Below the pieces are notes generated by a model. That model made no database searches and was not told the DNA's origin. It saw nothing but the letters and a program-made list of their open reading frames with translations. Of a stretch of DNA of 64,000 bases, positions 1 to 64,000 are shown piece by piece. Numbering within the stretch: position 1 is the first letter of the stretch; each line of letters starts with the position of its first letter. The translations under genes and the position numbers were made by a program. Origin of the DNA: Clitopilus passeckerianus (taxonomy: Eukaryota > Basidiomycota > Agaricomycetes > Agaricales > Entolomataceae); the NCBI GenBank assembly GCA_944990035.1, contig CALYLX010000080.1, forward strand, positions 310,001 to 374,000, given 5' to 3'.

Positions 1-1162
1 ATACTGCCTGGAGCAGCGACGACAACCCTCTCACCGCTGTGGGAGAACAAGGAACCCTCTACCAAAACCGACGAAACGAAACTCGCAACGAAGTGGCTCG
101 TCTGCGCCACCAATTTGCGAAAACCACTGACGATCTTGATCAACTTTTGGACAAAGTTGATCGAGAAACAAAGGAGACCCTCACAGACCTCTTCTTTGCC
201 ATTGGAGGAACAGCTTTCCTCGACGAATTCTTCCCCGAACGACAAAACTGGTTCAACAACCCGGAGGAGACAGACTTCGAAACCCTTGCCTCCAATCCCT
301 GGGGGCCTGAGGAAAGTCAAGAAGAGGAAGTCACGATCTGTTGAGCAAGCATGCCTTCCAGCGAGGGAAGTTGCGGACGACCCTTACCTTGAGCTAGGTG
401 TGGGCTTGTGAGGTGAGAGCGAACTATGTAATAAGACTGGGTAAGTCTCCAATGTATTGAGGTAAAGTACATAGGTTTATATACATATAGAGAGCGTGCA
501 CAGACCATGTATATGTAAGCATATCTAGAATGTTCTGTGCTAAATATAGTACGGAAGTGACACGGAATGAGTCATATGTAGTCATGAAGTGTCACGTGAG
601 TTGCCATGAGGCGTATTCGTAAGAAGACATCATAATGGTGCAATATGGTGCAATACTAATCATGTGATGTCACGTGATTAGTCACGTGAGTGGTACGCGT
701 CAATTCAACACGATCCTCACGGCACGTCAAGTTTGCGGAACCCTACGAGCATTTCCTCCTGTCACCAATTTACACACCGCCGCAAAAATAAAACATAACC
801 CCTTCGTCAAAGAAGAACAGAACGACAACAAGGAAAACATCAACCCCAATGGCAAACCCTCCGACGCCATACCTCTCCGCATTCGAAAGCCCACCAGAGT
901 CCGACTCACCAACGCTGGTGAACCTTCCCCCTCGACAGTATCGTCCCAGAAGGCGCCGCGCACCGGATACCTTGCCAACAGACCACCACCACCCAGATGG
1001 TTCAGATGCTACATTTGTGGAGGCAGACACTGACAGTGTCATTGCTTTCGTTTTGTGTGTCGTCTGTGCCATCATCGTGGCCCAGGCCATTACCCGGTTA
1101 GCTGCCCACAATGCTACCACAAGGGCATAGACCGTCATTTCTGGGGTAAAGGAAGGAATTGA
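1..1162 (+). pseudogene. Retroelement 3' accessory ORF, copy 1 (truncated, interrupted)
   Basis: Protein-level match to the intact copy at 3070-3951. Shared features are an acidic N-terminal part (LTDLFFA.GGTAFLD, NPWGPEE), a KENI(D/N)PN linker and a C-terminal cysteine/histidine block (CYICGGRH...CRLCHHRGPGHY...CPQC) resembling a zinc knuckle with altered spacing (CX2CX6HX4C). The 5' end lies outside the window. The frame is split exactly by a solo LTR at 339-710; if that insert and one copy of its 5-bp duplication are ignored, the codons join in phase. A TGA at 1031-1033 interrupts the cysteine block where the other copy has a glutamine codon. The ORF stops just before the LTR at 1196, so it is the 3'-most gene of its element. 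Its function is unknown; nucleic-acid binding is only suggested by the Cys/His block. Confidence 0.75.
339..710. mobile_element. Solo LTR (372 bp) with 5-bp target site duplication
   Basis: Begins TGTTGA and ends TCAACA, an inverted terminal pair typical of LTRs. It is flanked on both sides by CGATC (334-338 and 711-715). Removing it restores the reading frame of the host ORF. No internal retroelement genes remain, so this is a solo LTR left by LTR-LTR recombination. It is unrelated in sequence to the LTRs at 1196 and 3985. It contains three GTCACGTGA-type E-box-like sites near 590-690. Superfamily (copia or gypsy) cannot be assigned from the LTR alone. Confidence 0.9.
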
Positions 1163-1195
1163 AGTCAGGAGACTTCAACGATAGCGAGAGGGTAA

Positions 1196-1678
1196 TGTTA
1201 TGATTTTGCTTACATGTTTCCCCTTACATACCCCAGCCCGCTTACCTATGCACGATTACTCACATATGCTGCGCATCACTGCGCATTTTTTACCTTTTTC
1301 CATGCTTACTCCGCATCTCTCACGATCGTGAGAGACTTATACCTTATCTGACTCTTTCTGACTCACATCGAGTCATACTGACTCATGTACTTACTCGTCA
1401 TGCTGTGCATGACTCATTACTTACTCAGCATGCTGCGCATGCGCTATATTTAGAACTACTAGATAGGTATATAAACCTGTACCATTTGGTCAAGGCTCCT
1501 CAGCTTGACCTAGGCAATCTACCTAACTGCTTAGTTTCTCTACTTCGCCAAGTCCCTTGCTTCGTCAATCTCACCAGGTCGTCAGTACAGCTGCAGCTGC
1601 TGACAAATCTCTGTCTTTGTTTATCAGAGACATTGAGCGTAAACAGTATTACCTAAATTGTTAGGCTCTGCCTTAACA
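1196..1678 (+). repeat. Ty3/gypsy LTR, copy 1
   Basis: Starts TGTTA just after a purine-rich stretch (GCGAGAGGGTAA) that follows the accessory ORF, and ends TTAACA. Its 483 bp compare with 462 bp for the LTR at 3985, and the two share layout: the 16-bp palindrome TCTCACGATCGTGAGA (1318-1333), repeated ATGCTGCGCAT-type imperfect palindromes, TGACTCA sites (1359, 1379 and 1410 here) and a TATA-like TATATAAA near 1467. The two LTRs are clearly diverged, so they are old or come from different insertions. Integrase coding begins directly after this LTR, with no visible primer binding site, gag, protease or reverse transcriptase. Confidence 0.75.
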
Positions 1679-3016
1679 GATTGGAAGGTAGAGGACTCTC
1701 TCCTTTTCTTCAGGGGACAATGCTACGTCCCTAATGACGCTACCCTACGACGAAGCCTCATACAGAAGTATCATGACGCACCTATGGCCAGACACCCCGG
1801 AGCATTCAAAACGATGGAGTTAATTTCCGAACATTATTGGTGGCCCAGAATGTTTGGAACTGTCAAATCCTATGTTGATGGATGTGCCCCTTGCCAACAG
1901 ATGAAAGTCAATACACATCCCACGGCACCTCCCCTGAACCCAATCAAATTTACCACCACACGACCCTTTGAACTTGCCTCTACAGATTTCATTATGGATC
2001 TCCCTGAGGTTAATGGGTACGACTCACTCATGGTCGTGGTAGACCATGGCCTTAGTAAGGGGGTAATTTTAATCCCTTGCAAAAAGACCATGGACGCCCT
2101 AGGCACTGCCAATAACTACTTGGACGCTGTCTACAGAAGATTTGGATTTCCTGACAAACTGATATCCGACAGAGGTCCACAATTCGCATCCAAAGTATTT
2201 CAAGAACTAGGACGGCTTCTGGGAATCAAGCTTTCCCTAACAACTGCATACCACCCCCAAGCTGATGGAGAAACTGAACGCGTCAACCAAGATATTGGCG
2301 CTTATCTCCGACTATTCTGCGCCAACAACCCCGAGAAATGGCTAGAACTAATTCCCCTGATGGAATTCGCCCACAACAAACGAGTTCACGCTGTCACTGC
2401 ACGAACTCCATTCTATTTAATGAATGGAGCAGAACCACGTGCCATTCCCCTTCCATATCAGAAAACCAATGTTCCGGCTGCGGAAACCTGAATGAAAGAA
2501 CTCCAACAGGCACAAGACAAAGCTGCGGCCGCTCATGAACTTGCAAGACGAAAGATGGCTGAACGCATCCGAAGCAACTTCAAACCATTTGAGCAAGGAC
2601 AGAAGGTGTGGCTGGAAGCAACCAACCTAAAACTGGCATACTACTCAAAGAAGTTCACGCCACGACGAGAAGGCCCCTTTACAATCAAAGAAGTGCTAGG
2701 TCCACTGACCTACAAACTAGAACTACCCCGAGCATGGAAAATTCACCCTGTATTCCACGCCACCCTCCTCACACCATACAAGGAAACCAAGACACATGGA
2801 CCCAACTTCCTAGAACCGCCACCTGACCTCATCAATCAAGAAGAAGAATGGGAAGTTGAAGAAATTGTCGCACACAAATGACATCATGGAAAAATCCTTT
2901 ACAAGATCAAATGGAAAGGATATCCGACATCGGAGAACTCTTGGGAACCTATGGGAAATCTCAAGAACGCCAAGAAAACCCTTGAAGCATATAAGAAGAG
3001 GAAGAATATTTGGTAA
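1679..3016 (+). pseudogene. Ty3/gypsy integrase with chromodomain (5'-truncated pol)
   Basis: The frame shows an H2C2 zinc-binding module (H..RH, then CAPCQQ), the DDE integrase core (TDFIMDLP; SDRGPQF; DGETERVNQ), a GPF/Y-like C-terminal part and a chromodomain (ILYKIKWKGYP..ENSWEP). This order defines chromoviral Ty3/gypsy pol. Gag, protease, reverse transcriptase and RNase H are missing upstream. Two in-frame TGA codons (2489-2491 and 2879-2881) break the frame, the second just before the chromodomain. The stop at 3014-3016 overlaps the start of the open frame that carries the downstream accessory ORF. The copy cannot transpose by itself. Confidence 0.88.
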
Positions 3017-3069
3017 AACCCCATCAACTGCACCACAGTAATCCACCGAACAAACAAACTTCTCTTATA

Positions 3070-3951
3070 ATGCCTTCCAATGTCTCCTCCTATAACCGTA
3101 CCATCATTCTTAACACCTTCAAAACCGATTCCGCTGTTATGGCGCTCCGTACAAACACTGCCTGGAGCAGCGACAACAACCCCCTCACCGAAGTGGCAGA
3201 GCGAGGCTCAGCCTACCACGACCGAAGAACCGAATTCCGCAATGAAGTGGCTCGTCTATGCCACCTATATTCGAAAACCCTTGAAGAACTTGATCGAGCT
3301 CTTGACAGCTCTGACCAACACATGGAGGAAACCCTCACTGACCTCTTCTTTGCTGCTGGAGGAACAGCCTTCCTTGATCAGCACTATCCTGAGCGACGAA
3401 GTTGGTTTCCCAACCCGAAAGAGACAGATTTCGAAACCCTTGCCGCCAATCCCTGGGGGCCTGAGGAAGATCAAACCACTGAAGAACCAACAATTCTCAT
3501 GGCACATCAGGTTCAAGAAACCCTCCAAGAATTCCCCCCAGTCGTTGACTTAGAAACCGCTGCAAAAATCAAACATAACCCATTCGTCAAGACCAACCCT
3601 GAAGAACAAGATAACAACAAGGAGAACATCGACCCCAATGTCACAATCAACGACACCCTACCTCTCCACATTCGAAAGCCCACCCAAGTCAGATTCACCA
3701 ACTCTGGTGAACCCTCTTCCTCAACAATCTCGTCCCAGAAGGCGCCGCATACCGGATACCTCGCCAACCAACCAATCCCACTGCGATGGTTCAAATGTTA
3801 CATCTGTGGAGGCAGACATCAACAATGTCATTGCTTTCATTTTGTTTGTCGTCTGTGTCATCATCGCGGCCCAGGCCATTACCTGGTTAAATGCCCACAA
3901 TGCTACTGGAAGAACATAGACCGCCACTTCTGGGGCAAAAGGAAGAATTGA
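3070..3951 (+). CDS. Retroelement 3' accessory protein, intact copy (293 aa)
   Basis: Open frame between the chromodomain and the 3' LTR; the same frame is open from 3010, but 3070 is the first ATG. The N-terminal half is polar and acidic with a conserved LTDLFFAAGGTAFLD segment. The middle holds KENIDPN and a proline-rich linker. The C-terminus has eight or more cysteines and several histidines (CYICGGRHQQCHC, CRLCHHRGPGHY, CPQC), suggesting a metal-binding, possibly RNA-binding tail. A second copy precedes the LTR at 1196, so the ORF is a standard part of this element family. It could be a displaced gag-like protein, since zinc knuckles are typical of Gag, but I do not recognise the family. 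Confidence 0.65.
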   Translation: MPSNVSSYNRTIILNTFKTDSAVMALRTNTAWSSDNNPLTEVAERGSAYHDRRTEFRNEVARLCHLYSKTLEELDRALDSSDQHMEETLTDLFFAAGGTAFLDQHYPERRSWFPNPKETDFETLAANPWGPEEDQTTEEPTILMAHQVQETLQEFPPVVDLETAAKIKHNPFVKTNPEEQDNNKENIDPNVTINDTLPLHIRKPTQVRFTNSGEPSSSTISSQKAPHTGYLANQPIPLRWFKCYICGGRHQQCHCFHFVCRLCHHRGPGHYLVKCPQCYWKNIDRHFWGKRKN

Positions 3952-3984
3952 AGTCGGGTGACTTCAGCGCTAGCGAGAGGGTAA

Positions 3985-4446
3985 TGTTACAGTTACCTTG
4001 GATACGCACCCGGACTCTTTTTTCCTCTTACTAATTCACTGTTACTACTTCGGCCCGCTTACCCCTACTTGATTACTTTACAATGCTGCGCATTATTCAT
4101 TTTTCTTACATTGATTACTCAGTATTCTCACGATCGTGAGATACTTGTACTATATTTACTTATCGTGACTCATAGTGACTCTTACCCCGACTCACTCTGA
4201 GTTATACTTATTTTTACTTACACAGCATTGCTGCGCAATGCCCAACCCTTAGCCCTACCAACCTTGTATAAATACTTTCACGCTTTTGGTCTTGCTTCCT
4301 CAGCTTGACCTAAAAGCCTATACATCGCTATTTGCTTTAACTTTGACTTGCTCGATTACTCTCGCTCGTCTCTACAAAGGCTGGTAGAAGACTAAGCAGC
4401 TGAACCCTTGATACTTGTTTAAGCGAGTAGCGATAATAGCTTAACA
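3985..4446 (+). repeat. Ty3/gypsy LTR, copy 2 (3' LTR)
   Basis: Starts TGTTA after the purine-rich stretch TAGCGAGAGGGTAA and ends TTAACA. It carries the same palindrome TCTCACGATCGTGAGA (4126-4141), a TGACTCA site (4166), ATTGCTGCGCAAT-type palindromes and a TATA-like TATAAATA near 4267. It closes the element whose integrase and accessory ORF lie upstream. No target duplication can be tested, because the LTR at 1196 seems to belong to a tandem or recombined partner. Confidence 0.78.
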
Positions 4447-5590
4447 GTTGCTTTTTGGAGTTGAACTTCAGTTAATAGGGGTTCTCTTTGGCTCAAGGGT
4501 TCCACCTTGCTTTGACCAAAGGATCTTGACACTACCGAGATGCAGAGCTAGTATCCAGAGGGCTGATTTGGCAAATAAGGAGTATAAGAAGAGCAGAGCC
4601 CGCCGAGGAGAAAGGTGACTGATATATGGTAAGATAAAGCAGAGCCAGTGGTGGTTAGCGAGCTTCTTCTTTGTTTGTTTCAGCCATAGAATCCTACTTG
4701 CCACCAGTGGTTGGTTCGGCATCTAGATGTTATTGATACAGAATGTAAGGTCGTCGTGGGGTGACAGACTTTGGGTGTTGTCATTGGAATAGAAGCCTGT
4801 TCAAATACTCTGTGCAATGACATTGACCAGCCCAATACTGCTGTACATTGCTGTGTGAGGTTATATGGTCTTGTGACAGGCGCCTATCATGCCACCTCCC
4901 ACGTACAGCCTTTTGTTCTCAGTATCCTAATTCGGTGCCTTGCCCATGCTGTGAACCATCCAAAAGTCAGCAAAAGGTCCTTGGGAATTGTAGCGAAATG
5001 TTTTGATCCTACACTCTTTTATCCAATTGTTAGGAGTTCTTGATTTCTGGGACTCTATCGAGCCGTGAAGGTATGCATGGGCAAAGGGTGTCCATAGATG
5101 TCCATCTTACAGTCCCCATGTCCTCAATCAGAGGTAGCTAGAACTCCGCATATTTGGGGGTAGTGTGTTCGCCTTGACATCCTCAACTATTAATAGTAAC
5201 CCGAAACCGGAGGATGGTTATGCTCCTCCAAAACACAAAGGCCAGGAGTCGCCAGTAGTGCTTGCTTGCAAGGGACCATTCTCCCACTGGCAGAAGCAAA
5301 GCCACCTTGCAATTTCCCTTCCAGTGTGCAAGGAAGGCTTGGACGTCAGGGATCCTTTTCAGGGATAGCATACCTCGTCAGCACCCTCGATCGCCGTCTT
5401 CGTGGGAATCTCAAGTAATTATATCCTGATTTGTCTTGAATTAACTAATAATCTAGGCCAAACATGGTAAAACGTGGTCCCAAAAGGCCAATTTTACCAA
5501 GTAAAACATATTTACCCTCCATCTTACCATTTACGTCTCAGCGTCAAAACCCTCCAACAAACGTAGTACCATCAACCATCCAATTTCTAT
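4447..5590. other. No gene recognised
   Basis: Only short, unsupported frames occur here (for example a minus frame at 4468-4722 and plus frames at 4771-5043 and 5165-5368), without recognisable domains or convincing splice sites. It is probably decayed transposon flank. Confidence 0.4.
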
Positions 5591-5620
5591 TCCTCTACTA
5601 TGGAATGTATAAAATATTTT

Positions 5621-5720
5621 TGGTGTGACAGAGTCCATAGCAGCTAATAGCTACTACTACGCTCAAAGTCGACTTTTCTTGTTCAGAACCGAGGCTTTCG
5701 CCTCCAATACTCTTCACTCG
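5621..5720 (-). other. Conserved 3' block downstream of family-B copy 1
   Basis: On the minus strand this block (GAAGAGTAT.GGAGGCGAAAGCC, then CGTAGTAGTAGCTATTAGCTG, then a CTCTGTC element) recurs downstream of all three family-B genes (9349-9445 minus and 39879-39974 plus), roughly 260-600 bp after each stop codon. It is most simply a conserved part of the 3' UTR or 3' processing region. The 400 bp between it and the stop hold only shadow frames. Confidence 0.6.
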
Positions 5721-6122
5721 CTGACACTCGCCCACTAAATATTCGACGGGAACTTGAAGCTGAGATACTCCAGGAATGCCATACCAATTCAGATGTGCGC
5801 TGGCTGGTAGCGTAGCACCTGCTAATGGATGGTAGGAGTTCCTTGTGTCGTAGCAGCGGTCGGAAATGCTGCTTGTGCGAGGGCGAATGAATTGCTGAGC
5901 TCCCGACACCCGGGGATGGTAAATCCGGAATGGCAGCCGATAATGGAAGGGAAGATTTTCGAAGGTATCGGTAGAGGTCCGGGATGCGATGGCGGTTGCG
6001 ATAGGTACTGAACGAATGCTTGAAATAAATAGCGAGAGAGGAAGATTGAAAGGAAAAACAAAGAAACGAAGATGTTGAAAGAGAAAGAGCCGAAGAGGCT
6101 GAAGGGGGCAGCCGAGGCGAAT

Positions 6123-7157
6123 TTACTGCTTGGAAGAGGAGAAGGCCCCACAACGGCTGGCAACCTTGGGCTTCACATCGACCTTAACATCGACCTTGAC
6201 AGGCTTGGAAAAGTCGGGCGTGTTGGGTGCAGTCGCAGCGCGTTTAGGAAGAGCAAACTTGGATTTCAAAGCCGACTACATAACGAATTACATCAAAAAT
6301 ATGATAAACAGAACGATGTAATATTAACGTACAAAATTATAAGACCTGACACGACGCCTGTCCCGGGGGGCCACCGTCATGGGCTTGGGGAGCTCAGGGA
6401 CCCGCTGCACGATGGGAGCTTGGAAGTGGACGCAATCGACTTGCTTCCTCCCTGCAGCCTCCATCTGGGCGATCTTGGCGTTCAAAACCTTCACCTCCGT
6501 CCGAAGCTCGCTGATGGAATATGCCATTGTGTGGTCGTCAAAGACATTGATTATGGCCACAAGGTCCTTCTCCTGAGCTCTTTGGAGCTTAGCGAGTCTG
6601 GCTTCGAGGGAGGTAATTCCCAATGCAGACTTCGCGAAGTTTATGGCTCTGCGGTAGTACTCCTGGAGAATAGCTTCGATTTGAAGGCGGCTGGCGGCGA
6701 CATAGGAGTGGAAATGTCGCAGAACGAGGTGAATCTGGGTAAGGATGTACTGACGTGCTCGATCGAGGCAGCCGAGAGCGACTGTATGTCCTCGGTTGAT
6801 GATCGAGCGATACCAACGCCGAATGCCATTCAAGGTATCAGTGATAGGGGTGAATATGGCAAGAACCAAACCCTTGAGCCATTGGAAAAGGTGCCCCATT
6901 CATCCTGGTGAGTCTGCTTTTGATTTCCTATTGAACGGCGGATTGGTGGCGTCCGTCGAGAGTACGAGGCAGACAGAGTATTCGACACATGAGGTAACGT
7001 AGTCGACAACAGACGAAAGGAGCCAGACGATATGGGTAAAGACGCCGTTGAGGAAGGCTCCCAAGGCAGCCGATAGCGCCAGAACAACCTCCAAAGGGCT
7101 GAGGGATGCAAGATAGATAGCAGAACGAAGTGGGGAGACTGCGTGAATAGGAGACAT
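6123..7157 (-). pseudogene. Family-B membrane/coiled-coil protein, copy 1 (one in-frame TGA)
   Basis: Two exons (7157-6333 and 6275-6123) join in phase across an intron with GTACGT and TATGTAG ends. The starting ATG gives MSPI, shared with the copies at 11005 and 38591. The first 80 or so residues hold hydrophobic, probably membrane-spanning segments; then come a second hydrophobic stretch, a long amphipathic helix with heptad character (EARLAKLQRAQ, ISELRTEVK) and a C-terminal motif LPKRAATAPNTPD. An in-frame TGA at codon 86 (6902-6900) splits the protein where copy 2 has a glutamine codon. The rest of the frame is intact and both coding exons equal or nearly equal copy 2 in length. This is either a recent pseudogene or a truncated 85-residue product. 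Function unknown. Confidence 0.7.
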
Positions 7158-7246
7158 CTTGGTGGGAAGATGGTCGTATGGAAGGATGAAGCATCCTCTG
7201 CCACAGGGAGGCTTTCAGCTGTTCTCCTTAATTTCGACTACGACCG

Positions 7247-7261
7247 ATTGCGCTTGTTCGA
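7247..7261 (-). promoter_or_regulatory. Family promoter box, variant TCGAACAAGCGCAAT
   Basis: One of nine copies of the shared box. It lies 89 bp upstream of the MSPI start at 7157 in gene orientation and differs from the consensus at two positions. Confidence 0.7.
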
Positions 7262-8231
7262 GCCAGGGCAGGTCCCAATAACCTCCGGATTTGGAGCATG
7301 GTGGCTGGCTGGTAGGAAAGTCCAGTCACCAGTCATCCAGCCTGCCGATGGTGGGAAGGCCAGTGGTCCAATATAGAAAGATCCTAGCAGCTACGGACAG
7401 CAAGTGAGCATGGGTTGGCTGAATATTCATCTTATGGCCTACCATATTCCACTGTCGCACAAGGTCGGGGCCCTACATGTAAAAAAGCTTCTGTCCGCGC
7501 ACCCGGTGGGAAGCTTCGGGTACATCTCAGATGATGACCAGTTCAAGATGATCGTTGGTGTTGTAGGTGTTGGCGCAACATGATGCAATTTTGCCGTCTT
7601 TCCATCTTAGAGGAGTATTCTCAAGATACGTTCATGGAATTTGTAGACGGAGGTATTTGAACGAAGAGCAGAAAACTTGCGGAGTTGGCATCACGAGACT
7701 AAACGCGTCGCGTCGTGTCCAACGCGTCTCGACATCCTCGATGATCAGGATCGATTTAGACTCCCCGCAGGTGCACAGATTACCGATATCAGTACCACAG
7801 ATGCATTTGCATCCGCAGTTCCCACTGAAGATCAATCGTTTTATGCGATAAGAGTAAGCGAAAGAAGGAAACATGCCAACAGGGACTGGTTTGCGTCTGA
7901 AGTCGAGTGATAATACATCGTTTACTGACTTGTGGTTCCTCCGGGGTCCATGATTGATTGCCAACAGCGAAGGAAGAGTACTAGAGAGAAAACCTAGGAA
8001 CGAAGTCCAGGTAATTCAGGCCATAGAAAACGGAATGAAGATCGAGTACTAAATGTATGGCAATAAATAAATGAAGTTGTGTTCTGTATGTAAGATATCC
8101 GTAGGGACCAGGCAGAGAGAAAATGTGAAAAGACATATAAAACAGGTTAGGAATGCGTATGTAGGAGAAGGAATGTAATGAAGGACAGACATCTAAGAAT
8201 GTAACCAGTCTAAGCTGGGTCTACAAGAAAG
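7262..8231. other. Mostly intergenic; one tentative small gene
   Basis: Apart from the tentative cysteine-containing frame at 7632-7951, no gene is supported. A GC-rich motif ACGCGTCGCGTCGTG lies at 7703-7717 and recurs elsewhere in the window. Confidence 0.4.
7632..7951 (-). CDS. Tentative small Cys-X-Cys protein
   Basis: A model with a 26-nt first exon (7951-7926), an intron with GTAAAC and CTTCAG ends, and a second exon (7824-7632) gives about 72 residues. It includes a CGCKCIC...CTCGES segment with six cysteines in Cys-X-Cys pairs, reminiscent of fungal metallothioneins. The C-terminal half has no recognisable features and overlaps the GC-rich repeat at 7703, so the model may be wrong. 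It could also be a chance frame. Confidence 0.25.
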
Positions 8232-9179
8232 TCAAGCTTTCGGAAAGAACCAGGGACGATATGCCCGCCGATTGCGGCGAGGTCTCGAACGCCGGACAGG
8301 GGCTGTCGCCTCCACCACCCCAACGGAACTCGCTACCTCACTGGCAGGCTCTTGCGCAGCTACCTGCGAACGCAGCTTGTAGACCTCCTCTTGTAGGCGA
8401 AGATTATCAGCGCGCAAAGCCTTATTTTGCGCGACCATATCAGAGATTTGTTCTTGGGTGTCAGATAGTTGGATCTGAAGAGCTTCGTACTCGTCCTTGA
8501 GGGTCTCGAATTCAGAACTGTTATTGCGGGCCGCACCTGTGGCGGATTTCCAAGAATCTTCAAGGCTGAGGACAGTTGTCGTTAACTTTGTCGTCATGTC
8601 CGACCAATCCTTTTTCTCTTTGGCGATATGTGTCCAGACAGCGGCGTACGCTTGATCCTCAGTTCTCAGTGGATCCAAGGGTTCGGGTTGGAGTCTCCCA
8701 GGTTCCTCCTGGCTCCCATTGCCGATTAGCAGCCCGCTCGCTTGAGTAGAGGCCTCCTTGTACTGTGGTACAGTCACCAGTACTGGGCCGAGGCGTAGTT
8801 CCCCAGCTTCTGATTCTGAAGCAGGCTTGCAGTGAGAAGAATCCGCCTTGGCGAGATCGAATCGAGGGAAGATGTTGCGGAAGATAACCCAAGAGAGCAT
8901 ACATAAGGCGAGTCCAGCAATGTACGGAAAGGCGTTTTCCTCCAGGACGACCAATCTGGCGAGGGAGGGACTATTATGCTTTATTGAGAGGATGATTGTG
9001 ATTGACTGTGCCCAGAGCCAACGAGAGGCGTGGATAGCTACTACAGCTAGACGTTGAAGTTCTGGTTGAAGTTGACCGGCGCGGAGGCTATTGACACAGA
9101 TCCGGGCGGCGAGAACGAAGATAAGAGCGGTCAGGTAAGTGAATAGTTTGGCGGGAGGTTTTGCGAACTTGAGCTCCAT
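8232..9179 (-). CDS. Family-A membrane/coiled-coil protein, copy 1 (315 aa)
   Basis: Single-exon gene starting at ATG 9179. The N-terminus has a hydrophobic segment (residues about 10-32) and a second around residues 85-105 (FPYIAGLALCMLSWVIF). A polar linker follows, then a coiled coil from about residue 185 to 275 (LEDSWKSA, LQIQLSDTQEQI, LRLQEEVYKLRSQV). The C-terminus is strongly basic and ends with RRAYRPWFFPKA. Its paralog at 32806 shares the (N/K)AFPYIAGLA segment, AKADSS and the YAAVW(T/V).IAKE+KDWS(D/N)MT block. The basic RPWF tail is also seen in the long proteins at 14608 and 34456. The shared promoter box lies 70 bp upstream. An endomembrane or nuclear-envelope protein with a cytosolic coiled coil fits the layout, but the function is unknown. 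Confidence 0.8.
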   Translation of the reverse strand: MELKFAKPPAKLFTYLTALIFVLAARICVNSLRAGQLQPELQRLAVVAIHASRWLWAQSITIILSIKHNSPSLARLVVLEENAFPYIAGLALCMLSWVIFRNIFPRFDLAKADSSHCKPASESEAGELRLGPVLVTVPQYKEASTQASGLLIGNGSQEEPGRLQPEPLDPLRTEDQAYAAVWTHIAKEKKDWSDMTTKLTTTVLSLEDSWKSATGAARNNSSEFETLKDEYEALQIQLSDTQEQISDMVAQNKALRADNLRLQEEVYKLRSQVAAQEPASEVASSVGVVEATAPVRRSRPRRNRRAYRPWFFPKA

Positions 9180-9249
9180 TTTAGCGTGTTCGGATTGTGA
9201 CGGTGGTATTGAAGTAGAAGTGGAACCGCTATCGGGTGCTTTCTCCGAG

Positions 9250-9264
9250 ATTGCACTTGTTTGA
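9250..9264 (-). promoter_or_regulatory. Family promoter box TCAAACAAGTGCAAT
   Basis: Exact consensus copy, 70 bp upstream of the ATG at 9179, same orientation as the gene. Confidence 0.75.
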
Positions 9265-9348
9265 CGCTCGCACTAGCCTGGTCAAAACTCATCGACAAAT
9301 GTATTATCAACCATAAATTATATGTTTATATAGCAGAAAAGATTTTTA

Positions 9349-9445
9349 GTGCGACCAAGTTCATAGCAGCCAAAAGCTGCTACTACGCTCAAAGTTGACA
9401 TTTTAAATTCAAAACCGAGGCTCTCGCCTCCAATACTCTTCACTA
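9349..9445 (-). other. Conserved 3' block downstream of family-B copy 2
   Basis: Counterpart of the block at 5621-5720, about 500 bp after the family-B stop at 9949. Most positions match, including GAAGAGTATTGGAGGCGAGAGCC and the CGTAGTAGCAGCTTTTGGCTG part. It also lies just upstream of the box at 9250, so the 3' region of one family gene abuts the promoter of the next. Confidence 0.6.
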
Positions 9446-9948
9446 GCCACCACTCGCCCACTACCCGCCGGAGGTTCGAAGCTGGTTCCCCAGGAATAGA
9501 ATACCGAGTCAGGAGTGCGCTGACTGTGGTAGGCCTAATCCTGATGGAGGGCAGAAGCCCTGCAATCGTAGCAGCTGTCGGAAATGACGCGTACTCATCG
9601 CAGGAATCCCGAGGAGTTAGTCACATCTTGTATGCTAGTCAAGTCTGTGAATTTGCAGTCCAGCTTGTACTATGGCGAGGGACGGATGGAAAACGAAGTG
9701 CTGAGCCTACGACGTTCAGGGAGGCTGAGTCCGGAATGGCAGATGATCGTGGAGGGGAAGAGTATAGATGGTTTCGGTCGAGGTCCAGAATGCGATGGTG
9801 ATGCTGTGGCGATGGGTATTGGTTGCTGATCACATCCTTGACACGAATAGAGAAAGGGAAAGGTTGAAATAAACGAGAAATATATGGAAGGAAGAGCTCA
9901 AGAAAGAACCAAAGACATCGAGAGAAAGGGCCGGGTGTCGAGGCGAAT

Positions 9949-11005
9949 TTACTTCCACTTGGCGAAGGTGCTTCGCACCTTGTCAAAGAAGGCCTCACGA
10001 CGGCCGACAGGCTTGGGCTTCTCGTCGGCCTTGACATCGACCGCGACAGGCTCGGAAAGGTCGGGCGTGTTTGTTGCAGTTGCAGCACGCTTGGGAAGTG
10101 CGAACTTGGATTTTAAAGACGCCTATACAAAAAAGTCCATTAGAAAACCGAAAGGATAGAACGATGTATAATTAACATACAAAATTATAAGATCTGATAC
10201 GACGCTTGTTCCGGGGCACCACTGTGACGGCCTTGGGTACCTCAGGTGACCGTTGCACGATAGGAGGTTGGAAGTGAACGTAGTCGACTTGCTTCTTCCC
10301 CGCAGCCTCCATCTTCACGATCTTTGCTTTCAATCCCTTCACTTCCGTCCGAAGCTCGCGGATGGAATGCGCCGTTGCCCGATTGTCAAAGATGTTGATT
10401 ATGGCCATGAGGTCCTTGTCCTGAGCTTTTTTGAGCTTGACGAGTCTGGCTTCGAGGAGCGTGATGCCCAGTATCGACCTCGCAGCGTTTACGCCTTTGA
10501 CGTGGTACTCCTGGAGAATAGTTTCGAGTCGAAGGCATCGAGCGGCGAAATAGGAGTGGAAGCATTGCAGAAGGAAGTGGGTTTGGGTACGGATGTATTG
10601 ACGTGCTCGATTGACGCAGTCAAGAGCGAGTGTATAACCCTGGTTGATGAACGAACGATATCAATGCCGAATACCATTCGTGGTGGCCAGAATAGGGGTG
10701 AATATGGCTAAAGTTGATTTCTTGAACCATTGGAAAAGGTACGCTATTTGTCCAGTTAAACTGGTTTTTGCGTCCTTTCTGGGCCGTTTGTGGGTGTTGT
10801 CCGTCAGGACCATCGAGTAGAGTGGATATTCAATCCATAAAGTAGGATATTCGATGAGAGATGAGAGGAGAAAAGCAACATGGGTAGATATTCCTGCAAG
10901 GACGGCTCCCAAGGAAGCCCAGAGCACCTGGATGGCCGCGAGAAGGCTAAAGAAGGCAAGATAGAAGGCGGAAAGGAGTTGGAAGGTGACGTAAATAGGA
11001 GACAT
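9949..11005 (-). pseudogene. Family-B membrane/coiled-coil protein, copy 2 (one in-frame TGA)
   Basis: Exons 11005-10181 (825 nt, exactly the length of exon 1 in copy 1) and 10122-9949 join in phase over an intron with GTATGT and TGTATAG ends. The N-terminus MSPIYVTFQLL... is hydrophobic. The helical region (EARLVKLKKAQDKDLMAIIN, IRELRTEVKGLKAKIVKMEA) and the C-terminal LPKRAATATNTPD motif match copy 1. An in-frame TGA at codon 115 (10663-10661) stands where copy 1 has tryptophan, a single G-to-A change. The frame after it is completely preserved through both exons. It lies head-to-tail with the family-A gene and copy 1. Confidence 0.7.
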
Positions 11006-11090
11006 TGCAGCGAAGATGGTCGTGCAGAAGGATGAGGAGTCATCCGCCAGAGCGAGGCTTTTAACATCTCCTGGATTCTAACTTCGACCG

Positions 11091-11105
11091 ATTACACTTG
11101 TTTGA
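11091..11105 (-). promoter_or_regulatory. Family promoter box, variant TCAAACAAGTGTAAT
   Basis: 85 bp upstream of the MSPI start at 11005. Downstream of the box, TTAAAAGCCTCGCTC and ACGACCATCTTC are shared with the 38491 promoter. Confidence 0.72.
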
Positions 11106-12000
11106 GCCAGGGCGGATCCCCATAACATCCGCGTCGTATACGTCTGCAAGAACCCGTTCATTCCAATGTTTGTCCAGCCTTTTGTTCGGTAGATTGGTGA
11201 CCCACAATCGAAAGGCTAACAAAAAAAAGAGCAGGAATGAACACGAATTTTGTTCGAGATGCATTCTGAGACGTACCAGCATTGCCTCTCTCATTGAACT
11301 ACAGATCAGTGCCTTCAAAGCCTTTAAGCTTCTTCTAGGTGAAATGGCGGGAATCTAAAGCTCATTCGCCCCACGACTGTACACGATAGGGTCATTGAGG
11401 CGGCTTCGGCGGTGAATTGGCAATAAACAGACGAAATGCGACATTCTGTTAGCCCTGGTACTGCTCGTCTAGTTTGACGAAATTTTCTCTATAGGTAGGG
11501 CAATGATGGTGTCAAGGTGCAGGCTCAAGAGACTTGACTCGGACGCCGTCAAGTTGATGGGGGAAAGCAAAGTTGTGATCACGGGACTGCAAAGCCTACG
11601 CGTCACGTCGCGTTGCGTTCATTTTTGCATTCATTATTTTTTGATCAGCCAGGTATAGGGGTCTCCCTGATGTGGCAGGGGATCCTGAGAGGCATGTGAG
11701 AGGCCAACAGACTTCTTGAAACGGGTACGCCTCGGTCGACCTCCGCATTAATCGAGCAATAGTCAGTGGCGTACAACACACTTTCTTCCACTAAAGCGGG
11801 AGGATGAGATACTGTATAGTTATGAACAAAGGAGTGTGTACAATTTCTAGTACTTTCGAATCAAGCTAGGGAATAAGTATGTTACTCTATTCTTACCCTT
11901 GAAAGGTATTGTACTGAAACCGAAGAAGGAATTGAGAAGGAAATGGTACAGAGCGTGGTCAACTCGTCCAGCAGGAGACGAGGAAACGAAAGGCAGGGGA
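11106..12000. other. No gene recognised
   Basis: Short unsupported frames only. A GC-rich motif related to the GACGCG repeats is at 11598-11617. Confidence 0.4.
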
Positions 12001-12521
12001 TTAGTACAGGCCCCAGTGGTAAGAGCCATTGTCATGGTATACACCAGTAAAGCATTGATTGGCACCAAAATAAAATTTACCATTGCCCTTTCTTTCCTTG
12101 TAGAATGGTTTGCCGGATTTCGGTGCACCAGCATAGGCGCTGATGGCGGTGACTGCCCCAGCACGCACATCGGTGGTGTATTGATAGCAGAGAGTGCCTT
12201 CAGGAGGCGTGAACGAGTACTTGATGGTGCCATCCGGTCCACCAATGCATTCGAATATCATGCGCCTGTAATCGCCGATGATGTTATAACCAAAGCCGAG
12301 GGTGTTGAGGTCGTAGAGATGCTGGGCGATTTGATCTCCGTAATCGTTGTCTAGAACAAGCGATAAGAAAGAGAACGCAAAGAGACAATGAGATAAAAAA
12401 AAGACTTACTGAGCTCCATCAATCCACCTCCACAGTACCTGCTACCCTACTTGCAAACGGCAGCAGATGTCGAAGCTGCAAGCATGGAGACGACGGTAAG
12501 GACGGTTAAGCTGAATTGCAT
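12001..12521 (-). pseudogene. Small secreted cysteine protein, copy 1 (in-frame TAG)
   Basis: Exon 1 (12521-12410) encodes a signal peptide (MQFSLTVLTVVSMLAASTSA), then CK, an in-frame TAG and RYCGGG. Exon 2 (12350-12001) follows a 59-nt intron with GTAAGT and TTCTAG ends. The mature part resembles the gene at 13781: YCG, YG.Q..QHL.D and (E/D)C(I/V)GG..G.IK are shared, and the intron sits at the same place in the same phase. The TAG replaces the residue after CE/CK in the other copy, so full secretion of the mature domain is not expected from this allele. The protein class is small secreted, effector-like, function unknown. Confidence 0.65.
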
Positions 12522-13780
12522 GATATGGAAGATGCTTTGCGGTAGAGTTGTGAACGGTTGAATTCTGGAGAGGATGGGCAATTTTCCTAGACCATTAAAT
12601 ATATTTTCTTCTTGGGGAAGTTCGATGGCGTATTCTCCGATTTTGGTAGAGTTGGTTTGTTGCCAGAGTTACTTTCCAGCCGTTCGGTTTGGTACTGTCA
12701 GACCACGCGCTAAGATGATAGATTCATGAGGATTCGTCGAACGCTCCTATCTTGGTTTACGAGATTGGCCAACACAAATGTTGAATCGGTCTTTGTTTCG
12801 GATCTTCAATTCGCTACTGGTCGTATATCAGGCCTAAAGAAGCTTGAACAAAGTTACTTTGACATTACAGGAATCAAGCATGATATCACGGTCAATTAAG
12901 GCTTGATACAAACAGCCTGAAACTGAGTTTTTTCGCTTCAAAATCCATACATCGAAGCGAAGATCATAGTTCTGTGCCCCGATGCTCTTTCAGAGGGCCG
13001 AAATTCCAAGCGGGGTCCTCCAATAGACGGGGATTCAATACCTCCGTGGCAAACCTTCTGTCTTTATCTGACTTCTTTGAGGCAAGCTGGGAAACCCTCG
13101 CTTTGCTTCCCCTAAGGGCGTTAGGCTTACTAGAGGCCTTGCTTCGAAGCCCTCCAGACTCGTCACGTACAATACCCAAAAATTAGAGTGCCATTCTTCT
13201 TCTACATCTTATACGACCATGGAACCACCCACAGCCTTGATAATTCCATGTAGGGGCTGAAGTGACAATATTATGCGCCACAGTAACCGGTAAACTTTGG
13301 AATCACGAACGAGTCAAACGGTCGCAATTGCGAAGGTGACCGTTGGGCTACTTTACCCAGGACGGTAGTGTCCAATGGCCGTAATTCCATCAGATAAATG
13401 TCATGATACCTCAGCAAGCGGCAAGTTTAGTGTCGATATCATGCTCACAATTTAGAGTTTCAGAACGAGCTAGAAGGCCCACCCCTCCGGAAACAGAAAA
13501 TTCCGGGTTCATCTTGGCAAAGAGGCTCATGAAAGAGTGGACCCGACCCCGAACATTCGGCTGCAGTGACTCTGGTGACACAAATTAAAGTTTGTGTGAA
13601 CTGACTGAGAATGGATTGATGAAGGATAGGAGTTCACCTCTCATCCCAAAGCGAACAACCTGGTACATGGTGCGAAATTCGACTATAACTACTACACCAC
13701 CAAACGGTATTTATTTTACAACCGACAGAGTTATCAACAAAGCCCAAAGCAACCTCCCAACTCAACCAAATCGTTTCACA
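12522..13780. other. Intergenic between the two secreted-protein genes
   Basis: Two overlapping shadow frames at 12964-13186 and short plus frames have no recognisable domains. The two secreted-protein genes are divergently arranged around this stretch, so it should contain both promoters. Confidence 0.45.
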
Positions 13781-14143
13781 ATGCGTGTTTCTATTTCTCT
13801 CATCGCAATATCTACCGCACTCGCTGCGTCCACTTATGCCAGATCCTGTGAACGGGGCATGATATACTGCGGATACTCTCTTGAAAAAATAGGCGAATTG
13901 ATTCTTCTCACTCTCAATGGTAACCTGAGGTGCTAACACAAAGCAACCTTGATTAAAGGGAGTTATGGAGCCCAGATGAGGCAGCACCTGAACGACAGCA
14001 TCTTATATGCTGACTACAAGCAGACGCTGTTCGACTGCGTCGGTGGGGTCAGTGGAATCATCAAGGTCAAAGAGGAATGCGCCAAGGATGGTGGGAAATG
14101 CATTGCTGGTTCTACTGAGGGATACGATAGCTGTGGAAAGTAG
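13781..14143 (+). CDS. Small secreted cysteine protein, copy 2
   Basis: Exon 1 (13781-13919) begins with a signal peptide (MRVSISLIAISTALAASTYA) and SCERGMIYCG. Exon 2 (13959-14143) carries YGAQMRQHLND, FDCVGGVSGIIK, ECAKDGGKC and a C-terminal SCGK. The mature protein has six or more cysteines, probably disulfide-paired outside the cell. The intron would be only 39 nt (GTAACC to TTAAAG, with GCTAAC inside), short for a fungus, but its phase and position match the paralog at 12001-12521. About 107 residues in total. A role in surface interaction or as an effector is possible but not shown. Confidence 0.65.
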
Positions 14144-14607
14144 AGTTGTGCTGAGGCATATTGTGTTCGTTAACTACTACGTTCGCTAGTCTCCGACAGT
14201 GGGGAATCCTGTTCATGTTCTACCCTACTTGTAAATTCGGAATCACGAAATTTAAATGCATAGCGTTGTTTGCCGAACTTTGACGGTAGACTGAAGTCGT
14301 CAAAATAGCCTATATGAGGCGGCGGATTGGAAAAAAATTACGATTCTCGTTCTGACATAATTGACCATAATGCAACTCATAAAAGGAACCAGAAAAAGGG
14401 AGAGAATATAAAGTAAATGGAAGAGATATTGTAATAAATAAATGGAGTCCGCGTCTTTATCAGGGATCAGATGAAGAAAAGAACTTAACGGCAAAGAACA
14501 TAGTAAAGTAACCAGTAAAGAATGTGGATCCAAGAAAAGGATGTATGTAAATGAACGACGAATATTGAAGAGTATAGAACGAAATCTAAACCAGATCCGT
14601 AAAAAGA
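14144..14607. other. Intergenic, no gene seen
   Basis: Convergent 3' region between the secreted-protein gene and the long minus-strand coiled-coil gene; AT-rich, no supported frame. Confidence 0.5.
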
Positions 14608-16667
14608 CTAACCCTTTGGCTTAAAGAACCAAGGGCGATGAGAACGACGAGAACGATTTGATGATGGGGCAGGGGCAGTGGCAGCAGCGGCAGTTCCGTT
14701 TCCTCCGTCCTCTTTTGACCCATGCCTACGCCGATGCCTAGGCCTTGATTTCTTCTGCGGCAGGAGAGAGGCAGTATCGATATCACGGGCAGTAACGTCA
14801 ACGGCATCCAGCGTGAGCGACGAGGGTAATTCAAGAGGGACAGGTACCAGATGAGGCGACGACGAGGGCGGACATACAATGGGAAACACGTGTGGTTGGA
14901 CGACGGGCCTGGGCGTCTTGTAGATGGGGACAGACTTGACCTCGGGAGGGGATGGTTGGGGTAGAGGGAGGACGAGAGCGCAACGACTGGTGCACACATG
15001 GCGGTCATGTACAGACGATTCTTCCTTAACCGTCGTCGGAACCACAAGCGGGGTATTGTGGCCCTTAACGGTAGAAGAGCCGCCCTCAGTCGCGGTCTTC
15101 GAGTCCACCTTATCTCCCTAGTATCCTCCAATGGCCTAGCTTCGACGATGAGGGATCCATCGCTAGTGTTGTTTAGGAGGGTGTTCTCCGCTTCGTCCGA
15201 ACTTCCCGTCTCTTCTTCATCAACATTTCCTGTAGTGACTCCTGCGCCTCCCGTCTTAACATCTTTGCGATGACCATCCCGGGCGGCGAAATAGCTCTTG
15301 AGCTTGTCCAAAGACTCTAGGCGGTCGTCATCCGCGGCCCCATCAGCGTCGTTCGCCTCTCCTTCAAGCGCAATATCTTCATCAACTCTGCTAGTACCTG
15401 AGGCATTGGAGCGAAGCCCGTAGATTTCCTGGCGGAGCTTCTTGTTCTCGTTGTCTAGAGCGACGTTTTGTTCAGAGGCGACGATCAGTTGGCCCTGGGC
15501 GTGGTGAAGATCCTCTTGAACAGCTGCCTTATCCTGCTTGGCGACTTCGAGCTCCAAAGCGCCGTTGTTCGCCGATGACTTTGCTTCCTCAAGCTTGAGA
15601 TGAAGATACTCCTTCTCGTGCGCATGTTTCTCCTTGACCTTCTCCAGAGCAGCTCTCTCGGTAACCCGACCGTCCCTCTCCTTCTTCAAAACTATCAAAT
15701 CAACCACTCTAGCCACCTTCTCTTCCTTCAATTCCACGCCCAACGAGCTAACCTGAGCGCGGATAGTAGTAACCTCGGACTCGGCCGCAAGTCTCTTCGT
15801 ATGCTGATATTCCTTCGAAGCCTCCGTCTCGATGACTTGGGCGGTAAGGTTCTCGATAGTCTTCTTGGCCGACTGCAGGTCCTCGCCTAGCTGCTGATTC
15901 TCAGCCTTGGTCACCTCAACCTTCTCCTTCGATCGCCCCAGCTCCTCCTGCACCAATGCCTTTTCCTCCTTCAGGTTCCTGTTCTCGTCCCGCAATCTTA
16001 TCATCTTTCCTTTAACCATCTCTAGCTCACGACCCTTGGCCGCTTGCCCACGCAGTATGTTCTTCAGAGCAGCGATCCTCGCCTTCTGCATCTTCACCAC
16101 ACGCCTAACGCCAGCCACCTTTATGCAACTCCTCGCCCTTTCCATCTTTAGCCCCTTGTTTTCCTCCTTGGTGACATCCAGCACCTCGCGTAGGTGTCGA
16201 ATTACGGCTTCTGATTCACCACACGCAGAACAAGGACGGATTCTTGTTTTATCCTTCACGGTGAAATGAGAAGCGAGTATCGAGTCGGCGGCTAGCCACA
16301 TTGAGAAATAGATCCGGACGATGAAGATAATGACGGCGAGCATCGGGTTGAGGACCCTTGAACATCGCTGGGGTGTTCTACGAATGTTCTTGTAGAGGTG
16401 GCCGACGATGAGGGCGCGATGCTTTGGACTTCTGAGACTGGAGTAGGTGAAATAGGCGGCGTGTAAGCTTGATTTGACGATCGTGATGATGACGATGAAA
16501 ACCGGCCATAATGAACAAAGTGAGAGGCCATTGATGAGGGGATGGCGCAAAGCGCGTTCGGTGAAGACTAGATGATCGTCTATGATATGGCTGGCCGATG
16601 CCAGAGGCCCGAGGATGAGGAAAAGAAGAATCATGGTTACTTGGAAGACGGGATGGTGGCTGAACAT
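14608..16667 (-). pseudogene. Family-C long membrane/coiled-coil protein, copy 1 (frameshifted)
   Basis: Single exon from ATG 16667. The N-terminal 165 residues hold several hydrophobic segments (signal-like start; ...LSLCSLWPVFIVIITIV...; ...MLAVIIFIVRIYFSMWLA). Then comes a long coiled coil (about residues 180-435, many heptads such as ENQQLGEDLQSAKKTIENL). An acidic middle (LESLDKLKSYFAARD) is followed by a basic tail ending HRPWFFKPKG. It is closely similar along its length to the gene at 34456. Near 15116-15118 the frame shifts by one base in a GGG run on the coding strand. The correct tail continues in the other frame to a stop at 14608, whereas the unshifted frame reads into unrelated sequence to 14586. 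This is a recent lesion or a sequencing error. Confidence 0.75.
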
Positions 16668-16747
16668 CTTTGGATCGTTGTGGTGGGAAGACAACGAGTG
16701 GGATACTGTATTCCCCCCAACAGGTCGGCTTTTATGGTCGTCCTCCC

Positions 16748-16762
16748 ATTGCACTTGTTTGA
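16748..16762 (-). promoter_or_regulatory. Family promoter box TCAAACAAGTGCAAT
   Basis: 80 bp upstream of ATG 16667. About 75 bp around it, from TTCAAGC.CTTTGAGGCTG through GGGAGGACGACCATAAAAGCC, is almost identical to the promoter at 34361, including a TATA-like CATAAAAG. Confidence 0.8.
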
Positions 16763-18319
16763 TGCTGATTCATGTTACAATGTCAGCCTCAAAGAGCTTG
16801 AATAGGAAGGTCCTTTTAGAGTCACGGTATCTCAACGAAAAGGGAATCATTCGAGAGGAGTAAATGGCATCCTGGCGAAGTCAATGATTTCATGCTCTAC
16901 AGACACAAAAATAGTCAGTATCTGAGTTCAGCACCGAGATTGTGTCAAAACTACCTTCAGCATCCATAGTATTCGATCGTCTTTGGAATGTTAGAAGCGG
17001 CAACTGGCAGAGTAGCTGTTCTTGCTTCTATAGGACCAGTGAGTTTCAAGATTCGGGGTCTTCAAGATGAGTCCAGACTTCGAAAGAATGGCGTAAGCGC
17101 TGCAAGTGGTCCTTGAAGCTTCAGCTACGCCAAGTTTTCGTTCAATAGTGGCTTAGGTCTACGCTTTTGGCTAGTCATTCGATAGAGGCGCACGTAGAAG
17201 GTTCTTCTAAGGTATTCCATGGTTTCCCTAGTAAAGTATGGTCCATTTCGTCGACGACACTTGAAGCTTGACATTCTGCCGGTGAGCGCATGGAAGGGAA
17301 TCACAAAGCTCTGTGCTTGCAGGTCGTCGGCTCTCGGAACAAGGACTGATGCGCGATCAAAGATATTAAAAGCCCGCAAATACTACGCTTAAAAAGACTT
17401 GCAAGATCGCCCATCGCAGTCAAGAGTGCGTATTTTGGACTCTTCAGAGAGTCACCCTTAGCCCACCAACTATGCCGATAACCTCTAGGGTCGGCAGATA
17501 AAGTATTGATCGCTCTATGCTCTATGTGTAAGCGGAAGCCGTCTTTTGCGACAATCTTGAGCTTCTGCTCACTTCTGCTTTCGGTTTCTCTTGCTCGTGG
17601 TAATGATCTGGTTGCTGTCCACAAACCCGTACTCGCTATGAAAGCCTGCAGCCCAGCACCGCAGGCTCCGAGCAAGGGAACTGACTACCTGATCTGATAT
17701 GAAACCGGCTGGGGGAGCCCAACATTACATACCTTTCTATGAGGCACCCGAGTTTCTCGAGATCCCGTCAGTAGAACCTCAATCAGAGAGGTGTAACATC
17801 TGCCGTCGGCTCTTGGCGAGCGAGGACTAGACTACGACGACATTATCGATAGAACGCGTCTATAAAACGCAGGCTGTGGCGTCGCAGTCAATTCACCGCC
17901 CCAATATTCTTGGCAATGCTCAGCGTTCGTAAAGGTTGTCAAACATCCGAAGGCCTACACCAGGTCGTTACTTGACATTGAGCACTTGGGATGGAGTGTC
18001 AAGTGACTTTATACATTGTCTTCCGACGTTTCCGTAGTTACAAAATTATTTTTTGTTCTGGCTGTCGAATTGCTGTCCAAGCGCTAGTAATAATAAAAAA
18101 CTTCCGTTTCATATACACCTTCTACTCAAGTTGCCAACCTGATAACAATGACTCGAATATGCATTTATACCGCCTCCGAATTGACCACAAGCTCGACTCA
18201 CCCCAGTCTCTCCATAAGAGTCCAAAGCAGTCATAGCTGCTGACTCAGCAGCTATCACGCCCTTGGCCTGCTTCTGCGCCATCGTTAACACCGGAACCTG
18301 TGCATTCCATCCTTCAGCC
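16763..18319. other. No gene recognised
   Basis: Minus frames at 17125-17379 and 17301-17675 and plus frames at 17506-17697 and 17991-18236 have no recognisable domain or convincing splice structure. Confidence 0.4.
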
Positions 18320-19919
18320 ATGTCCGCTGCAGAGAAGAAGGTAAATTTCATCGAGCTCATCATCAGAGATGACGCTGACAATATTCTCTGGTTAATTCAG
18401 GGTCTCGCTCCAGGTGCAATGAACCCCAACAAGCTTGCGATGTCCAAGGCGCTTGGTGCAGCTTTCTTGAACCATCAAGTCGAGCAGCTTGAAAAGTCGG
18501 TCTCTGGGACTGTTGCAACGGCAGGAAATAGTCAAATAAACTGGAGGAACAAAAGGCAGTCGCCCGCTCAGTCTCATGGTAGTGCTGCCACGGCGGGCAA
18601 GAGGCCTCCGATGGCTCCTGGAATCAAAGTAGCAAACAGGAAACCAGAGGAGTCGCAGGCGGCTCGGAAGGCTGCTCGGGCGCAGCAAACTAGGGAAGCC
18701 CATGCAGGTGTCAAATATGATGCCGGTCAAACCGCTACAAGGCGCTCTGTCGATGAAGAGAAGCAGGAGAAGAAGTCGAGGAAGGACAAGGATGCTGAGG
18801 TTGTAGTGGTTGATGCCAGCGTGTTGATTCATGCCCTGTACCAGCTCAAGAAATGGTGTAGGGATGGCAGGGAGGAGATTGTTATTGTTCCACTTGAAGG
18901 TATTTTATTTTTTCGCCCCTATCAACCTAACCGCACTTTACTGATTCTCAACCAAACCAGCTCTGAACACGCTTGATCTGCTGAAGAAGGGCTCCAATAG
19001 CTTGGCTCAACGTGCTCGTGGTGCTTCTCGCCTACTTGAAGCTCAAGTTGGCACCAACCCTCGCATCCGTGTTCAGCAGGACGACGCCTACGTCCCCTGG
19101 GACAAGATTCAATTCAACGACGACCCCATCGCAACCGGGGCCGATGTCGCCTTACTGGGCACCAGCCCTTCCAATAAACCGGCAGGTCAGATGTTGAACG
19201 CCATGTCCCCTGAATGGGTCCGCCGCACTATCTGCTGTGCCAACTGGGAAGTCCAGAACGCTGCTACGACCACCCTCGTGCAATCAACCACACTTTCCTC
19301 CTCACCTCCTCCTAAACCCTCCGCCCTTGATTCCGATTCCAAGCCTTCCGGGGCTGCATCCGCATCCGTCATCTTTGCGGTCGTTCGCCTATCTGACCCG
19401 TCCGACACTCGCCCACCAGGCCACATTTCCAAACCTTCCGATTCCTCGGCCGACAGCCCCACAGGCCACCTCGAACCTGTCGTCCCCCTCCCAGCTCCCA
19501 GCGTCCCTCCGCAAAACAAGTTCGAGCCCCGTGCTTCTGGTACCTTGGTCGCCCAGTGGGCCAAGAAGGCTGGGATCAAGGTACTCGAGTTGGATCCTAC
19601 GACTCCCGGGAAAGGCGATGCTGGCAATGAAGATGGTCCCAACAACACTGGCAACGCAAGGCAGAGGCATGTTTCTCCTCGCCCGCCTACTGGTCAAGGT
19701 CCAGGTGGGAGGGCAAGGCGGGTGTCTGGAGCCGCCGGCCCGGATGGCATGGGGCACCTGCACAATGGCCATTCGTTTGGACATAAGAAAGGCCATAGTG
19801 GAGGTGCGGAAGGCGGGTTGGTGGAACGACCTCCTGCTGTCAGGACTATGATGGAGAGGGTTGCTCAGCCTAAGACGGTGGTGAGGGTTCTTGCGCGAGG
19901 CGAGAAACTCGATCCGTAA
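18320..19919 (+). CDS. PIN-domain protein (492 aa)
   Basis: Three exons: 18320-18340, 18401-18899 and 18961-19919. The first intron (60 nt, GTAAAT to ATTCAG) keeps the frame even if retained, so its use is a judgement; the second (GTATTT to ACCAG) is required. After a basic, low-complexity N-terminal region comes a PIN-type nuclease fold start (VVVVDASVLIHALYQLKKW) continuing across the intron into PLEALNTLDLLKKGSNSLAQRARGA, as in SMG6/EST1-like and Nmd4-like proteins linked to RNA decay. The first PIN acidic residue (VVDAS) is present; later ones are not obvious. The C-terminal 250 residues are proline/serine-rich and look disordered. RNA metabolism in the cytosol or nucleus is the family-based inference. 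Confidence 0.72.
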
Positions 19920-20793
19920 ATCTGGGGTTGGCCCAAATAGCCCAAGACGATAACGATAAATGTTTGTGTGGAGGTTCGATGATGCTTCTGGGATTGATTG
20001 TGGTGGTTTATTCTAGTTCAAGGTGAGATTCTTACTTCCTCAGAATGGGCAGGGGAAGAATAAACTAATTTTTTTTGGCCATGGCAATAGAAAGAAATCC
20101 ACAATGCTACAACAACAACTACCGTCATTACATTTCTAGGAAGCTATTCCTTCGCAACACAGCAGACTATCGTCTTCTTTAGTAGTCTTTCTTCTTCGCT
20201 ACGCTAGCGCCGACAAGTCATCATGATCACGAGACGCTTCACTGTGTCCATCGCTTCCTGTCCTGGTCAGTCGGGATCACCTCGTCGACCGTTGTTTTTC
20301 CTTCAACGCGGCGCATCAATGTCAAGCTTAGGTCCTCTATAGGTTGGATATGATTTTCATCAGGCCTCGAATACTTCCATAAGCTCCGGAAACTTTAGCC
20401 ATGGCACTGTACCCTACCTGCCCATATACCTGTTTACCTTTGGATACTATTGCTTGCTTGCTTCCTCCACTATTCCACCTCCCCCCTCTATCCTTCTTAC
20501 ACTCTCTCATCTCGTACTTTGAATATGTTTCCTACTCCTTTGGTTATGAACCTTCCTCGAATATGTCAATGAAATAGCACCATGTAGTTCCCTTCTCCTT
20601 TTTGAACTTGTATAAATCTTATGTCCTGTGTTCTCTATATTGATTCGCATACTTGTTCGTTGGGATATGTTATTTCAGTATTTTACGAAAGCAACAATAC
20701 GGCTCCATGCCGGAATTTACAGCTACGATTACATAGATGAGGTGTTCAGTACAAAGAAATTAAAAGTGACACGAAAAGAAGTGGTAAAATAGG
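19920..20793. other. 3' region and intergenic
   Basis: Downstream of the PIN gene, CT-rich and AT-rich stretches without supported frames; it contains the convergent 3' ends of the PIN gene and the zinc-module gene. Confidence 0.5.
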
Positions 20794-23700
20794 CTATCCA
20801 ACAAGCCTGAACCGGACAATTGTCCGTTCTCCCGCAAAAAGGAGATGTGTCCTATCAGGAAACGAAGTGATCTCCAACTCTCCACGCATCGGTTTGGTCT
20901 CTGATGAAGGTGATCTTGAAGGTGAGATGATTGAACCAACTGTTGATGAGGATGGTTGAGCTGAATCCAAGGCTACAGCTGCGTCGTCACCCTCAGACTT
21001 GACCGCAGGTGGTGCACGTGGGTGGGTATCCGTTGGAGATTGGAGGTCTGGTTGCTCGTAGTTATACATGCATACGAAGCGGGTTATAATCCCGGCGCTG
21101 TTGTCCATTATGCTGACCCACATGTCGGGGCTATGGCGTGCGTAAATATCCAGTAAACTCTCGGAAAAAAGAGAGTACCAACCTGAACTCTAGTTTCATA
21201 GCTTTGGCGATGTCCACCTTAATCTTGAGATGCTTCTCCTTGAAGTAGTCAAGTCGTTTTGCAAACTCGAAATCGAGAGCAACAACGGAGAATTCGCCGG
21301 CGAGGCGGAAGTCTAAGGCTATGGGTTGCTGGCCCTTTCCGCCAACCTTGTCGATATCAACCGGTAGTTGTTGCTTTGATTTGAGGTGCAGATATACTGC
21401 CTGGGCTTGAAAGAAGCCCTTCAGGCGGGTGCTGAAGATGGAGATGAGTGTTGAGCAGTTCTTGTATTCGGGATATGGGGGCGGTTTGGTCTAGACAAAG
21501 GAATAAACGTCAACGTTGCCCTGGTGTGGTAGTTACTATCGACCTACGTTAACACCATTGCGCATACAGTCCCTGGGTGGCTTGATTTTCAAGCGCAATG
21601 GCTGTCCACTCCTGGCTTTACATTGTCTGCAAAGATGGTCCGAAGTATCGAACGCACGAAGCATCCCACAATCAGCACTCTGGCATCTTCTGGGATCCTG
21701 ATCTATTTGACCCTCGGAGGAACGTGGAGTAGCGTGGAACCGTTTCGCCTGTAATATCAGAAATTAGTACCGCCGCTAAGCTTTGGGCAAATTCCAACAT
21801 ACGCTTGCTTCATCTGAATCGTCCCCAGAGTCGATATCCATATTGACATCCCCAGCGTCAGCCTCTGACGATTCCATTTTTGTCCTCTTTTTACTCTGGC
21901 GTTTCCTGTTCCTTATCCTGTCAACCTCGCAGAATTTCCACCTATACTCCTCCTTGCTCGGTAGAATATGTGTACAACGCTTTATCGAGCAGAGTCTGGC
22001 TCCTGGAACGAGTTCGTCCTGACGATGGCGATGCGCGGGCAACAAATCGGTCTAAGGCGAAGAAAATCAGAAACATAAGCGATACCCAAGAATAAGAGGG
22101 AGGTGTACCATAGACCTATCGCCGTCCAGCCTTGCATGCCTTCCCGTGATACCTTGTCGCTTTCGCTGATATTCACGGTGTCGTAATCTACATGTCACGC
22201 AGGTCTTCCCCCTATAACCAAGTGCTAAAGGAGCTGAACATTTGCGAATACCACATTGCGCGGGAGGCCCAGATGCTTGTGGTTGGGATTCGGCTTCCGG
22301 GGTGGTAGAGGTCGAAGTTGACGGCGGGGGTATTGAGGTTAAGGATGGGTCCGAAGCAGGGTCGGTGCTTGTAGAGACCTCTGGCCCACTGGAACGTCGA
22401 AGAGGAATGCGAATTTTGAGGCCTGTAGGTTGCTATGCCGCAACTGGTTTATATATTCTGATATGTTGGGGGAGAGGGGGATACTTACAGATGAACCACT
22501 GTCACGGTCCTCAGAGGACTCATCACCAGAAGTACTGTCCTCCTCTGAAGACAGGTCCGTGAGGTCACTATCCCACCCCATGATCCCACCTTCATCATTC
22601 GCCATCGGCTTCGCCTCTTTTCGCCCCAAAGCCTTAGGCTCTGGTGGGCAAAGCGAATCCATGATCTTCTCATCCTCCAAATTCATGAACATCTCCTCAT
22701 CATCTCCACCCTCTCCACCTTCAACATTCTCTGCCCACGTAACTTTCTTCTGAGACTTGCGCTTCTTGGCCTTGGTTTCAGGACGGCTCTTCCAGTGGTA
22801 CCTTATGCATGCTGTACATCTAGTCGATACCGAGTCGGGTTCGAGGCGCTGAGTGCAGCCAATTGTTGAGCATTCTCCGTGTTTCCTTGTGGCCTTGGTG
22901 GAAAGAGACAAAAAAGGGCTTGGAGTACCAGGTGTTGGGAGAGATGAAGCAGGATCGGTATTGGCAGGCGTGAGCTTGAGCTTCACGGTGGGTGTCTTCT
23001 TGGATTTTTTTCGAGATGGAATCGGCATGGGGGGCATAGTAGGTGAACAGGAAGAGGTGGGAGGTGTAGGTAGCTGAGCAGCAGGGTCCTGAGGTCAATA
23101 AACATGTCAGTTTAAAGCAAAAACCAGAGTGGTGATATGAAAGACGAACCCTTGCATCAAGATCTCGGACGTCGACCATTTTGACATCAATTGGAGTCTG
23201 TCCCTATAAGAACAAAAATAAGAAATCTGGCCAAAGAGGTCCAGACTTTGCAATTACTGAGCTTCCATTCCGGAACATATCCCTCGTGCCGGGTTGCATC
23301 TGAGTTCGTAACTGGTGCCGTTCAGCTCGAATCTCGTACATGCAGCGACTGCACATATTGTATTTGTGATTAGGGGCCAAAATGACCCCACAGCCATGCC
23401 TTGTACAAATGCGCGGGTCATGTCGTGGTCTGGGAGGATTGTATGCTGATACCCGTGGTTGAGGTGTTGGCTATGAATTCATGAGCATTTTACTGGCCGA
23501 ATGTCGAGTAATCACGTACCTTTATATAGGGAGGCACTTCTCCGGGAAGAAATAGGAATTCTCCACGAGAATTAAAGTGGGGAGCTACAATTGTAGCCGG
23601 CATATGGTGGTAAACATCTCGAGTTTCAAGGATTTGAGTAGGTAGATGGTATAGAGGTTGACGCCAATGATGTTGCTGAGATTGATGTTGCTGAGCCAAG

Positions 23701-24195
23701 GGTGGACCCTGATACTGAAGCATGGGTTGCTTTCAATGCCAATATTGTGAGATTTATGCAAATATTGGATGAAAGGAGGCCATAAACTCACTGAAGGGAC
23801 CACTGGGCCATTAGGAGGATACGGATTTCTTTGAAAAAACTGGCCTCTGGCCGACACGGAAGACGGGTGTCTTGGCTATAAGCACGTCCAGCGTAAGTAC
23901 AGCTCCAAAGCCATAACTAGATGCTGCTCACCATTTGGAGTTCGGGACCCAGCGTGCTAGGTACTGATGGAGGCCTCCAGCTATGAACAAGCGGTGCATT
24001 TGATTGTTGGCTCGACATGCCCATCTGGAGGGCATTCATGGCTCGGACGCAATTGGGACACAGTTCCATGTTGTACCCATGAGGCAGAATGTCGTTGCAT
24101 CCGTTACCAGCACATCGTCGACTCATAGGTACTTCATGCATATATGTGTCATTTGGACGCGTCTGGACGCGAAAATGAGCATCATCGACCTGCAT
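20794..24195 (-). CDS. Protein with six Cys4 zinc-finger-like modules (about 947 aa)
   Basis: Eleven exons join in phase: 24195-23932, 23875-23792, 23729-23520, 23470-23258, 23203-23150, 23088-22489, 22432-22109, 22051-21803, 21748-21548, 21490-21183 and 21130-20794. Six copies of C-X4-C-X12-14-C-X2-C are spread over exons 1, 4, 6, 7, 8 and 9: CAGNGC..CPNC, CTRHGC..CSRC, CSTIGC..CTAC, CGIRKC..CVTC, CSIKRC..CEVD and CQSADC..CRQC. The fifth has lost its last cysteine. Basic stretches follow several modules (YHWKSRPETKAKKRK, RHREYQRKRQ, RIRNRKRQSKKR). The last two exons hold a folded-looking domain (LAGEFSVVALDFEFAKR...MWVSIMDN). The modules probably bind zinc and perhaps nucleic acid or protein; I do not recognise the family. 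The start is the first ATG in exon 1; further 5' exons are possible. Confidence 0.7.
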
Positions 24196-24789
24196 TACCA
24201 GCTGGCGTATCTGAGGGGGACAATCTGGTCGCCATTGCGGCTGATCAGATAGCGTCAATAGTCAATCCGAGTCTTTTACTCACCAAGCTCCTCCACGTCG
24301 CCGTATGCGAGTACTCAAGCCTCAAGAACGCTCAATGCAATGAAAGAAGAGACTAAATTGCAGAAAATTTATAATGTTGCTCGTAAGCGCAATCACGGCA
24401 ACGCTAAATCTGGGGCTGAAAATGTGAATAAGCCGCCATCAAAGACCCTGTGGCTGCCGTCGATGACGACGATGTGGCCCAATATCGACTCAAATGCTCA
24501 AGAAACGTATGCTGGATCATGGTGGTCGTTGTCAAAGAGATCTTGGACACTGTCACTGTCATTACCGACGACAAGCTTCTGGCATCTATTAACCTGGGCC
24601 CATTCTTGTCCAGAGGCGCCTGTACGTTTCTCCCTATCACAAGGACCCTGATGAACCTCCTGGGAACGGCGCTAATCGGCTCCAAATAGAGTTTCCAGTT
24701 GCCAGTTGCCAACGTGGTCAACGCCGGACGACTTGAGGCGTCGCGGTTTTGGGGTGCTCTCTAATTGCTCTCCAACCACCAGAAATGCG
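24196..24789. other. Divergent promoter region; possible extra 5' exons
   Basis: Lies between the zinc-module gene and the Crinkler-like ATPase. The open frame at 24450-24689 followed by a GTACGT site could belong to an upstream exon of the ATPase gene, but no join gives a clean frame. Confidence 0.35.
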
Positions 24790-27700
24790 ATGTCAGACCC
24801 TGAGCTACACGAGCTCTGCTCAAAATTCAACATCAATATCATAGAAGAAGCATCACTCATTCTGTGGAACGTGTGGAAGGCCATACATCCGAACTACTCC
24901 TCCCTGCAATCGTGCATCAGTGCACTCACCAACGACACCAGCCTTTATGAGGCCTTAAAGCACGCCCACAACCAAAAGAAGTACGATGCTGTGCGGAAAT
25001 GGGTCCATGGTCAGTGACTTGCCATACTTGCAGCGTTCAGCGGCTAATTGCTGTTGATCAACCTCAGCCTCCATCAGTTCTCCTCCTTTAGCTGAGGATG
25101 CCGTATCCAACGACAGCCTTGTTCAGGCAGATGTGGAGGGTTTTCTAGAACAGTTACGGCCGTCAATGAAGAAATTGATTCTGGGAGAGTTAAAGCTCCC
25201 GTTATGGTCTCCAGACGATGCTGTAGTAACAGACTCAGAAGTCAGAAATCATATTTGCTCCCTTCGTATTCCGCTTGTCAATGGCAAGCCGAGTGTTCTT
25301 CTGCATGATCTTGGAAGATTTGGGTCGGACCCAGAACTGGCAGCAAGACTAGAAAATATTTTTATGGCGAATCATCATACGTTAGTATTTATTTTGTGCC
25401 CCTTTTCATGCTTTTATTTAAAATCTCCGCTTATTAGGTTTCTTGTCAATACATCTGGTTCCGGAAAGACAAGGCTGCTCCTGGAAGGACTGTGCAAGAA
25501 CTGGGGGTTCTACTTCACCTCCCTCGTAGATTCAAGCCAGCTTGGTTCAAGTGACATTCAAAACAGCATTCGCTCCTATCTACCCGATTCACAGGGCTTC
25601 AAAACAGCATTGCCAGCCAACGAAACACCCTACTTTGAACAATCCCTCCATCACAATCGTCGCCAGGCAGAAAGGGTGTTCAGCCTTGCATTCCTATCCC
25701 GACTACTCATCTTCAACCATTTTCTACAATTGCTATCCCCAACCAATGAGTTCGACGCTATTGCAACTGAACAAGAGCTCAAACGCCGTTGGCTGCTGTT
25801 GCAACTTCAGCCCTCAATCCTTCAATTTGACGTTCACGTATGGGATATATTCGACCATCTGGTTAACAAGCTCTCAGGGGCTTCTGATGGATACATCAAC
25901 TCCAGCATAAAATCACTCCTTTCCTCAGTCCGCAAGCGCTGCTTCCATCCGGACCCCTCAACAAGTTATGACTCCAACATTCCCGGCTTGGGCAGCTCAG
26001 CCAAGAACCAGTTCTTTATTGTCCTAGACGAAGCCCAATATGCCGCAACGCAGCACCTCTCTGCCTTCTGCTCCGAACAAGGTCACTCCCAAAGGCCAGT
26101 TCTACGAGAGATGGTCCGAGCTTGGGAGCTTCAGGCCTCCGGGCATGGCGTTTTCATCGTCGTTGCGGGAACTGGGATATCCAAGGACGTCGTCGACCAA
26201 GCTATGGCAAGCGCCATCATGAAGGAAGCAAAGTATAGGTGGTGTTCGGACACGGGAGCGTTCGATGAGGAGGGGGTGATGAGGAGATATGTGCAGAAGT
26301 ATCTCCCGAAGGCGATGCTAGAGAGGAAGGAGGGGAGAAGGTTGGTTCAGAGGATGGTGTATTGGCTACGAGGGAGGTGGGTCAAATCTTTCACACTTTC
26401 GTTGAAATGACTCGGTGCTGACTTGGGTTCTATCTGAAGACATCGATTCACTGCAGGCTACATATCCGAACTGCTCAATAACGGGTTCAGGCGGCCGCAT
26501 TCGCTGCTTGATTCCTACATCTACCACTTCACCCAGTTTCGGCCAAGTGATGCCCGGGAATGTGTTGAAGATGAAGGTCTCGGCCGGGCAACAATTGCTT
26601 CGCGGTATAAACTCGATTTTCACAAGCTCAGCAAAAGTTTGTTTCTCCCAGTCCTCGACGTTACCACCACCTTTAACACGCCCTATCTTCGCAGACCCCG
26701 ACATGATTGCAACTATTCACCAGCTCACGACACACTACATGATGCGCTCTACTCTTCCCGGTAAACTCGGCCAAGACGAGGCCATGTTCGTGGAATACGG
26801 TTTTGCACGTTTCACAGACTCTGAGACCCTATCTGTCGTAGCAGACGAACCTCTCGTCTTACTTGCTGCAGCCAACTGGACGAACATTCACTATCGCTCC
26901 ACCTACAAATTCTTCGCCAAGCAGATCGCCAACCACGACACTTATTCCAACGGATTCGAGAACTACATTGCCTATTGCCTTGCTATGGCATTTGCGCAAG
27001 GACACTATCGAATTGACGAGGTTTTCTCGTTCTGTGGGAAACCGCCTCCGTGGGCGCATTCGAAGGCGACTCTTGTTTCGCTCCACCAGAGTGATGGAGA
27101 GCCTAGTGTGTTGGAGGTGGGAGAGGTCGATGTCAGGGGTTCCGGTCCTTCAGTCGCGCTGGGAGTCAATGCTAAAACCACGGTGGCGTGCAAAAGGTGG
27201 CTAGAACATCGGCTCAATGCACCTATCTGCTTCCCGCACGCGTCCATGGGTCCAGATCTTCTGTTCGTTCTAAAGTTGGAGAAGGGAGGCGGCCTGATAT
27301 GGGTAGCTGTTCAGGCCAAATACTCGACGGGGAGAAATGAGATGCTTTCAAGGTCGTATCTTCGCCATGCTATCCGAAGTGTGACTCCTGCCAAGTTCTT
27401 CATTGACAAGGTGGGCTGGACTCATTTCGCCGTTCTATACGCAGCTAAACCAATATTATGATGCAGGAAGGAAATGCGTATTCCCCAGCTACGGATCCAA
27501 GTCTGGTTGACGATACTTTGGCCGCCTTGGAATCGCTTCCTCACCAGTGGTCTGAGGTCGGGAAATTCAGTCTCCTTCGCGTCATCGCGTCATTCCCCGC
27601 GAACACAGCGCTCAAAAGATGTGTTGAAGAGGACCCAGACACGGATGGGCATCCTATCACATCCCTCAACATGCAATTCATCAAAAATTTGACTAAGTCA

Positions 27701-27808
27701 ATGTCTCCTATCGATTATCTGGACCAGTTAGAGAAAAAGGCAAATCCTACGTTAGGAAAGCGGACTAGAAACTCAACAGCCCCGCCCCGCAAAAGAATAA
27801 AGATCTGA
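24790..27808 (+). CDS. Crinkler-like P-loop ATPase with nuclease-like C-terminus (908 aa)
   Basis: Six exons in phase: 24790-25009, 25068-25380, 25438-26376, 26440-26636, 26695-27410 and 27467-27808. The ATPase core has a Walker A motif (FLVNTSGSGKTRLL, followed by EGLCKNWGFYF) and a Walker B motif (FFIVLDEAQ), then VVAGTG as a sensor-like element. The C-terminal half contains GPDLLFVLKLE and IWVAVQAKYS, which resemble the acidic residue and (E/Q)XK of a PD-(D/E)XK restriction-like fold found in Crinkler/CR effectors. The protein ends with a basic KRTRN...RKRIKI tail that could act as a nuclear signal. The ubiquitin-like Crinkler header is not visible, so the 5' end may be incomplete. Likely acts intracellularly in conflict or effector biology; this is inference from the family. 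Confidence 0.72.
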
Positions 27809-27968
27809 ACAAATGTATATCTATGTGTAGCATCTGCTTATTGCTCTTGTATCGTTATTAAAGTTTTCAAAATGCTATCTAAATGTTCTTGTTTTCCACT
27901 TCACCTCTACAAACGTCAATGTCATTTTGTCCATACCGATACAATTGTACTGTAATTTAATCGAGATC

Positions 27969-29579
27969 TCAGTTGTAATGCTTCACAACCACACCTGCAA
28001 TAACCTCCTCTTCCGTGTTGTCAACAGTACTGGGTTTGAGGTCGGCCTGCCCGTAAGTCATGGTCCGACCTTTCCTCCAAGCTTCAGCAGTCGGAGCCTC
28101 CTTGTCATCGTCAAATTTCTTATTGATCCCAACTCGTTGGAGCATGGGGCTCTCAGCCAAGGGGCAAGCTTGAGATCGTTATTGCCCATGCAAAAGTAGA
28201 ATACACCAAGACGGGTGTGGCCACGTTGATCTTCGGGTGGTTGAACAACTCTGAAAGCTGAATGTCAGTCACTGCACGATTCAGAGGAGGTGAAAATGCG
28301 GAATGTCACCAACCTATGGATAGTAGCCCTGTAATACCCTCCTGAGAGGAACTCAAGCGCATCCCCGACATTGACAACAAGCGTGTTCTCGATGTGGGGA
28401 ACCCATTTCCAGGTGCCGTCACGAGCCTGGATCTGGAGTGCTGCAACGGGTTGGCTATAGAGAATTGTGAGGCTTCCAAAGTCTACACGGCGAAGAAGGC
28501 CATTTAGAATCGTGGAGAGACGGCCGCGAGAGCGACATCCTTACCTGTATGACCCTTCATCCAGACCCCATTCGTCTTCGCCTCCTCATCCTCTGATCTG
28601 GGATAGCTACCGTGGTTTGGTGAGAGATCCACTTAGCAGAAATTGACTGCGAGGGCTTACTATTTGATGAAACGGACTACAATAACGCTTCTCAGTGCGT
28701 AAAACATGACCGGTTAGAAAGAAGACCTACTATACCCCTCTGCCTGCTCGAATTCATGAGCTTTCACCAGGGTGTCCTCAGGGAACTCCAATCCCAGGGC
28801 GAGAAGGCTTTCTAATATCAAGAGAAGAGCTGGGGTTAAAGCGAGCCGTGCTTACCGGAAAAGCGGGTAGACCACATCTAGGTGAGTATGCCTTGCGATT
28901 TCTTGAATCTCAGGCAAGAATGGGCGGAGGGCTTTCGGATGCCGTGCTCTGTGAACATCGGGGTTGACTATGTTCCAAAGAAGAAGAAAACCGTAAGAAG
29001 GAACAATATGCGAGGGATTTCAAGGAACCTACCATTGTACTGCTCTGACTGATCGCGAACCCCGTTGGCAATGTGCTAACGATTCTTGATGAACAAGATG
29101 CCATGAATGTAAAGGGATAGATATACTAGCGCACCCAATAGTTTCGGGGTTTATACCCCTGGTAAACGCCCGTCTCTTTCATTGATCCCGAGTATAAATC
29201 TTTTTCTCCCTGAGGTCCTTGCGCAAAAGCGACGTCTGCAACATCAAACATCCTTTGAGTCTAGGGTTGAACGTAAGTGCATTAGTCGGGCTTGAAAGGA
29301 AGGCCGAAAGGCAAGCTCACTTGGTCGGGAGTATATCCGTGATTAATCACGATCAGAAAGCCGTGTTCCTGCATGGCATCTCGAACTCGGATGGCCTGCT
29401 CCGCACGATCCTCGGCGGTGGAGATCTTAGAAAAGTCAATGATAGGTAGATCCGCATAGTCGACTGCGACTGATCAGAATTGATCAAGAGGCGGATGCTT
29501 TGCTGAACTCACGATCAGCCTGAGTGGGTGGAGCATGAACGTAGCGATGAGTCTCTGGAGAGGTTACAGTGCTTGGCAT
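27969..29579 (-). CDS. 2-oxoglutarate/Fe(II) oxygenase, isopenicillin-N-synthase-like (C-terminal frameshift)
   Basis: A multi-exon gene from ATG 29579. Exons encode DYADLPIIDFSKI, the MQEHGFLIVINHG segment, GVYQGYKPRNYW, HIANGVRDQSEQYN, a helical middle and the catalytic jelly roll. The iron ligands are visible as GHTDFGS (HXD) and TIHRVV (distal His), the HXD falling across an intron. The arginine in HTRLGVFYF is the likely 2-oxoglutarate ligand, with glycine replacing the usual serine two residues on. Near 28158-28164 one base appears missing: the frame jumps from NNDLKLAP to ESPMLQRVGINKKF, and the natural end (...VVVKHYN) is at 27969. This alters only the last 65 or so residues. Substrate unknown; such enzymes oxidise small molecules. 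Confidence 0.78.
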
Positions 29580-30082
29580 GTTTCAAACTGACGTTCAAAG
29601 GATGATACAAGGCTGAGCAGAGTCAGAGCACGTCGGATTATTAGATTTTCGAGCTCTTTATATTCACGTTCCTGGATTGTCACAACTAGGGCTAGTCATG
29701 ATCAGCTGCCTTCCAACTCGTGGCCAGGATTGAATGAGCCTTCGATAGGAAGTGTCAATTCTTGATAGCACTTGAGCAATTTGGTCGCATAATTGCTCCT
29801 CAGTTAATGAACGCAAACCAGAGTATGTCCAGCGTCAAATGCGAAGCCCTTGAGCAGCCTAGGGTGTTATGCTGGTCGCAGGCCATGAAGTTCAGGTTGT
29901 CCTCTGTTTGATCTTGTCAGTTTTGGAGGGTTTCGACCTCCGCAGGCTACAAAGTTGTCTATGTTAGATTTCCAAGGTCCTTTGGCCCTTCTTGTGAGAA
30001 GGTGGGGTAACCTGGTTCTTTCAATTTTCAAGTTCTTGTGGCAATTGGATCACCATTTTCTTGAGCTACCGTCGTGATTCGG
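29580..30082. other. Divergent promoter region
   Basis: Between the oxygenase and the methyltransferase-like gene; no supported frame. Confidence 0.5.
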
Positions 30083-30816
30083 ATGGTTCAGCTACTAGTC
30101 GCTGCTCGGATTGCTTGTGCTCTGTTAATATGCTGGTCATACCACTTCAGCTACACGGCCCCAAATATCGCTCAGCCGAAGGAGCTGGTCCGCGTCGACG
30201 ATTGGACTGAGATGTGGTTTTCCAGCACATTGCAGTGGACCATGATTCGCTTGCGTAAGGTGAGGTTTGCGTGTAATCAGATTGTTTCTCTGGAGTTTAG
30301 ACTAACCCACTCTGATAGCCACTCTTCTGGATGATTGGGCTAGCGGAGATATTCATCTTCCTCCATCAAGTTCAGGAGACAGCTCCAGGACAGCTTCAGC
30401 TTCCTCCGATGTCTGTTCTCGGTGTTGTTCTCGTGCTTGCTGGAGTATACGTTCGGAAAGTCTGTTATGACACGATGGCAGAAAACTTTACGTTCTCTCT
30501 TGCTCTTCGTCAGAACCACAGGCTCATCACCAAGGGACCTTACGGTATTGTTCGACATCCAGCTTACACAAGTTACATCCTTCTCTATGCAGGAATTGGT
30601 CTCTGGTATACCTTTTCAGCGCTGAGAACCACCGATAATCCTTTCATCGTTGTGAAGGTAGTGTTCTGGGCATTCTCCACCTACAATTTGGTGAATTTGT
30701 TTGCCCTATTCAGTCGTATGTCAGTTGAGGACGCTATGTTGAAGAAACAGTTTGGAAAGGAGTGGGATGAGTGGGCACGAAAGGTTCCTTATAGCTTGAT
30801 TCCATATGTTATGTAG
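30083..30816 (+). CDS. Isoprenylcysteine carboxyl methyltransferase-like protein (224 aa)
   Basis: Two exons (30083-30259 and 30319-30816) joined in phase over an intron with GTGAGG and TGATAG ends. Hydrophobic segments occur near residues 5-20, 60-75, 85-105 and 135-190. The diagnostic SAM-binding signature of the ICMT/PEMT family is present: HRLITKGPYGIVRHPAYTSY, followed by NLF.LFSR and a C-terminal EEYL-like acidic helix (KKQFGKEWDEWARKVPY). Family members methylate the carboxyl group of prenylated cysteine at the ER membrane (Ste14-like), although many fungal paralogs have unknown substrates. The first in-frame ATG is used. Confidence 0.82.
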
Positions 30817-31095
30817 ATCTCTCGCCTGTAACTTCGCCGTACCCCCGGGTTTTTGAACTTGGAACATGATGATGTTGACAAGGAATTTGACGCTTGTTTG
30901 GGCGCTTGACTACAGAGTGATCACAGCCACACTCTTCATTTATTTTCCTATGTTATTTTCCGTGGTCATGTTATTTTCCGTGGTCATTGCCCTCGACCAA
31001 ACGGAGTTAGCACGTTAAAGCGGTCGGATTCGTCATTCGGCAGAGCATCTTCATCGTTCAAAGCATCGTCGGCAACGCGTTATGGTCTTTCACCG

Positions 31096-32606
31096 ATGCT
31101 ACGAACAGCAATAACGATCTCAAGGACTAGGCTCCTACCACCCCGACGTCTACCCCAATTTCCACCATGTAGAGGCCTCTCGTCGACTCCGAAACGCCTT
31201 CAGAACCGCTACATCCGGTTTGACGAGGAACCCAAGCATTTCTCGGACCCACATTCGAACAAAGGAGGGTCTAAACAAGCAAGGAGTCGACTAACGACAT
31301 ATGTTGGAGCTGGAATAGGTCTTGCTGGAGGTCTTTACTATGTAAATCAGTAAGCGGCAGGACTTCATATAGTACCTTGTTGCTCCAACTGATATTCTTT
31401 TTTCCCCAGTCTCGAGCAGGTGCCACAGACTGGGAGATGGAGATTCATGAACCTCGGACCGAATTGGGACACGAAAGTGAGATCTCTTTTGCTTCTAAAA
31501 GTCCCTCATACCTATTTGATGTTGTTCAAAGATCGGTGAAGAAACCCGCCGTCAAATGCTAGAGGAATATGGCAACAAAGTTCTACCAGCGCACCATCCT
31601 GTCTCAAAATCAGTCCGTCGCGTCGTGGCTAGGATTCTAGATGCAAACAAACTTGGGTCGATTAAAGGAGAGACTCCTTTGCCGTCAGCCTTTGGTCAAG
31701 ACACCTGGAACCCTGACGAGTCAATACGCAACGCCCCATCGAGAGAGTGGAATGTCATTGTTGTCAATGATACCAGGGTTGTGAATGCTGCTGCAACCCC
31801 TGGTCAGTATTCTACGTATTCTGAAACACTGTTTAGCCTAACCCTTGTTCCTGTAGGAACAATCGTCGTATTCACTGGAATCCTCCCCGTTTGCCGTGAC
31901 GATGACGGTCTAGCTGCTGTTCTTGCTCACGGTACGTTGATTCCACTTGTTCCGGCAGATGGGTACTGACCTATATCTAGAGGTCGGACATGTCGTAGCA
32001 CGCCATACGGCCGAGCGCGCTTCCTCCGCTACACTGGCGTTTGTTGCAATCTTTGTGATATCCAGTCTGATAGGCGTCGATTTCGGCCTATCAAATATGG
32101 TACATTCACTTCTTTTTGATTTGCCAAACTCGCGAAAGCAGGAGTTGGAAGGTATAGTCACCCTTCTCCTTTGCAGTATATCCGTAACTCAATATATTTG
32201 CTGCAGCTGATACCATTGGCATGACCCTAATGTCAAGGGCATGCTACGACCCCAAGGGTGCCTCAGAGTCAGTTTTCGCCCTTTTCTACCGGGAACGGGT
32301 TGCTGAACCATTGTTACAGAATGTTCCGACGACTAGGAGAATTAGAAAAGAAGATGGGAGGCTCATCGCTCTCCTTCCTGAATACTCATCCAAGCTCTGG
32401 ATCGCGTGTTGAGGTATGCTTATTTTGACTCTCCGCATGGATACTCGTTGATCTCTATGGTAATATAGGCTCTTGAAAAGATCCTTCCTGAGGCGTATGC
32501 AACGCTTGCCGCAAATCCTGAGTGTAGTGGTGTGGCCGATAGCTTCCAACGGTTCAGAGCGGCCGGAATCCTTGGCGGGTTTGGCGATAGAGATGTTTGG
32601 GCGTGA
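31096..32606 (+). CDS. OMA1: Mitochondrial metalloendopeptidase OMA1 (376 aa)
   Basis: Eight exons in phase: 31096-31349, 31410-31476, 31532-31802, 31857-31931, 31981-32151, 32207-32267, 32320-32413 and 32469-32606. The N-terminus is rich in Arg/Ser and lacks acidic residues (MLRTAITISRTRLLPPRRL), as in mitochondrial presequences; a hydrophobic segment follows (YVGAGIGLAGGLYYV). The M48 zinc motif HEVGH is assembled across an intron (LAAVLAH/EVGHVVARHTAERAS), and the downstream glutamate ligand is in ELEADTIGMTLM. NTHPSSGSRVEAL matches the C-terminal M48 motif. OMA1 is an inner-membrane quality-control protease that cleaves stressed membrane proteins. A housekeeping gene inside the accessory region. 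Confidence 0.9.
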
Positions 32607-32695
32607 CATATAGATGGTTATTATTATACTCTCTACTCATAATGATATTCGTAGAATGTGTTGTTTCAACAAATGCAAGGAAGCTTGGGCTAGTG

Positions 32696-32710
32696 TCAAA
32701 CAAGTACAAT
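32696..32710 (+). promoter_or_regulatory. Family promoter box, variant TCAAACAAGTACAAT
   Basis: 95 bp upstream of the ATG at 32806. It lies only 90 bp after the OMA1 stop, so the family gene has its own compact promoter. Confidence 0.72.
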
Positions 32711-32805
32711 CTGTCGGAAACAGCGAACAGACAGTGGCCGGACTATCACATCCCACCTTTACTTTCACCACCACCACCACCACCACCATCACACAAAAAC
32801 TTGAA

Positions 32806-33639
32806 ATGGGGCCCCAGGAATTTCTCGCCAAATCGTTCTCCCTCTTAACTGCTGGTGTCTTCGTTTGCGCCTTCCAAGTCTGTGTCCACGGCCTCCTCAC
32901 CTCTCAATTTCCGGAACTTCAGCCTGAACGCCTGATCATCCAAGCCTTTCGTTGGTTCTGGACACGGTCAACGACAATCATACCGCTAATACAGCGAAAC
33001 ACTCCTACGTTCCCTGGTGAAATAGTCGTATTTGCTCGAAACGCCTTTCCGTATATCGCTGGACTCGCTGTGCTTGTTGTTTCATTCAAGCTCTCCTGGA
33101 TCATTCTTTGTCGACTGGCTCGACTCGTCCGTCGATCTCCAACCAATCCCGCCAAGGCGGATTCTTCTCGATGCGGGACTGTCGTTGAGGAGCTAGAGGA
33201 GCTAAAATCAGATCCGGAACTGTCTGCTGTAACCTACAAGGAGGCTTGTTCCCAAACGAGCGTGCTGGAAATTGGGAATCAAGAGGAGCCCGAAAGCAGT
33301 GAACAGCGAAACCCTCCTACCAATAGTCGTGATACCTACGCCGCCGTCTGGGTACAAATCGCCAAAGAGAGAAAGGATTGGTCGAATATGACGAAAAATT
33401 TGACTGCGAGTATCTATACCCTGGCGGATTCTTGGAAAGAGACAATGGGAAAGGCCGACGAGAAGAGCGCAGAACTCAAGACACTCAAGCATGATACGCA
33501 GGTGCTTCGGAGTCAGCTATACGATGCCCGGAAGCAAGCGTCCGCTATTGGCTTGGAGAACAGGACTTTGCGCACCGAGAATGGGCGTCTTCAGAAAGAG
33601 GTTGATAAACTGGCGAGTCGTTTTCCGCGCAAAGTCTAG
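32806..33639 (+). CDS. Family-A membrane/coiled-coil protein, copy 2 (277 aa, short tail)
   Basis: Single exon. The frame is open from 32614, but the start MGPQEFLAKS at 32806 aligns with the paralog at 9179 and lies downstream of the promoter box. Hydrophobic segments lie near residues 10-30 and about 85-110 (AFPYIAGLAVLVVSFKLSWIIL). The block KADSSRCG, YKEACSQTS and YAAVWVQIAKERKDWSNMT is shared with the paralog, and a coiled coil fills the last 90 residues (LRSQLYDARKQ, LRTENGRLQKEVDKL). It stops at ...ASRFPRKV and lacks the basic RPWF tail of copy 1, so the C-terminus is truncated or has diverged. Confidence 0.78.
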   Translation: MGPQEFLAKSFSLLTAGVFVCAFQVCVHGLLTSQFPELQPERLIIQAFRWFWTRSTTIIPLIQRNTPTFPGEIVVFARNAFPYIAGLAVLVVSFKLSWIILCRLARLVRRSPTNPAKADSSRCGTVVEELEELKSDPELSAVTYKEACSQTSVLEIGNQEEPESSEQRNPPTNSRDTYAAVWVQIAKERKDWSNMTKNLTASIYTLADSWKETMGKADEKSAELKTLKHDTQVLRSQLYDARKQASAIGLENRTLRTENGRLQKEVDKLASRFPRKV

Positions 33640-34360
33640 GAACGATATATTTACCAATGGCGTCAATATAGAGATTGCTGTAGTACCTAGCATGAAGGGA
33701 TCTTCGTTGTACAATCTTCATGATATACTGTATTCTTGTAACTATTATCCTACAAGCTCAAATTGTTTGGGATTGAAATCCCGTTTCTCTTATTGGTTGA
33801 TGGATTTCGGAAGGGTTCAAGAGCGGATCAATTCCGCGATTTGGTTGCTGAAGTCTGGCACTTTTTGAACCATTCAACTTCAAGCAGCGACTACGGAAAG
33901 CACTATGTCTCTAGCGCACCTGTACTCATCAAGCCCACTCAAAAGCTTCACATTGCCTCTGAATCAAACGAACCGGGAGCGATGACCTGAAGACAGAACT
34001 ACAAAACCCTCAGGCTTCTGAGCCCGACTTGGCCACTAAGAAACGTTGCATACGAACTCACTACACCTGGGAGGGCCTACACTGGTCACTTTGGCTTAAG
34101 CCATGCTAGACAGTCTTCTATCAGAGGATCCAAATCTTCGCAGAGTCGATGGTATGTGTTTTACGACGAACGACTGGTCGCTGAACTCAGGTGCAGTTTA
34201 TCCTCCGATTGAGTGATCGTACAGTCATTCGACACCCTCGAAACCTCGTTCAATCTGGCTTGCCGAAACTTACTCGTTCCTCAGGTAGCCCAGATGTCGT
34301 GACCTAACACGAACTTCCTATTCAAGCCCTTTGAGGCTGGCATTGTAACATGAACGGGTG
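33640..34360. other. No gene recognised
   Basis: Intergenic between two family genes; short frames only (33763-33990 and others). The last 40 bases share TTTGAGGCTGGCATTGTAACATG with the inverted paralog's promoter. Confidence 0.45.
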
Positions 34361-34375
34361 TCAAACAAGTGCAAT
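34361..34375 (+). promoter_or_regulatory. Family promoter box TCAAACAAGTGCAAT
   Basis: Exact consensus, 80 bp upstream of ATG 34456, followed by GGGAGGACGACCATAAAAGCC with a TATA-like CATAAAAG; nearly identical to the promoter at 16748. Confidence 0.8.
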
Positions 34376-34455
34376 GGGAGGACGACCATAAAAGCCCACC
34401 CACTACATAGCGAACTGCAGTACTCTTGTTTCTTTCACGCCACAACGATCCAAAG

Positions 34456-36594
34456 ATGTCCAACCTTCATCTCATCACTCAAACTATCACTACTCTTCTC
34501 CTCGCCATCGGCCACTTGGCCTTGGCCAATCCCATGGTACACTTTCAATTCACCTTCGCCCAGGGCACCTTAAGCCATCCTCTCGTCCTCAACATGCAGG
34601 CATTCTATTCATCTCTGCTTTTCGTGGTCAACAGAACGGTCCTCGAGTCCAGCCCTCGAATCACCTGCGTTTTCCGTTATTGCCCACGCCCACGGCGACG
34701 TATCAGAGACCCGGTGCATCGCTGCCTTGCCGTCATCCACCTCTTCGAGATCATTAGTGGTGCATTCCGGCGATGTTCTACAGCGCTCGTCTCAATCCTC
34801 GCCGTTTCCATCTCCGTCGTCTGTAACGTTCCCGCCAACATCCTCCTCAGGACCACAGGGTGGCGCTCTCTCGTCAACCACCTCTTCGGGAACATTCGCA
34901 GTGCTTTCCAGCGATGCTCAACTGTGCTCGCCTCGATTCTCGCCATTACCGCCTGTGCCATCATGGATATTCCCCTCGTCATCCGCTTCATCTTCCGGAT
35001 CTACTTCTCGATATGGCTTGCCTTCGACTCCATGCTCGCCTTTCACATCGCTGGAAAAGAACGAACAGGATCCCGTCCCTGTTCTGCGAGTGATGAAGAG
35101 AACATCGTAATTCGAGAGCTACGCGAGGAGTTGGAGGTCATCAAGCAGGAGAATAAGGCATTGAAGGCGGAAAAGGCAGCGAGTTGCATCTGGGTGGCTG
35201 GGGTCCGGCGTATGGTGAAGTTGCAGAAGGCGAGGATTGATGCTCTGAAGACCAGACCACGTGTTCAGAAAGCCAAGGGTCATGAACTGGAGGTGGTTAA
35301 AGGAAGGGCGGCGGCGCTGCAGGCGGAGAATCAGGGTTTGAAGGAAGAGAAGGAGTTAATGAAGGAGGAGCTACACCGATTAACGCAGCAGGTTGAGGTG
35401 ACCAAAGCTGGGAATCAGCAGCTAGGTGGAGACCTGCAGTCGGCCAAGAAGACTGTAGAAAACCTCACCGCCCAAGTTGTCGAGACCGAGGCTTTGAAGG
35501 AAGAGGAACACAAGAAGAGGCTTGTTGCAGAAACCGAGGTTGCTACTTTTCACGATCAGGTTGTGGCGTTGGGTAAAGAGCTCAAGGGGATGAAGATGGA
35601 ATCGGTTGTGGTGATGCTGGTTTTGAAGAAGGAGAGGGAGGGCAGGACTACTGATAAGGCGGATGCGGAGAAAGCCAAGGAGGAGCACACCCAGGAGACG
35701 AAGAACCTCCAGCTCCAGCTCGCGGAAGCACAATCGTCGGCGAACAGCCGCGCGTTGGAACTCGAAACTGCCAAGCAGGACAAGGTAGCTGTTGAAGAAG
35801 AGTTACTCAACGTCCAGGGTCAATTGACTGTTGCCTCTGGCCAAAAAGCCACTTTGCTCGTCGAGAACAAGGAGCTCCACCAGGAACTCCACGACCTTCG
35901 ATCTAAATGCTCGACTGCGGCTCCTATCGCCAAGGACAACACTCCGGATGTCGAGTCGAGCTTTGCTGATGAAGCTGAGGATGATGAAGACCTGGAATCT
36001 CTGGAGAAGCTGAAGAACTATTTCGCCGCCAAGGACGTGGGTGTCAGTCGGATGGATCTTGCTACTGCGAAGGCCGAAGAGGAGGAAGAGGATGTCATCA
36101 CGGATCACGACGACACTCTTCTCAACGAGAACAGCGAAGGCCGTATCATCGTTGAAGCGAATTCATTGAAGGATGGAGCGAAGGAGGATTCGAAGATCAC
36201 CGCCGAGGACTGTTCATCCACCGTCAAGAATCGCAGCACCCCGCCTGCGGTCCCGACAACGGTTAAGGATGAACCTTCTGCACTTGATCGTCAAAAGCGC
36301 ACCAGCGGTTGCGAGCTCGTCCCCCCTCTAGCCCGAGCATCCTCTCCCATTTCTGCCGTATCGCCTTCCAAGCCCACGATGAGCGTCAACACCGATGCCG
36401 CCATTGACCTTGATGTTTCCTCGACCCCACCACAGAGAAAGTCAAGGCCTAGGCGTCGGCGTGGGCCGAGGCGAGCTGGGCAAGGTGCAAATGATGTTGA
36501 AATTGTCGCCGTCCCCGTCGTTCCTACTCCTACTCCGACATCGAATCGTCGGCGACGCACTCACCGTCCTTGGTTCTACCAGCCGAAAGCTTAG
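34456..36594 (+). CDS. Family-C long membrane/coiled-coil protein, copy 2 (712 aa, intact)
   Basis: Single intact exon; MSNLHLITQ is the start matching the paralog at 16667. The N-terminal 200 residues contain several hydrophobic segments and an internal repeat: AFRRCSTALVSILAVSISVV and AFQRCSTVLASILAITACAI, about 50 residues apart, where the paralog has one such unit. A coiled coil of about 270 residues follows (VRRMVKLQKARIDALK to ENKELHQELHDL), then an acidic region (DDEDLESLEKLKNYFAAKD), a proline/serine linker and a basic C-terminus (KSRPRRRRGPRR...) ending THRPWFYQPKA. Layout suggests a membrane-anchored rod with a basic tail. Function unknown. Confidence 0.82.
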   Translation: MSNLHLITQTITTLLLAIGHLALANPMVHFQFTFAQGTLSHPLVLNMQAFYSSLLFVVNRTVLESSPRITCVFRYCPRPRRRIRDPVHRCLAVIHLFEIISGAFRRCSTALVSILAVSISVVCNVPANILLRTTGWRSLVNHLFGNIRSAFQRCSTVLASILAITACAIMDIPLVIRFIFRIYFSIWLAFDSMLAFHIAGKERTGSRPCSASDEENIVIRELREELEVIKQENKALKAEKAASCIWVAGVRRMVKLQKARIDALKTRPRVQKAKGHELEVVKGRAAALQAENQGLKEEKELMKEELHRLTQQVEVTKAGNQQLGGDLQSAKKTVENLTAQVVETEALKEEEHKKRLVAETEVATFHDQVVALGKELKGMKMESVVVMLVLKKEREGRTTDKADAEKAKEEHTQETKNLQLQLAEAQSSANSRALELETAKQDKVAVEEELLNVQGQLTVASGQKATLLVENKELHQELHDLRSKCSTAAPIAKDNTPDVESSFADEAEDDEDLESLEKLKNYFAAKDVGVSRMDLATAKAEEEEEDVITDHDDTLLNENSEGRIIVEANSLKDGAKEDSKITAEDCSSTVKNRSTPPAVPTTVKDEPSALDRQKRTSGCELVPPLARASSPISAVSPSKPTMSVNTDAAIDLDVSSTPPQRKSRPRRRRGPRRAGQGANDVEIVAVPVVPTPTPTSNRRRRTHRPWFYQPKA

Positions 36595-38490
36595 TCTTCG
36601 TGTGGATCCGATTGAGATTCTGTTACATATTCTGTAACACCTGTCGCTCATTTGCAAAGATTCCTTCTCAATTCACAATCTCTACTTTTAACTTCACTTT
36701 TTCTCTCCCGTCACGTTTCATCTCATGATAAACCTTCATTCATTTCTTGCATTCCCCCTTTCGTAACTTAACTCCATTTCATTTAGATATATTTGGTTTC
36801 TTTCTTCGACAATCAATTGCATTAGAACTGGAATATATTATCTTTTCTGTCATTAAGTCATTAAATTTCACTGATACTTCTATTGTACCTACCACAAACA
36901 AACCTTTCAGTCAAGAGTAGCTTGAGTTATTTACTAGCAATTAAGAGAGTTCATAACAATCTTTTGACAATCTTCGTTGGCGAGAATGTACTGCATCGTG
37001 CAGACGCGACGCGACGCGTTTGGTCACATGATCGCAATTTCACCAGTTTTCTCTGTCGGGTCGTTCCAACTCTCGAGCGGCTTGACCAGCACCGCTGGAC
37101 CCTCCTGGACGATGTGGAAATAATTTCCTTAGCCGCAGGGAGTGCACTTGAGTCGGGTCCCGTTGAGTTTGGTAGAGTACGAGCAAACCTAAGTGAAAAA
37201 TAATTCCTCGAAAGTTGAGGAGTGAGCGTGAAAGTGAGAGATCAAGAGTTGACGGTGGCCTTTAGCCGAGACGCGCGACGCGTCTGAGGGAGGGAAAGGG
37301 AGAGACTGGAAAACTGAACGTAATAACACTCAACAAACTAATGCCCATTCTTTGTGGACGATGCTGGAGCTCTCTTTGAACTCAGTGCTGAAGTATTCTT
37401 GAGGTGTTCGACTGACGAACGAGCTTACACAGGCTGGGAGGTTGGGAGGAAGATATAAATTGCAGGGAGAGGGGAAAAAGAGGGAAGTTGGGATTCGTGT
37501 GGTCGTAAGTACAAGTGTTTCGTATTTATAATGTCCAGAAACCAAAGGTACACGTACTCTTGTGCCCTTGGACCCAAAATGATGTCATAATGTACAGAAA
37601 TACGAAGAGGGAGCTCAAAAACGAGAGAGAAAGAATAACATACGAAAAAGGAAAAACCTTGACCGAATTCAGAAATACCTCCGGATGACGAGTTCTGGGG
37701 AATTGCTCGAGGCGATGGGAGTCGCGTAGGCGTGCTGTTGCCCTAGCAGCACCTTTTACGCGTCCTAGGACTCCCTTCAGCACTCTATCATCCCAGGTTC
37801 GTTTTACCTTCGATACCTCCAGACCCGATGTCGGCTGTATATGTAATCAGCTACAGAATAGAAAAGAAATATACGTATCGTTCGTTTCGAGAGTCCTTAA
37901 CCATATCCTGCAAAGAATGCGATGCGGCTTACACGGTGGGATCGAAGACTTGACCATCCAAAAGCGCAGAATATAAGAATGGCGTGAATTGCGATCTTGA
38001 GGAGAAATACGAGATTTGCTGCGAATGCCGGGAAAGCTTGATGGTGCCGGGGAAATACCAATTTGCTGGTGAATGATCTTCTTCTGTGCAATCCCTCTGT
38101 ACGTCCGGAATCCCTTCCACAACGACCTCATTCAAACACAGCTATTATCAAAGCTGGCGCAATGATTACCTCTGCCTGTCTGTTTTCATTCAAGCTCTCG
38201 AAACGATCTCAATGGCAGCGATTATCCTGAGGACTCAGAGCGAGAGTGCTTCTGAACTTGAATTCTCTGCTCCTCTGGCTTTGTCCCTTAATGTAGTTCC
38301 ATGAGAAGCTACACGAGGTTCAATGCTGGTATGTGGAAGCATGCATATCAGGGTGAACTCTATGCTGATTATTTGTCGCTCGCCAGCTTCCCTCAATGCC
38401 CATCCAGCAAATTGGGAAATGGACTCTGACATGAACTGCTTTCTAATAGGCGTATTGCGTCTACGGATACCGCCGCAGTCCGTCCTGGGT
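36595..38490. other. Long gap without a recognised gene
   Basis: Only short unsupported frames (36883-37203 plus; 37330-37783 and 37847-38135 minus). It contains two GC-rich motifs, GACGCGACGCGACGCGT at 37003-37019 followed by GTCACATGATC, and ACGCGCGACGCGTCT at 37270-37284. Confidence 0.4.
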
Positions 38491-38505
38491 TCAAACAAGC
38501 GCAAG
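38491..38505 (+). promoter_or_regulatory. Family promoter box, variant TCAAACAAGCGCAAG
   Basis: 85 bp upstream of the MSPI start at 38591, followed by CTAAAAGCCTCGCTC and CACGACCATCTTC as in the promoter at 11091. Confidence 0.7.
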
Positions 38506-38590
38506 CGGTTGCACTTCGAATCCGATGAAGGCTAAAAGCCTCGCTCCTGGTGAATGACCCTCATTCCTCAACACGACCATCTTCACGCAA

Positions 38591-39620
38591 ATGTCTCCTA
38601 TTCAGACACTCTTTCAATTCATGTTTGGCGTTACAGTCACCCTTCTCGAGCTCTCCTGGTCCCTTGTTTCTCTCTTAACGATCGTCGAACCGATTGTCGA
38701 GGGTCTGCTCAGCCCGGTTATGGCCATCCTCAACGTCGTCATCCTGCCCCTTATCACTTGGATGCAAGATGCCCTCACTTTATGCTTCCCGGTGGACGAT
38801 ACCATCGCGCGGACCAGAATCAACGCACAAGCTACTACTGTCGTGCAACACATCAAGAAGGTGCTTTTAAGAGCCTTTGCTCCTATCATCAACATTATCA
38901 ACGGGTTATTCGGCCTCTATCACTGGCTGGATGACAGTGTAAACGGACTCGCCCTCTACCTTGCCAACGGAGCCACTCAATATGGCCGGAAATCGATCGA
39001 CCTTTCACTTGAACCGACCCAACGCCTTTAGGGGAAGTTTAGTACCCTCTACGACGAAGGTGTCCGATTCCTCCAGGGGATACTCGGAATCACCTACCTC
39101 CTCGCTTTATGCACCAAGTTGCAGAAACAACTCGAAGATGGCAAATTCAGTACCCCTCCCATGGCCATTGAGGCGAGAAAGATAGAGTCTAACGAGGGTA
39201 CCATCGTTGAACTGCGAGCGTCACTCAAAAAATGCGCATGAGAAGATTTCCATTCTGGAAAATGCGAAGACTACCAAGTGCCCCTGTCAACAAGTCAATC
39301 TCAACATCGGGCGTAGAACACCCGTGTCATCGAAGAAAGTGCAAGTGAACAAATTGAGGCGTCACAGCACCTGGGTGGCCACGAATATCGTACGTTCATC
39401 TCATACCGTTTGACTTCTTTCGGTTTTACTGAACCTATATGTGTTTTAGCTGCCCCCCAGACCCAAGGCGGAGCTCCCTCAACGCGCTGCTACCACCCCT
39501 AACACTCCAGACCTGTCTGATCCTGCCGAATCGGAAGCGCACCCTGCATCCTTACGCCGTCGTGCTATCTCCAACTTGAATCGGTTGAGGGATAGGTTCG
39601 GTCTTCCCCATCGCAAATAA
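38591..39620 (+). pseudogene. Family-B membrane/coiled-coil protein, copy 3 (TAG plus frameshift)
   Basis: Exon 1 (38591-39389) and exon 2 (39450-39620) flank an intron with GTACGT and GTTTTAG ends at the same place as in copies 1 and 2. The N-terminus (MSPIQTLFQFMFGVTVTLLELSW) is strongly hydrophobic, with further hydrophobic segments to residue 60. A TAG at 39029-39031 interrupts the frame after 146 codons. Homology continues in frame (FLQGILGITYLLAL.TKLQKQLE) until a six-A run at 39227-39232, where one extra A shifts the frame. Exon 2 restores the family C-terminus (ELPQRAATTPNTPDLSD, then an Arg-rich helix). The intact part could still give a 146-residue membrane protein. Confidence 0.7.
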
Positions 39621-40400
39621 TACGGCCTCGACTCTTCCCCTCATCGCCCTGGTTTCCTTTTCCATTCTCTCTACTGGTCGCACATTTATTTTCGCCTCAA
39701 GGTTTTCCTCAAGTTTCAAGTCTCAAGAACTGGTATAACGACATCACCATCTTTTTCTTTACCTCCCCCGAAACTATCGACACTCTTCGGCTTCCCAAGA
39801 TTTGGCGGTCCACCCGGTCCTCGTGGATCCCAAGTCGAGGTTGCAGCTTTCAAGACAGCTGCTACGACCTCAGGAGCTGTCGAAGAGTATAGAGGCGAAA
39901 GCCACGGTTTTGATGAAAAATAGACCTCGTAGCATACTATTAGCTATTAGCTGGTAGGAACTCGGTCGCCAAAAAGAGTTTACGATATATACATTTGTAG
40001 AGGAATAGAATTTAGGTGGTTTTGGTGGTACATGCTTCGTGAGGTCGTTGAGAAATTGATATGCAAGTTAGGTGTGGATTTTTGGTAGGTGAGTCGGCTT
40101 TTCGGGACGGTGGTCCGACCAAGGTCAACTCTGAATCAGTTCGGCTAAGAGCTTCAAGTACAGCTTCGTCCTTGGCTTCGTCCTTGCTTTCGTCTGTTCA
40201 TTGATAAACTTCCGTACAACCCTATCTCATGGCCTTATGGTAGGCTGCAATGACTTGGAAATGACCTCCCTCGTTCTTTCTGGAGGCTGTGGTACCCACG
40301 CACACTGCTTCTGACGTCAACTTCATATCATCAGCTATATGACCGGTACCATTCCTCTCTGGCTTTTCGACTGCAATTTTCTTCTCTACGGACGCCAAAA
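39621..40400. other. 3' region of family-B copy 3 and intergenic
   Basis: Holds the third copy of the conserved 3' block at 39879-39974 (GAAGAGTATAGAGGCGAAAGCC, ATTAGCTATTAGCTG, ACTCGGTCGCC). Otherwise no supported frame. Confidence 0.5.
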
Positions 40401-41543
40401 ATGGCCAGCTTTGAACCTCCACGGTACTTTCTTACCGATCAGCCTCTTACCAGACGAGATCCTTACAAGCAACTTGCGGCGTCCCTCACACGCCTCATCA
40501 CAGCTTATCCTCCAAACCAAATTCGACCGCAAGGCGGGTTCTATCATGGGCCTCTAAGCATTGCTCTACTCCTCTTCCGCCTCAAGAGCCAGTACCCAGA
40601 CCTTGTAGTTGAGGGACATTACCTGTGTACATGGCTTACTACATATCTTAAAGCTGCGAAAAACTACGAGGCTAGATTTCCGGAGCCTAGCCACAGCCAA
40701 TGCGGGATCATCAGCGATAAGTTGGCGTTGCTTGCGCTGGAGGCCGCTAACGACAAGGACGCGAAGAAAGCGACGCTGTTGTGCAAACTTGCGTCCCATG
40801 CCGTATCTCATCACGAGAACGCCGCAAACGAGTGGCTCTACGGACGGGCTGGGTACTTGTATCTCCTCCGTTTTGTTAGGACTCCATTCAAAGACAATGA
40901 GAAGATTACTCGTACCATCAACGACACCGCGCAGAAAGTCATCAAAGCCACCCTAGACGCACCTCGACCTTGGGTATGGCACGGTAAAGTCTATCTAGGA
41001 GGCGCACATGGCTCTATCGGCATCATAACCCAAACCATCCTCACGGATCCTACGAAGGCACCAGAACTGGAGGGAGAAATTGAGAGGTTGCTGGACCTCC
41101 AGTACAAGGAGACCGGGAATTGGCCTTCCTCCGAGCCGGCTGGTAGGGATCGCCTGGTGCAGTTCTGTCATGGAGCCACCGGATTCGTCACTTCCTTACA
41201 ATCCATCGTGGATTATCTCCCAAATCCGGGTTTGAGGGAACGGGTCATGAAAGCCATCAAGTATGGCCAGGAGTGCATTCTCGAGCGTGGATTGCTGACG
41301 AAGGAAGCATGCTTGTGTCATGGTATTTCCGGGAATGCACTCGCTCTTGAGAACAACGAGGATTTCGAGGGATTCCTTGCGCTGACGACTGGGGGCCAGA
41401 TGGAGCAGCGGGAGAAAGATGGGTTGATGGAGAAATCTAGGGATGGGGAAGGTCTTTGGACGGGAGAGGCAGGAAGGGCATGGGCATGGGCTGTTGCGGA
41501 CAAATTTTTGGAAAGGAGGTTCTTGGGGTATAATGACGTCTAG
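40401..41543 (+). CDS. LanC-like protein (380 aa)
   Basis: Single exon. The sequence shows the GXXG-type repeats of the LanC/LANCL alpha-toroid: GGFYHGPLSIALLLF, GRAGYLYLL, GGAHGSIGI, CHGATGFV, CHGISGNAL and a final GEAGRAWA. The zinc ligands of the family are visible as one Cys in QFCHGATG and a Cys-His pair in CLCHGISG. Bacterial LanC enzymes form thioether rings in lantibiotics. Eukaryotic LANCL proteins add glutathione to dehydrated residues or bind glutathione, and that stress or repair role is the better guess here. No precursor peptide gene is evident nearby. The length fits the family. Confidence 0.85.
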   Translation: MASFEPPRYFLTDQPLTRRDPYKQLAASLTRLITAYPPNQIRPQGGFYHGPLSIALLLFRLKSQYPDLVVEGHYLCTWLTTYLKAAKNYEARFPEPSHSQCGIISDKLALLALEAANDKDAKKATLLCKLASHAVSHHENAANEWLYGRAGYLYLLRFVRTPFKDNEKITRTINDTAQKVIKATLDAPRPWVWHGKVYLGGAHGSIGIITQTILTDPTKAPELEGEIERLLDLQYKETGNWPSSEPAGRDRLVQFCHGATGFVTSLQSIVDYLPNPGLRERVMKAIKYGQECILERGLLTKEACLCHGISGNALALENNEDFEGFLALTTGGQMEQREKDGLMEKSRDGEGLWTGEAGRAWAWAVADKFLERRFLGYNDV

Positions 41544-41738
41544 GCTTCGGAGAGGCTTGCTATGCTCGTGAGCTGAGCGATGATCCCTGGACAAATGTTA
41601 CTTTAAGTACTACTTGCTGTTCATCCATAACGCTCTCCGCATATCTAAACTGCGATCTGATCCATCATATAACGTTCAAAATTATATCAAACTCAACATC
41701 ATAGCCTCTAACGAAAATAAGATAATGACTTTAATAAA

Positions 41739-43792
41739 TTACAATAATTGTAATAGTTCAAGTGCTTTAGCAGCCGATGTAATAGTTCCATCCATCAGCT
41801 TCGCTCCCAGAGAAAGGAGTTTCTGAGGGATATCCGATATCTGCGCCGTAGTAATGAGCTCCCCCATACCCCAAAGATCCACTTCTGCACCATGTCCATT
41901 TTTGAATACGGCTGGTGAATGTGTTTTGCTGCTCGAGTTTGGAGCTGCTTTGGTCGGTGCAATGGCTGCATCTTCCCAGTCAATAAGGAACTATTGCTTT
42001 GGGTCTTAAATGGATTGCATGATGTTTGCCCAAAGGATGTCTCGATGAAAAATTTGTGGCTCGGAGGTGTGCATGACCTATCGGATGCGTTAGGAAAAGT
42101 CGATTACAGTGCGCGAACCATAACTTGAGGGCCTCGAGGACACATGTGACCGCATTTCTAGCATCATCCACAGATGTTGGGCCAATATTGATACCTCGAG
42201 GTTCAAGTTCAACGAGGCAGGCATATTCTGGATGAGAGGTTTCGAATCTCGTAAGTCGATCGACATGTGGCACCCCTTTTGCCTTGAGGTGGTCATAGAT
42301 TTCTTTGAGAAAGGCGACGCGATGTTGATCCTCCAGTGGGTACATCTTTCGTATCTTCGTCCTCATGAAATCGATGGTTTTCCCGTCATCTCTGAATCAC
42401 GGATTAAATTTGATACAACTTCATGGAATGTATCAAGAATCCTCACCGCAGGACTGTAAGCATGTCGGCATCCACCCCTTGAGGAACGATATATTCTAGC
42501 CTACGGAGAATCTTGATGAGTCTGATTATCCTCGCCGTATTTCTTATGCGTCCCGGTCTCGTTGATAGATTTTCGCTAACAAGATCGGTTATGACTACCT
42601 GATCTGTCCCTTCTGCATTTGCGGAAGGCGTGATAGCTGCAATGGTGACGTTGGCACCTACTGCATGGTAACCTGAGGGTGCATGCGTCAATTGCAGATT
42701 GTCATAGAGGACGAGTTCCTCACCGAGTACATGAGGCGCTGAGTCATAACGCCATTGTGCTTTTTCAGCGAGCTCTTGACGAGGATGTTTCCCAGTAAAG
42801 AGCGGCGCTTTCTCTTCACCTCAGAATACACAAGCCAAACGCAAGAGGATACCGACGTTGGGCTTTGAAGATTCTGTACGAGTCCCATGGTCGCTGTTGC
42901 GAATCCACGTCGGTTCCCCAAGACATCTGCGGAGAATCTTCGAAATGTTGTCGTCCCAGAATGAATGGAAGGCGTTGTTGCCATGCGATGAATCTGGTGG
43001 ATCGGAGACTATGGCTTCATGTATGATAAACCATATCGCCGAGGCCGTCTCATCTTCAGTCTTGGTGAACAGGATTTCGAGGTCTGCTGGATAACATTCC
43101 TGCCCAGGTAAGGCTGGGTTTCCCAGAAACAGCATCTTCCGGTCTGCTTCGGAGATTGGGATTTTTTCTCCAGGATCGAGAGGTGCATCCAGATAGGCTC
43201 GTAGTTCGTCAACCTTGAGGAAGGTAGGGTGTGGAACATTCGATTTGTCGATGAATTGCCTTGAAATATCGACTACGGCGTGTGAGCGGTTGGTTGGGTA
43301 CACCACAAGAGAGACCTACCGGGACCTCCACGTTTTCTTTTTCCTGAATGCTTCGCGGTTTCAAATGCTTCGCCATATCTACCATTAGTTTGTCTATATG
43401 ATTGAATCAATGAGGATAACTAGGGTTGGAATAGGAAGAGGAAACGTACCAGGCATTTGTACGACCAATGTCTCATCGTGAGAGAGCTGGAGGCTCTTGA
43501 ACAGCTTCGCTCTATTGAGTCGAACGGATTGCATTCTGTCATCAAAGTTGATCTCCTTAAGCAGGTTTTCCAAGTCTCCCAAGTCTTGATCGGCGGAGAC
43601 GTTTCTTCCAACGGGACGCCATACTACAAGCTGGTCGGCTTCGACATTCTTGAAGGTAAGTGGCTTCTGTTCGTTGACCTTCTCTTTCAAATCTACGATA
43701 TCGTTTGCTAGAATCACTTTCAAAGGCCATCCAAGATTCAGAGGCCTATTCTTGTGATCAATGGCAATACATCAGACATTCTCTGCGGCCAT
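41739..43792 (-). pseudogene. Decayed Crinkler-type protein with kinase domain
   Basis: The first frame from 43792 encodes a Crinkler-style ubiquitin-like header (CIAIDHKNRPL, DIVDLKEKVNEQKPLTF, QLVVWRPVG), followed by introns with GTACGT and GTAGGT donors. The middle carries FSFWDDNI-like and VFxGEEK-like segments of fungal kinase-like proteins. The end has a kinase catalytic loop (FHRDILWANIM), FLIDWEDAA at the metal-binding position and GAEVDLWGMGELI. In-frame stops occur at codon 7 (TGA where tryptophan is expected), in the GEEK region (TGA), and twice (TAA, TAG) just after the catalytic loop. The locus is clearly dead. Crinkler-kinase fusions are known intracellular effector-like proteins; the 634-bp MITE-like element lies 335 bp upstream. 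Confidence 0.72.
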
Positions 43793-44126
43793 GATGGTGC
43801 TGGTGGTGGCACGAACAAGCCCAAATGGCAGTGTATTCCAGGCTCTCTGCAGGTGCTAATAGCTTCGTTCCGACTGTTAAAGCGAGTACGGACATTGAAG
43901 CCTCACGATTGAGTAACGTGTGAGATTTCGGAGACTTCAATGGCGGAATGAAGATGTAAACTGAAGCCGACCAGCAAATACCACCAGCTTGAAAGTTCAA
44001 AAGGCTCCAGGACCTCGATAGGCAAAATCTAGAGCAAAACGCGGGCTGTCTATGTGTTGGCGTGAGAGTATGGCCTAATTAAGTAAATTCAGGATCAATA
44101 ATGATAGTTTTGGGATGAGATTATGG

Positions 44127-44760
44127 TACTCGTAGTAGTCAAAAGTGATGATAATTATGTAAGCAGCCTCTCGCGACAGGTCTGGCGCGTTGAAATAAAT
44201 CCCTCCGTAAAATAGCCCACACATATTTTGACAACTATTCCTGCTTCCAGTAGGTATATACATGCTGCTTGTGTATACAGACAGGAGCGCAAAGTATCTG
44301 AGTGAATGGTGGATGATACAGGAGCATATTCATACGTTCTCAGACCAAGTTCAGGCCAATTGATGCCATAAAATCTTCTCATAATTCGAGGAGGAGGACT
44401 AGCCTTGAAAACACAATGAGATGTTGATTTTGACTAATTCTAGGATAAAATAAAAGATAGGCCTCTCAGAAATATAGGTGAGTCTGCTCAGTTTTGAGAT
44501 ATGCGCTAGATTGTTTCCAGCCTCCATTTGATGGCCGAACTGAATGGCCAGATCTCAGGTAAAACCGTTACCACAGCGTGTGTAACACGTTCAATCACCT
44601 TCATATGGTACAGTTGTACGTTTATAGATTATATTTAGCTATCACCCGAAGGAATTAATATTCTGACGCATGTGTACTATTGTACGTAGGGATTTGTCTC
44701 AACCGGCTCGACGTGAGCCGCTGCTTACATAATTATCATCACTTTTGACAACTACGAGTA
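44127..44760. mobile_element. MITE-like element with 41-bp terminal inverted repeats
   Basis: 44127-44167 and 44720-44760 are inverted copies with a single mismatch over 41 bp (TACTCGTAGTAGTCAAAAG... facing ...CTTTTGACAACTACGAGTA). The outermost bases are TA on both sides, consistent with a TA target duplication as in Tc1/mariner-type elements. The interior (about 550 bp, AT-rich) encodes no transposase, so this is a non-autonomous element. Confidence 0.8.
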
Positions 44761-46358
44761 AATTCACACGAAGCCTCCGAATTTGACGTGAGTTCTGTTT
44801 CTTGCACTTTCTTCACGTTCAATCCGACAACAACAACGACAGCAACGACAACGCCAGCAACGACCATAACAGCGATGACAGAGCCCTGACGGGCCCTCTA
44901 GTGGCCTCAAACTTCGGGACTCATCAAAGTTCCAGGAATTAGAAATCAGAATCTTGGCTTGTGTAGAGACCTGGTTCCGAACTGCTTTCCTCAAAGAAGT
45001 TGCTGTGATGAAGTCGACTGTATTCATCAGAAGTGCTCTGACTGGCTCAGAGCAGCGTTCTAAGGTGCCATTGCGCTATTCTTTTGAAGTGGCCTGTACA
45101 GGTATGCGCCCCTTCTGTAATGACAGGGATGCTTTTGATTGATTTCCTTTGCAGTTGAGGTCCGTAGGCATGGTCATGCAACGAATGAAAGCATCAAGCA
45201 TGGATTTACGGTAGGTGTACCAATCGCATTCCGTTCATTGACTTGGCATGACTGATGTTGTTTCTGCAGGCGTCTAGCTGCACCTCGATGACCCAAAATT
45301 CTTCTGAAGCGTCAAAAACCCTTGCTGGCAGCTGTGCACCAACCTTCGCGAGTCTACCATCTACGCTTCGGGCTGACGTTGGGAATGAATCCGACTACCA
45401 GCAAACAATTGCAATCGGAATACGTCCGTAAAACCCCATCAACCCTACAGGACAGCAGCATCGACGGACCATCGCCATTATCGTCGGTTTCCATAATGCT
45501 TGCCTTCCAGCAGCTCCTGCGGTTTTTCGCTATGAACATGTTGCTCTTCCGCGCAATCGGTGACGTGTTGGGGCAATAGCTCTCCCTCCTGGTGTCATAT
45601 TCGGCGATTATGATGTTAGCCTCACCTTCCAGGTCCTGGTCGTGATTTACGGGCACCTCGAACATGTTTTCCTGATACTCTCCTTCATTATCCAATAAGC
45701 CCTATATCTGGTCAATCGGCTCCTTGCGACTCATCGTACCCTCCTCCGCCGATATTCCCCTCTCCTGAAAGCCATCCTGTCATTTCCCCAATCAATCAGG
45801 TCAAGCTCTTCCTGCGCATCACCTCCCCACCCCCGAGCCCGCTTCTAAATCTAGGAATAGGAGGAGGAACAGGTCGCGTGGACGGTTGAGTTCCACTGCC
45901 TATTTCATTGCGCAACCTCAGAACAAGCCGGTAATGAAGGAGGGAGCGGGTCAGGGACCGGAGGATGCTGCTGAGGTCGAAATACTCTGCGAACAGAAGG
46001 ATACACTCAAGAATGATCTGGTGGTGGAAAGGGAGGAGAGGTGGCTGATAGATTGGTGCTCCGATCTGAGAGGGAGGCAATGGCGAAGGAATCTTGGATC
46101 TTGTATTGCATCTGCACGTCAAACAACTGACATTGGCCGCTACTGGATTTCTTCAAATTGGATGCCCGTATAGTCAATCTTATTTAGCTGCGCCTACTAT
46201 AATTTAGCTAGAGCCGTAGCTCATACATGCATTCCATGTAAATCACTTGTTGAAGCCATTTCAATGTCATAACATCTACCTAGGCCTCCATTTTTCTGTA
46301 ATGGTGCCCTAATAAACAACTGGATTAGATACTATCCAGGAGAAGAAAATATGGACAC
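44761..46358. other. No firm gene; one tentative spliced frame
   Basis: Between about 44950 and 45431 a plus frame (ETWFRTAFLKEVAVMK) can be continued through two introns with consensus ends (GTATGC to TTTGCAG at 45102-45154, GTAGGT to TCTGCAG at 45212-45269) to a stop, but no start and no known domain were found. The CAA/GAC-rich stretch at 44825-44872 is low complexity. The remaining frames up to 46173 are unsupported. Confidence 0.3.
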
Positions 46359-48557
46359 TCACCGTAATGCATCCCAAAGTTGCTCCGAGTCCACTCCCAA
46401 AACATACTGAGAAACTCGGTCACCCCATATTGATTTAGCAGACTTCCACTCCTGTTTGTTGTATCCCGCCTCAATTTCCAGGGGAACAACAAAGACAAGC
46501 TTCCATAGAACCATGCTAGCGACCCGGGTATTTTTTATCAATAGGCGATCCAGGAACCGAGGGTTAATTGGGTGGCCTAACGAAGTACTGAATTGGAACA
46601 AGACAATGGAAATTGAATCCCCTGAGGAGTTTGTTTCAATGGCGAAGGAGTCAATTCCAGCATTTGTTGAGGAGAGTGGTTGGTAGTAACAATCAGATCG
46701 AAGCTGGTGGAAGCCCTGAACTCCAATGGGTTCAAAGTATTGAACTTGTTGGACATGCCGCAAGTCTACTGAGATCTGCTGCCTAGTATCCGAAAGCAAC
46801 CGAACATAAAGTGGGGATTTAAGAGAGTTGAATAAATGTCGATGACCTGCCCCTTCGAAGAGGATACCTGAGGCTGATCGAGTTCCATTGCTCCTGAAAA
46901 GCGTCTGAAATGTGTTCTTCATACTATTGGCAAGTTCACCCCGCTTTCTTTCCAAAAGTTGTCTGAGGATGTAGGGAGATGCGATCTGGCCTTGAAAATC
47001 ATGGCGTTGCAGAATGCCATCCTTATCAACTCCAGGGTCAATCTTGATGAGCGCATGACTTGTCTTGTCCTGGAACCCTAACTGGGATGGAAATAGAGAG
47101 TTCATATCAGTGCAGTTCCTGATAGCAGCGTTAATTTCGGCGTCGATTTCATCGAGCGACTTGTTGAGCAGATTTCTAGCTGTTCCTCCATACTTCTCGA
47201 ATGCGGTGGACAATATGGGCAATGTATGTTGAATGCGGCCGAGTTCTCTGATCAACTCATCAATAACGAACGAAGCAAATAATCTAGAGATGTTACCTAG
47301 CACTGAAAACCTCTGACCATGACCATGTCCTCATGACGTAGGTCCGAGCAATGTTATGCTTGACCCATCCCTTGTATCGGCTAGGTTGCGGTGATGACGA
47401 TACTAGTAGTCTCCAATTCTTGTATTGCCGTGTCTTTAGTTGATCCTCGTTGAGATCAAAAAGCACGAGAGGGTTCTGATACTGTTCGAGAAACGCCGGA
47501 TTTATCGAATGATTGAATGAGTCGCTCGGAATCCAATGACTGCCGGAATCTAAGAACAGATAACAATTACGTTTTGTTACTGCATAGATGGTTGGCTGGC
47601 CGGCAATGAGTCGCCTCAGAAGCGAGTAAGTAAGATAGACCGTCTTCCCTGTAAAAGTTTCAATTAGAGTACCGATTCGGCCCAAACGCAAGGTTCACAA
47701 ACCAATGCCCGGCTGTCCTACAAGGAGGACATCTTCCTTATTCTCCTGGGTGTGGGCTAGGTATTTGTTAAGCTCATTGTACTCCTCCCGGACCAGGAAC
47801 TTGGCGGCCACAATGCGCCATTTTGGATCAAGGAGGGTAGGGGTCAAGAGGGGAGTAAGATCGACAAATGTGGCCATGGTTGTCTCTAGGGTCTCATCTA
47901 GGGCTACAGGATCCGGAACATCGACTTTGACGTCGCTAGAGATAGACTTCCAGGCTTTCTCCCCTCCTCTCCAAAGGGCATTGTACAGGCGGAAAATGAT
48001 TTGGTGGGTGTGGTCTTTTTCGCCCGGAACAAGGGGTCGCCCAGCGGCGGCAGGCCCATAATCAGAACCAGAAATTCCGGAGCTACCGGAGTTGGAGGGA
48101 GATATCGTGGAGCCTGAGGTTCAAAGTTAGTTCCAGGCCGCACAATGAATTGACAGGCAAAGATAACCTCACCATCATGCAACCGAGCTATTATATGCAG
48201 GTTGCGCTTTGTAGGATCTAGTCCCCAATAAACCGACACTTCCTTGCACGGTTCAAGTAGCTCAACATCGTCAGTTGCTTCTTCGTCTGAGTTTGGGGGT
48301 GGGAGTCTGAGACCGCGAACGGCTTCTTTGAGGTTTGCTCTGGTGAATTTGGAGAATGTTAGATCCTTGAAGGGCTTGTAGAGGTCAAGTTGGCTCGGGA
48401 AGATCTGTGCCGCCGCGGTATGAGGGATAAGCTTGGCGATGGCTACTTGGAGGTCGGAAATAATCGTGTTAGGCGATGCATCAACATGAATGTACGTGTT
48501 GGTGAGTAGCTGGCCGTGTACATCTACAGGTTGACAGAACAACTTCCAAGAGGTCAT
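46359..48557 (-). CDS. Crinkler-type NTPase (678 aa)
   Basis: Four exons in phase: 48557-48173, 48113-47703, 47648-47297 and 47247-46359. The N-terminus is a Crinkler-style ubiquitin-like header (MTSWKLFCQPVD, ISDLQVAIAKLI, QLDLYKP). A linker region follows, then a P-loop ATPase typical of RHS/CRN proteins: VLLVGQPGIGKTVYLTYSLLRRLIAGQPTIYA, with the lysine just after the second intron. The presumed Walker B is PLVLFDLNEDQ, followed by LLVSSSPQP and YVMRTWSWSEVF. The C-terminal part (ISIVLFQFSTSLGHPI, VFVVPLEIE) is the helical and beta domain common in fungal members. The start at 48557 is the first ATG before the header. Probably an intracellular, possibly nuclear, effector-like or conflict protein; no disruption seen. 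Confidence 0.8.
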
Positions 48558-49965
48558 GGTGGGAGCTGAGATCTCGAGTGATGTGATATTGTCACACAAA
48601 CCCCTTTTCCAATCGTGTAAATTGCAATCCCTGCTAAGCTAGTAAATAGGATTGCGACAAAGGTATATGTGACAGCAATAACAGGGCCTGCTTAGGGCGA
48701 CCTCGAACTCATAGGAGAAGGAAGAAGTCTAAGCGTGCGTCGAGACGGAGGAGGTGGTTGAATACACCTGGTGGGGTGAAGTCGGACTCCTGGCAGACAG
48801 GAGCTGCTTATCGACGCTGTGGCCTTCTATCCCCTTTGATCTATCTCTGACTGGGGGTGGCCGGCCCATGTACATACGGAAATGAGCATATGAACCAACT
48901 TCTCAAATACTCGATAGGTCATTGAACAACAGTGCTTGCGGCTCCAACTCTCTACTGCCATAGGGAGTTCCCCTATCTCCGTTCAGATTGCCATTTTGAG
49001 TGCCACTCAACCGGTTCCATTCTTCTGAGGCAAAAGGTATTACTTAAAGCTGAAAAATGTGTATAAGTGGGATGTACAGCCTTCGGTGTGACTCTCCTCT
49101 GCAGCTTGATAATGCTTGGAGGAGTTCAGGAAGCCAAGGCAGCGCAGAGATTCCCTTACTGGCAAAGGCGCATGAAGGGCAAATACTGCCAAAGAATGGA
49201 TCGTTTGTTCGAGGTAAATAACAGAAACAAGTTGAAAAAACGTGGTTTTGGACGCATTTCAAACAAGAGAATACTGGGGCATTGGTAGCCTCCGAGTCCC
49301 TGTATAAAGTAGGCGCCTTCAGATCAACGTACTAGTAGTCAGTCAGTAGAGAGACTAGAACTTGATATCAGCTGTGGTCCACTGGCATGGACGACAAAAG
49401 GCGAATACGATACCCCTTCGAGGCATCACAACCACTCCCCACCTACAGGCTTTACACCTCTGTGTTATCTTACACTCTCAAAGCTTCAAAAATGACTCAG
49501 AGTGGACGATTTCTGGAGTAATGGTCAATGGGGTGGGCTCAGAAAGCGGTGAACGAACTGACAATACACAGTCACAGGGCCAATGTCATTGAGCCAACCA
49601 TGTATGCTTGTCGTCTCAATATCTTCTACTAATCTCAATAAACGTACCCGTGGCTCGGTTCGTAGATTATAACCCAGTTTGGGGTGAACTCTCAAGCCTC
49701 GAGCTGATCTCCATAACACTTGAAGACGTTTCTTCTGTCCAATCTATGGTATTTTTTTTCACTATTACCAGCTGATGCCTGTAGGAAGGTCGATCTGACC
49801 CTTTTGCTCATAGAGTCTAAGTGTCAATGGTCCAGGCTCAAGGCACCCACTTTCTACTTTCCAGACGTCCTCTCTCATTCACTCAGTGGAACCCATCAAC
49901 TCTCCGAATACAATCACAAATACGTGCTTGGACTTCGAAGGCAGGATCCAAGAAACATAACGGCG
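48558..49965. other. No gene recognised
   Basis: Intergenic; short frames only (49044-49288, 49362-49592, 49720-49998), none supported. Confidence 0.45.
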
Positions 49966-49980
49966 TCAAACAAATGCAAT
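49966..49980 (+). promoter_or_regulatory. Family promoter box, variant TCAAACAAATGCAAT
   Basis: 53 bp upstream of the ATG at 50034, the shortest spacing of the nine. Confidence 0.65.
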
Positions 49981-50033
49981 CGAATTCTCGCCCGATAAAT
50001 CTTTGGAGTCCGTACTGTGGCGATAGATTCGAC

Positions 50034-51035
50034 ATGTCTGCAAACCGATCTTGTCTCGCCGCCGTTGCCTGCAAAGTCCTGCCAATTGGCACTATCGTCC
50101 TCCTGGGCACACTTCCCTGGTTCATCCTTCGTCATGAATGCACGCTCTTTGACATCGCCAAAGGATATTGGCGTATCTTTGTCGAGGCTCACCTTTGCGT
50201 TCTGCTCCTCTCGTTCATCAAGAGCGGGGCTAATTCGAATTCTTTCGATGAACTGGGCGAGGTCAATCGGCTTCAGCAACGTCTTTCCTCCGAGGATCAA
50301 GCAAACAAGGCGTTAGCGAGAGAGCTAGCTACACAAAAGGCCGCTCAAGATATTGCCACGGCGGGTTACGAGAACGAACTGAATAACGAAAGGGAATTGA
50401 ACGCAACACTTCAGCAGGTGGTAAAGCTGCTCGGAGTCAAAGTTGAGGAAGAATTGGAAGCCGGAGAAAAGGCGGAAGAGGCGTATCGAAGCGTTGTAGA
50501 GAGGCTACAACACCTGGAGGAAGAGAAGAAGAAGCTTGTCGACAGGACCAAGGCCCGCGCAGATATGCAGAAGATACTCAAGGCGGCGCTCAAAACCCAT
50601 GCCCAAGTCAACGAGGAAGCAGATATAATGGTGCTTCATCTGGACAAAGCCGTGTCGGATGTGATGAAGGAACTCGTTCTTCCGACCAAAACCATTGCGT
50701 TGAATTGGAATGGAGAAGCATTGCTGCCTAAATTCGGAATACATGCTGGCCAGCCCTCCAGTATAGTTATTTCACCGCCTCGGGACGTAACGTCTTCCCC
50801 TGAACACGAATATCTCCCCGCTGCGATTCCGACGGCACAATCGACATCCACGGCTGCTGTGGACGACGGGACCCAAGTCGTCGCCTCTCCCCTTGCCGTT
50901 CAGGCTCAAGCTCCAGCCTCACGACGCACCAAAAAAAAAGTGGAGTGGAAGCCAGCGTACTGGAAGGAACGAGGACCTGGATGGGAGGCCAAGTTTGGAC
51001 CTGCTCCTCTTCTGTTCACCCAAGTCGGGGTTTGA
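50034..51035 (+). CDS. Family-D membrane/coiled-coil protein (333 aa)
   Basis: Single exon. The frame is open further upstream, but the ATG at 50034 follows the shared promoter box and gives MSANRSCLAAVACK. Two hydrophobic segments are evident (VLPIGTIVLLGTLPWFIL and AHLCVLLLSFIKS). A coiled coil then runs from about residue 75 to 205 (LQQRLSSEDQANKALARELA, VERLQHLEEEKKKLVDRTKA). A proline/serine linker leads to a basic, aromatic tail (RRTKKKVEWKPAYWKERGPGWEAKFGP) that recalls, but is not the same as, the RPWF tail of families A and C. The layout matches the other box-controlled genes although the sequence is distinct. Function unknown. Confidence 0.75.
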   Translation: MSANRSCLAAVACKVLPIGTIVLLGTLPWFILRHECTLFDIAKGYWRIFVEAHLCVLLLSFIKSGANSNSFDELGEVNRLQQRLSSEDQANKALARELATQKAAQDIATAGYENELNNERELNATLQQVVKLLGVKVEEELEAGEKAEEAYRSVVERLQHLEEEKKKLVDRTKARADMQKILKAALKTHAQVNEEADIMVLHLDKAVSDVMKELVLPTKTIALNWNGEALLPKFGIHAGQPSSIVISPPRDVTSSPEHEYLPAAIPTAQSTSTAAVDDGTQVVASPLAVQAQAPASRRTKKKVEWKPAYWKERGPGWEAKFGPAPLLFTQVGV

Positions 51036-51963
51036 TGTTCCGATTTGTTTCCCCGTATTCATATCGTAATTCCTCCCCTTCCTCGCATTGTTCTCGCATG
51101 AAGTACAATTATGGGGCTATCAGCTGTATTATATTCGAAAAAGTGAATAATATTTCTTAAATCAAGCAGTACTTTCTATACATTACCCCAGCTTTCGTTT
51201 CTTTGATGGCCCAGCTGGTTTAATTTCAATCCCTCTTACAATATTCCTCTAGGCTTCTTATAGCGTTGGAAACCTTTCATTTATTCAACGCAGATACGAA
51301 ATTCTGAACTCTTTTCAAGAGCGAAACGTAGGAGGCGTAAAAAGGTTTCCTCAAATGAAAACCGCGACGCGACGCGCCAGTCACGTGAATGAAACTCAGG
51401 CAAGTTTTCAATTTCTGCGAAACTTGACACTTGCAGGAGTCGGTGATTTTTCCAAATTACCTGCGTGGCGCCTCGTATTTTCAGCATTGCGATCGAATTC
51501 TTGGGGTATTCCCAATGGAAGTCAACGCTGGAGCCAAGCTAGAGCTCCAACCAGGGAGCTGGCTACTAAAGCTTCTGGGGACGTTGAGACTTCGTAATTT
51601 AGGCTAAATAATCATAATTGGCACGTAAATGGTATAAGTTGCTTCATCCTCAACTTGGACTAAATGGTTTAGCTCTCAAGCTCCTCTTCCAGATTGGACT
51701 CTCCGGAAATTCCTGTTGAGAAAGCACCTAAGCTTGAAGGCCAGCTCTGGGGCATAAAAAGCGGGCGCTTGATCATGTTGCAACCGCTGGCCACATGACG
51801 AGCAGTTGAAGCGGTCGAGTCACAGCACTCAGGACACAGCATCGTTTAGTAGATTCACAGTGATCCCTCTCCAACCACCACCCCCGCAGATCACCCATCT
51901 TCTTCGTATCCTAGTTCTCGCACAACTTCCACAGCGGGGACGTTTGAATCTTCGAAGTCATCC
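51036..51963. other. Intergenic
   Basis: No supported frame. Contains GCGACGCGACGCGCCAGTCACGTGA at 51363-51387 in interrupted form (GACGCG repeat next to an E-box) and the presumed NLR promoter. Confidence 0.45.
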
Positions 51964-54900
51964 ATGACAACAAAACAGCCTCTCGAGGACGCAGTGCGGG
52001 ATCAAGATAGACGCCTCCTCGAACAATACCGCTGGGAGACATGCAGTGTCCTTCCCTCGCCCATGTCGACCTCTATCGAGGCAGCTCTTCTCAAAGAGGT
52101 TTCTTCTCAACACAGTTGGGTCCGGTACGGAGGGACAGGTCGTAGATTATGAATTCTGTGCAAATCTGCTGAAAAACACGAGCCTGCACGAGTGCTTCTT
52201 GAAGTGCTGGGAGTCGGGTTCGTTTAAAGAAATCAGAAGTAAGTCATCGTAGAACCCACCAAACTGGCCACAATTTAATGCCTTCTGAAGACCAAGCGTG
52301 GGGCCAAGGAAGAATTCCAGGCGCTGACAATGGGTCGGGGGTTGTGATTTTCGGAGAAACTTTCTACGACATCGCTGGAGATCATTGGGAGATCCACTGT
52401 GCGTAACATTTCTCTATTCTTTCGTTCTGTTTGCTAATGGTTATCTATAGATTCAGGTGAAGTACTGCCTCGTAGGTTGAGCTCAATCTTACCTCACCCA
52501 ACCAGACGATTGTCAGAAGCCTGTGGCGAAATGGCTGTCCCGCTTCGATCATCGGGAGACCCACAACTCTGTATCAGACAAAAGAGCACCACATACAGGC
52601 GAATGGTTCCTTAGATCTAGGGAATTCCAGGACCTCTGTCATGGACATGGCCGGATTCTCTGGTGTCATGGAATGCGTTAGTTTTCTCCCTCGCTTCAGC
52701 CTCTGAGCCATAGGCTAACCACTTTATACATAGCTGGTGTTGGGAAGACGGTTCTTGCGTGAGTAGATCTGGCGTCGGCCTTTTAACATGTCAAGCTAAC
52801 CAGACATTGGTCAGTTCTGTTGCCATCAACTATCTGCGAAAGCATCATCAAGATCATACCGCTATTAGCTTCATCTACTTTGAGCACAAGCTCCGCAGTG
52901 AACAGAACCTGACAGCTGTCTTGAAGGCACTCTCACGACAGATGTACGAGACCACGGAGGACATAAAGATTTTGGCGACTTATGAAGGCTTGTTTGAGTC
53001 GCATCGCAAGAACAAATCCCAACCGAGGATCGATGAGCTTTCCCGAGCTCTCTCCAAATCTGTTCCGCTACACAGCAGGTATTTCATCGTCCTCGATGCT
53101 CTCGACGAGTACCTAGGGCAATATAGCGATGCCAGAATACGCGAACTCCTCAATACACTCCTTGGCTTGGGAAGCCAGGTCAGGCTTCTGGTTGTCTCCC
53201 GTCCACTCACCGGAATAGAGGGGATTCTTAAAGAACTGGGGAGTGCCAGAATTGAAGTGGAAGTTTGTGAAGATGACATGCGTCAATATCTCGAAGGGAG
53301 GATTGATAATGCTGGTTTCAATTATGAAATCCTGCCAGCACTTCGTCTCGAGATCATCCAGAGTGTCACACGCGTTTCTGCCGGAAGGTCTGTCAGCTAT
53401 TCATAATGCTTCGACTTCTTATCTACCACAGAACTTATCAATAACCATTAGGTTTCTTATGGCGGCACTACTGATGGATTTGTTAATAAATGAACTCAGT
53501 CCCGGAGCTCTGGAGGATGCCCTGCTGCGTCTTCCCGACGAAATTGATGCTGTGTATGCCCAGCTCATGGAAAGAATCGAGGACTCCAACGACGTCATGA
53601 AGCGGCTGGCCAAAAAAGCAATTATGCTGATCGCGAACATCTCCCAACCCCTACGTGTTGAGGAGTTTCAACATGCCCTCGCCGTTACACAAGGCATACC
53701 AGACATCAGCAAATATATCACCCCTCTATCTACGATTACCCACGCCTGCGCAGGAATTCTCGTTGTTCGTGATGGGAAAGTGGTTTTCGTCCGTGAGTGG
53801 ATATTTTAGTGACATCTGCGTTTACTAATGATTGGACAGACTTCACTGCTCAAGAGTATTTTGAGAAGGGACCAAACAAGGCTTTGCATTTTCCAACCGC
53901 GCACTTGGACATAGCCAACATCTGTATCGATTATCTCACCCTCAACATTCTCTCGGACCACAATCTGTCTGACGAATTTCCACCGGAAATCGCAAAGCGC
54001 TTGCCGTTCTACGACTATGCTGCCGAAAAGTTGGGCAAGCATGCAGACATGTGCGACAGAGCTGTTCAACGACGAGTCTGGCGGTACCTTTCAGAGAATG
54101 ATATAGCCGTCCAACACAATGCCAGGTACCTGCTATACAAAGAAGACTCGGAATCACGATGGGACTATAGAGGCAATGAGCCCATTGACGGTGCTGCTCT
54201 CTTTGTGGCAGTCTACAATAACTGGGTAGCTGCAGTCTCTCTGTTGCTAGATTCACTACCCAAATGCCCCAGAACAACAGATGGGTGGACCCCTCTGGTG
54301 TTTGCCAAGCGTCCAGAACATGTTCCCATCATACGAGCCCTAGTGGAGAGGTTTGGTGTGGGCATACGAGCTACCCGTGGCCAAACACTACTTGTTGCCG
54401 CAGCTTCGAATGGTCTAGAAGAAGCAGTGGAGTTCCTCCTTCAGCATCCGGATGGCGGTGCAATAGCTTGGGTGAACGACGGTTCTACAGCAGAAGCACT
54501 GCACCATGCGGTTATCGCGAAGCGGATCAGACTTGCCGAGATCCTTTTAGAGCATGAGGCGGCTCAGACCCTCCGAGGCGTCAACCAAATGACGGGAGGA
54601 AGCTGCCAGATCATAGCGCCGGCAGAGGCTAACTGGGAGAGTGTTGGCATTGTCAATCTTCTTAGTCGCCACCATGATATGACACCCTTCGAAATTGGCG
54701 TCAGAGATGGAGACCTCCAAATGGTGGAATTGATGCTCAAACACGGCGGCACGCGATGCTTGAACAGCATACATAAAGTGGGAAGAGGTTACCACGTTAA
54801 GAAGAGGATAACTTCCCTCATGCTTGCAGCCAGCATGGGATGGACGGAGATTGTAGCACTCTTAATCCTTCATGGCGCAGACGTCAATATTCAGGACGCA

Positions 54901-56157
54901 GATGGACGAACGTCGCTCTCTTACGCGGCGAGCGGTGGGCATGCAGCAGTTCTCCGCCTTTTGCTAGAGAAAGGCGGGGGCAAAAGTCTCAATCTTCCAG
55001 ATAAAGCTGGAGAAACACTCATTTCCTTTGCCGCGGGCCCGTCAATAATAGTTACGCCCTGGAAAAGTCGGAACGAGAGTAAGGCAGAGGAGGTGATCCT
55101 CTTGTTCCTTGCCCAGGAGGGTCTTAATTTACGTTTAGGAGATGAGAAGGGTCGGACTCCGCTCTACCGTGCGCTCCAGTCCGGGTTCTCTGAGAGGGTT
55201 GCCCCTTTACTCAGAGCTCATGGAGCAACATTACTCCCGGACTCGCTTACGCCAGAGGGGTATCCGACCTTGCTACATACAGCCGCTTCTCAAGGTGTGG
55301 AGGGAGTTATCCAGGTCCTTCTCGAGAAAGCCAAAGGACAAATCCAAGAAGACCTTCAAATAGCTTTATCATACGCAGCTGAAAGGGGTCACGCAAAATC
55401 GGTCGAGCTACTAGTTTCACATCCAGGGGTGAATGTTAACTCGCAGGACCGAAATGGTCGAACGCCGCTATCCTTGGCCTTTTCGAATCAGTTTTTTGAT
55501 CCAGGATCTAGGCCGGTCGTAGAAACCTTGCTCCGGGTGGAATCAATAGACGTCAACCTCAAGGACGATTATGGCCGTTGTCCTTTGTCCTGGGCCACCT
55601 CCTCCTTGCGTTTCGGGGATTGCAGCAAAAGCATACCGCTCCTTCTCTCTCACCCTTCCATCGAGATAAACTCACGCAGTGAAGATGGGACGACACCACT
55701 TGGATATGCAGTCAAGTTCTGGTCCGGACCCACCGAAGAAGCCCGAATACTCCTAGGTACACCATATTTAGACGTTAACGCCAGGGATCAACAAGGCCGA
55801 ACCCCGTTGATTCTTGCTTGCGCATCCCAATCCAACTATAGTGCCTTCACCGCGATGGAGACCCTCCTATCTCATCCTCTAATTTCCGTCAATATACAGG
55901 ATGATCTTGGAAGAACTGCTCTATCATGGTCTGCTGGACGCTTCTTTGATAGAAGGACAGGAACTGGCCGTTCCTTTCACTGGAGAGAACCCAGATCTGA
56001 ATTTGAGTCCAAGAGTCTGACCTTGTTACTCCTCTCTCAGGACGATCTGGATGTAAATTTGGCAGACAACGAGGGGAAGACACCCTTGTGGTACGCATCC
56101 AGGGCGGGTTTTGATCGTGTAGTAAGGGCTTTAAAGGCAAAGGGTGCGGTGGGTTAA
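51964..56157 (+). CDS. NLR-like protein: NACHT NTPase with ankyrin repeats
   Basis: Reliable exons: ...-52238, 52290-52398, 52506-52676, 52734-52758, 52815-53387, 53452-53792 and 53840-56157. How the ATG at 51964 joins to the exon ending at 52238 is unresolved. The NACHT part reads KWLSRFD, HTGEWFLRSREF, RILWCHG, then a Walker A (PGVGKTVLAS) whose core sits on a 25-nt exon, a Walker B (YFIVLDALDEY) and a sensor (VRLLVVSRP). A helical winged-helix-like region follows (LPDEIDAVYAQLMERI, HFTAQEYF). From about position 54250 onward at least ten ankyrin repeats are visible (for example TSLMLAASMGWTEIVALLI, RTPLSLAF, KTPLWYASRAGF). Fungal NACHT-ankyrin proteins act in self/non-self recognition or stress sensing. 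The N-terminal effector domain is not recognised. Confidence 0.8.
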
Positions 56158-57319
56158 TGGGCTCTGATCTAATTATTCTCCACCTTTCGTATTACCGTCA
56201 TGAAGGACACAGCACAACGTAATGAGGTTTATAATAATGTCAAGGATGTACATCTCCGATTCTCAATTTCGTCATCGCGTATCGCATCGTATTCGTATTG
56301 GCGTATTAAATCAACATCGTGTATCATGCATTTCATCGCGGTGTTGCTCTCGAGAGGTACAGTCATCCCCCAGTCCTTGTGACACCCAAATCTTGGAACG
56401 CTTCGGCGAATTGATTCAAGTACCTACCTCTCATTTGAACATTAGATCGGGGACAATATACGAGTTTTCTTTAGGGCTGTAGCCTCAAAAGTAATGTAAT
56501 CGGAGAGGAAGCGCCGCATCGCAAAGAAATTGTCGTTACTATCTCGAGGATCAGCGTGACCACCAGTCGTTGGGACGTGTGACACGCGCGACAGATTTGG
56601 CAGGGAGATCAGACGAATGTCACGCTCTCGTCACATCGCTTAGCATGCTCTCCTCAAGATTCCGCCTGGAATATGTGGCCCGCTCAGCCTACCTCACCGT
56701 TGAAAGGACATGATGGATGCAGAAAGAATATAAAATATATGTTTTCCTCCTAATATTGATTTAAAATGTTACTCTATGAGTCTAGCGTCCCTCAACTCCT
56801 GAACAAATTTGGGTCCCTATCCCAATTTCACGCCTTTTCTTGCACCATGAATGACATACTTAGTATACCACCCCAAGACCGTCATACATTATGTTAGTAG
56901 TATTAATCTACGGCATGAAAAAAATCTCCGAAGCGTTTAGAGCTGTATTTAGAGAGAAAACGGCAACTGTCCCAAGGACCGGTGGATGACTGTCTATGTC
57001 CGACGCCTCGTAAAAATTCGAAGCACTCTCGCAGCTGGCTAAAGCAACCAAATAATCACAGAAAGAAGTTCATATCGAAGCGGCTCCCTTCGAGCAAGCA
57101 GCAATCATCGAAGGTGGTGCCATTGGCAAGACATGCCTCCCAGTCATAAGAGTAACTTCGAAGTCAAACGGCAAGAATGTCTTGCGAAATGAGAGTTAGA
57201 GTTATGGCCCACGTCTTCGTGGGCTCTGTAAATCTGCGTCTCGATGATCGTAGACCTACCAGTGAACGGCGCTGGGAGATATTCCATCATGCATCCATTG
57301 TCCCATTTATCGATGTCCG
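56158..57319. other. No gene recognised
   Basis: Intergenic; only small shadow frames at 56200-56482. Confidence 0.5.
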
Positions 57320-57571
57320 TTATGAACTAACAGGGAGATCGTAAATTATGCCGTCTGTTGTCTTCGCCTTCTGAATCACACCCTCCCACTCCGCATCTCC
57401 GGGTAGTACAATCCAGTCTCCATCGATGTCTACATCGTCTATCTGTAGCAAATAGTCATTGAATTCGATCTTCTCATCGGCAGATTTGAAGGCAATGAGA
57501 CGGCGATTGGAAGGTTGACCTTTCTGGTAGACGAGAACGGCTTGAGCTGGGACCGAGGTGGTGTCTGTCAT
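57320..57571 (-). CDS. Small hypothetical protein (83 aa)
   Basis: Complete single-exon frame from ATG to stop, acidic (EKIEFNDYLLQIDDVDIDGDWIVLPGDAEWEG) with no signal peptide or membrane segment. Several aromatic and hydrophobic residues alternate in a way compatible with a small beta-rich fold. No family is recognised. The composition looks coding, and minus-strand GT sites upstream suggest it could instead be the first exon of a longer gene. Confidence 0.45.
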   Translation of the reverse strand: MTDTTSVPAQAVLVYQKGQPSNRRLIAFKSADEKIEFNDYLLQIDDVDIDGDWIVLPGDAEWEGVIQKAKTTDGIIYDLPVSS

Positions 57572-58625
57572 CTACTGTACCCTCATTTTGGGTCGAGAGA
57601 GGAAACAAAGATTTGCGACTTACGTCTAGTATGAGAAATTCTAGATGAGGAGGACAACGCCGCCAAGGCTGCCTTCTTATAGCTTTCCGTTCAAGCCATT
57701 AAGACATTGCGTGGCAGTTTCAGAGTTATTAAAAGGAACAACCGCACAACAGCCAAGGCCATGTCAAGAAAGTCAAGAGTTGTTATGCAATTGAAGATGA
57801 AAGGGCCAGGCACTTTCTGTCACTGAATTTTGGATGCTACCGAGACCTTTTACCTGCTTTTGTACCGCCTTTTCATTGACATACCGTCGGCCTGACCGGA
57901 GAAGATATGAGTACTCAGGCTTCAAGAGGAACGTATGAGGTTTGGAGAGTCGCGCCAAGCATTCAAAGTCGGCGTGAAGATGCGCGCTAATACGGAAGCT
58001 GGCCGCAGATCACCACCAGGGGCGATGCCATTGACGCCCAGGATGGCCTGTCGAAAAGCTATTGTTCCTGCCTCTAAGGCACCAATGTAGAGACTCGAGC
58101 GCTGGGGAGTCCTCGAAGCCTGCATCGGCCTTCCTGCCCTGGAGATTATTCATCCTCTTGTTATCGCGTCAGGCAACGTCACAGTAGTTTTCCCATCTCA
58201 AAATAGTGTCATTCAGCGTGTGCGTGCTCTGGTTCCGTGGATCATCGAAAGGCCTTTGAATATAAAGTTGACCTGGATGTGTCACGGTCGCCCCGGTCCT
58301 AGTCAGGTTCAGGGGAGGCCACCACTCTCCATTAATCTGAGCCGGCAAGTGACGGAGGTGGCTTTTGTACCACATAGCCAAAGTGCAATAGAGGGCCTAT
58401 AGGGACATTCGTCTCGGACTTTTTCGTTCATGCCCTTGAGTGCCCGACAAACGCGGTATGGTCTACACAGTTGAGAGCAGAGGTTAGAAAGGTGGAAGCC
58501 GGGAAGACTTGATAGAAGCTGTTTTTGTTACTGAGTCGATCTAGGTTTACATCGAGCACTCAGTGACATAATACATTAGGATATGACGAGTGAAGATAAA
58601 GAGACTAGGGCATGCCCTTGTAGGC
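57572..58625. other. No firm gene
   Basis: Minus frames at 57922-58125 and 58169-58381 are open but overlap in different phases without a convincing intron; they may be remnants. Confidence 0.35.
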
Positions 58626-59173
58626 TTAGGCAAGGTTCAAAGCACGAAGCTTATGGTCCAAATCAATCTGCATCCAGAGTGGGATGATCCCCTCCAAAAC
58701 CTTCTCAAGTTCCTCGTCTAATCGTTTATTCGATTGCAGCATCTTCTCCATCGCTTCGATTCCAGCTTCCATCCTCAGTATTATATCCTCCGCGTCGAAG
58801 GCTGCCCGATCGCGACCCTTCTCGGTCTTGTGAACACTGTCATTATACCCAGGAGAGGGACTGGGGTTGAGGTTAACAAGCGTTGCTAGCGTTGACGACC
58901 TCTTATGCCGAGCAAAGGTTTTACGCTGAGATTGGTTGAACCCGACAAATGTGGTAGAGGTAAATTGCATGGAAGTGGAAGGGGAGAGAACGGGGTGCCT
59001 GGGCAACTCCGTTGTTCCTGTTGTGCATTGCTGTTGTTCCTTGGTACCGGTCCGGAGACCTGTTTGAAGATTGAGGCGTGTACGTCTGTAATGGTGGCAT
59101 TAGAGTCAGAGGGAACCATGTTGGGAAGGTAACGGAAGGACGTAGTAGAACATGTGTTGCAATGAAGCTCCAA
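58626..59173 (-). CDS. Hypothetical protein with short coiled coil (model incomplete)
   Basis: The last exon (58626 to about 59006) encodes a serine-rich part and a helical C-terminus (ILRMEAGIEAMEKMLQSNKRLDEELEKVLEGI). Upstream, a frame with an ATG near 59120 (MVPSDSNATITDVHAS) is probably its first exon, but no single splice pair joins the two cleanly. No domain recognised. Confidence 0.4.
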
Positions 59174-59965
59174 AGAAGTCCCAGTGTCAGCCTTAGAACC
59201 TGGTCAATTCTTCAATGCCGAAGTCACCCAGGAGATCTGCCCACGCCCAGAGTGGTATTCTAACCTCTTTAGGCTGTCGCTCTAGCCATATATGACGCCG
59301 TAGGACGAACGGAGCTGCTTTTTGCGCATTGCCGTTGCCTCCGGCGGGCAGTTCAAGTGCCATTATTTGCCGTATATGAGTCCATACATGACAGGGAGTG
59401 CATTGTGCAAGTCCTCGCTTCTAAAATAGTCAAGGTCAACTTAAAAGAGCCCCGCCAGCGGCGACAGTGACTCGGAGCTGTCAGTGAGCCACCCCGAGCC
59501 GGGCTTCAAAAGGCTGGAGGCACGGTCACGTGAGATCATTCTGACGCGTACACAGCGAAAAGTCTTCGAGACGCGTTTCTCGGATGGAACATGCAAAGTG
59601 AACAAACGCCGGGATATGTACCCACTAGAATTATTGACATGAGCCATTTTATTCATCAAGGAATATTGAATCTGTACATTACTCTATATACAGACTATTA
59701 ATAAATTCTCCTGTATAAACTAGAACTACAAATTTGCTTGATCTATGCTCCAAAGTACTATATTACACTACCATCCTTCAACAACGACAGAAGCAGTGCA
59801 TCCATCACTTCCCCGATTTCTTCTTCTTTTCCTTTAAATACTAAGTCCATGCATCACCGATTCCAAATACTATCCCATCCAAAAGACACCGAATTAAATC
59901 CATCGCGATAGAACCCGAACTGTCCACGGTCGAAGTTGCATTCCTACTGTAGAGCTTCGCGCCCC
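59174..59965. other. Intergenic
   Basis: No supported frame; a GTCACGTGA site occurs near 59528, next to GACGCGT and GAGACGCGT. Confidence 0.45.
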
Positions 59966-61841
59966 TTACATCTCCATGAGCGCCATTGCTGCTTGAACTG
60001 CCGCAGCCGCAACCTTCTCGTGGAGCTCCTGGTCACTTTCCTCTGAGTCGAATCCGCGTTTGCTGACCTCGTATTCGTATTCGTATTCGCCTTGGTGTTC
60101 GCCCTCGTCAACCTCGAAGCTATGTTCGACGTCGTCAAAACCGTAATCTTCGATGGCATTGTCTCCCTCTTCATTATCTTCATCCCCGGGTTTGTTAACT
60201 TCAGATCCAGGCTCGTTGACCTCGGCGTCAGATTCGTTAACGTCGTCGCGTTGACTGAAGAGGTCCGCTATCTTGGCCAGGTTCGACCTCACTGAGTGGA
60301 GTAGTTGCTTGTCGCGTGGGCGGTTCTCCTCGTCGGCCATCCAGTTCCGCAGGTCGTTTATTGCTTCGTCTCCCTTATCAATCTTGATGCGCAAACCCCC
60401 TGAGGCATCTTGCTTTCGCCCATCGTCGTTCTGTGGGCCCTTGAGCTGATGGATAAGTTCGTCTTTCTCTGCCAGAATCCCCTCTAATTCTTCGACTGCT
60501 TCCATCAAGCCGTGGCAGCGCTCCTTCCATTCGACCTCTCGGTGTCGGTGCTGTAGGCCCCTGATGATCAGGTTCTTCTCGACCAGTTGTCGTTGATGCT
60601 TCTCCTCCATACGTCCAATTGTCCCCTTCAGCTTCCTAAGCCTCTCATTCTGGGCTTCCAACTGTTTCGCCTGGGTCGCAATGAGCGAATTCGTCTGTTC
60701 CTCCAAAGCCCGATATTGCTCGTCTGCGGCCGCATCTCTGGCCTCCATTTCCCTCAAATACTGCCTTGACAACTCTTTGCGATCCTTCCTCATCTCCTTT
60801 TGGTGCTTGCTGACGAGTGGGTCGTTTTCTCTTTGAACGGCGTCCCTGTCATTCTCGAGAGCAAGCACCACGTCCCTTTGCTCGTCGTTGTAATGGCGGA
60901 ACTCCCATGCGATCTTCTCCTTCTGCTCCTCCAACTCCTTCTTCTGCCGAGCGAAGGATTCTTCCATTTGTCGGTTGAGCGCTGAAACGCTAGCGGAGGT
61001 CTTTTCTTGTGTCTCGAGCCTTCCCTCCAATTCTCCGATCCTAGCGTCCTTCGCTTTCACAGAGGCATGTCCCTTCTCGATCTCTACCTTGGCGGCGCTC
61101 AATACTGAAATCGCCCTGTGGTGTTTCTTCTTCAATTCCAAAAACTGTCCGTCCTTGTCCTCGAGCTTCTCAGCGACTCGGACGTTATCTTCCTTGGCCT
61201 CGCTCACTTCGTCTCGGAGCGCCTTGATTGTGATTCGATATTCTTCGTTCTGGACCTCCGCCTTGTGATACTGTTCTTCGGCGCCCCTGAGAGTGTCCTC
61301 TAGTTCGGCGTGACGGAGCTGTAGCTCTATGAGGGTCTGTTTGGTGCTCTGCTTGCGTGGTTTCTTAGTTGGCATAGCTGTGTTGTCGTTGTTGTTGGCA
61401 GTTGTACTTGCGTGACGCGACTTAGGGCGAATTATAGTGCGAATTGCTTTCATCCATTCCGGCTTATGCTGGTGTGCTGATGTATCTTCTTTATCCTTCG
61501 AATCGTTGTGTATATCGGAACTATTTCTGTTAGGCGGGTTATCAATGAGAGCGTTCAACAACCGCAAGATGAAGGTAGACGACGTACTGATATTGGGAGT
61601 CCCGAGGACTGACCCCGCGCTTGAGCGTTGAACTCGTAAAACCGCCTTGGGCGATTTGATTAGGGCAAGGTTCCTCGTGATTATGATGGGCGGTATGATG
61701 ATGAGGAGAGGAGGAATCAATGTCAACGGTAGATGTAGACAATGTGGAAAATCTTCTAAAATTCAGGGTAAAGCGCTTGGGCGATCCCTTGGAAGAGGAA
61801 GTGGATGAAGAGAAGTTTGTTTTCTTTGTGAAGAAAGTCAT
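59966..61841 (-). CDS. Soluble coiled-coil protein with acidic C-terminus (604 aa)
   Basis: Two exons (61841-61588 and 61526-59966) joined in phase over a 61-nt intron with GTACGT and CTAACAG ends. The ATG at 61841 (MTFFTKKTNFSSS) is the first in frame. The N-terminus is basic and serine-rich without membrane segments (KGSPKRFTLNFRRFSTLS). A basic patch (PTKKPRKQSTKQ) precedes about 330 residues of heptad-rich coiled coil (LQLRHAELEDTLRGAEEQYHKAE to ELEGILAEKDELIHQLK). The tail is acidic with NE(S/P)(D/G)(A/S)EVN repeats and EYEYEYEV. It lacks the family promoter box and the hydrophobic N-terminus, so it is a separate coiled-coil gene. It may be structural or cytoskeletal; unknown. Confidence 0.75.
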
Positions 61842-61930
61842 ATTGATTGTGAAAATATTGGATGAAGTTCTCGTTCGATGATACTGGTATGAGTGCAAGT
61901 TTCCTCGGGAATGGGCGTCGTACGGGGCGG

Positions 61931-61998
61931 CCTTTTATAGACTGCCAGTGGTGGATGACAGTGGATGACGATCAAGGCCTGGTGGATGACAGTGGATG
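61931..61998 (-). promoter_or_regulatory. TATA box and 19-bp direct repeats upstream of the coiled-coil gene
   Basis: TATAAAAGG on the minus strand at 61931-61939, 90 bp upstream of the ATG, preceded by two direct copies of TGGTGGATGACAGTGGATG (61949-61967 and 61980-61998, plus-strand reading). They are plausible promoter elements. Confidence 0.5.
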
Positions 61999-63314
61999 CC
62001 GAGAGTGGAGGCTGGCAGCCGAGGTGAGGCAGCTATGACTTGAAGTTTCTGCGAGACTGGGACATGAATAGGGGGCAACGGACGTCAAGAAAACGAGATA
62101 GGGTATGTGGTCCAGTTCCCTGATTGTGAAGGTGGTCAGCGCTGAGGTTCTGGATTTCAATAACATATACGTACCAGGTTCACGGGGATAAACCTTGGGA
62201 TGTACGACAACAGAGTTAGTAGATCCGGTTGTTCAGCAGCCTTGGGTGATGAAGCAAGGTAGAGCGGCCAAGTGAGAGTAACGAATGGTCAATGCAAGAC
62301 CATACTCATTCCTGCTTCAAGCGATACAGGATTCTGGTAACAAGTTTCCCGTATGACAGGTTACACCTCACAGCGCAGATTTTTGGGTTCCCAAGCCATA
62401 AGAGTTTGTATATGCGCACAGCTGGCATGAATCCTGGCGCCTGTCGTCGAAACATCATCCGACCTGTTGGACATCCTGTAGCCTTCAAACGCTTTGCAGC
62501 TGCCATACCGTAGCATGGTTGTCGTCTGATTGAGATAATTGCAAATAATTGTGGCCTGCCATTGCCAAGTCTTAATATGTGGCTTAAAGGTCGGTCAGCG
62601 AGTCTGGAAGATTGAAGTAAAATTTGGGTGCTTTATTCGCGAGTAATCGAATGGTTGTGATTGCAAAAGCAAAAGCAAAGCAGCACTGTCCTTGGTTTGA
62701 ATCGGTTCTACGGATACCGTTGTCCCGAAAGCGGTCCCGTGACCCAAAGTGAGCATCCGATCATCCGACATGTGGCAAGCCGAACACACTTGAACTGCAC
62801 TTTCAAGAACTTCGAAAATACCAATGGCCTTTTACTCAGAAATATGCCATGTCAAGGCGACAGATAACAGCAAACTTATACTTGGCATTTGCCTGATATT
62901 CTTCTCGATGAGGAGTCTCGACAAATTGTAAGAAGGCATGCCAGCTGAACGACGAAGTCTTCCGCCTACCTTCCAGATCCTTCAGAATTCCTCGAGCACG
63001 AACCTTTGGCAGCGTTATACTTGATGAAATTGCGCAAAAATCTTGCACCGGTTACACCGCTACTGGTTGCCTGGTAGATTTATGGAAAATGAAGATTTTG
63101 GATACTCTAGGCGCAAAACACACCATCGGTAAGTTTACGATGGAGGCTTGGATAGCTCTTGCTCAAAGTCGCTTGTTTTCAGGTGGTTACTAGCTCAAAG
63201 AATGTATCTGCGGTGGATGTCGTTCGCGTTAAGCCCATTCCTTGGAAAGGGTGTACTTATTCAGATATGTCGTTGGTCAAAGGAATCGTCCAGCGATCAC
63301 GAAACCCGCCCAGG
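61999..63314. other. No gene recognised
   Basis: Intergenic, short unsupported frames only. Confidence 0.45.
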
Positions 63315-63329
63315 TCAAACAAGTACAAT
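63315..63329 (+). promoter_or_regulatory. Family promoter box, variant TCAAACAAGTACAAT
   Basis: 80 bp upstream of ATG 63410, identical to the box at 32696. Confidence 0.72.
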
Positions 63330-63409
63330 CGGCGAGAGCATCCATCAAAACTCACACACGGACATTTCTCTACTACACTCGAGCGCTACTACCACGCCTA
63401 GGTGTTAAG

Positions 63410-64000
63410 ATGGCGTCTCATGGTGATTTTGTCCAAGCCGTCTGGACGGTCTTCTGTGTCGTACACATCGTTCCTTTCATCGTCAAACTCGCCTTTGCTA
63501 CTGGCCTCGCCGCCATCGCAAAGCTCAAGGCGTGGACATTCTATGGTCTCTATATCGCTGGTTCTACTCCCAAATACACAGTCGTCCAAATCCTCGCAGG
63601 AATAGGTTCTCTCCTCCCCGCCGTTACCCAAATTCTTGATCTCGCCGCCTACGCCGTTTATCGATTCTCAACGCGGTTATCTTCACTCGTCTCCGTGATC
63701 AAGCACCAAATGTCACACCCCGACTTGACCGATCCTACTCAAATCCCCCTTATGCTCATGACCTTCTGGGCGATATGTGTATTTCTTTGGGCCGTCCTTT
63801 GTCATCCCGACTGGTTGTACGAGATCACCGTAGGAGTTTCACCCCCCCAACTCAATACCGAAGAGGAGCAGTCCAGAGCGAATGCGGCCACCGAAGAGGT
63901 CAGCTCTGCTCGTATCGTCTGCAGCCTCATGAGAATGGCGATCCATTGCCAGGAGGAATGCAAGAAGCTCTCTAAGCAGGACGCCGAGATTTTGCATCTC
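63410..64000 (+). CDS. Family-E membrane protein, 5' part (runs off window)
   Basis: An uninterrupted frame of 197 codons from ATG 63410 to the window edge. MASHGDFVQAVWTVFCVVHIVPF begins a strongly hydrophobic N-terminus, with further membrane-like segments (LAFATGLAAIAKLKAWTFYG, ILAGIGSLLPAVTQILDLAAYAV, LMLMTFWAICVFLWAVL). From about residue 150 the sequence becomes polar and helical (NTEEEQSRANAATEEV), as at the start of the coiled coils in the other box-controlled genes. I expect a coiled-coil continuation outside the window. Function unknown. Confidence 0.75.
   Translation, partial: MASHGDFVQAVWTVFCVVHIVPFIVKLAFATGLAAIAKLKAWTFYGLYIAGSTPKYTVVQILAGIGSLLPAVTQILDLAAYAVYRFSTRLSSLVSVIKHQMSHPDLTDPTQIPLMLMTFWAICVFLWAVLCHPDWLYEITVGVSPPQLNTEEEQSRANAATEEVSSARIVCSLMRMAIHCQEECKKLSKQDAEILHL

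Follow-up and report, generated by a model that had tools for sequence, protein, structure and literature searches.

The window analysed here is a 64-kb stretch of contig C80, and we scanned it for the 15-bp box TCAAACAAGTGCAAT, allowing up to three mismatches and using 100 shuffled sequences as a control. The scan returned 13 matches, compared with a mean of 1.97 and a maximum of 7 in the shuffled sequences, none of which reached 13; these counts bear out the judgement of an earlier sequence-only reading that chance occurrence is unlikely, and all nine sites listed by that reading are among the 13. Three of the nine are exact (9250, 16748 and 34361), four have one mismatch and two have two, and the GTACAAT variant is shared by the sites at 32696 and 63315, as had been described. 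The nine sites without exception lie in gene orientation and 53-95 nt before an ATG, again as described, the distance from the end of the box being 89 nt at 7247, 70 nt at 9250, 85 nt at 11091, 80 nt at 16748, 95 nt at 32696, 80 nt at 34361, 85 nt at 38491, 53 nt at 49966 and 80 nt at 63315. A tenth site (45401, two mismatches) lies upstream of a broken relative of gene E, while no open reading frame (ORF) of the box-gene type follows the other three of the 13 matches (2685, 46119 and 46739). The boxes and genes of the window are as follows:

6900..7157, minus strand: gene A1, to its premature stop; the frame goes on to about 6330, and the C153 allele is open
7247..7261, minus strand: A1 box, two mismatches
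8232..9179, minus strand: gene C, encoding 315 aa with two stretches of hydrophobic residues and a coiled coil, and ending in RPWFFPKA
9250..9264, minus strand: gene C box, exact
10661..11005, minus strand: gene A2, to its premature stop; open allele on C153
11091..11105, minus strand: A2 box, one mismatch
14586..16667, minus strand: gene B1, ORF of 693 aa; C-terminal frame unlike that of the C153 allele
16748..16762, minus strand: B1 box, exact
32696..32710, plus strand: C2 box, GTACAAT variant
32806..33639, plus strand: gene C2, 277 aa, paralogous to C
34361..34375, plus strand: B2 box, exact
34456..36594, plus strand: gene B2, 712 aa, a B1 paralogue that ends in RPWFYQPKA
38491..38505, plus strand: A3 box, two mismatches
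38591..39031, plus strand: gene A3, to its premature stop; on C153 the allele stays open beyond this point
45401..45415, plus strand: degenerate box of the E relic, two mismatches; absent from the earlier list
45496..45945, plus strand: E relic, four internal stops; intact E paralogue on C153
49966..49980, plus strand: gene D box, one mismatch
50034..51035, plus strand: gene D, 333 aa
63315..63329, plus strand: gene F box, GTACAAT variant
63410..64000, plus strand, continuing beyond the window end (in full C80:373410-375242): gene F, 610 aa

On the C80 haplotype, three of the nine box genes, those of 7247, 11091 and 38491, contain premature stops; the intact box genes are C, C2, B2, D, F and G. 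LanC-like and ankyrin genes are among the neighbours. Searches of the window identified no RNA families at gathering scores and, in the bacterial setting, no tRNAs. The centre of the window carries ICMT-like and M48-like ORFs, which hinted at pheromone processing and hence at a mating-type link; we dropped this idea, as neither C80 nor C153 contains a STE3 match, all 33 such matches in the genome being located on C66, C69, C106, C154 and C155.

One cluster with two arms and its proteins

Rather than being scattered, as the sequence-only reading had it, the box genes lie together in one cluster, about 75-90 kb long, which both haplotypes carry, one on C80, the contig of the window, and the other on C153; its two arms are arranged roughly as mirror images. 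The haplotypes show duplication, loss and rearrangement within the cluster, and they differ in the number and intactness of its members. Paralogue pairs across the arms have dS values of 0.9-2.1 (three arm pairs tested), coding identity between the arms is 25-54%, and dN/dS is 0.18-0.60 in the eight allele pairs tested. The gene set would have expanded through local duplication, and an old inverted block duplication probably gave rise to both arms.

An N-terminal membrane part is predicted throughout, followed in groups B-F by a coiled coil. The claim that eight of the nine genes encode coiled-coil or helical sequence is fair where it concerns groups B, C, D and F; in the case of the three A genes it is weak. 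A short, basic C-terminal tail containing RPWF and PKA is found in the B and C proteins, and H has a similar one. Groups B, C, E and F have a common ENxxLxxEVYxLR-like stretch, which is in part of coiled-coil composition, and D is linked to C and F via D2 (BLASTP about 1e-4) and weakly by profile comparison (probability 38.9). By sequence, groups B-F thus look like remote paralogues. Profile comparison gave no homology between A and C (probability 0.4), and A, G and H had no BLASTP match beyond their own groups, so that a kinship of these three to the others is not demonstrable from their sequences. Of the proposed undescribed multigene family, the undescribed gene set holds. Since all members belong to one cluster, whose two arms roughly mirror each other, and since B-F resemble remote paralogues, shared ancestry explains the spread of the box among them.

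Protein searches of the fungus's own genome with one member of each of groups A-G found members in the cluster only. In a word-based search of limited reach, we compared a set of 5.8 billion proteins with two queries, gene C and an eight-sequence profile of groups B, C, E and F: at E <= 0.001, none of 3496 candidates was retained for gene C, and none of 7998 for the profile. The same profile found no homologue in PDB, and the window ORFs B1, B2, C, C2 and D had no Pfam match above the curated cut-off, their sub-threshold matches being mostly of coiled-coil type. A predicted structure of gene C from nine sequences (mean pLDDT 59, pTM 0.25) begins with three helices, which a disordered linker joins to two long ones, and its tail is again disordered; although a weak model, it would agree with a membrane/coiled-coil protein. 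The box-gene products may be pictured as membrane-anchored scaffolds.

Conservation and promoter context of the box

When the groups were compared by one locus per group, under four alternative locus choices, the box was 0.857-0.924 identical (86-92%), compared with 0.33-0.37 for the adjoining 15 nt and 0.24-0.28, the chance level, for more distant DNA; among ten loci from groups A-G the corresponding values were 0.911 and 0.25-0.28. Between the members of eleven allele pairs the box was 0.927 identical, as against 0.70-0.89 in surrounding windows, the 15 nt after the box (0.891) being nearly equal to it. The first eight bases of the box are as conserved as its 3' part. The cluster copies thus have what a shared cis-element should have, namely, the same motif on the same strand at a constrained distance from the ATG (53-107 nt over all copies), conserved where its flanks are not. 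These values, together with the cross-arm dS, agree with the earlier view that the box is conserved beyond recent duplication.

Could the box then be a passive remnant, carried along by duplication from one ancestral gene? The remote homology of B-F, the restriction of members to the cluster and the local duplication in its arms all fit such an origin. However, given that the box has kept about 90% identity despite chance-level flanks between groups and dS values of 0.9-2.1 in three arm pairs, an unselected 15-mer is disfavoured, and we regard this explanation as improbable.

A TATA-like run occurs 11-28 nt 3' of the box in 20 of the 26 copies, compared with 225 of 5000 random positions, and is missing at A1, at the E relic and at each of the four C/C2 copies. 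Its spacing differs from group to group, and the 26 copies are related, and therefore do not amount to 26 independent cases. The proximity of this run in most copies, and of the ATG 53-107 nt away, could also be taken to mean that the box belongs to the 5' leader and is transcribed, or that it serves core promoters in general and has no specific factor. However, since the TATA-like run is downstream of the box, initiation would be expected downstream as well, which argues against a leader, and a core element should occur genome-wide, yet the number of strong matches beyond the cluster equals or comes close to that of the control (see below). We consider this account about as doubtful as the previous one.

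The mismatches in the boxes of the A genes and of the E relic are suggestive of a box that decays with its gene; however, the broken copies B1 and B3 have perfect boxes, and three mismatches are present in the boxes of A2a and A3a, which are open alleles, contradicting such a relationship. The E relic in the right arm of C153 has no box within three mismatches. A second motif, resembling GGCTGACATT and starting about 26 nt 5' of the box, had an identity of 0.72 among four promoters that had been picked by hand, but was dropped as it fails to stand out in two other promoter sets.

Genome-wide distribution and interpretation

We searched 64.8 Mb of the genome for the box, with the reversed box as a control. 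With up to one mismatch there were 22 matches, 18 of them in the cluster and four elsewhere, compared with six for the control; the degenerate pattern of the sequence-only reading had 29 matches, 19 in the cluster and ten elsewhere, compared with six. The 17-mer form of the box with up to one mismatch was found in the cluster in 18 of 19 cases. Strong copies of the box are almost confined to the cluster. Within 244 kb, TCAAACAAGTRCAAT with up to two mismatches had 26 sites, 24 of which precede A-H genes, compared with a mean of 0.35 and a maximum of 2 in 60 Markov simulations of 124 kb. Of 25 cluster boxes, 23 are followed by an ORF whose N-terminus is hydrophobic, as are 62 of 4000 random positions, whereas inspection of all 14 outside matches to the box with up to one mismatch or to the degenerate pattern found none upstream of a suitable ORF, and we therefore rejected a genome-wide regulon; the check proposed with the sequence-only reading thus came out in its favour for the strong sites. 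On the other hand, 44 of the 48 matches to the 17-mer with exactly two mismatches lie outside the cluster (the reversed control gave 24 with two mismatches or fewer), so some dispersed weak sites are possible, although for ten of the words the same sequence is present on two contigs.

The 3' part of the box, RCAATCG, resembles a CCAAT-type core, which raises the possibility that a general promoter element is present here in variant form. The likeness to the CCAAT box of the Hap complex (PMC6652802) lies in a CAAT core, after which many copies have CG, and in a position near the core promoter. However, the base before CAAT (position 11) is G in 16 and A in 10 of the 26 copies and C in none, so that all have R instead, the additional 5' bases are conserved like the 3' part, and strong sites are not genome-wide; a CCAAT variant is thus very unlikely. 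We give equally little credence to a mobile-element end, recombination site or gene-conversion tract, despite the duplication, loss and haplotype rearrangement in the cluster, as similarity between groups hardly extends past the box and the few bases next to it and the box keeps a fixed position and orientation relative to the ATG.

The explanation that we favour, and consider likely, is that the box is a cluster-specific transcription factor site, located immediately 5' of the core promoter and maintained by selection although the membrane/coiled-coil genes of the cluster evolve fast. It would probably be bound by one transcription factor and be followed, in most copies, by the TATA-like run 11-28 nt on and by the ATG 53-107 nt after the box, driving lineage-specific proteins with an N-terminal membrane part. 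Selection would have retained the box while promoter flanks were randomised and coding sequences diverged. The box genes would presumably be expressed jointly, and the arrangement suggests that one regulator switches the cluster.

Fungi have locally duplicated, lineage-specific gene clusters, which resemble the present one in gain and loss, in copy-number differences between haplotypes and in that homologues are not found outside; the present cluster differs in that its box is better conserved than its proteins, in that strong copies are exclusive to it, and in its two mirrored arms. Family-associated promoter motifs of nematode effector genes are generally spread over the genome, whereas the strong sites of the box are confined to one cluster, its proteins are of membrane/coiled-coil type, and it is known from sequence alone. 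Those motifs, STATAWAARS in Bursaphelenchus xylophilus (PMC6062891) and others in cyst nematodes (PMC10946958), are likewise short, lie 5' of many lineage-specific genes and are argued to reflect shared control. Literature searches with four forms of the box sequence, one being the other strand, returned no paper, and no paper on such a gene family was found in the part of the literature accessible to us.

The box provides a handle on a gene family without detected relatives, and predicts which genes group together; the cluster in turn predicts one regulator, and its two haplotypes reveal the gain, loss and breakage of members. It is possible, though improbable, that a single dedicated factor controls one locus of fast-changing membrane-anchored coiled-coil proteins, different in number and intactness between the two nuclei or haplotypes and serving as a recognition or compatibility system between cells or nuclei, in which case newly duplicated members would stay in the programme by carrying the box as a password. 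The factor and the inducing condition, once identified, would reveal the role of the proteins, and the cluster would offer a clean example of a regulatory word outliving the proteins under its control.

Conservation of the box and its distribution in the genome

All nine boxes that the sequence-only reading had placed in the window were found at their positions on the gene strand, and the spacing it had given was borne out, with the end of the box lying 53-95 nt from the ATG in these nine copies. At up to three mismatches, the window holds 13 matches to the box, against 1.97 expected from shuffles. In the genome compared (64.8 Mb, 160 contigs), there are 12 box loci on the contig holding the window (C80, of which the window covers 310001-374000) and 14 on C153, the contig with a second copy of the cluster region, the count including the C153 alleles of A2 and A3 (A2a and A3a) despite their three mismatches to TCAAACAAGTRCAAT. 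Relative to C80, C153 has in addition D2, an intact E and B3, and no box was found at up to three mismatches for its right-arm E relic. The genes had been described as scattered; instead, the box loci form one cluster, on C80 and C153 alike.

Box loci on C80, by gene group
Minus strand: A1, C, A2, B1
Plus strand: C2, B2, A3, E relic, D, F, G, H
C80:387926, plus strand: G, outside the window
C80:390109, plus strand: H, outside the window, weak box

The box has outlived its surroundings. When one locus was taken from each group, in four choices of loci, the box was 0.857-0.924 identical, against 0.33-0.37 for the adjoining 15 nt of each flank and 0.24-0.28 beyond them; the corresponding values for ten loci of groups A-G were 0.911, 0.37-0.38 and 0.25-0.28. 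Five positions (4, 5, 7, 13 and 14) do not vary among the 26 copies, and position 11 holds G or A in each of them. In 11 allele pairs, identity is 0.927 for the box and 0.70-0.89 for the windows beside it, the most conserved of these being the 15 nt 3' of the box. A TATA-like run begins 11-28 nt 3' of the box in 20 of the 26 copies, which are related and hence not independent cases, versus 225 of 5000 random positions; the copies that lack it are A1, the E relic and the four of C/C2.

Strong sites occur almost nowhere but in the cluster. Of the 22 genome matches that differ from the box by no more than one mismatch, 18 fall in the cluster and four elsewhere (reversed-pattern control, 6), and the degenerate pattern of the sequence-only reading gives 29 matches, 19 in the cluster and ten elsewhere (control, 6). 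The 17-mer TCAAACAARTRCAATCG has 18 of its 19 matches with 0-1 mismatch in the cluster, whereas 44 of the 48 matches with exactly two mismatches lie outside it (control, 24 at up to two mismatches). Therefore, the near-exclusivity holds for strong sites; weak sites outside the cluster are commoner than in the control, and some may work. None of the 14 outside sites (every off-cluster match of the one-mismatch and degenerate-pattern searches) precedes a suitable ORF, meaning one of 60 aa or longer whose N-terminus is hydrophobic, 50-110 nt after the site, versus 23 of 25 cluster sites and a chance level of 62 in 4000 random positions. Among the 25 are three weak sites (342925, 390109 and 416061), added on account of the box-type genes behind them; A3a is not counted. 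The two cluster sites without a suitable ORF belong to the E relic and to D2, in which the first strong hydrophobic stretch comes later.

Layout of the cluster on two probable haplotypes

The cluster has its centre at about 17-32 kb of the window; box genes left of it all point left and those right of it all point right. A protein-level comparison of the arms (C153:322-400 kb) showed that types A, B, C, D and E are present on both, in opposite orientation, as are a Cys-rich stretch and an ankyrin-type gene, although the ankyrin similarity may by itself be general. The arms mirror each other only roughly, C and the ankyrin gene breaking the order; we infer that they arose by an old inverted block duplication. 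Across-arm paralogues are 25-54% identical, with dS of 1.0 for C/C2, 0.90 for B2/B1 and 2.07 for A1/A3.

The C80 region has a largely collinear counterpart at C153:310-430 kb (74-96% identity in the matches listed), ten off-cluster 17-base words each recur exactly at a second place, always on another contig, and among Rpb2-type matches one gene is present twice (C19, C111) and two once. The collinearity, the recurring words and the Rpb2-type gene present twice suggest that C80 and C153 are two haplotypes of one organism. The frames of A1, A2 and A3 on C80 (window 6900-7157, 10661-11005 and 38591-39031) have a premature stop where the C153 alleles are open, B1 has a C-terminal frame unlike that of its allele, the E relic contains four stops, and B3, on C153, contains five. 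Thus, if the assembly is correct, the locus is gaining and losing members. In eight allele pairs tested, dN/dS is 0.18-0.60 and amino-acid identity 77-91%, values by which the proteins appear constrained yet fast-changing. A retroelement integrase (PF17921, PF00665; window 1643-2488, plus strand) lies inside 16 kb of C80 (about 298.2-314.4 kb) that have no C153 match among those listed; their place on C153 is taken by 18 kb that contain D2 and E.

Proteins of the box genes and their neighbours

The hydrophobic N-terminus ascribed to every box gene is present in 24 of the 26 ORFs, as a hydrophobic 19-residue stretch beginning within the first 22 residues when read from the ATG, and is missing from the E relic (27 residues) and D2. 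Coiled-coil-like sequence follows it in B, C, D, E and F. An ENxxLxxEVYxLR-like stretch is common to B, C, E and F; D is linked to C and F via D2 (BLASTP), the link to C by profile being weak (probability 38.9), and A, G and H have no demonstrable relation to other groups. In C, B2 and the C153 allele of B1, one or two residues separate RPWF from a C-terminal PKA, and H carries KKPWFLKS in a later frame. The predicted structure of C is weak (pLDDT 59, pTM 0.25), the model suggesting three N-terminal helices, a disordered linker, two long helices and a disordered tail. A Pfam scan of B1, B2, C, C2 and D gave sub-threshold matches only, and when one member from each of groups A-G was searched against its own genome, every match fell inside the cluster. 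Neither C alone nor a B/C/E/F profile found a homologue among 5.8 billion proteins; the neighbouring LanC-like gene found 818 in the same set, many of them named fungal proteins.

Genes near the box genes
Window 12004-14100: small Cys-containing, secreted-looking ORFs, read from sequence
C153, about 343.9-346 kb: counterparts of these ORFs, matching the other arm at C153:369-372 kb
Window 40401-41543, plus strand: LanC-like gene (PF05147, 118 bits)
Window 43397-43771 and 47907-48638, both minus strand: Crinkler N-terminal-like ORFs, below the curated cut-off
Window 52714-56157, plus strand: adjoining NPHP3_N and ankyrin-repeat ORFs, NLR-like
C153:334053-336503: ankyrin-similar ORF on the other arm
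Window 59966-61726, minus strand: 586-aa coiled-coil-like ORF without a box, within a strong AT-skew stretch

Aligned DNA of the LanC-like gene is present on both haplotypes. Its best 120 homologues of the 818 are 52-61% identical, and the named ones among them are mostly from fungi that we take to be Dothideomycetes. Because such homologues match a gene in a genome whose STE3 set (33 matches, ten loci by manual grouping) presumably is of basidiomycete type, horizontal transfer is possible.

Proposed working of the cluster

The box strings were not found in the literature, in a search that reached few subscription papers, nor was a description of such a gene family. A promoter word shared by lineage-specific genes is already known from nematode effector promoter motifs, and the box has this in common with them; what is unusual here is the near-confinement of the strong copies to a single cluster whose arms are mirrored. 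Because the box is conserved, constrained in position and near-exclusive in its strong sites, we infer a single transcription factor, which would bind it just upstream of the core promoter and switch on the cluster as a unit, so that the genes would be co-expressed. The proteins would sit in a membrane by their N-terminus, and those of B-F would pair through the coiled coil; the NPHP3_N/ankyrin and Crinkler-like neighbours are compatible with a role in recognition or conflict.
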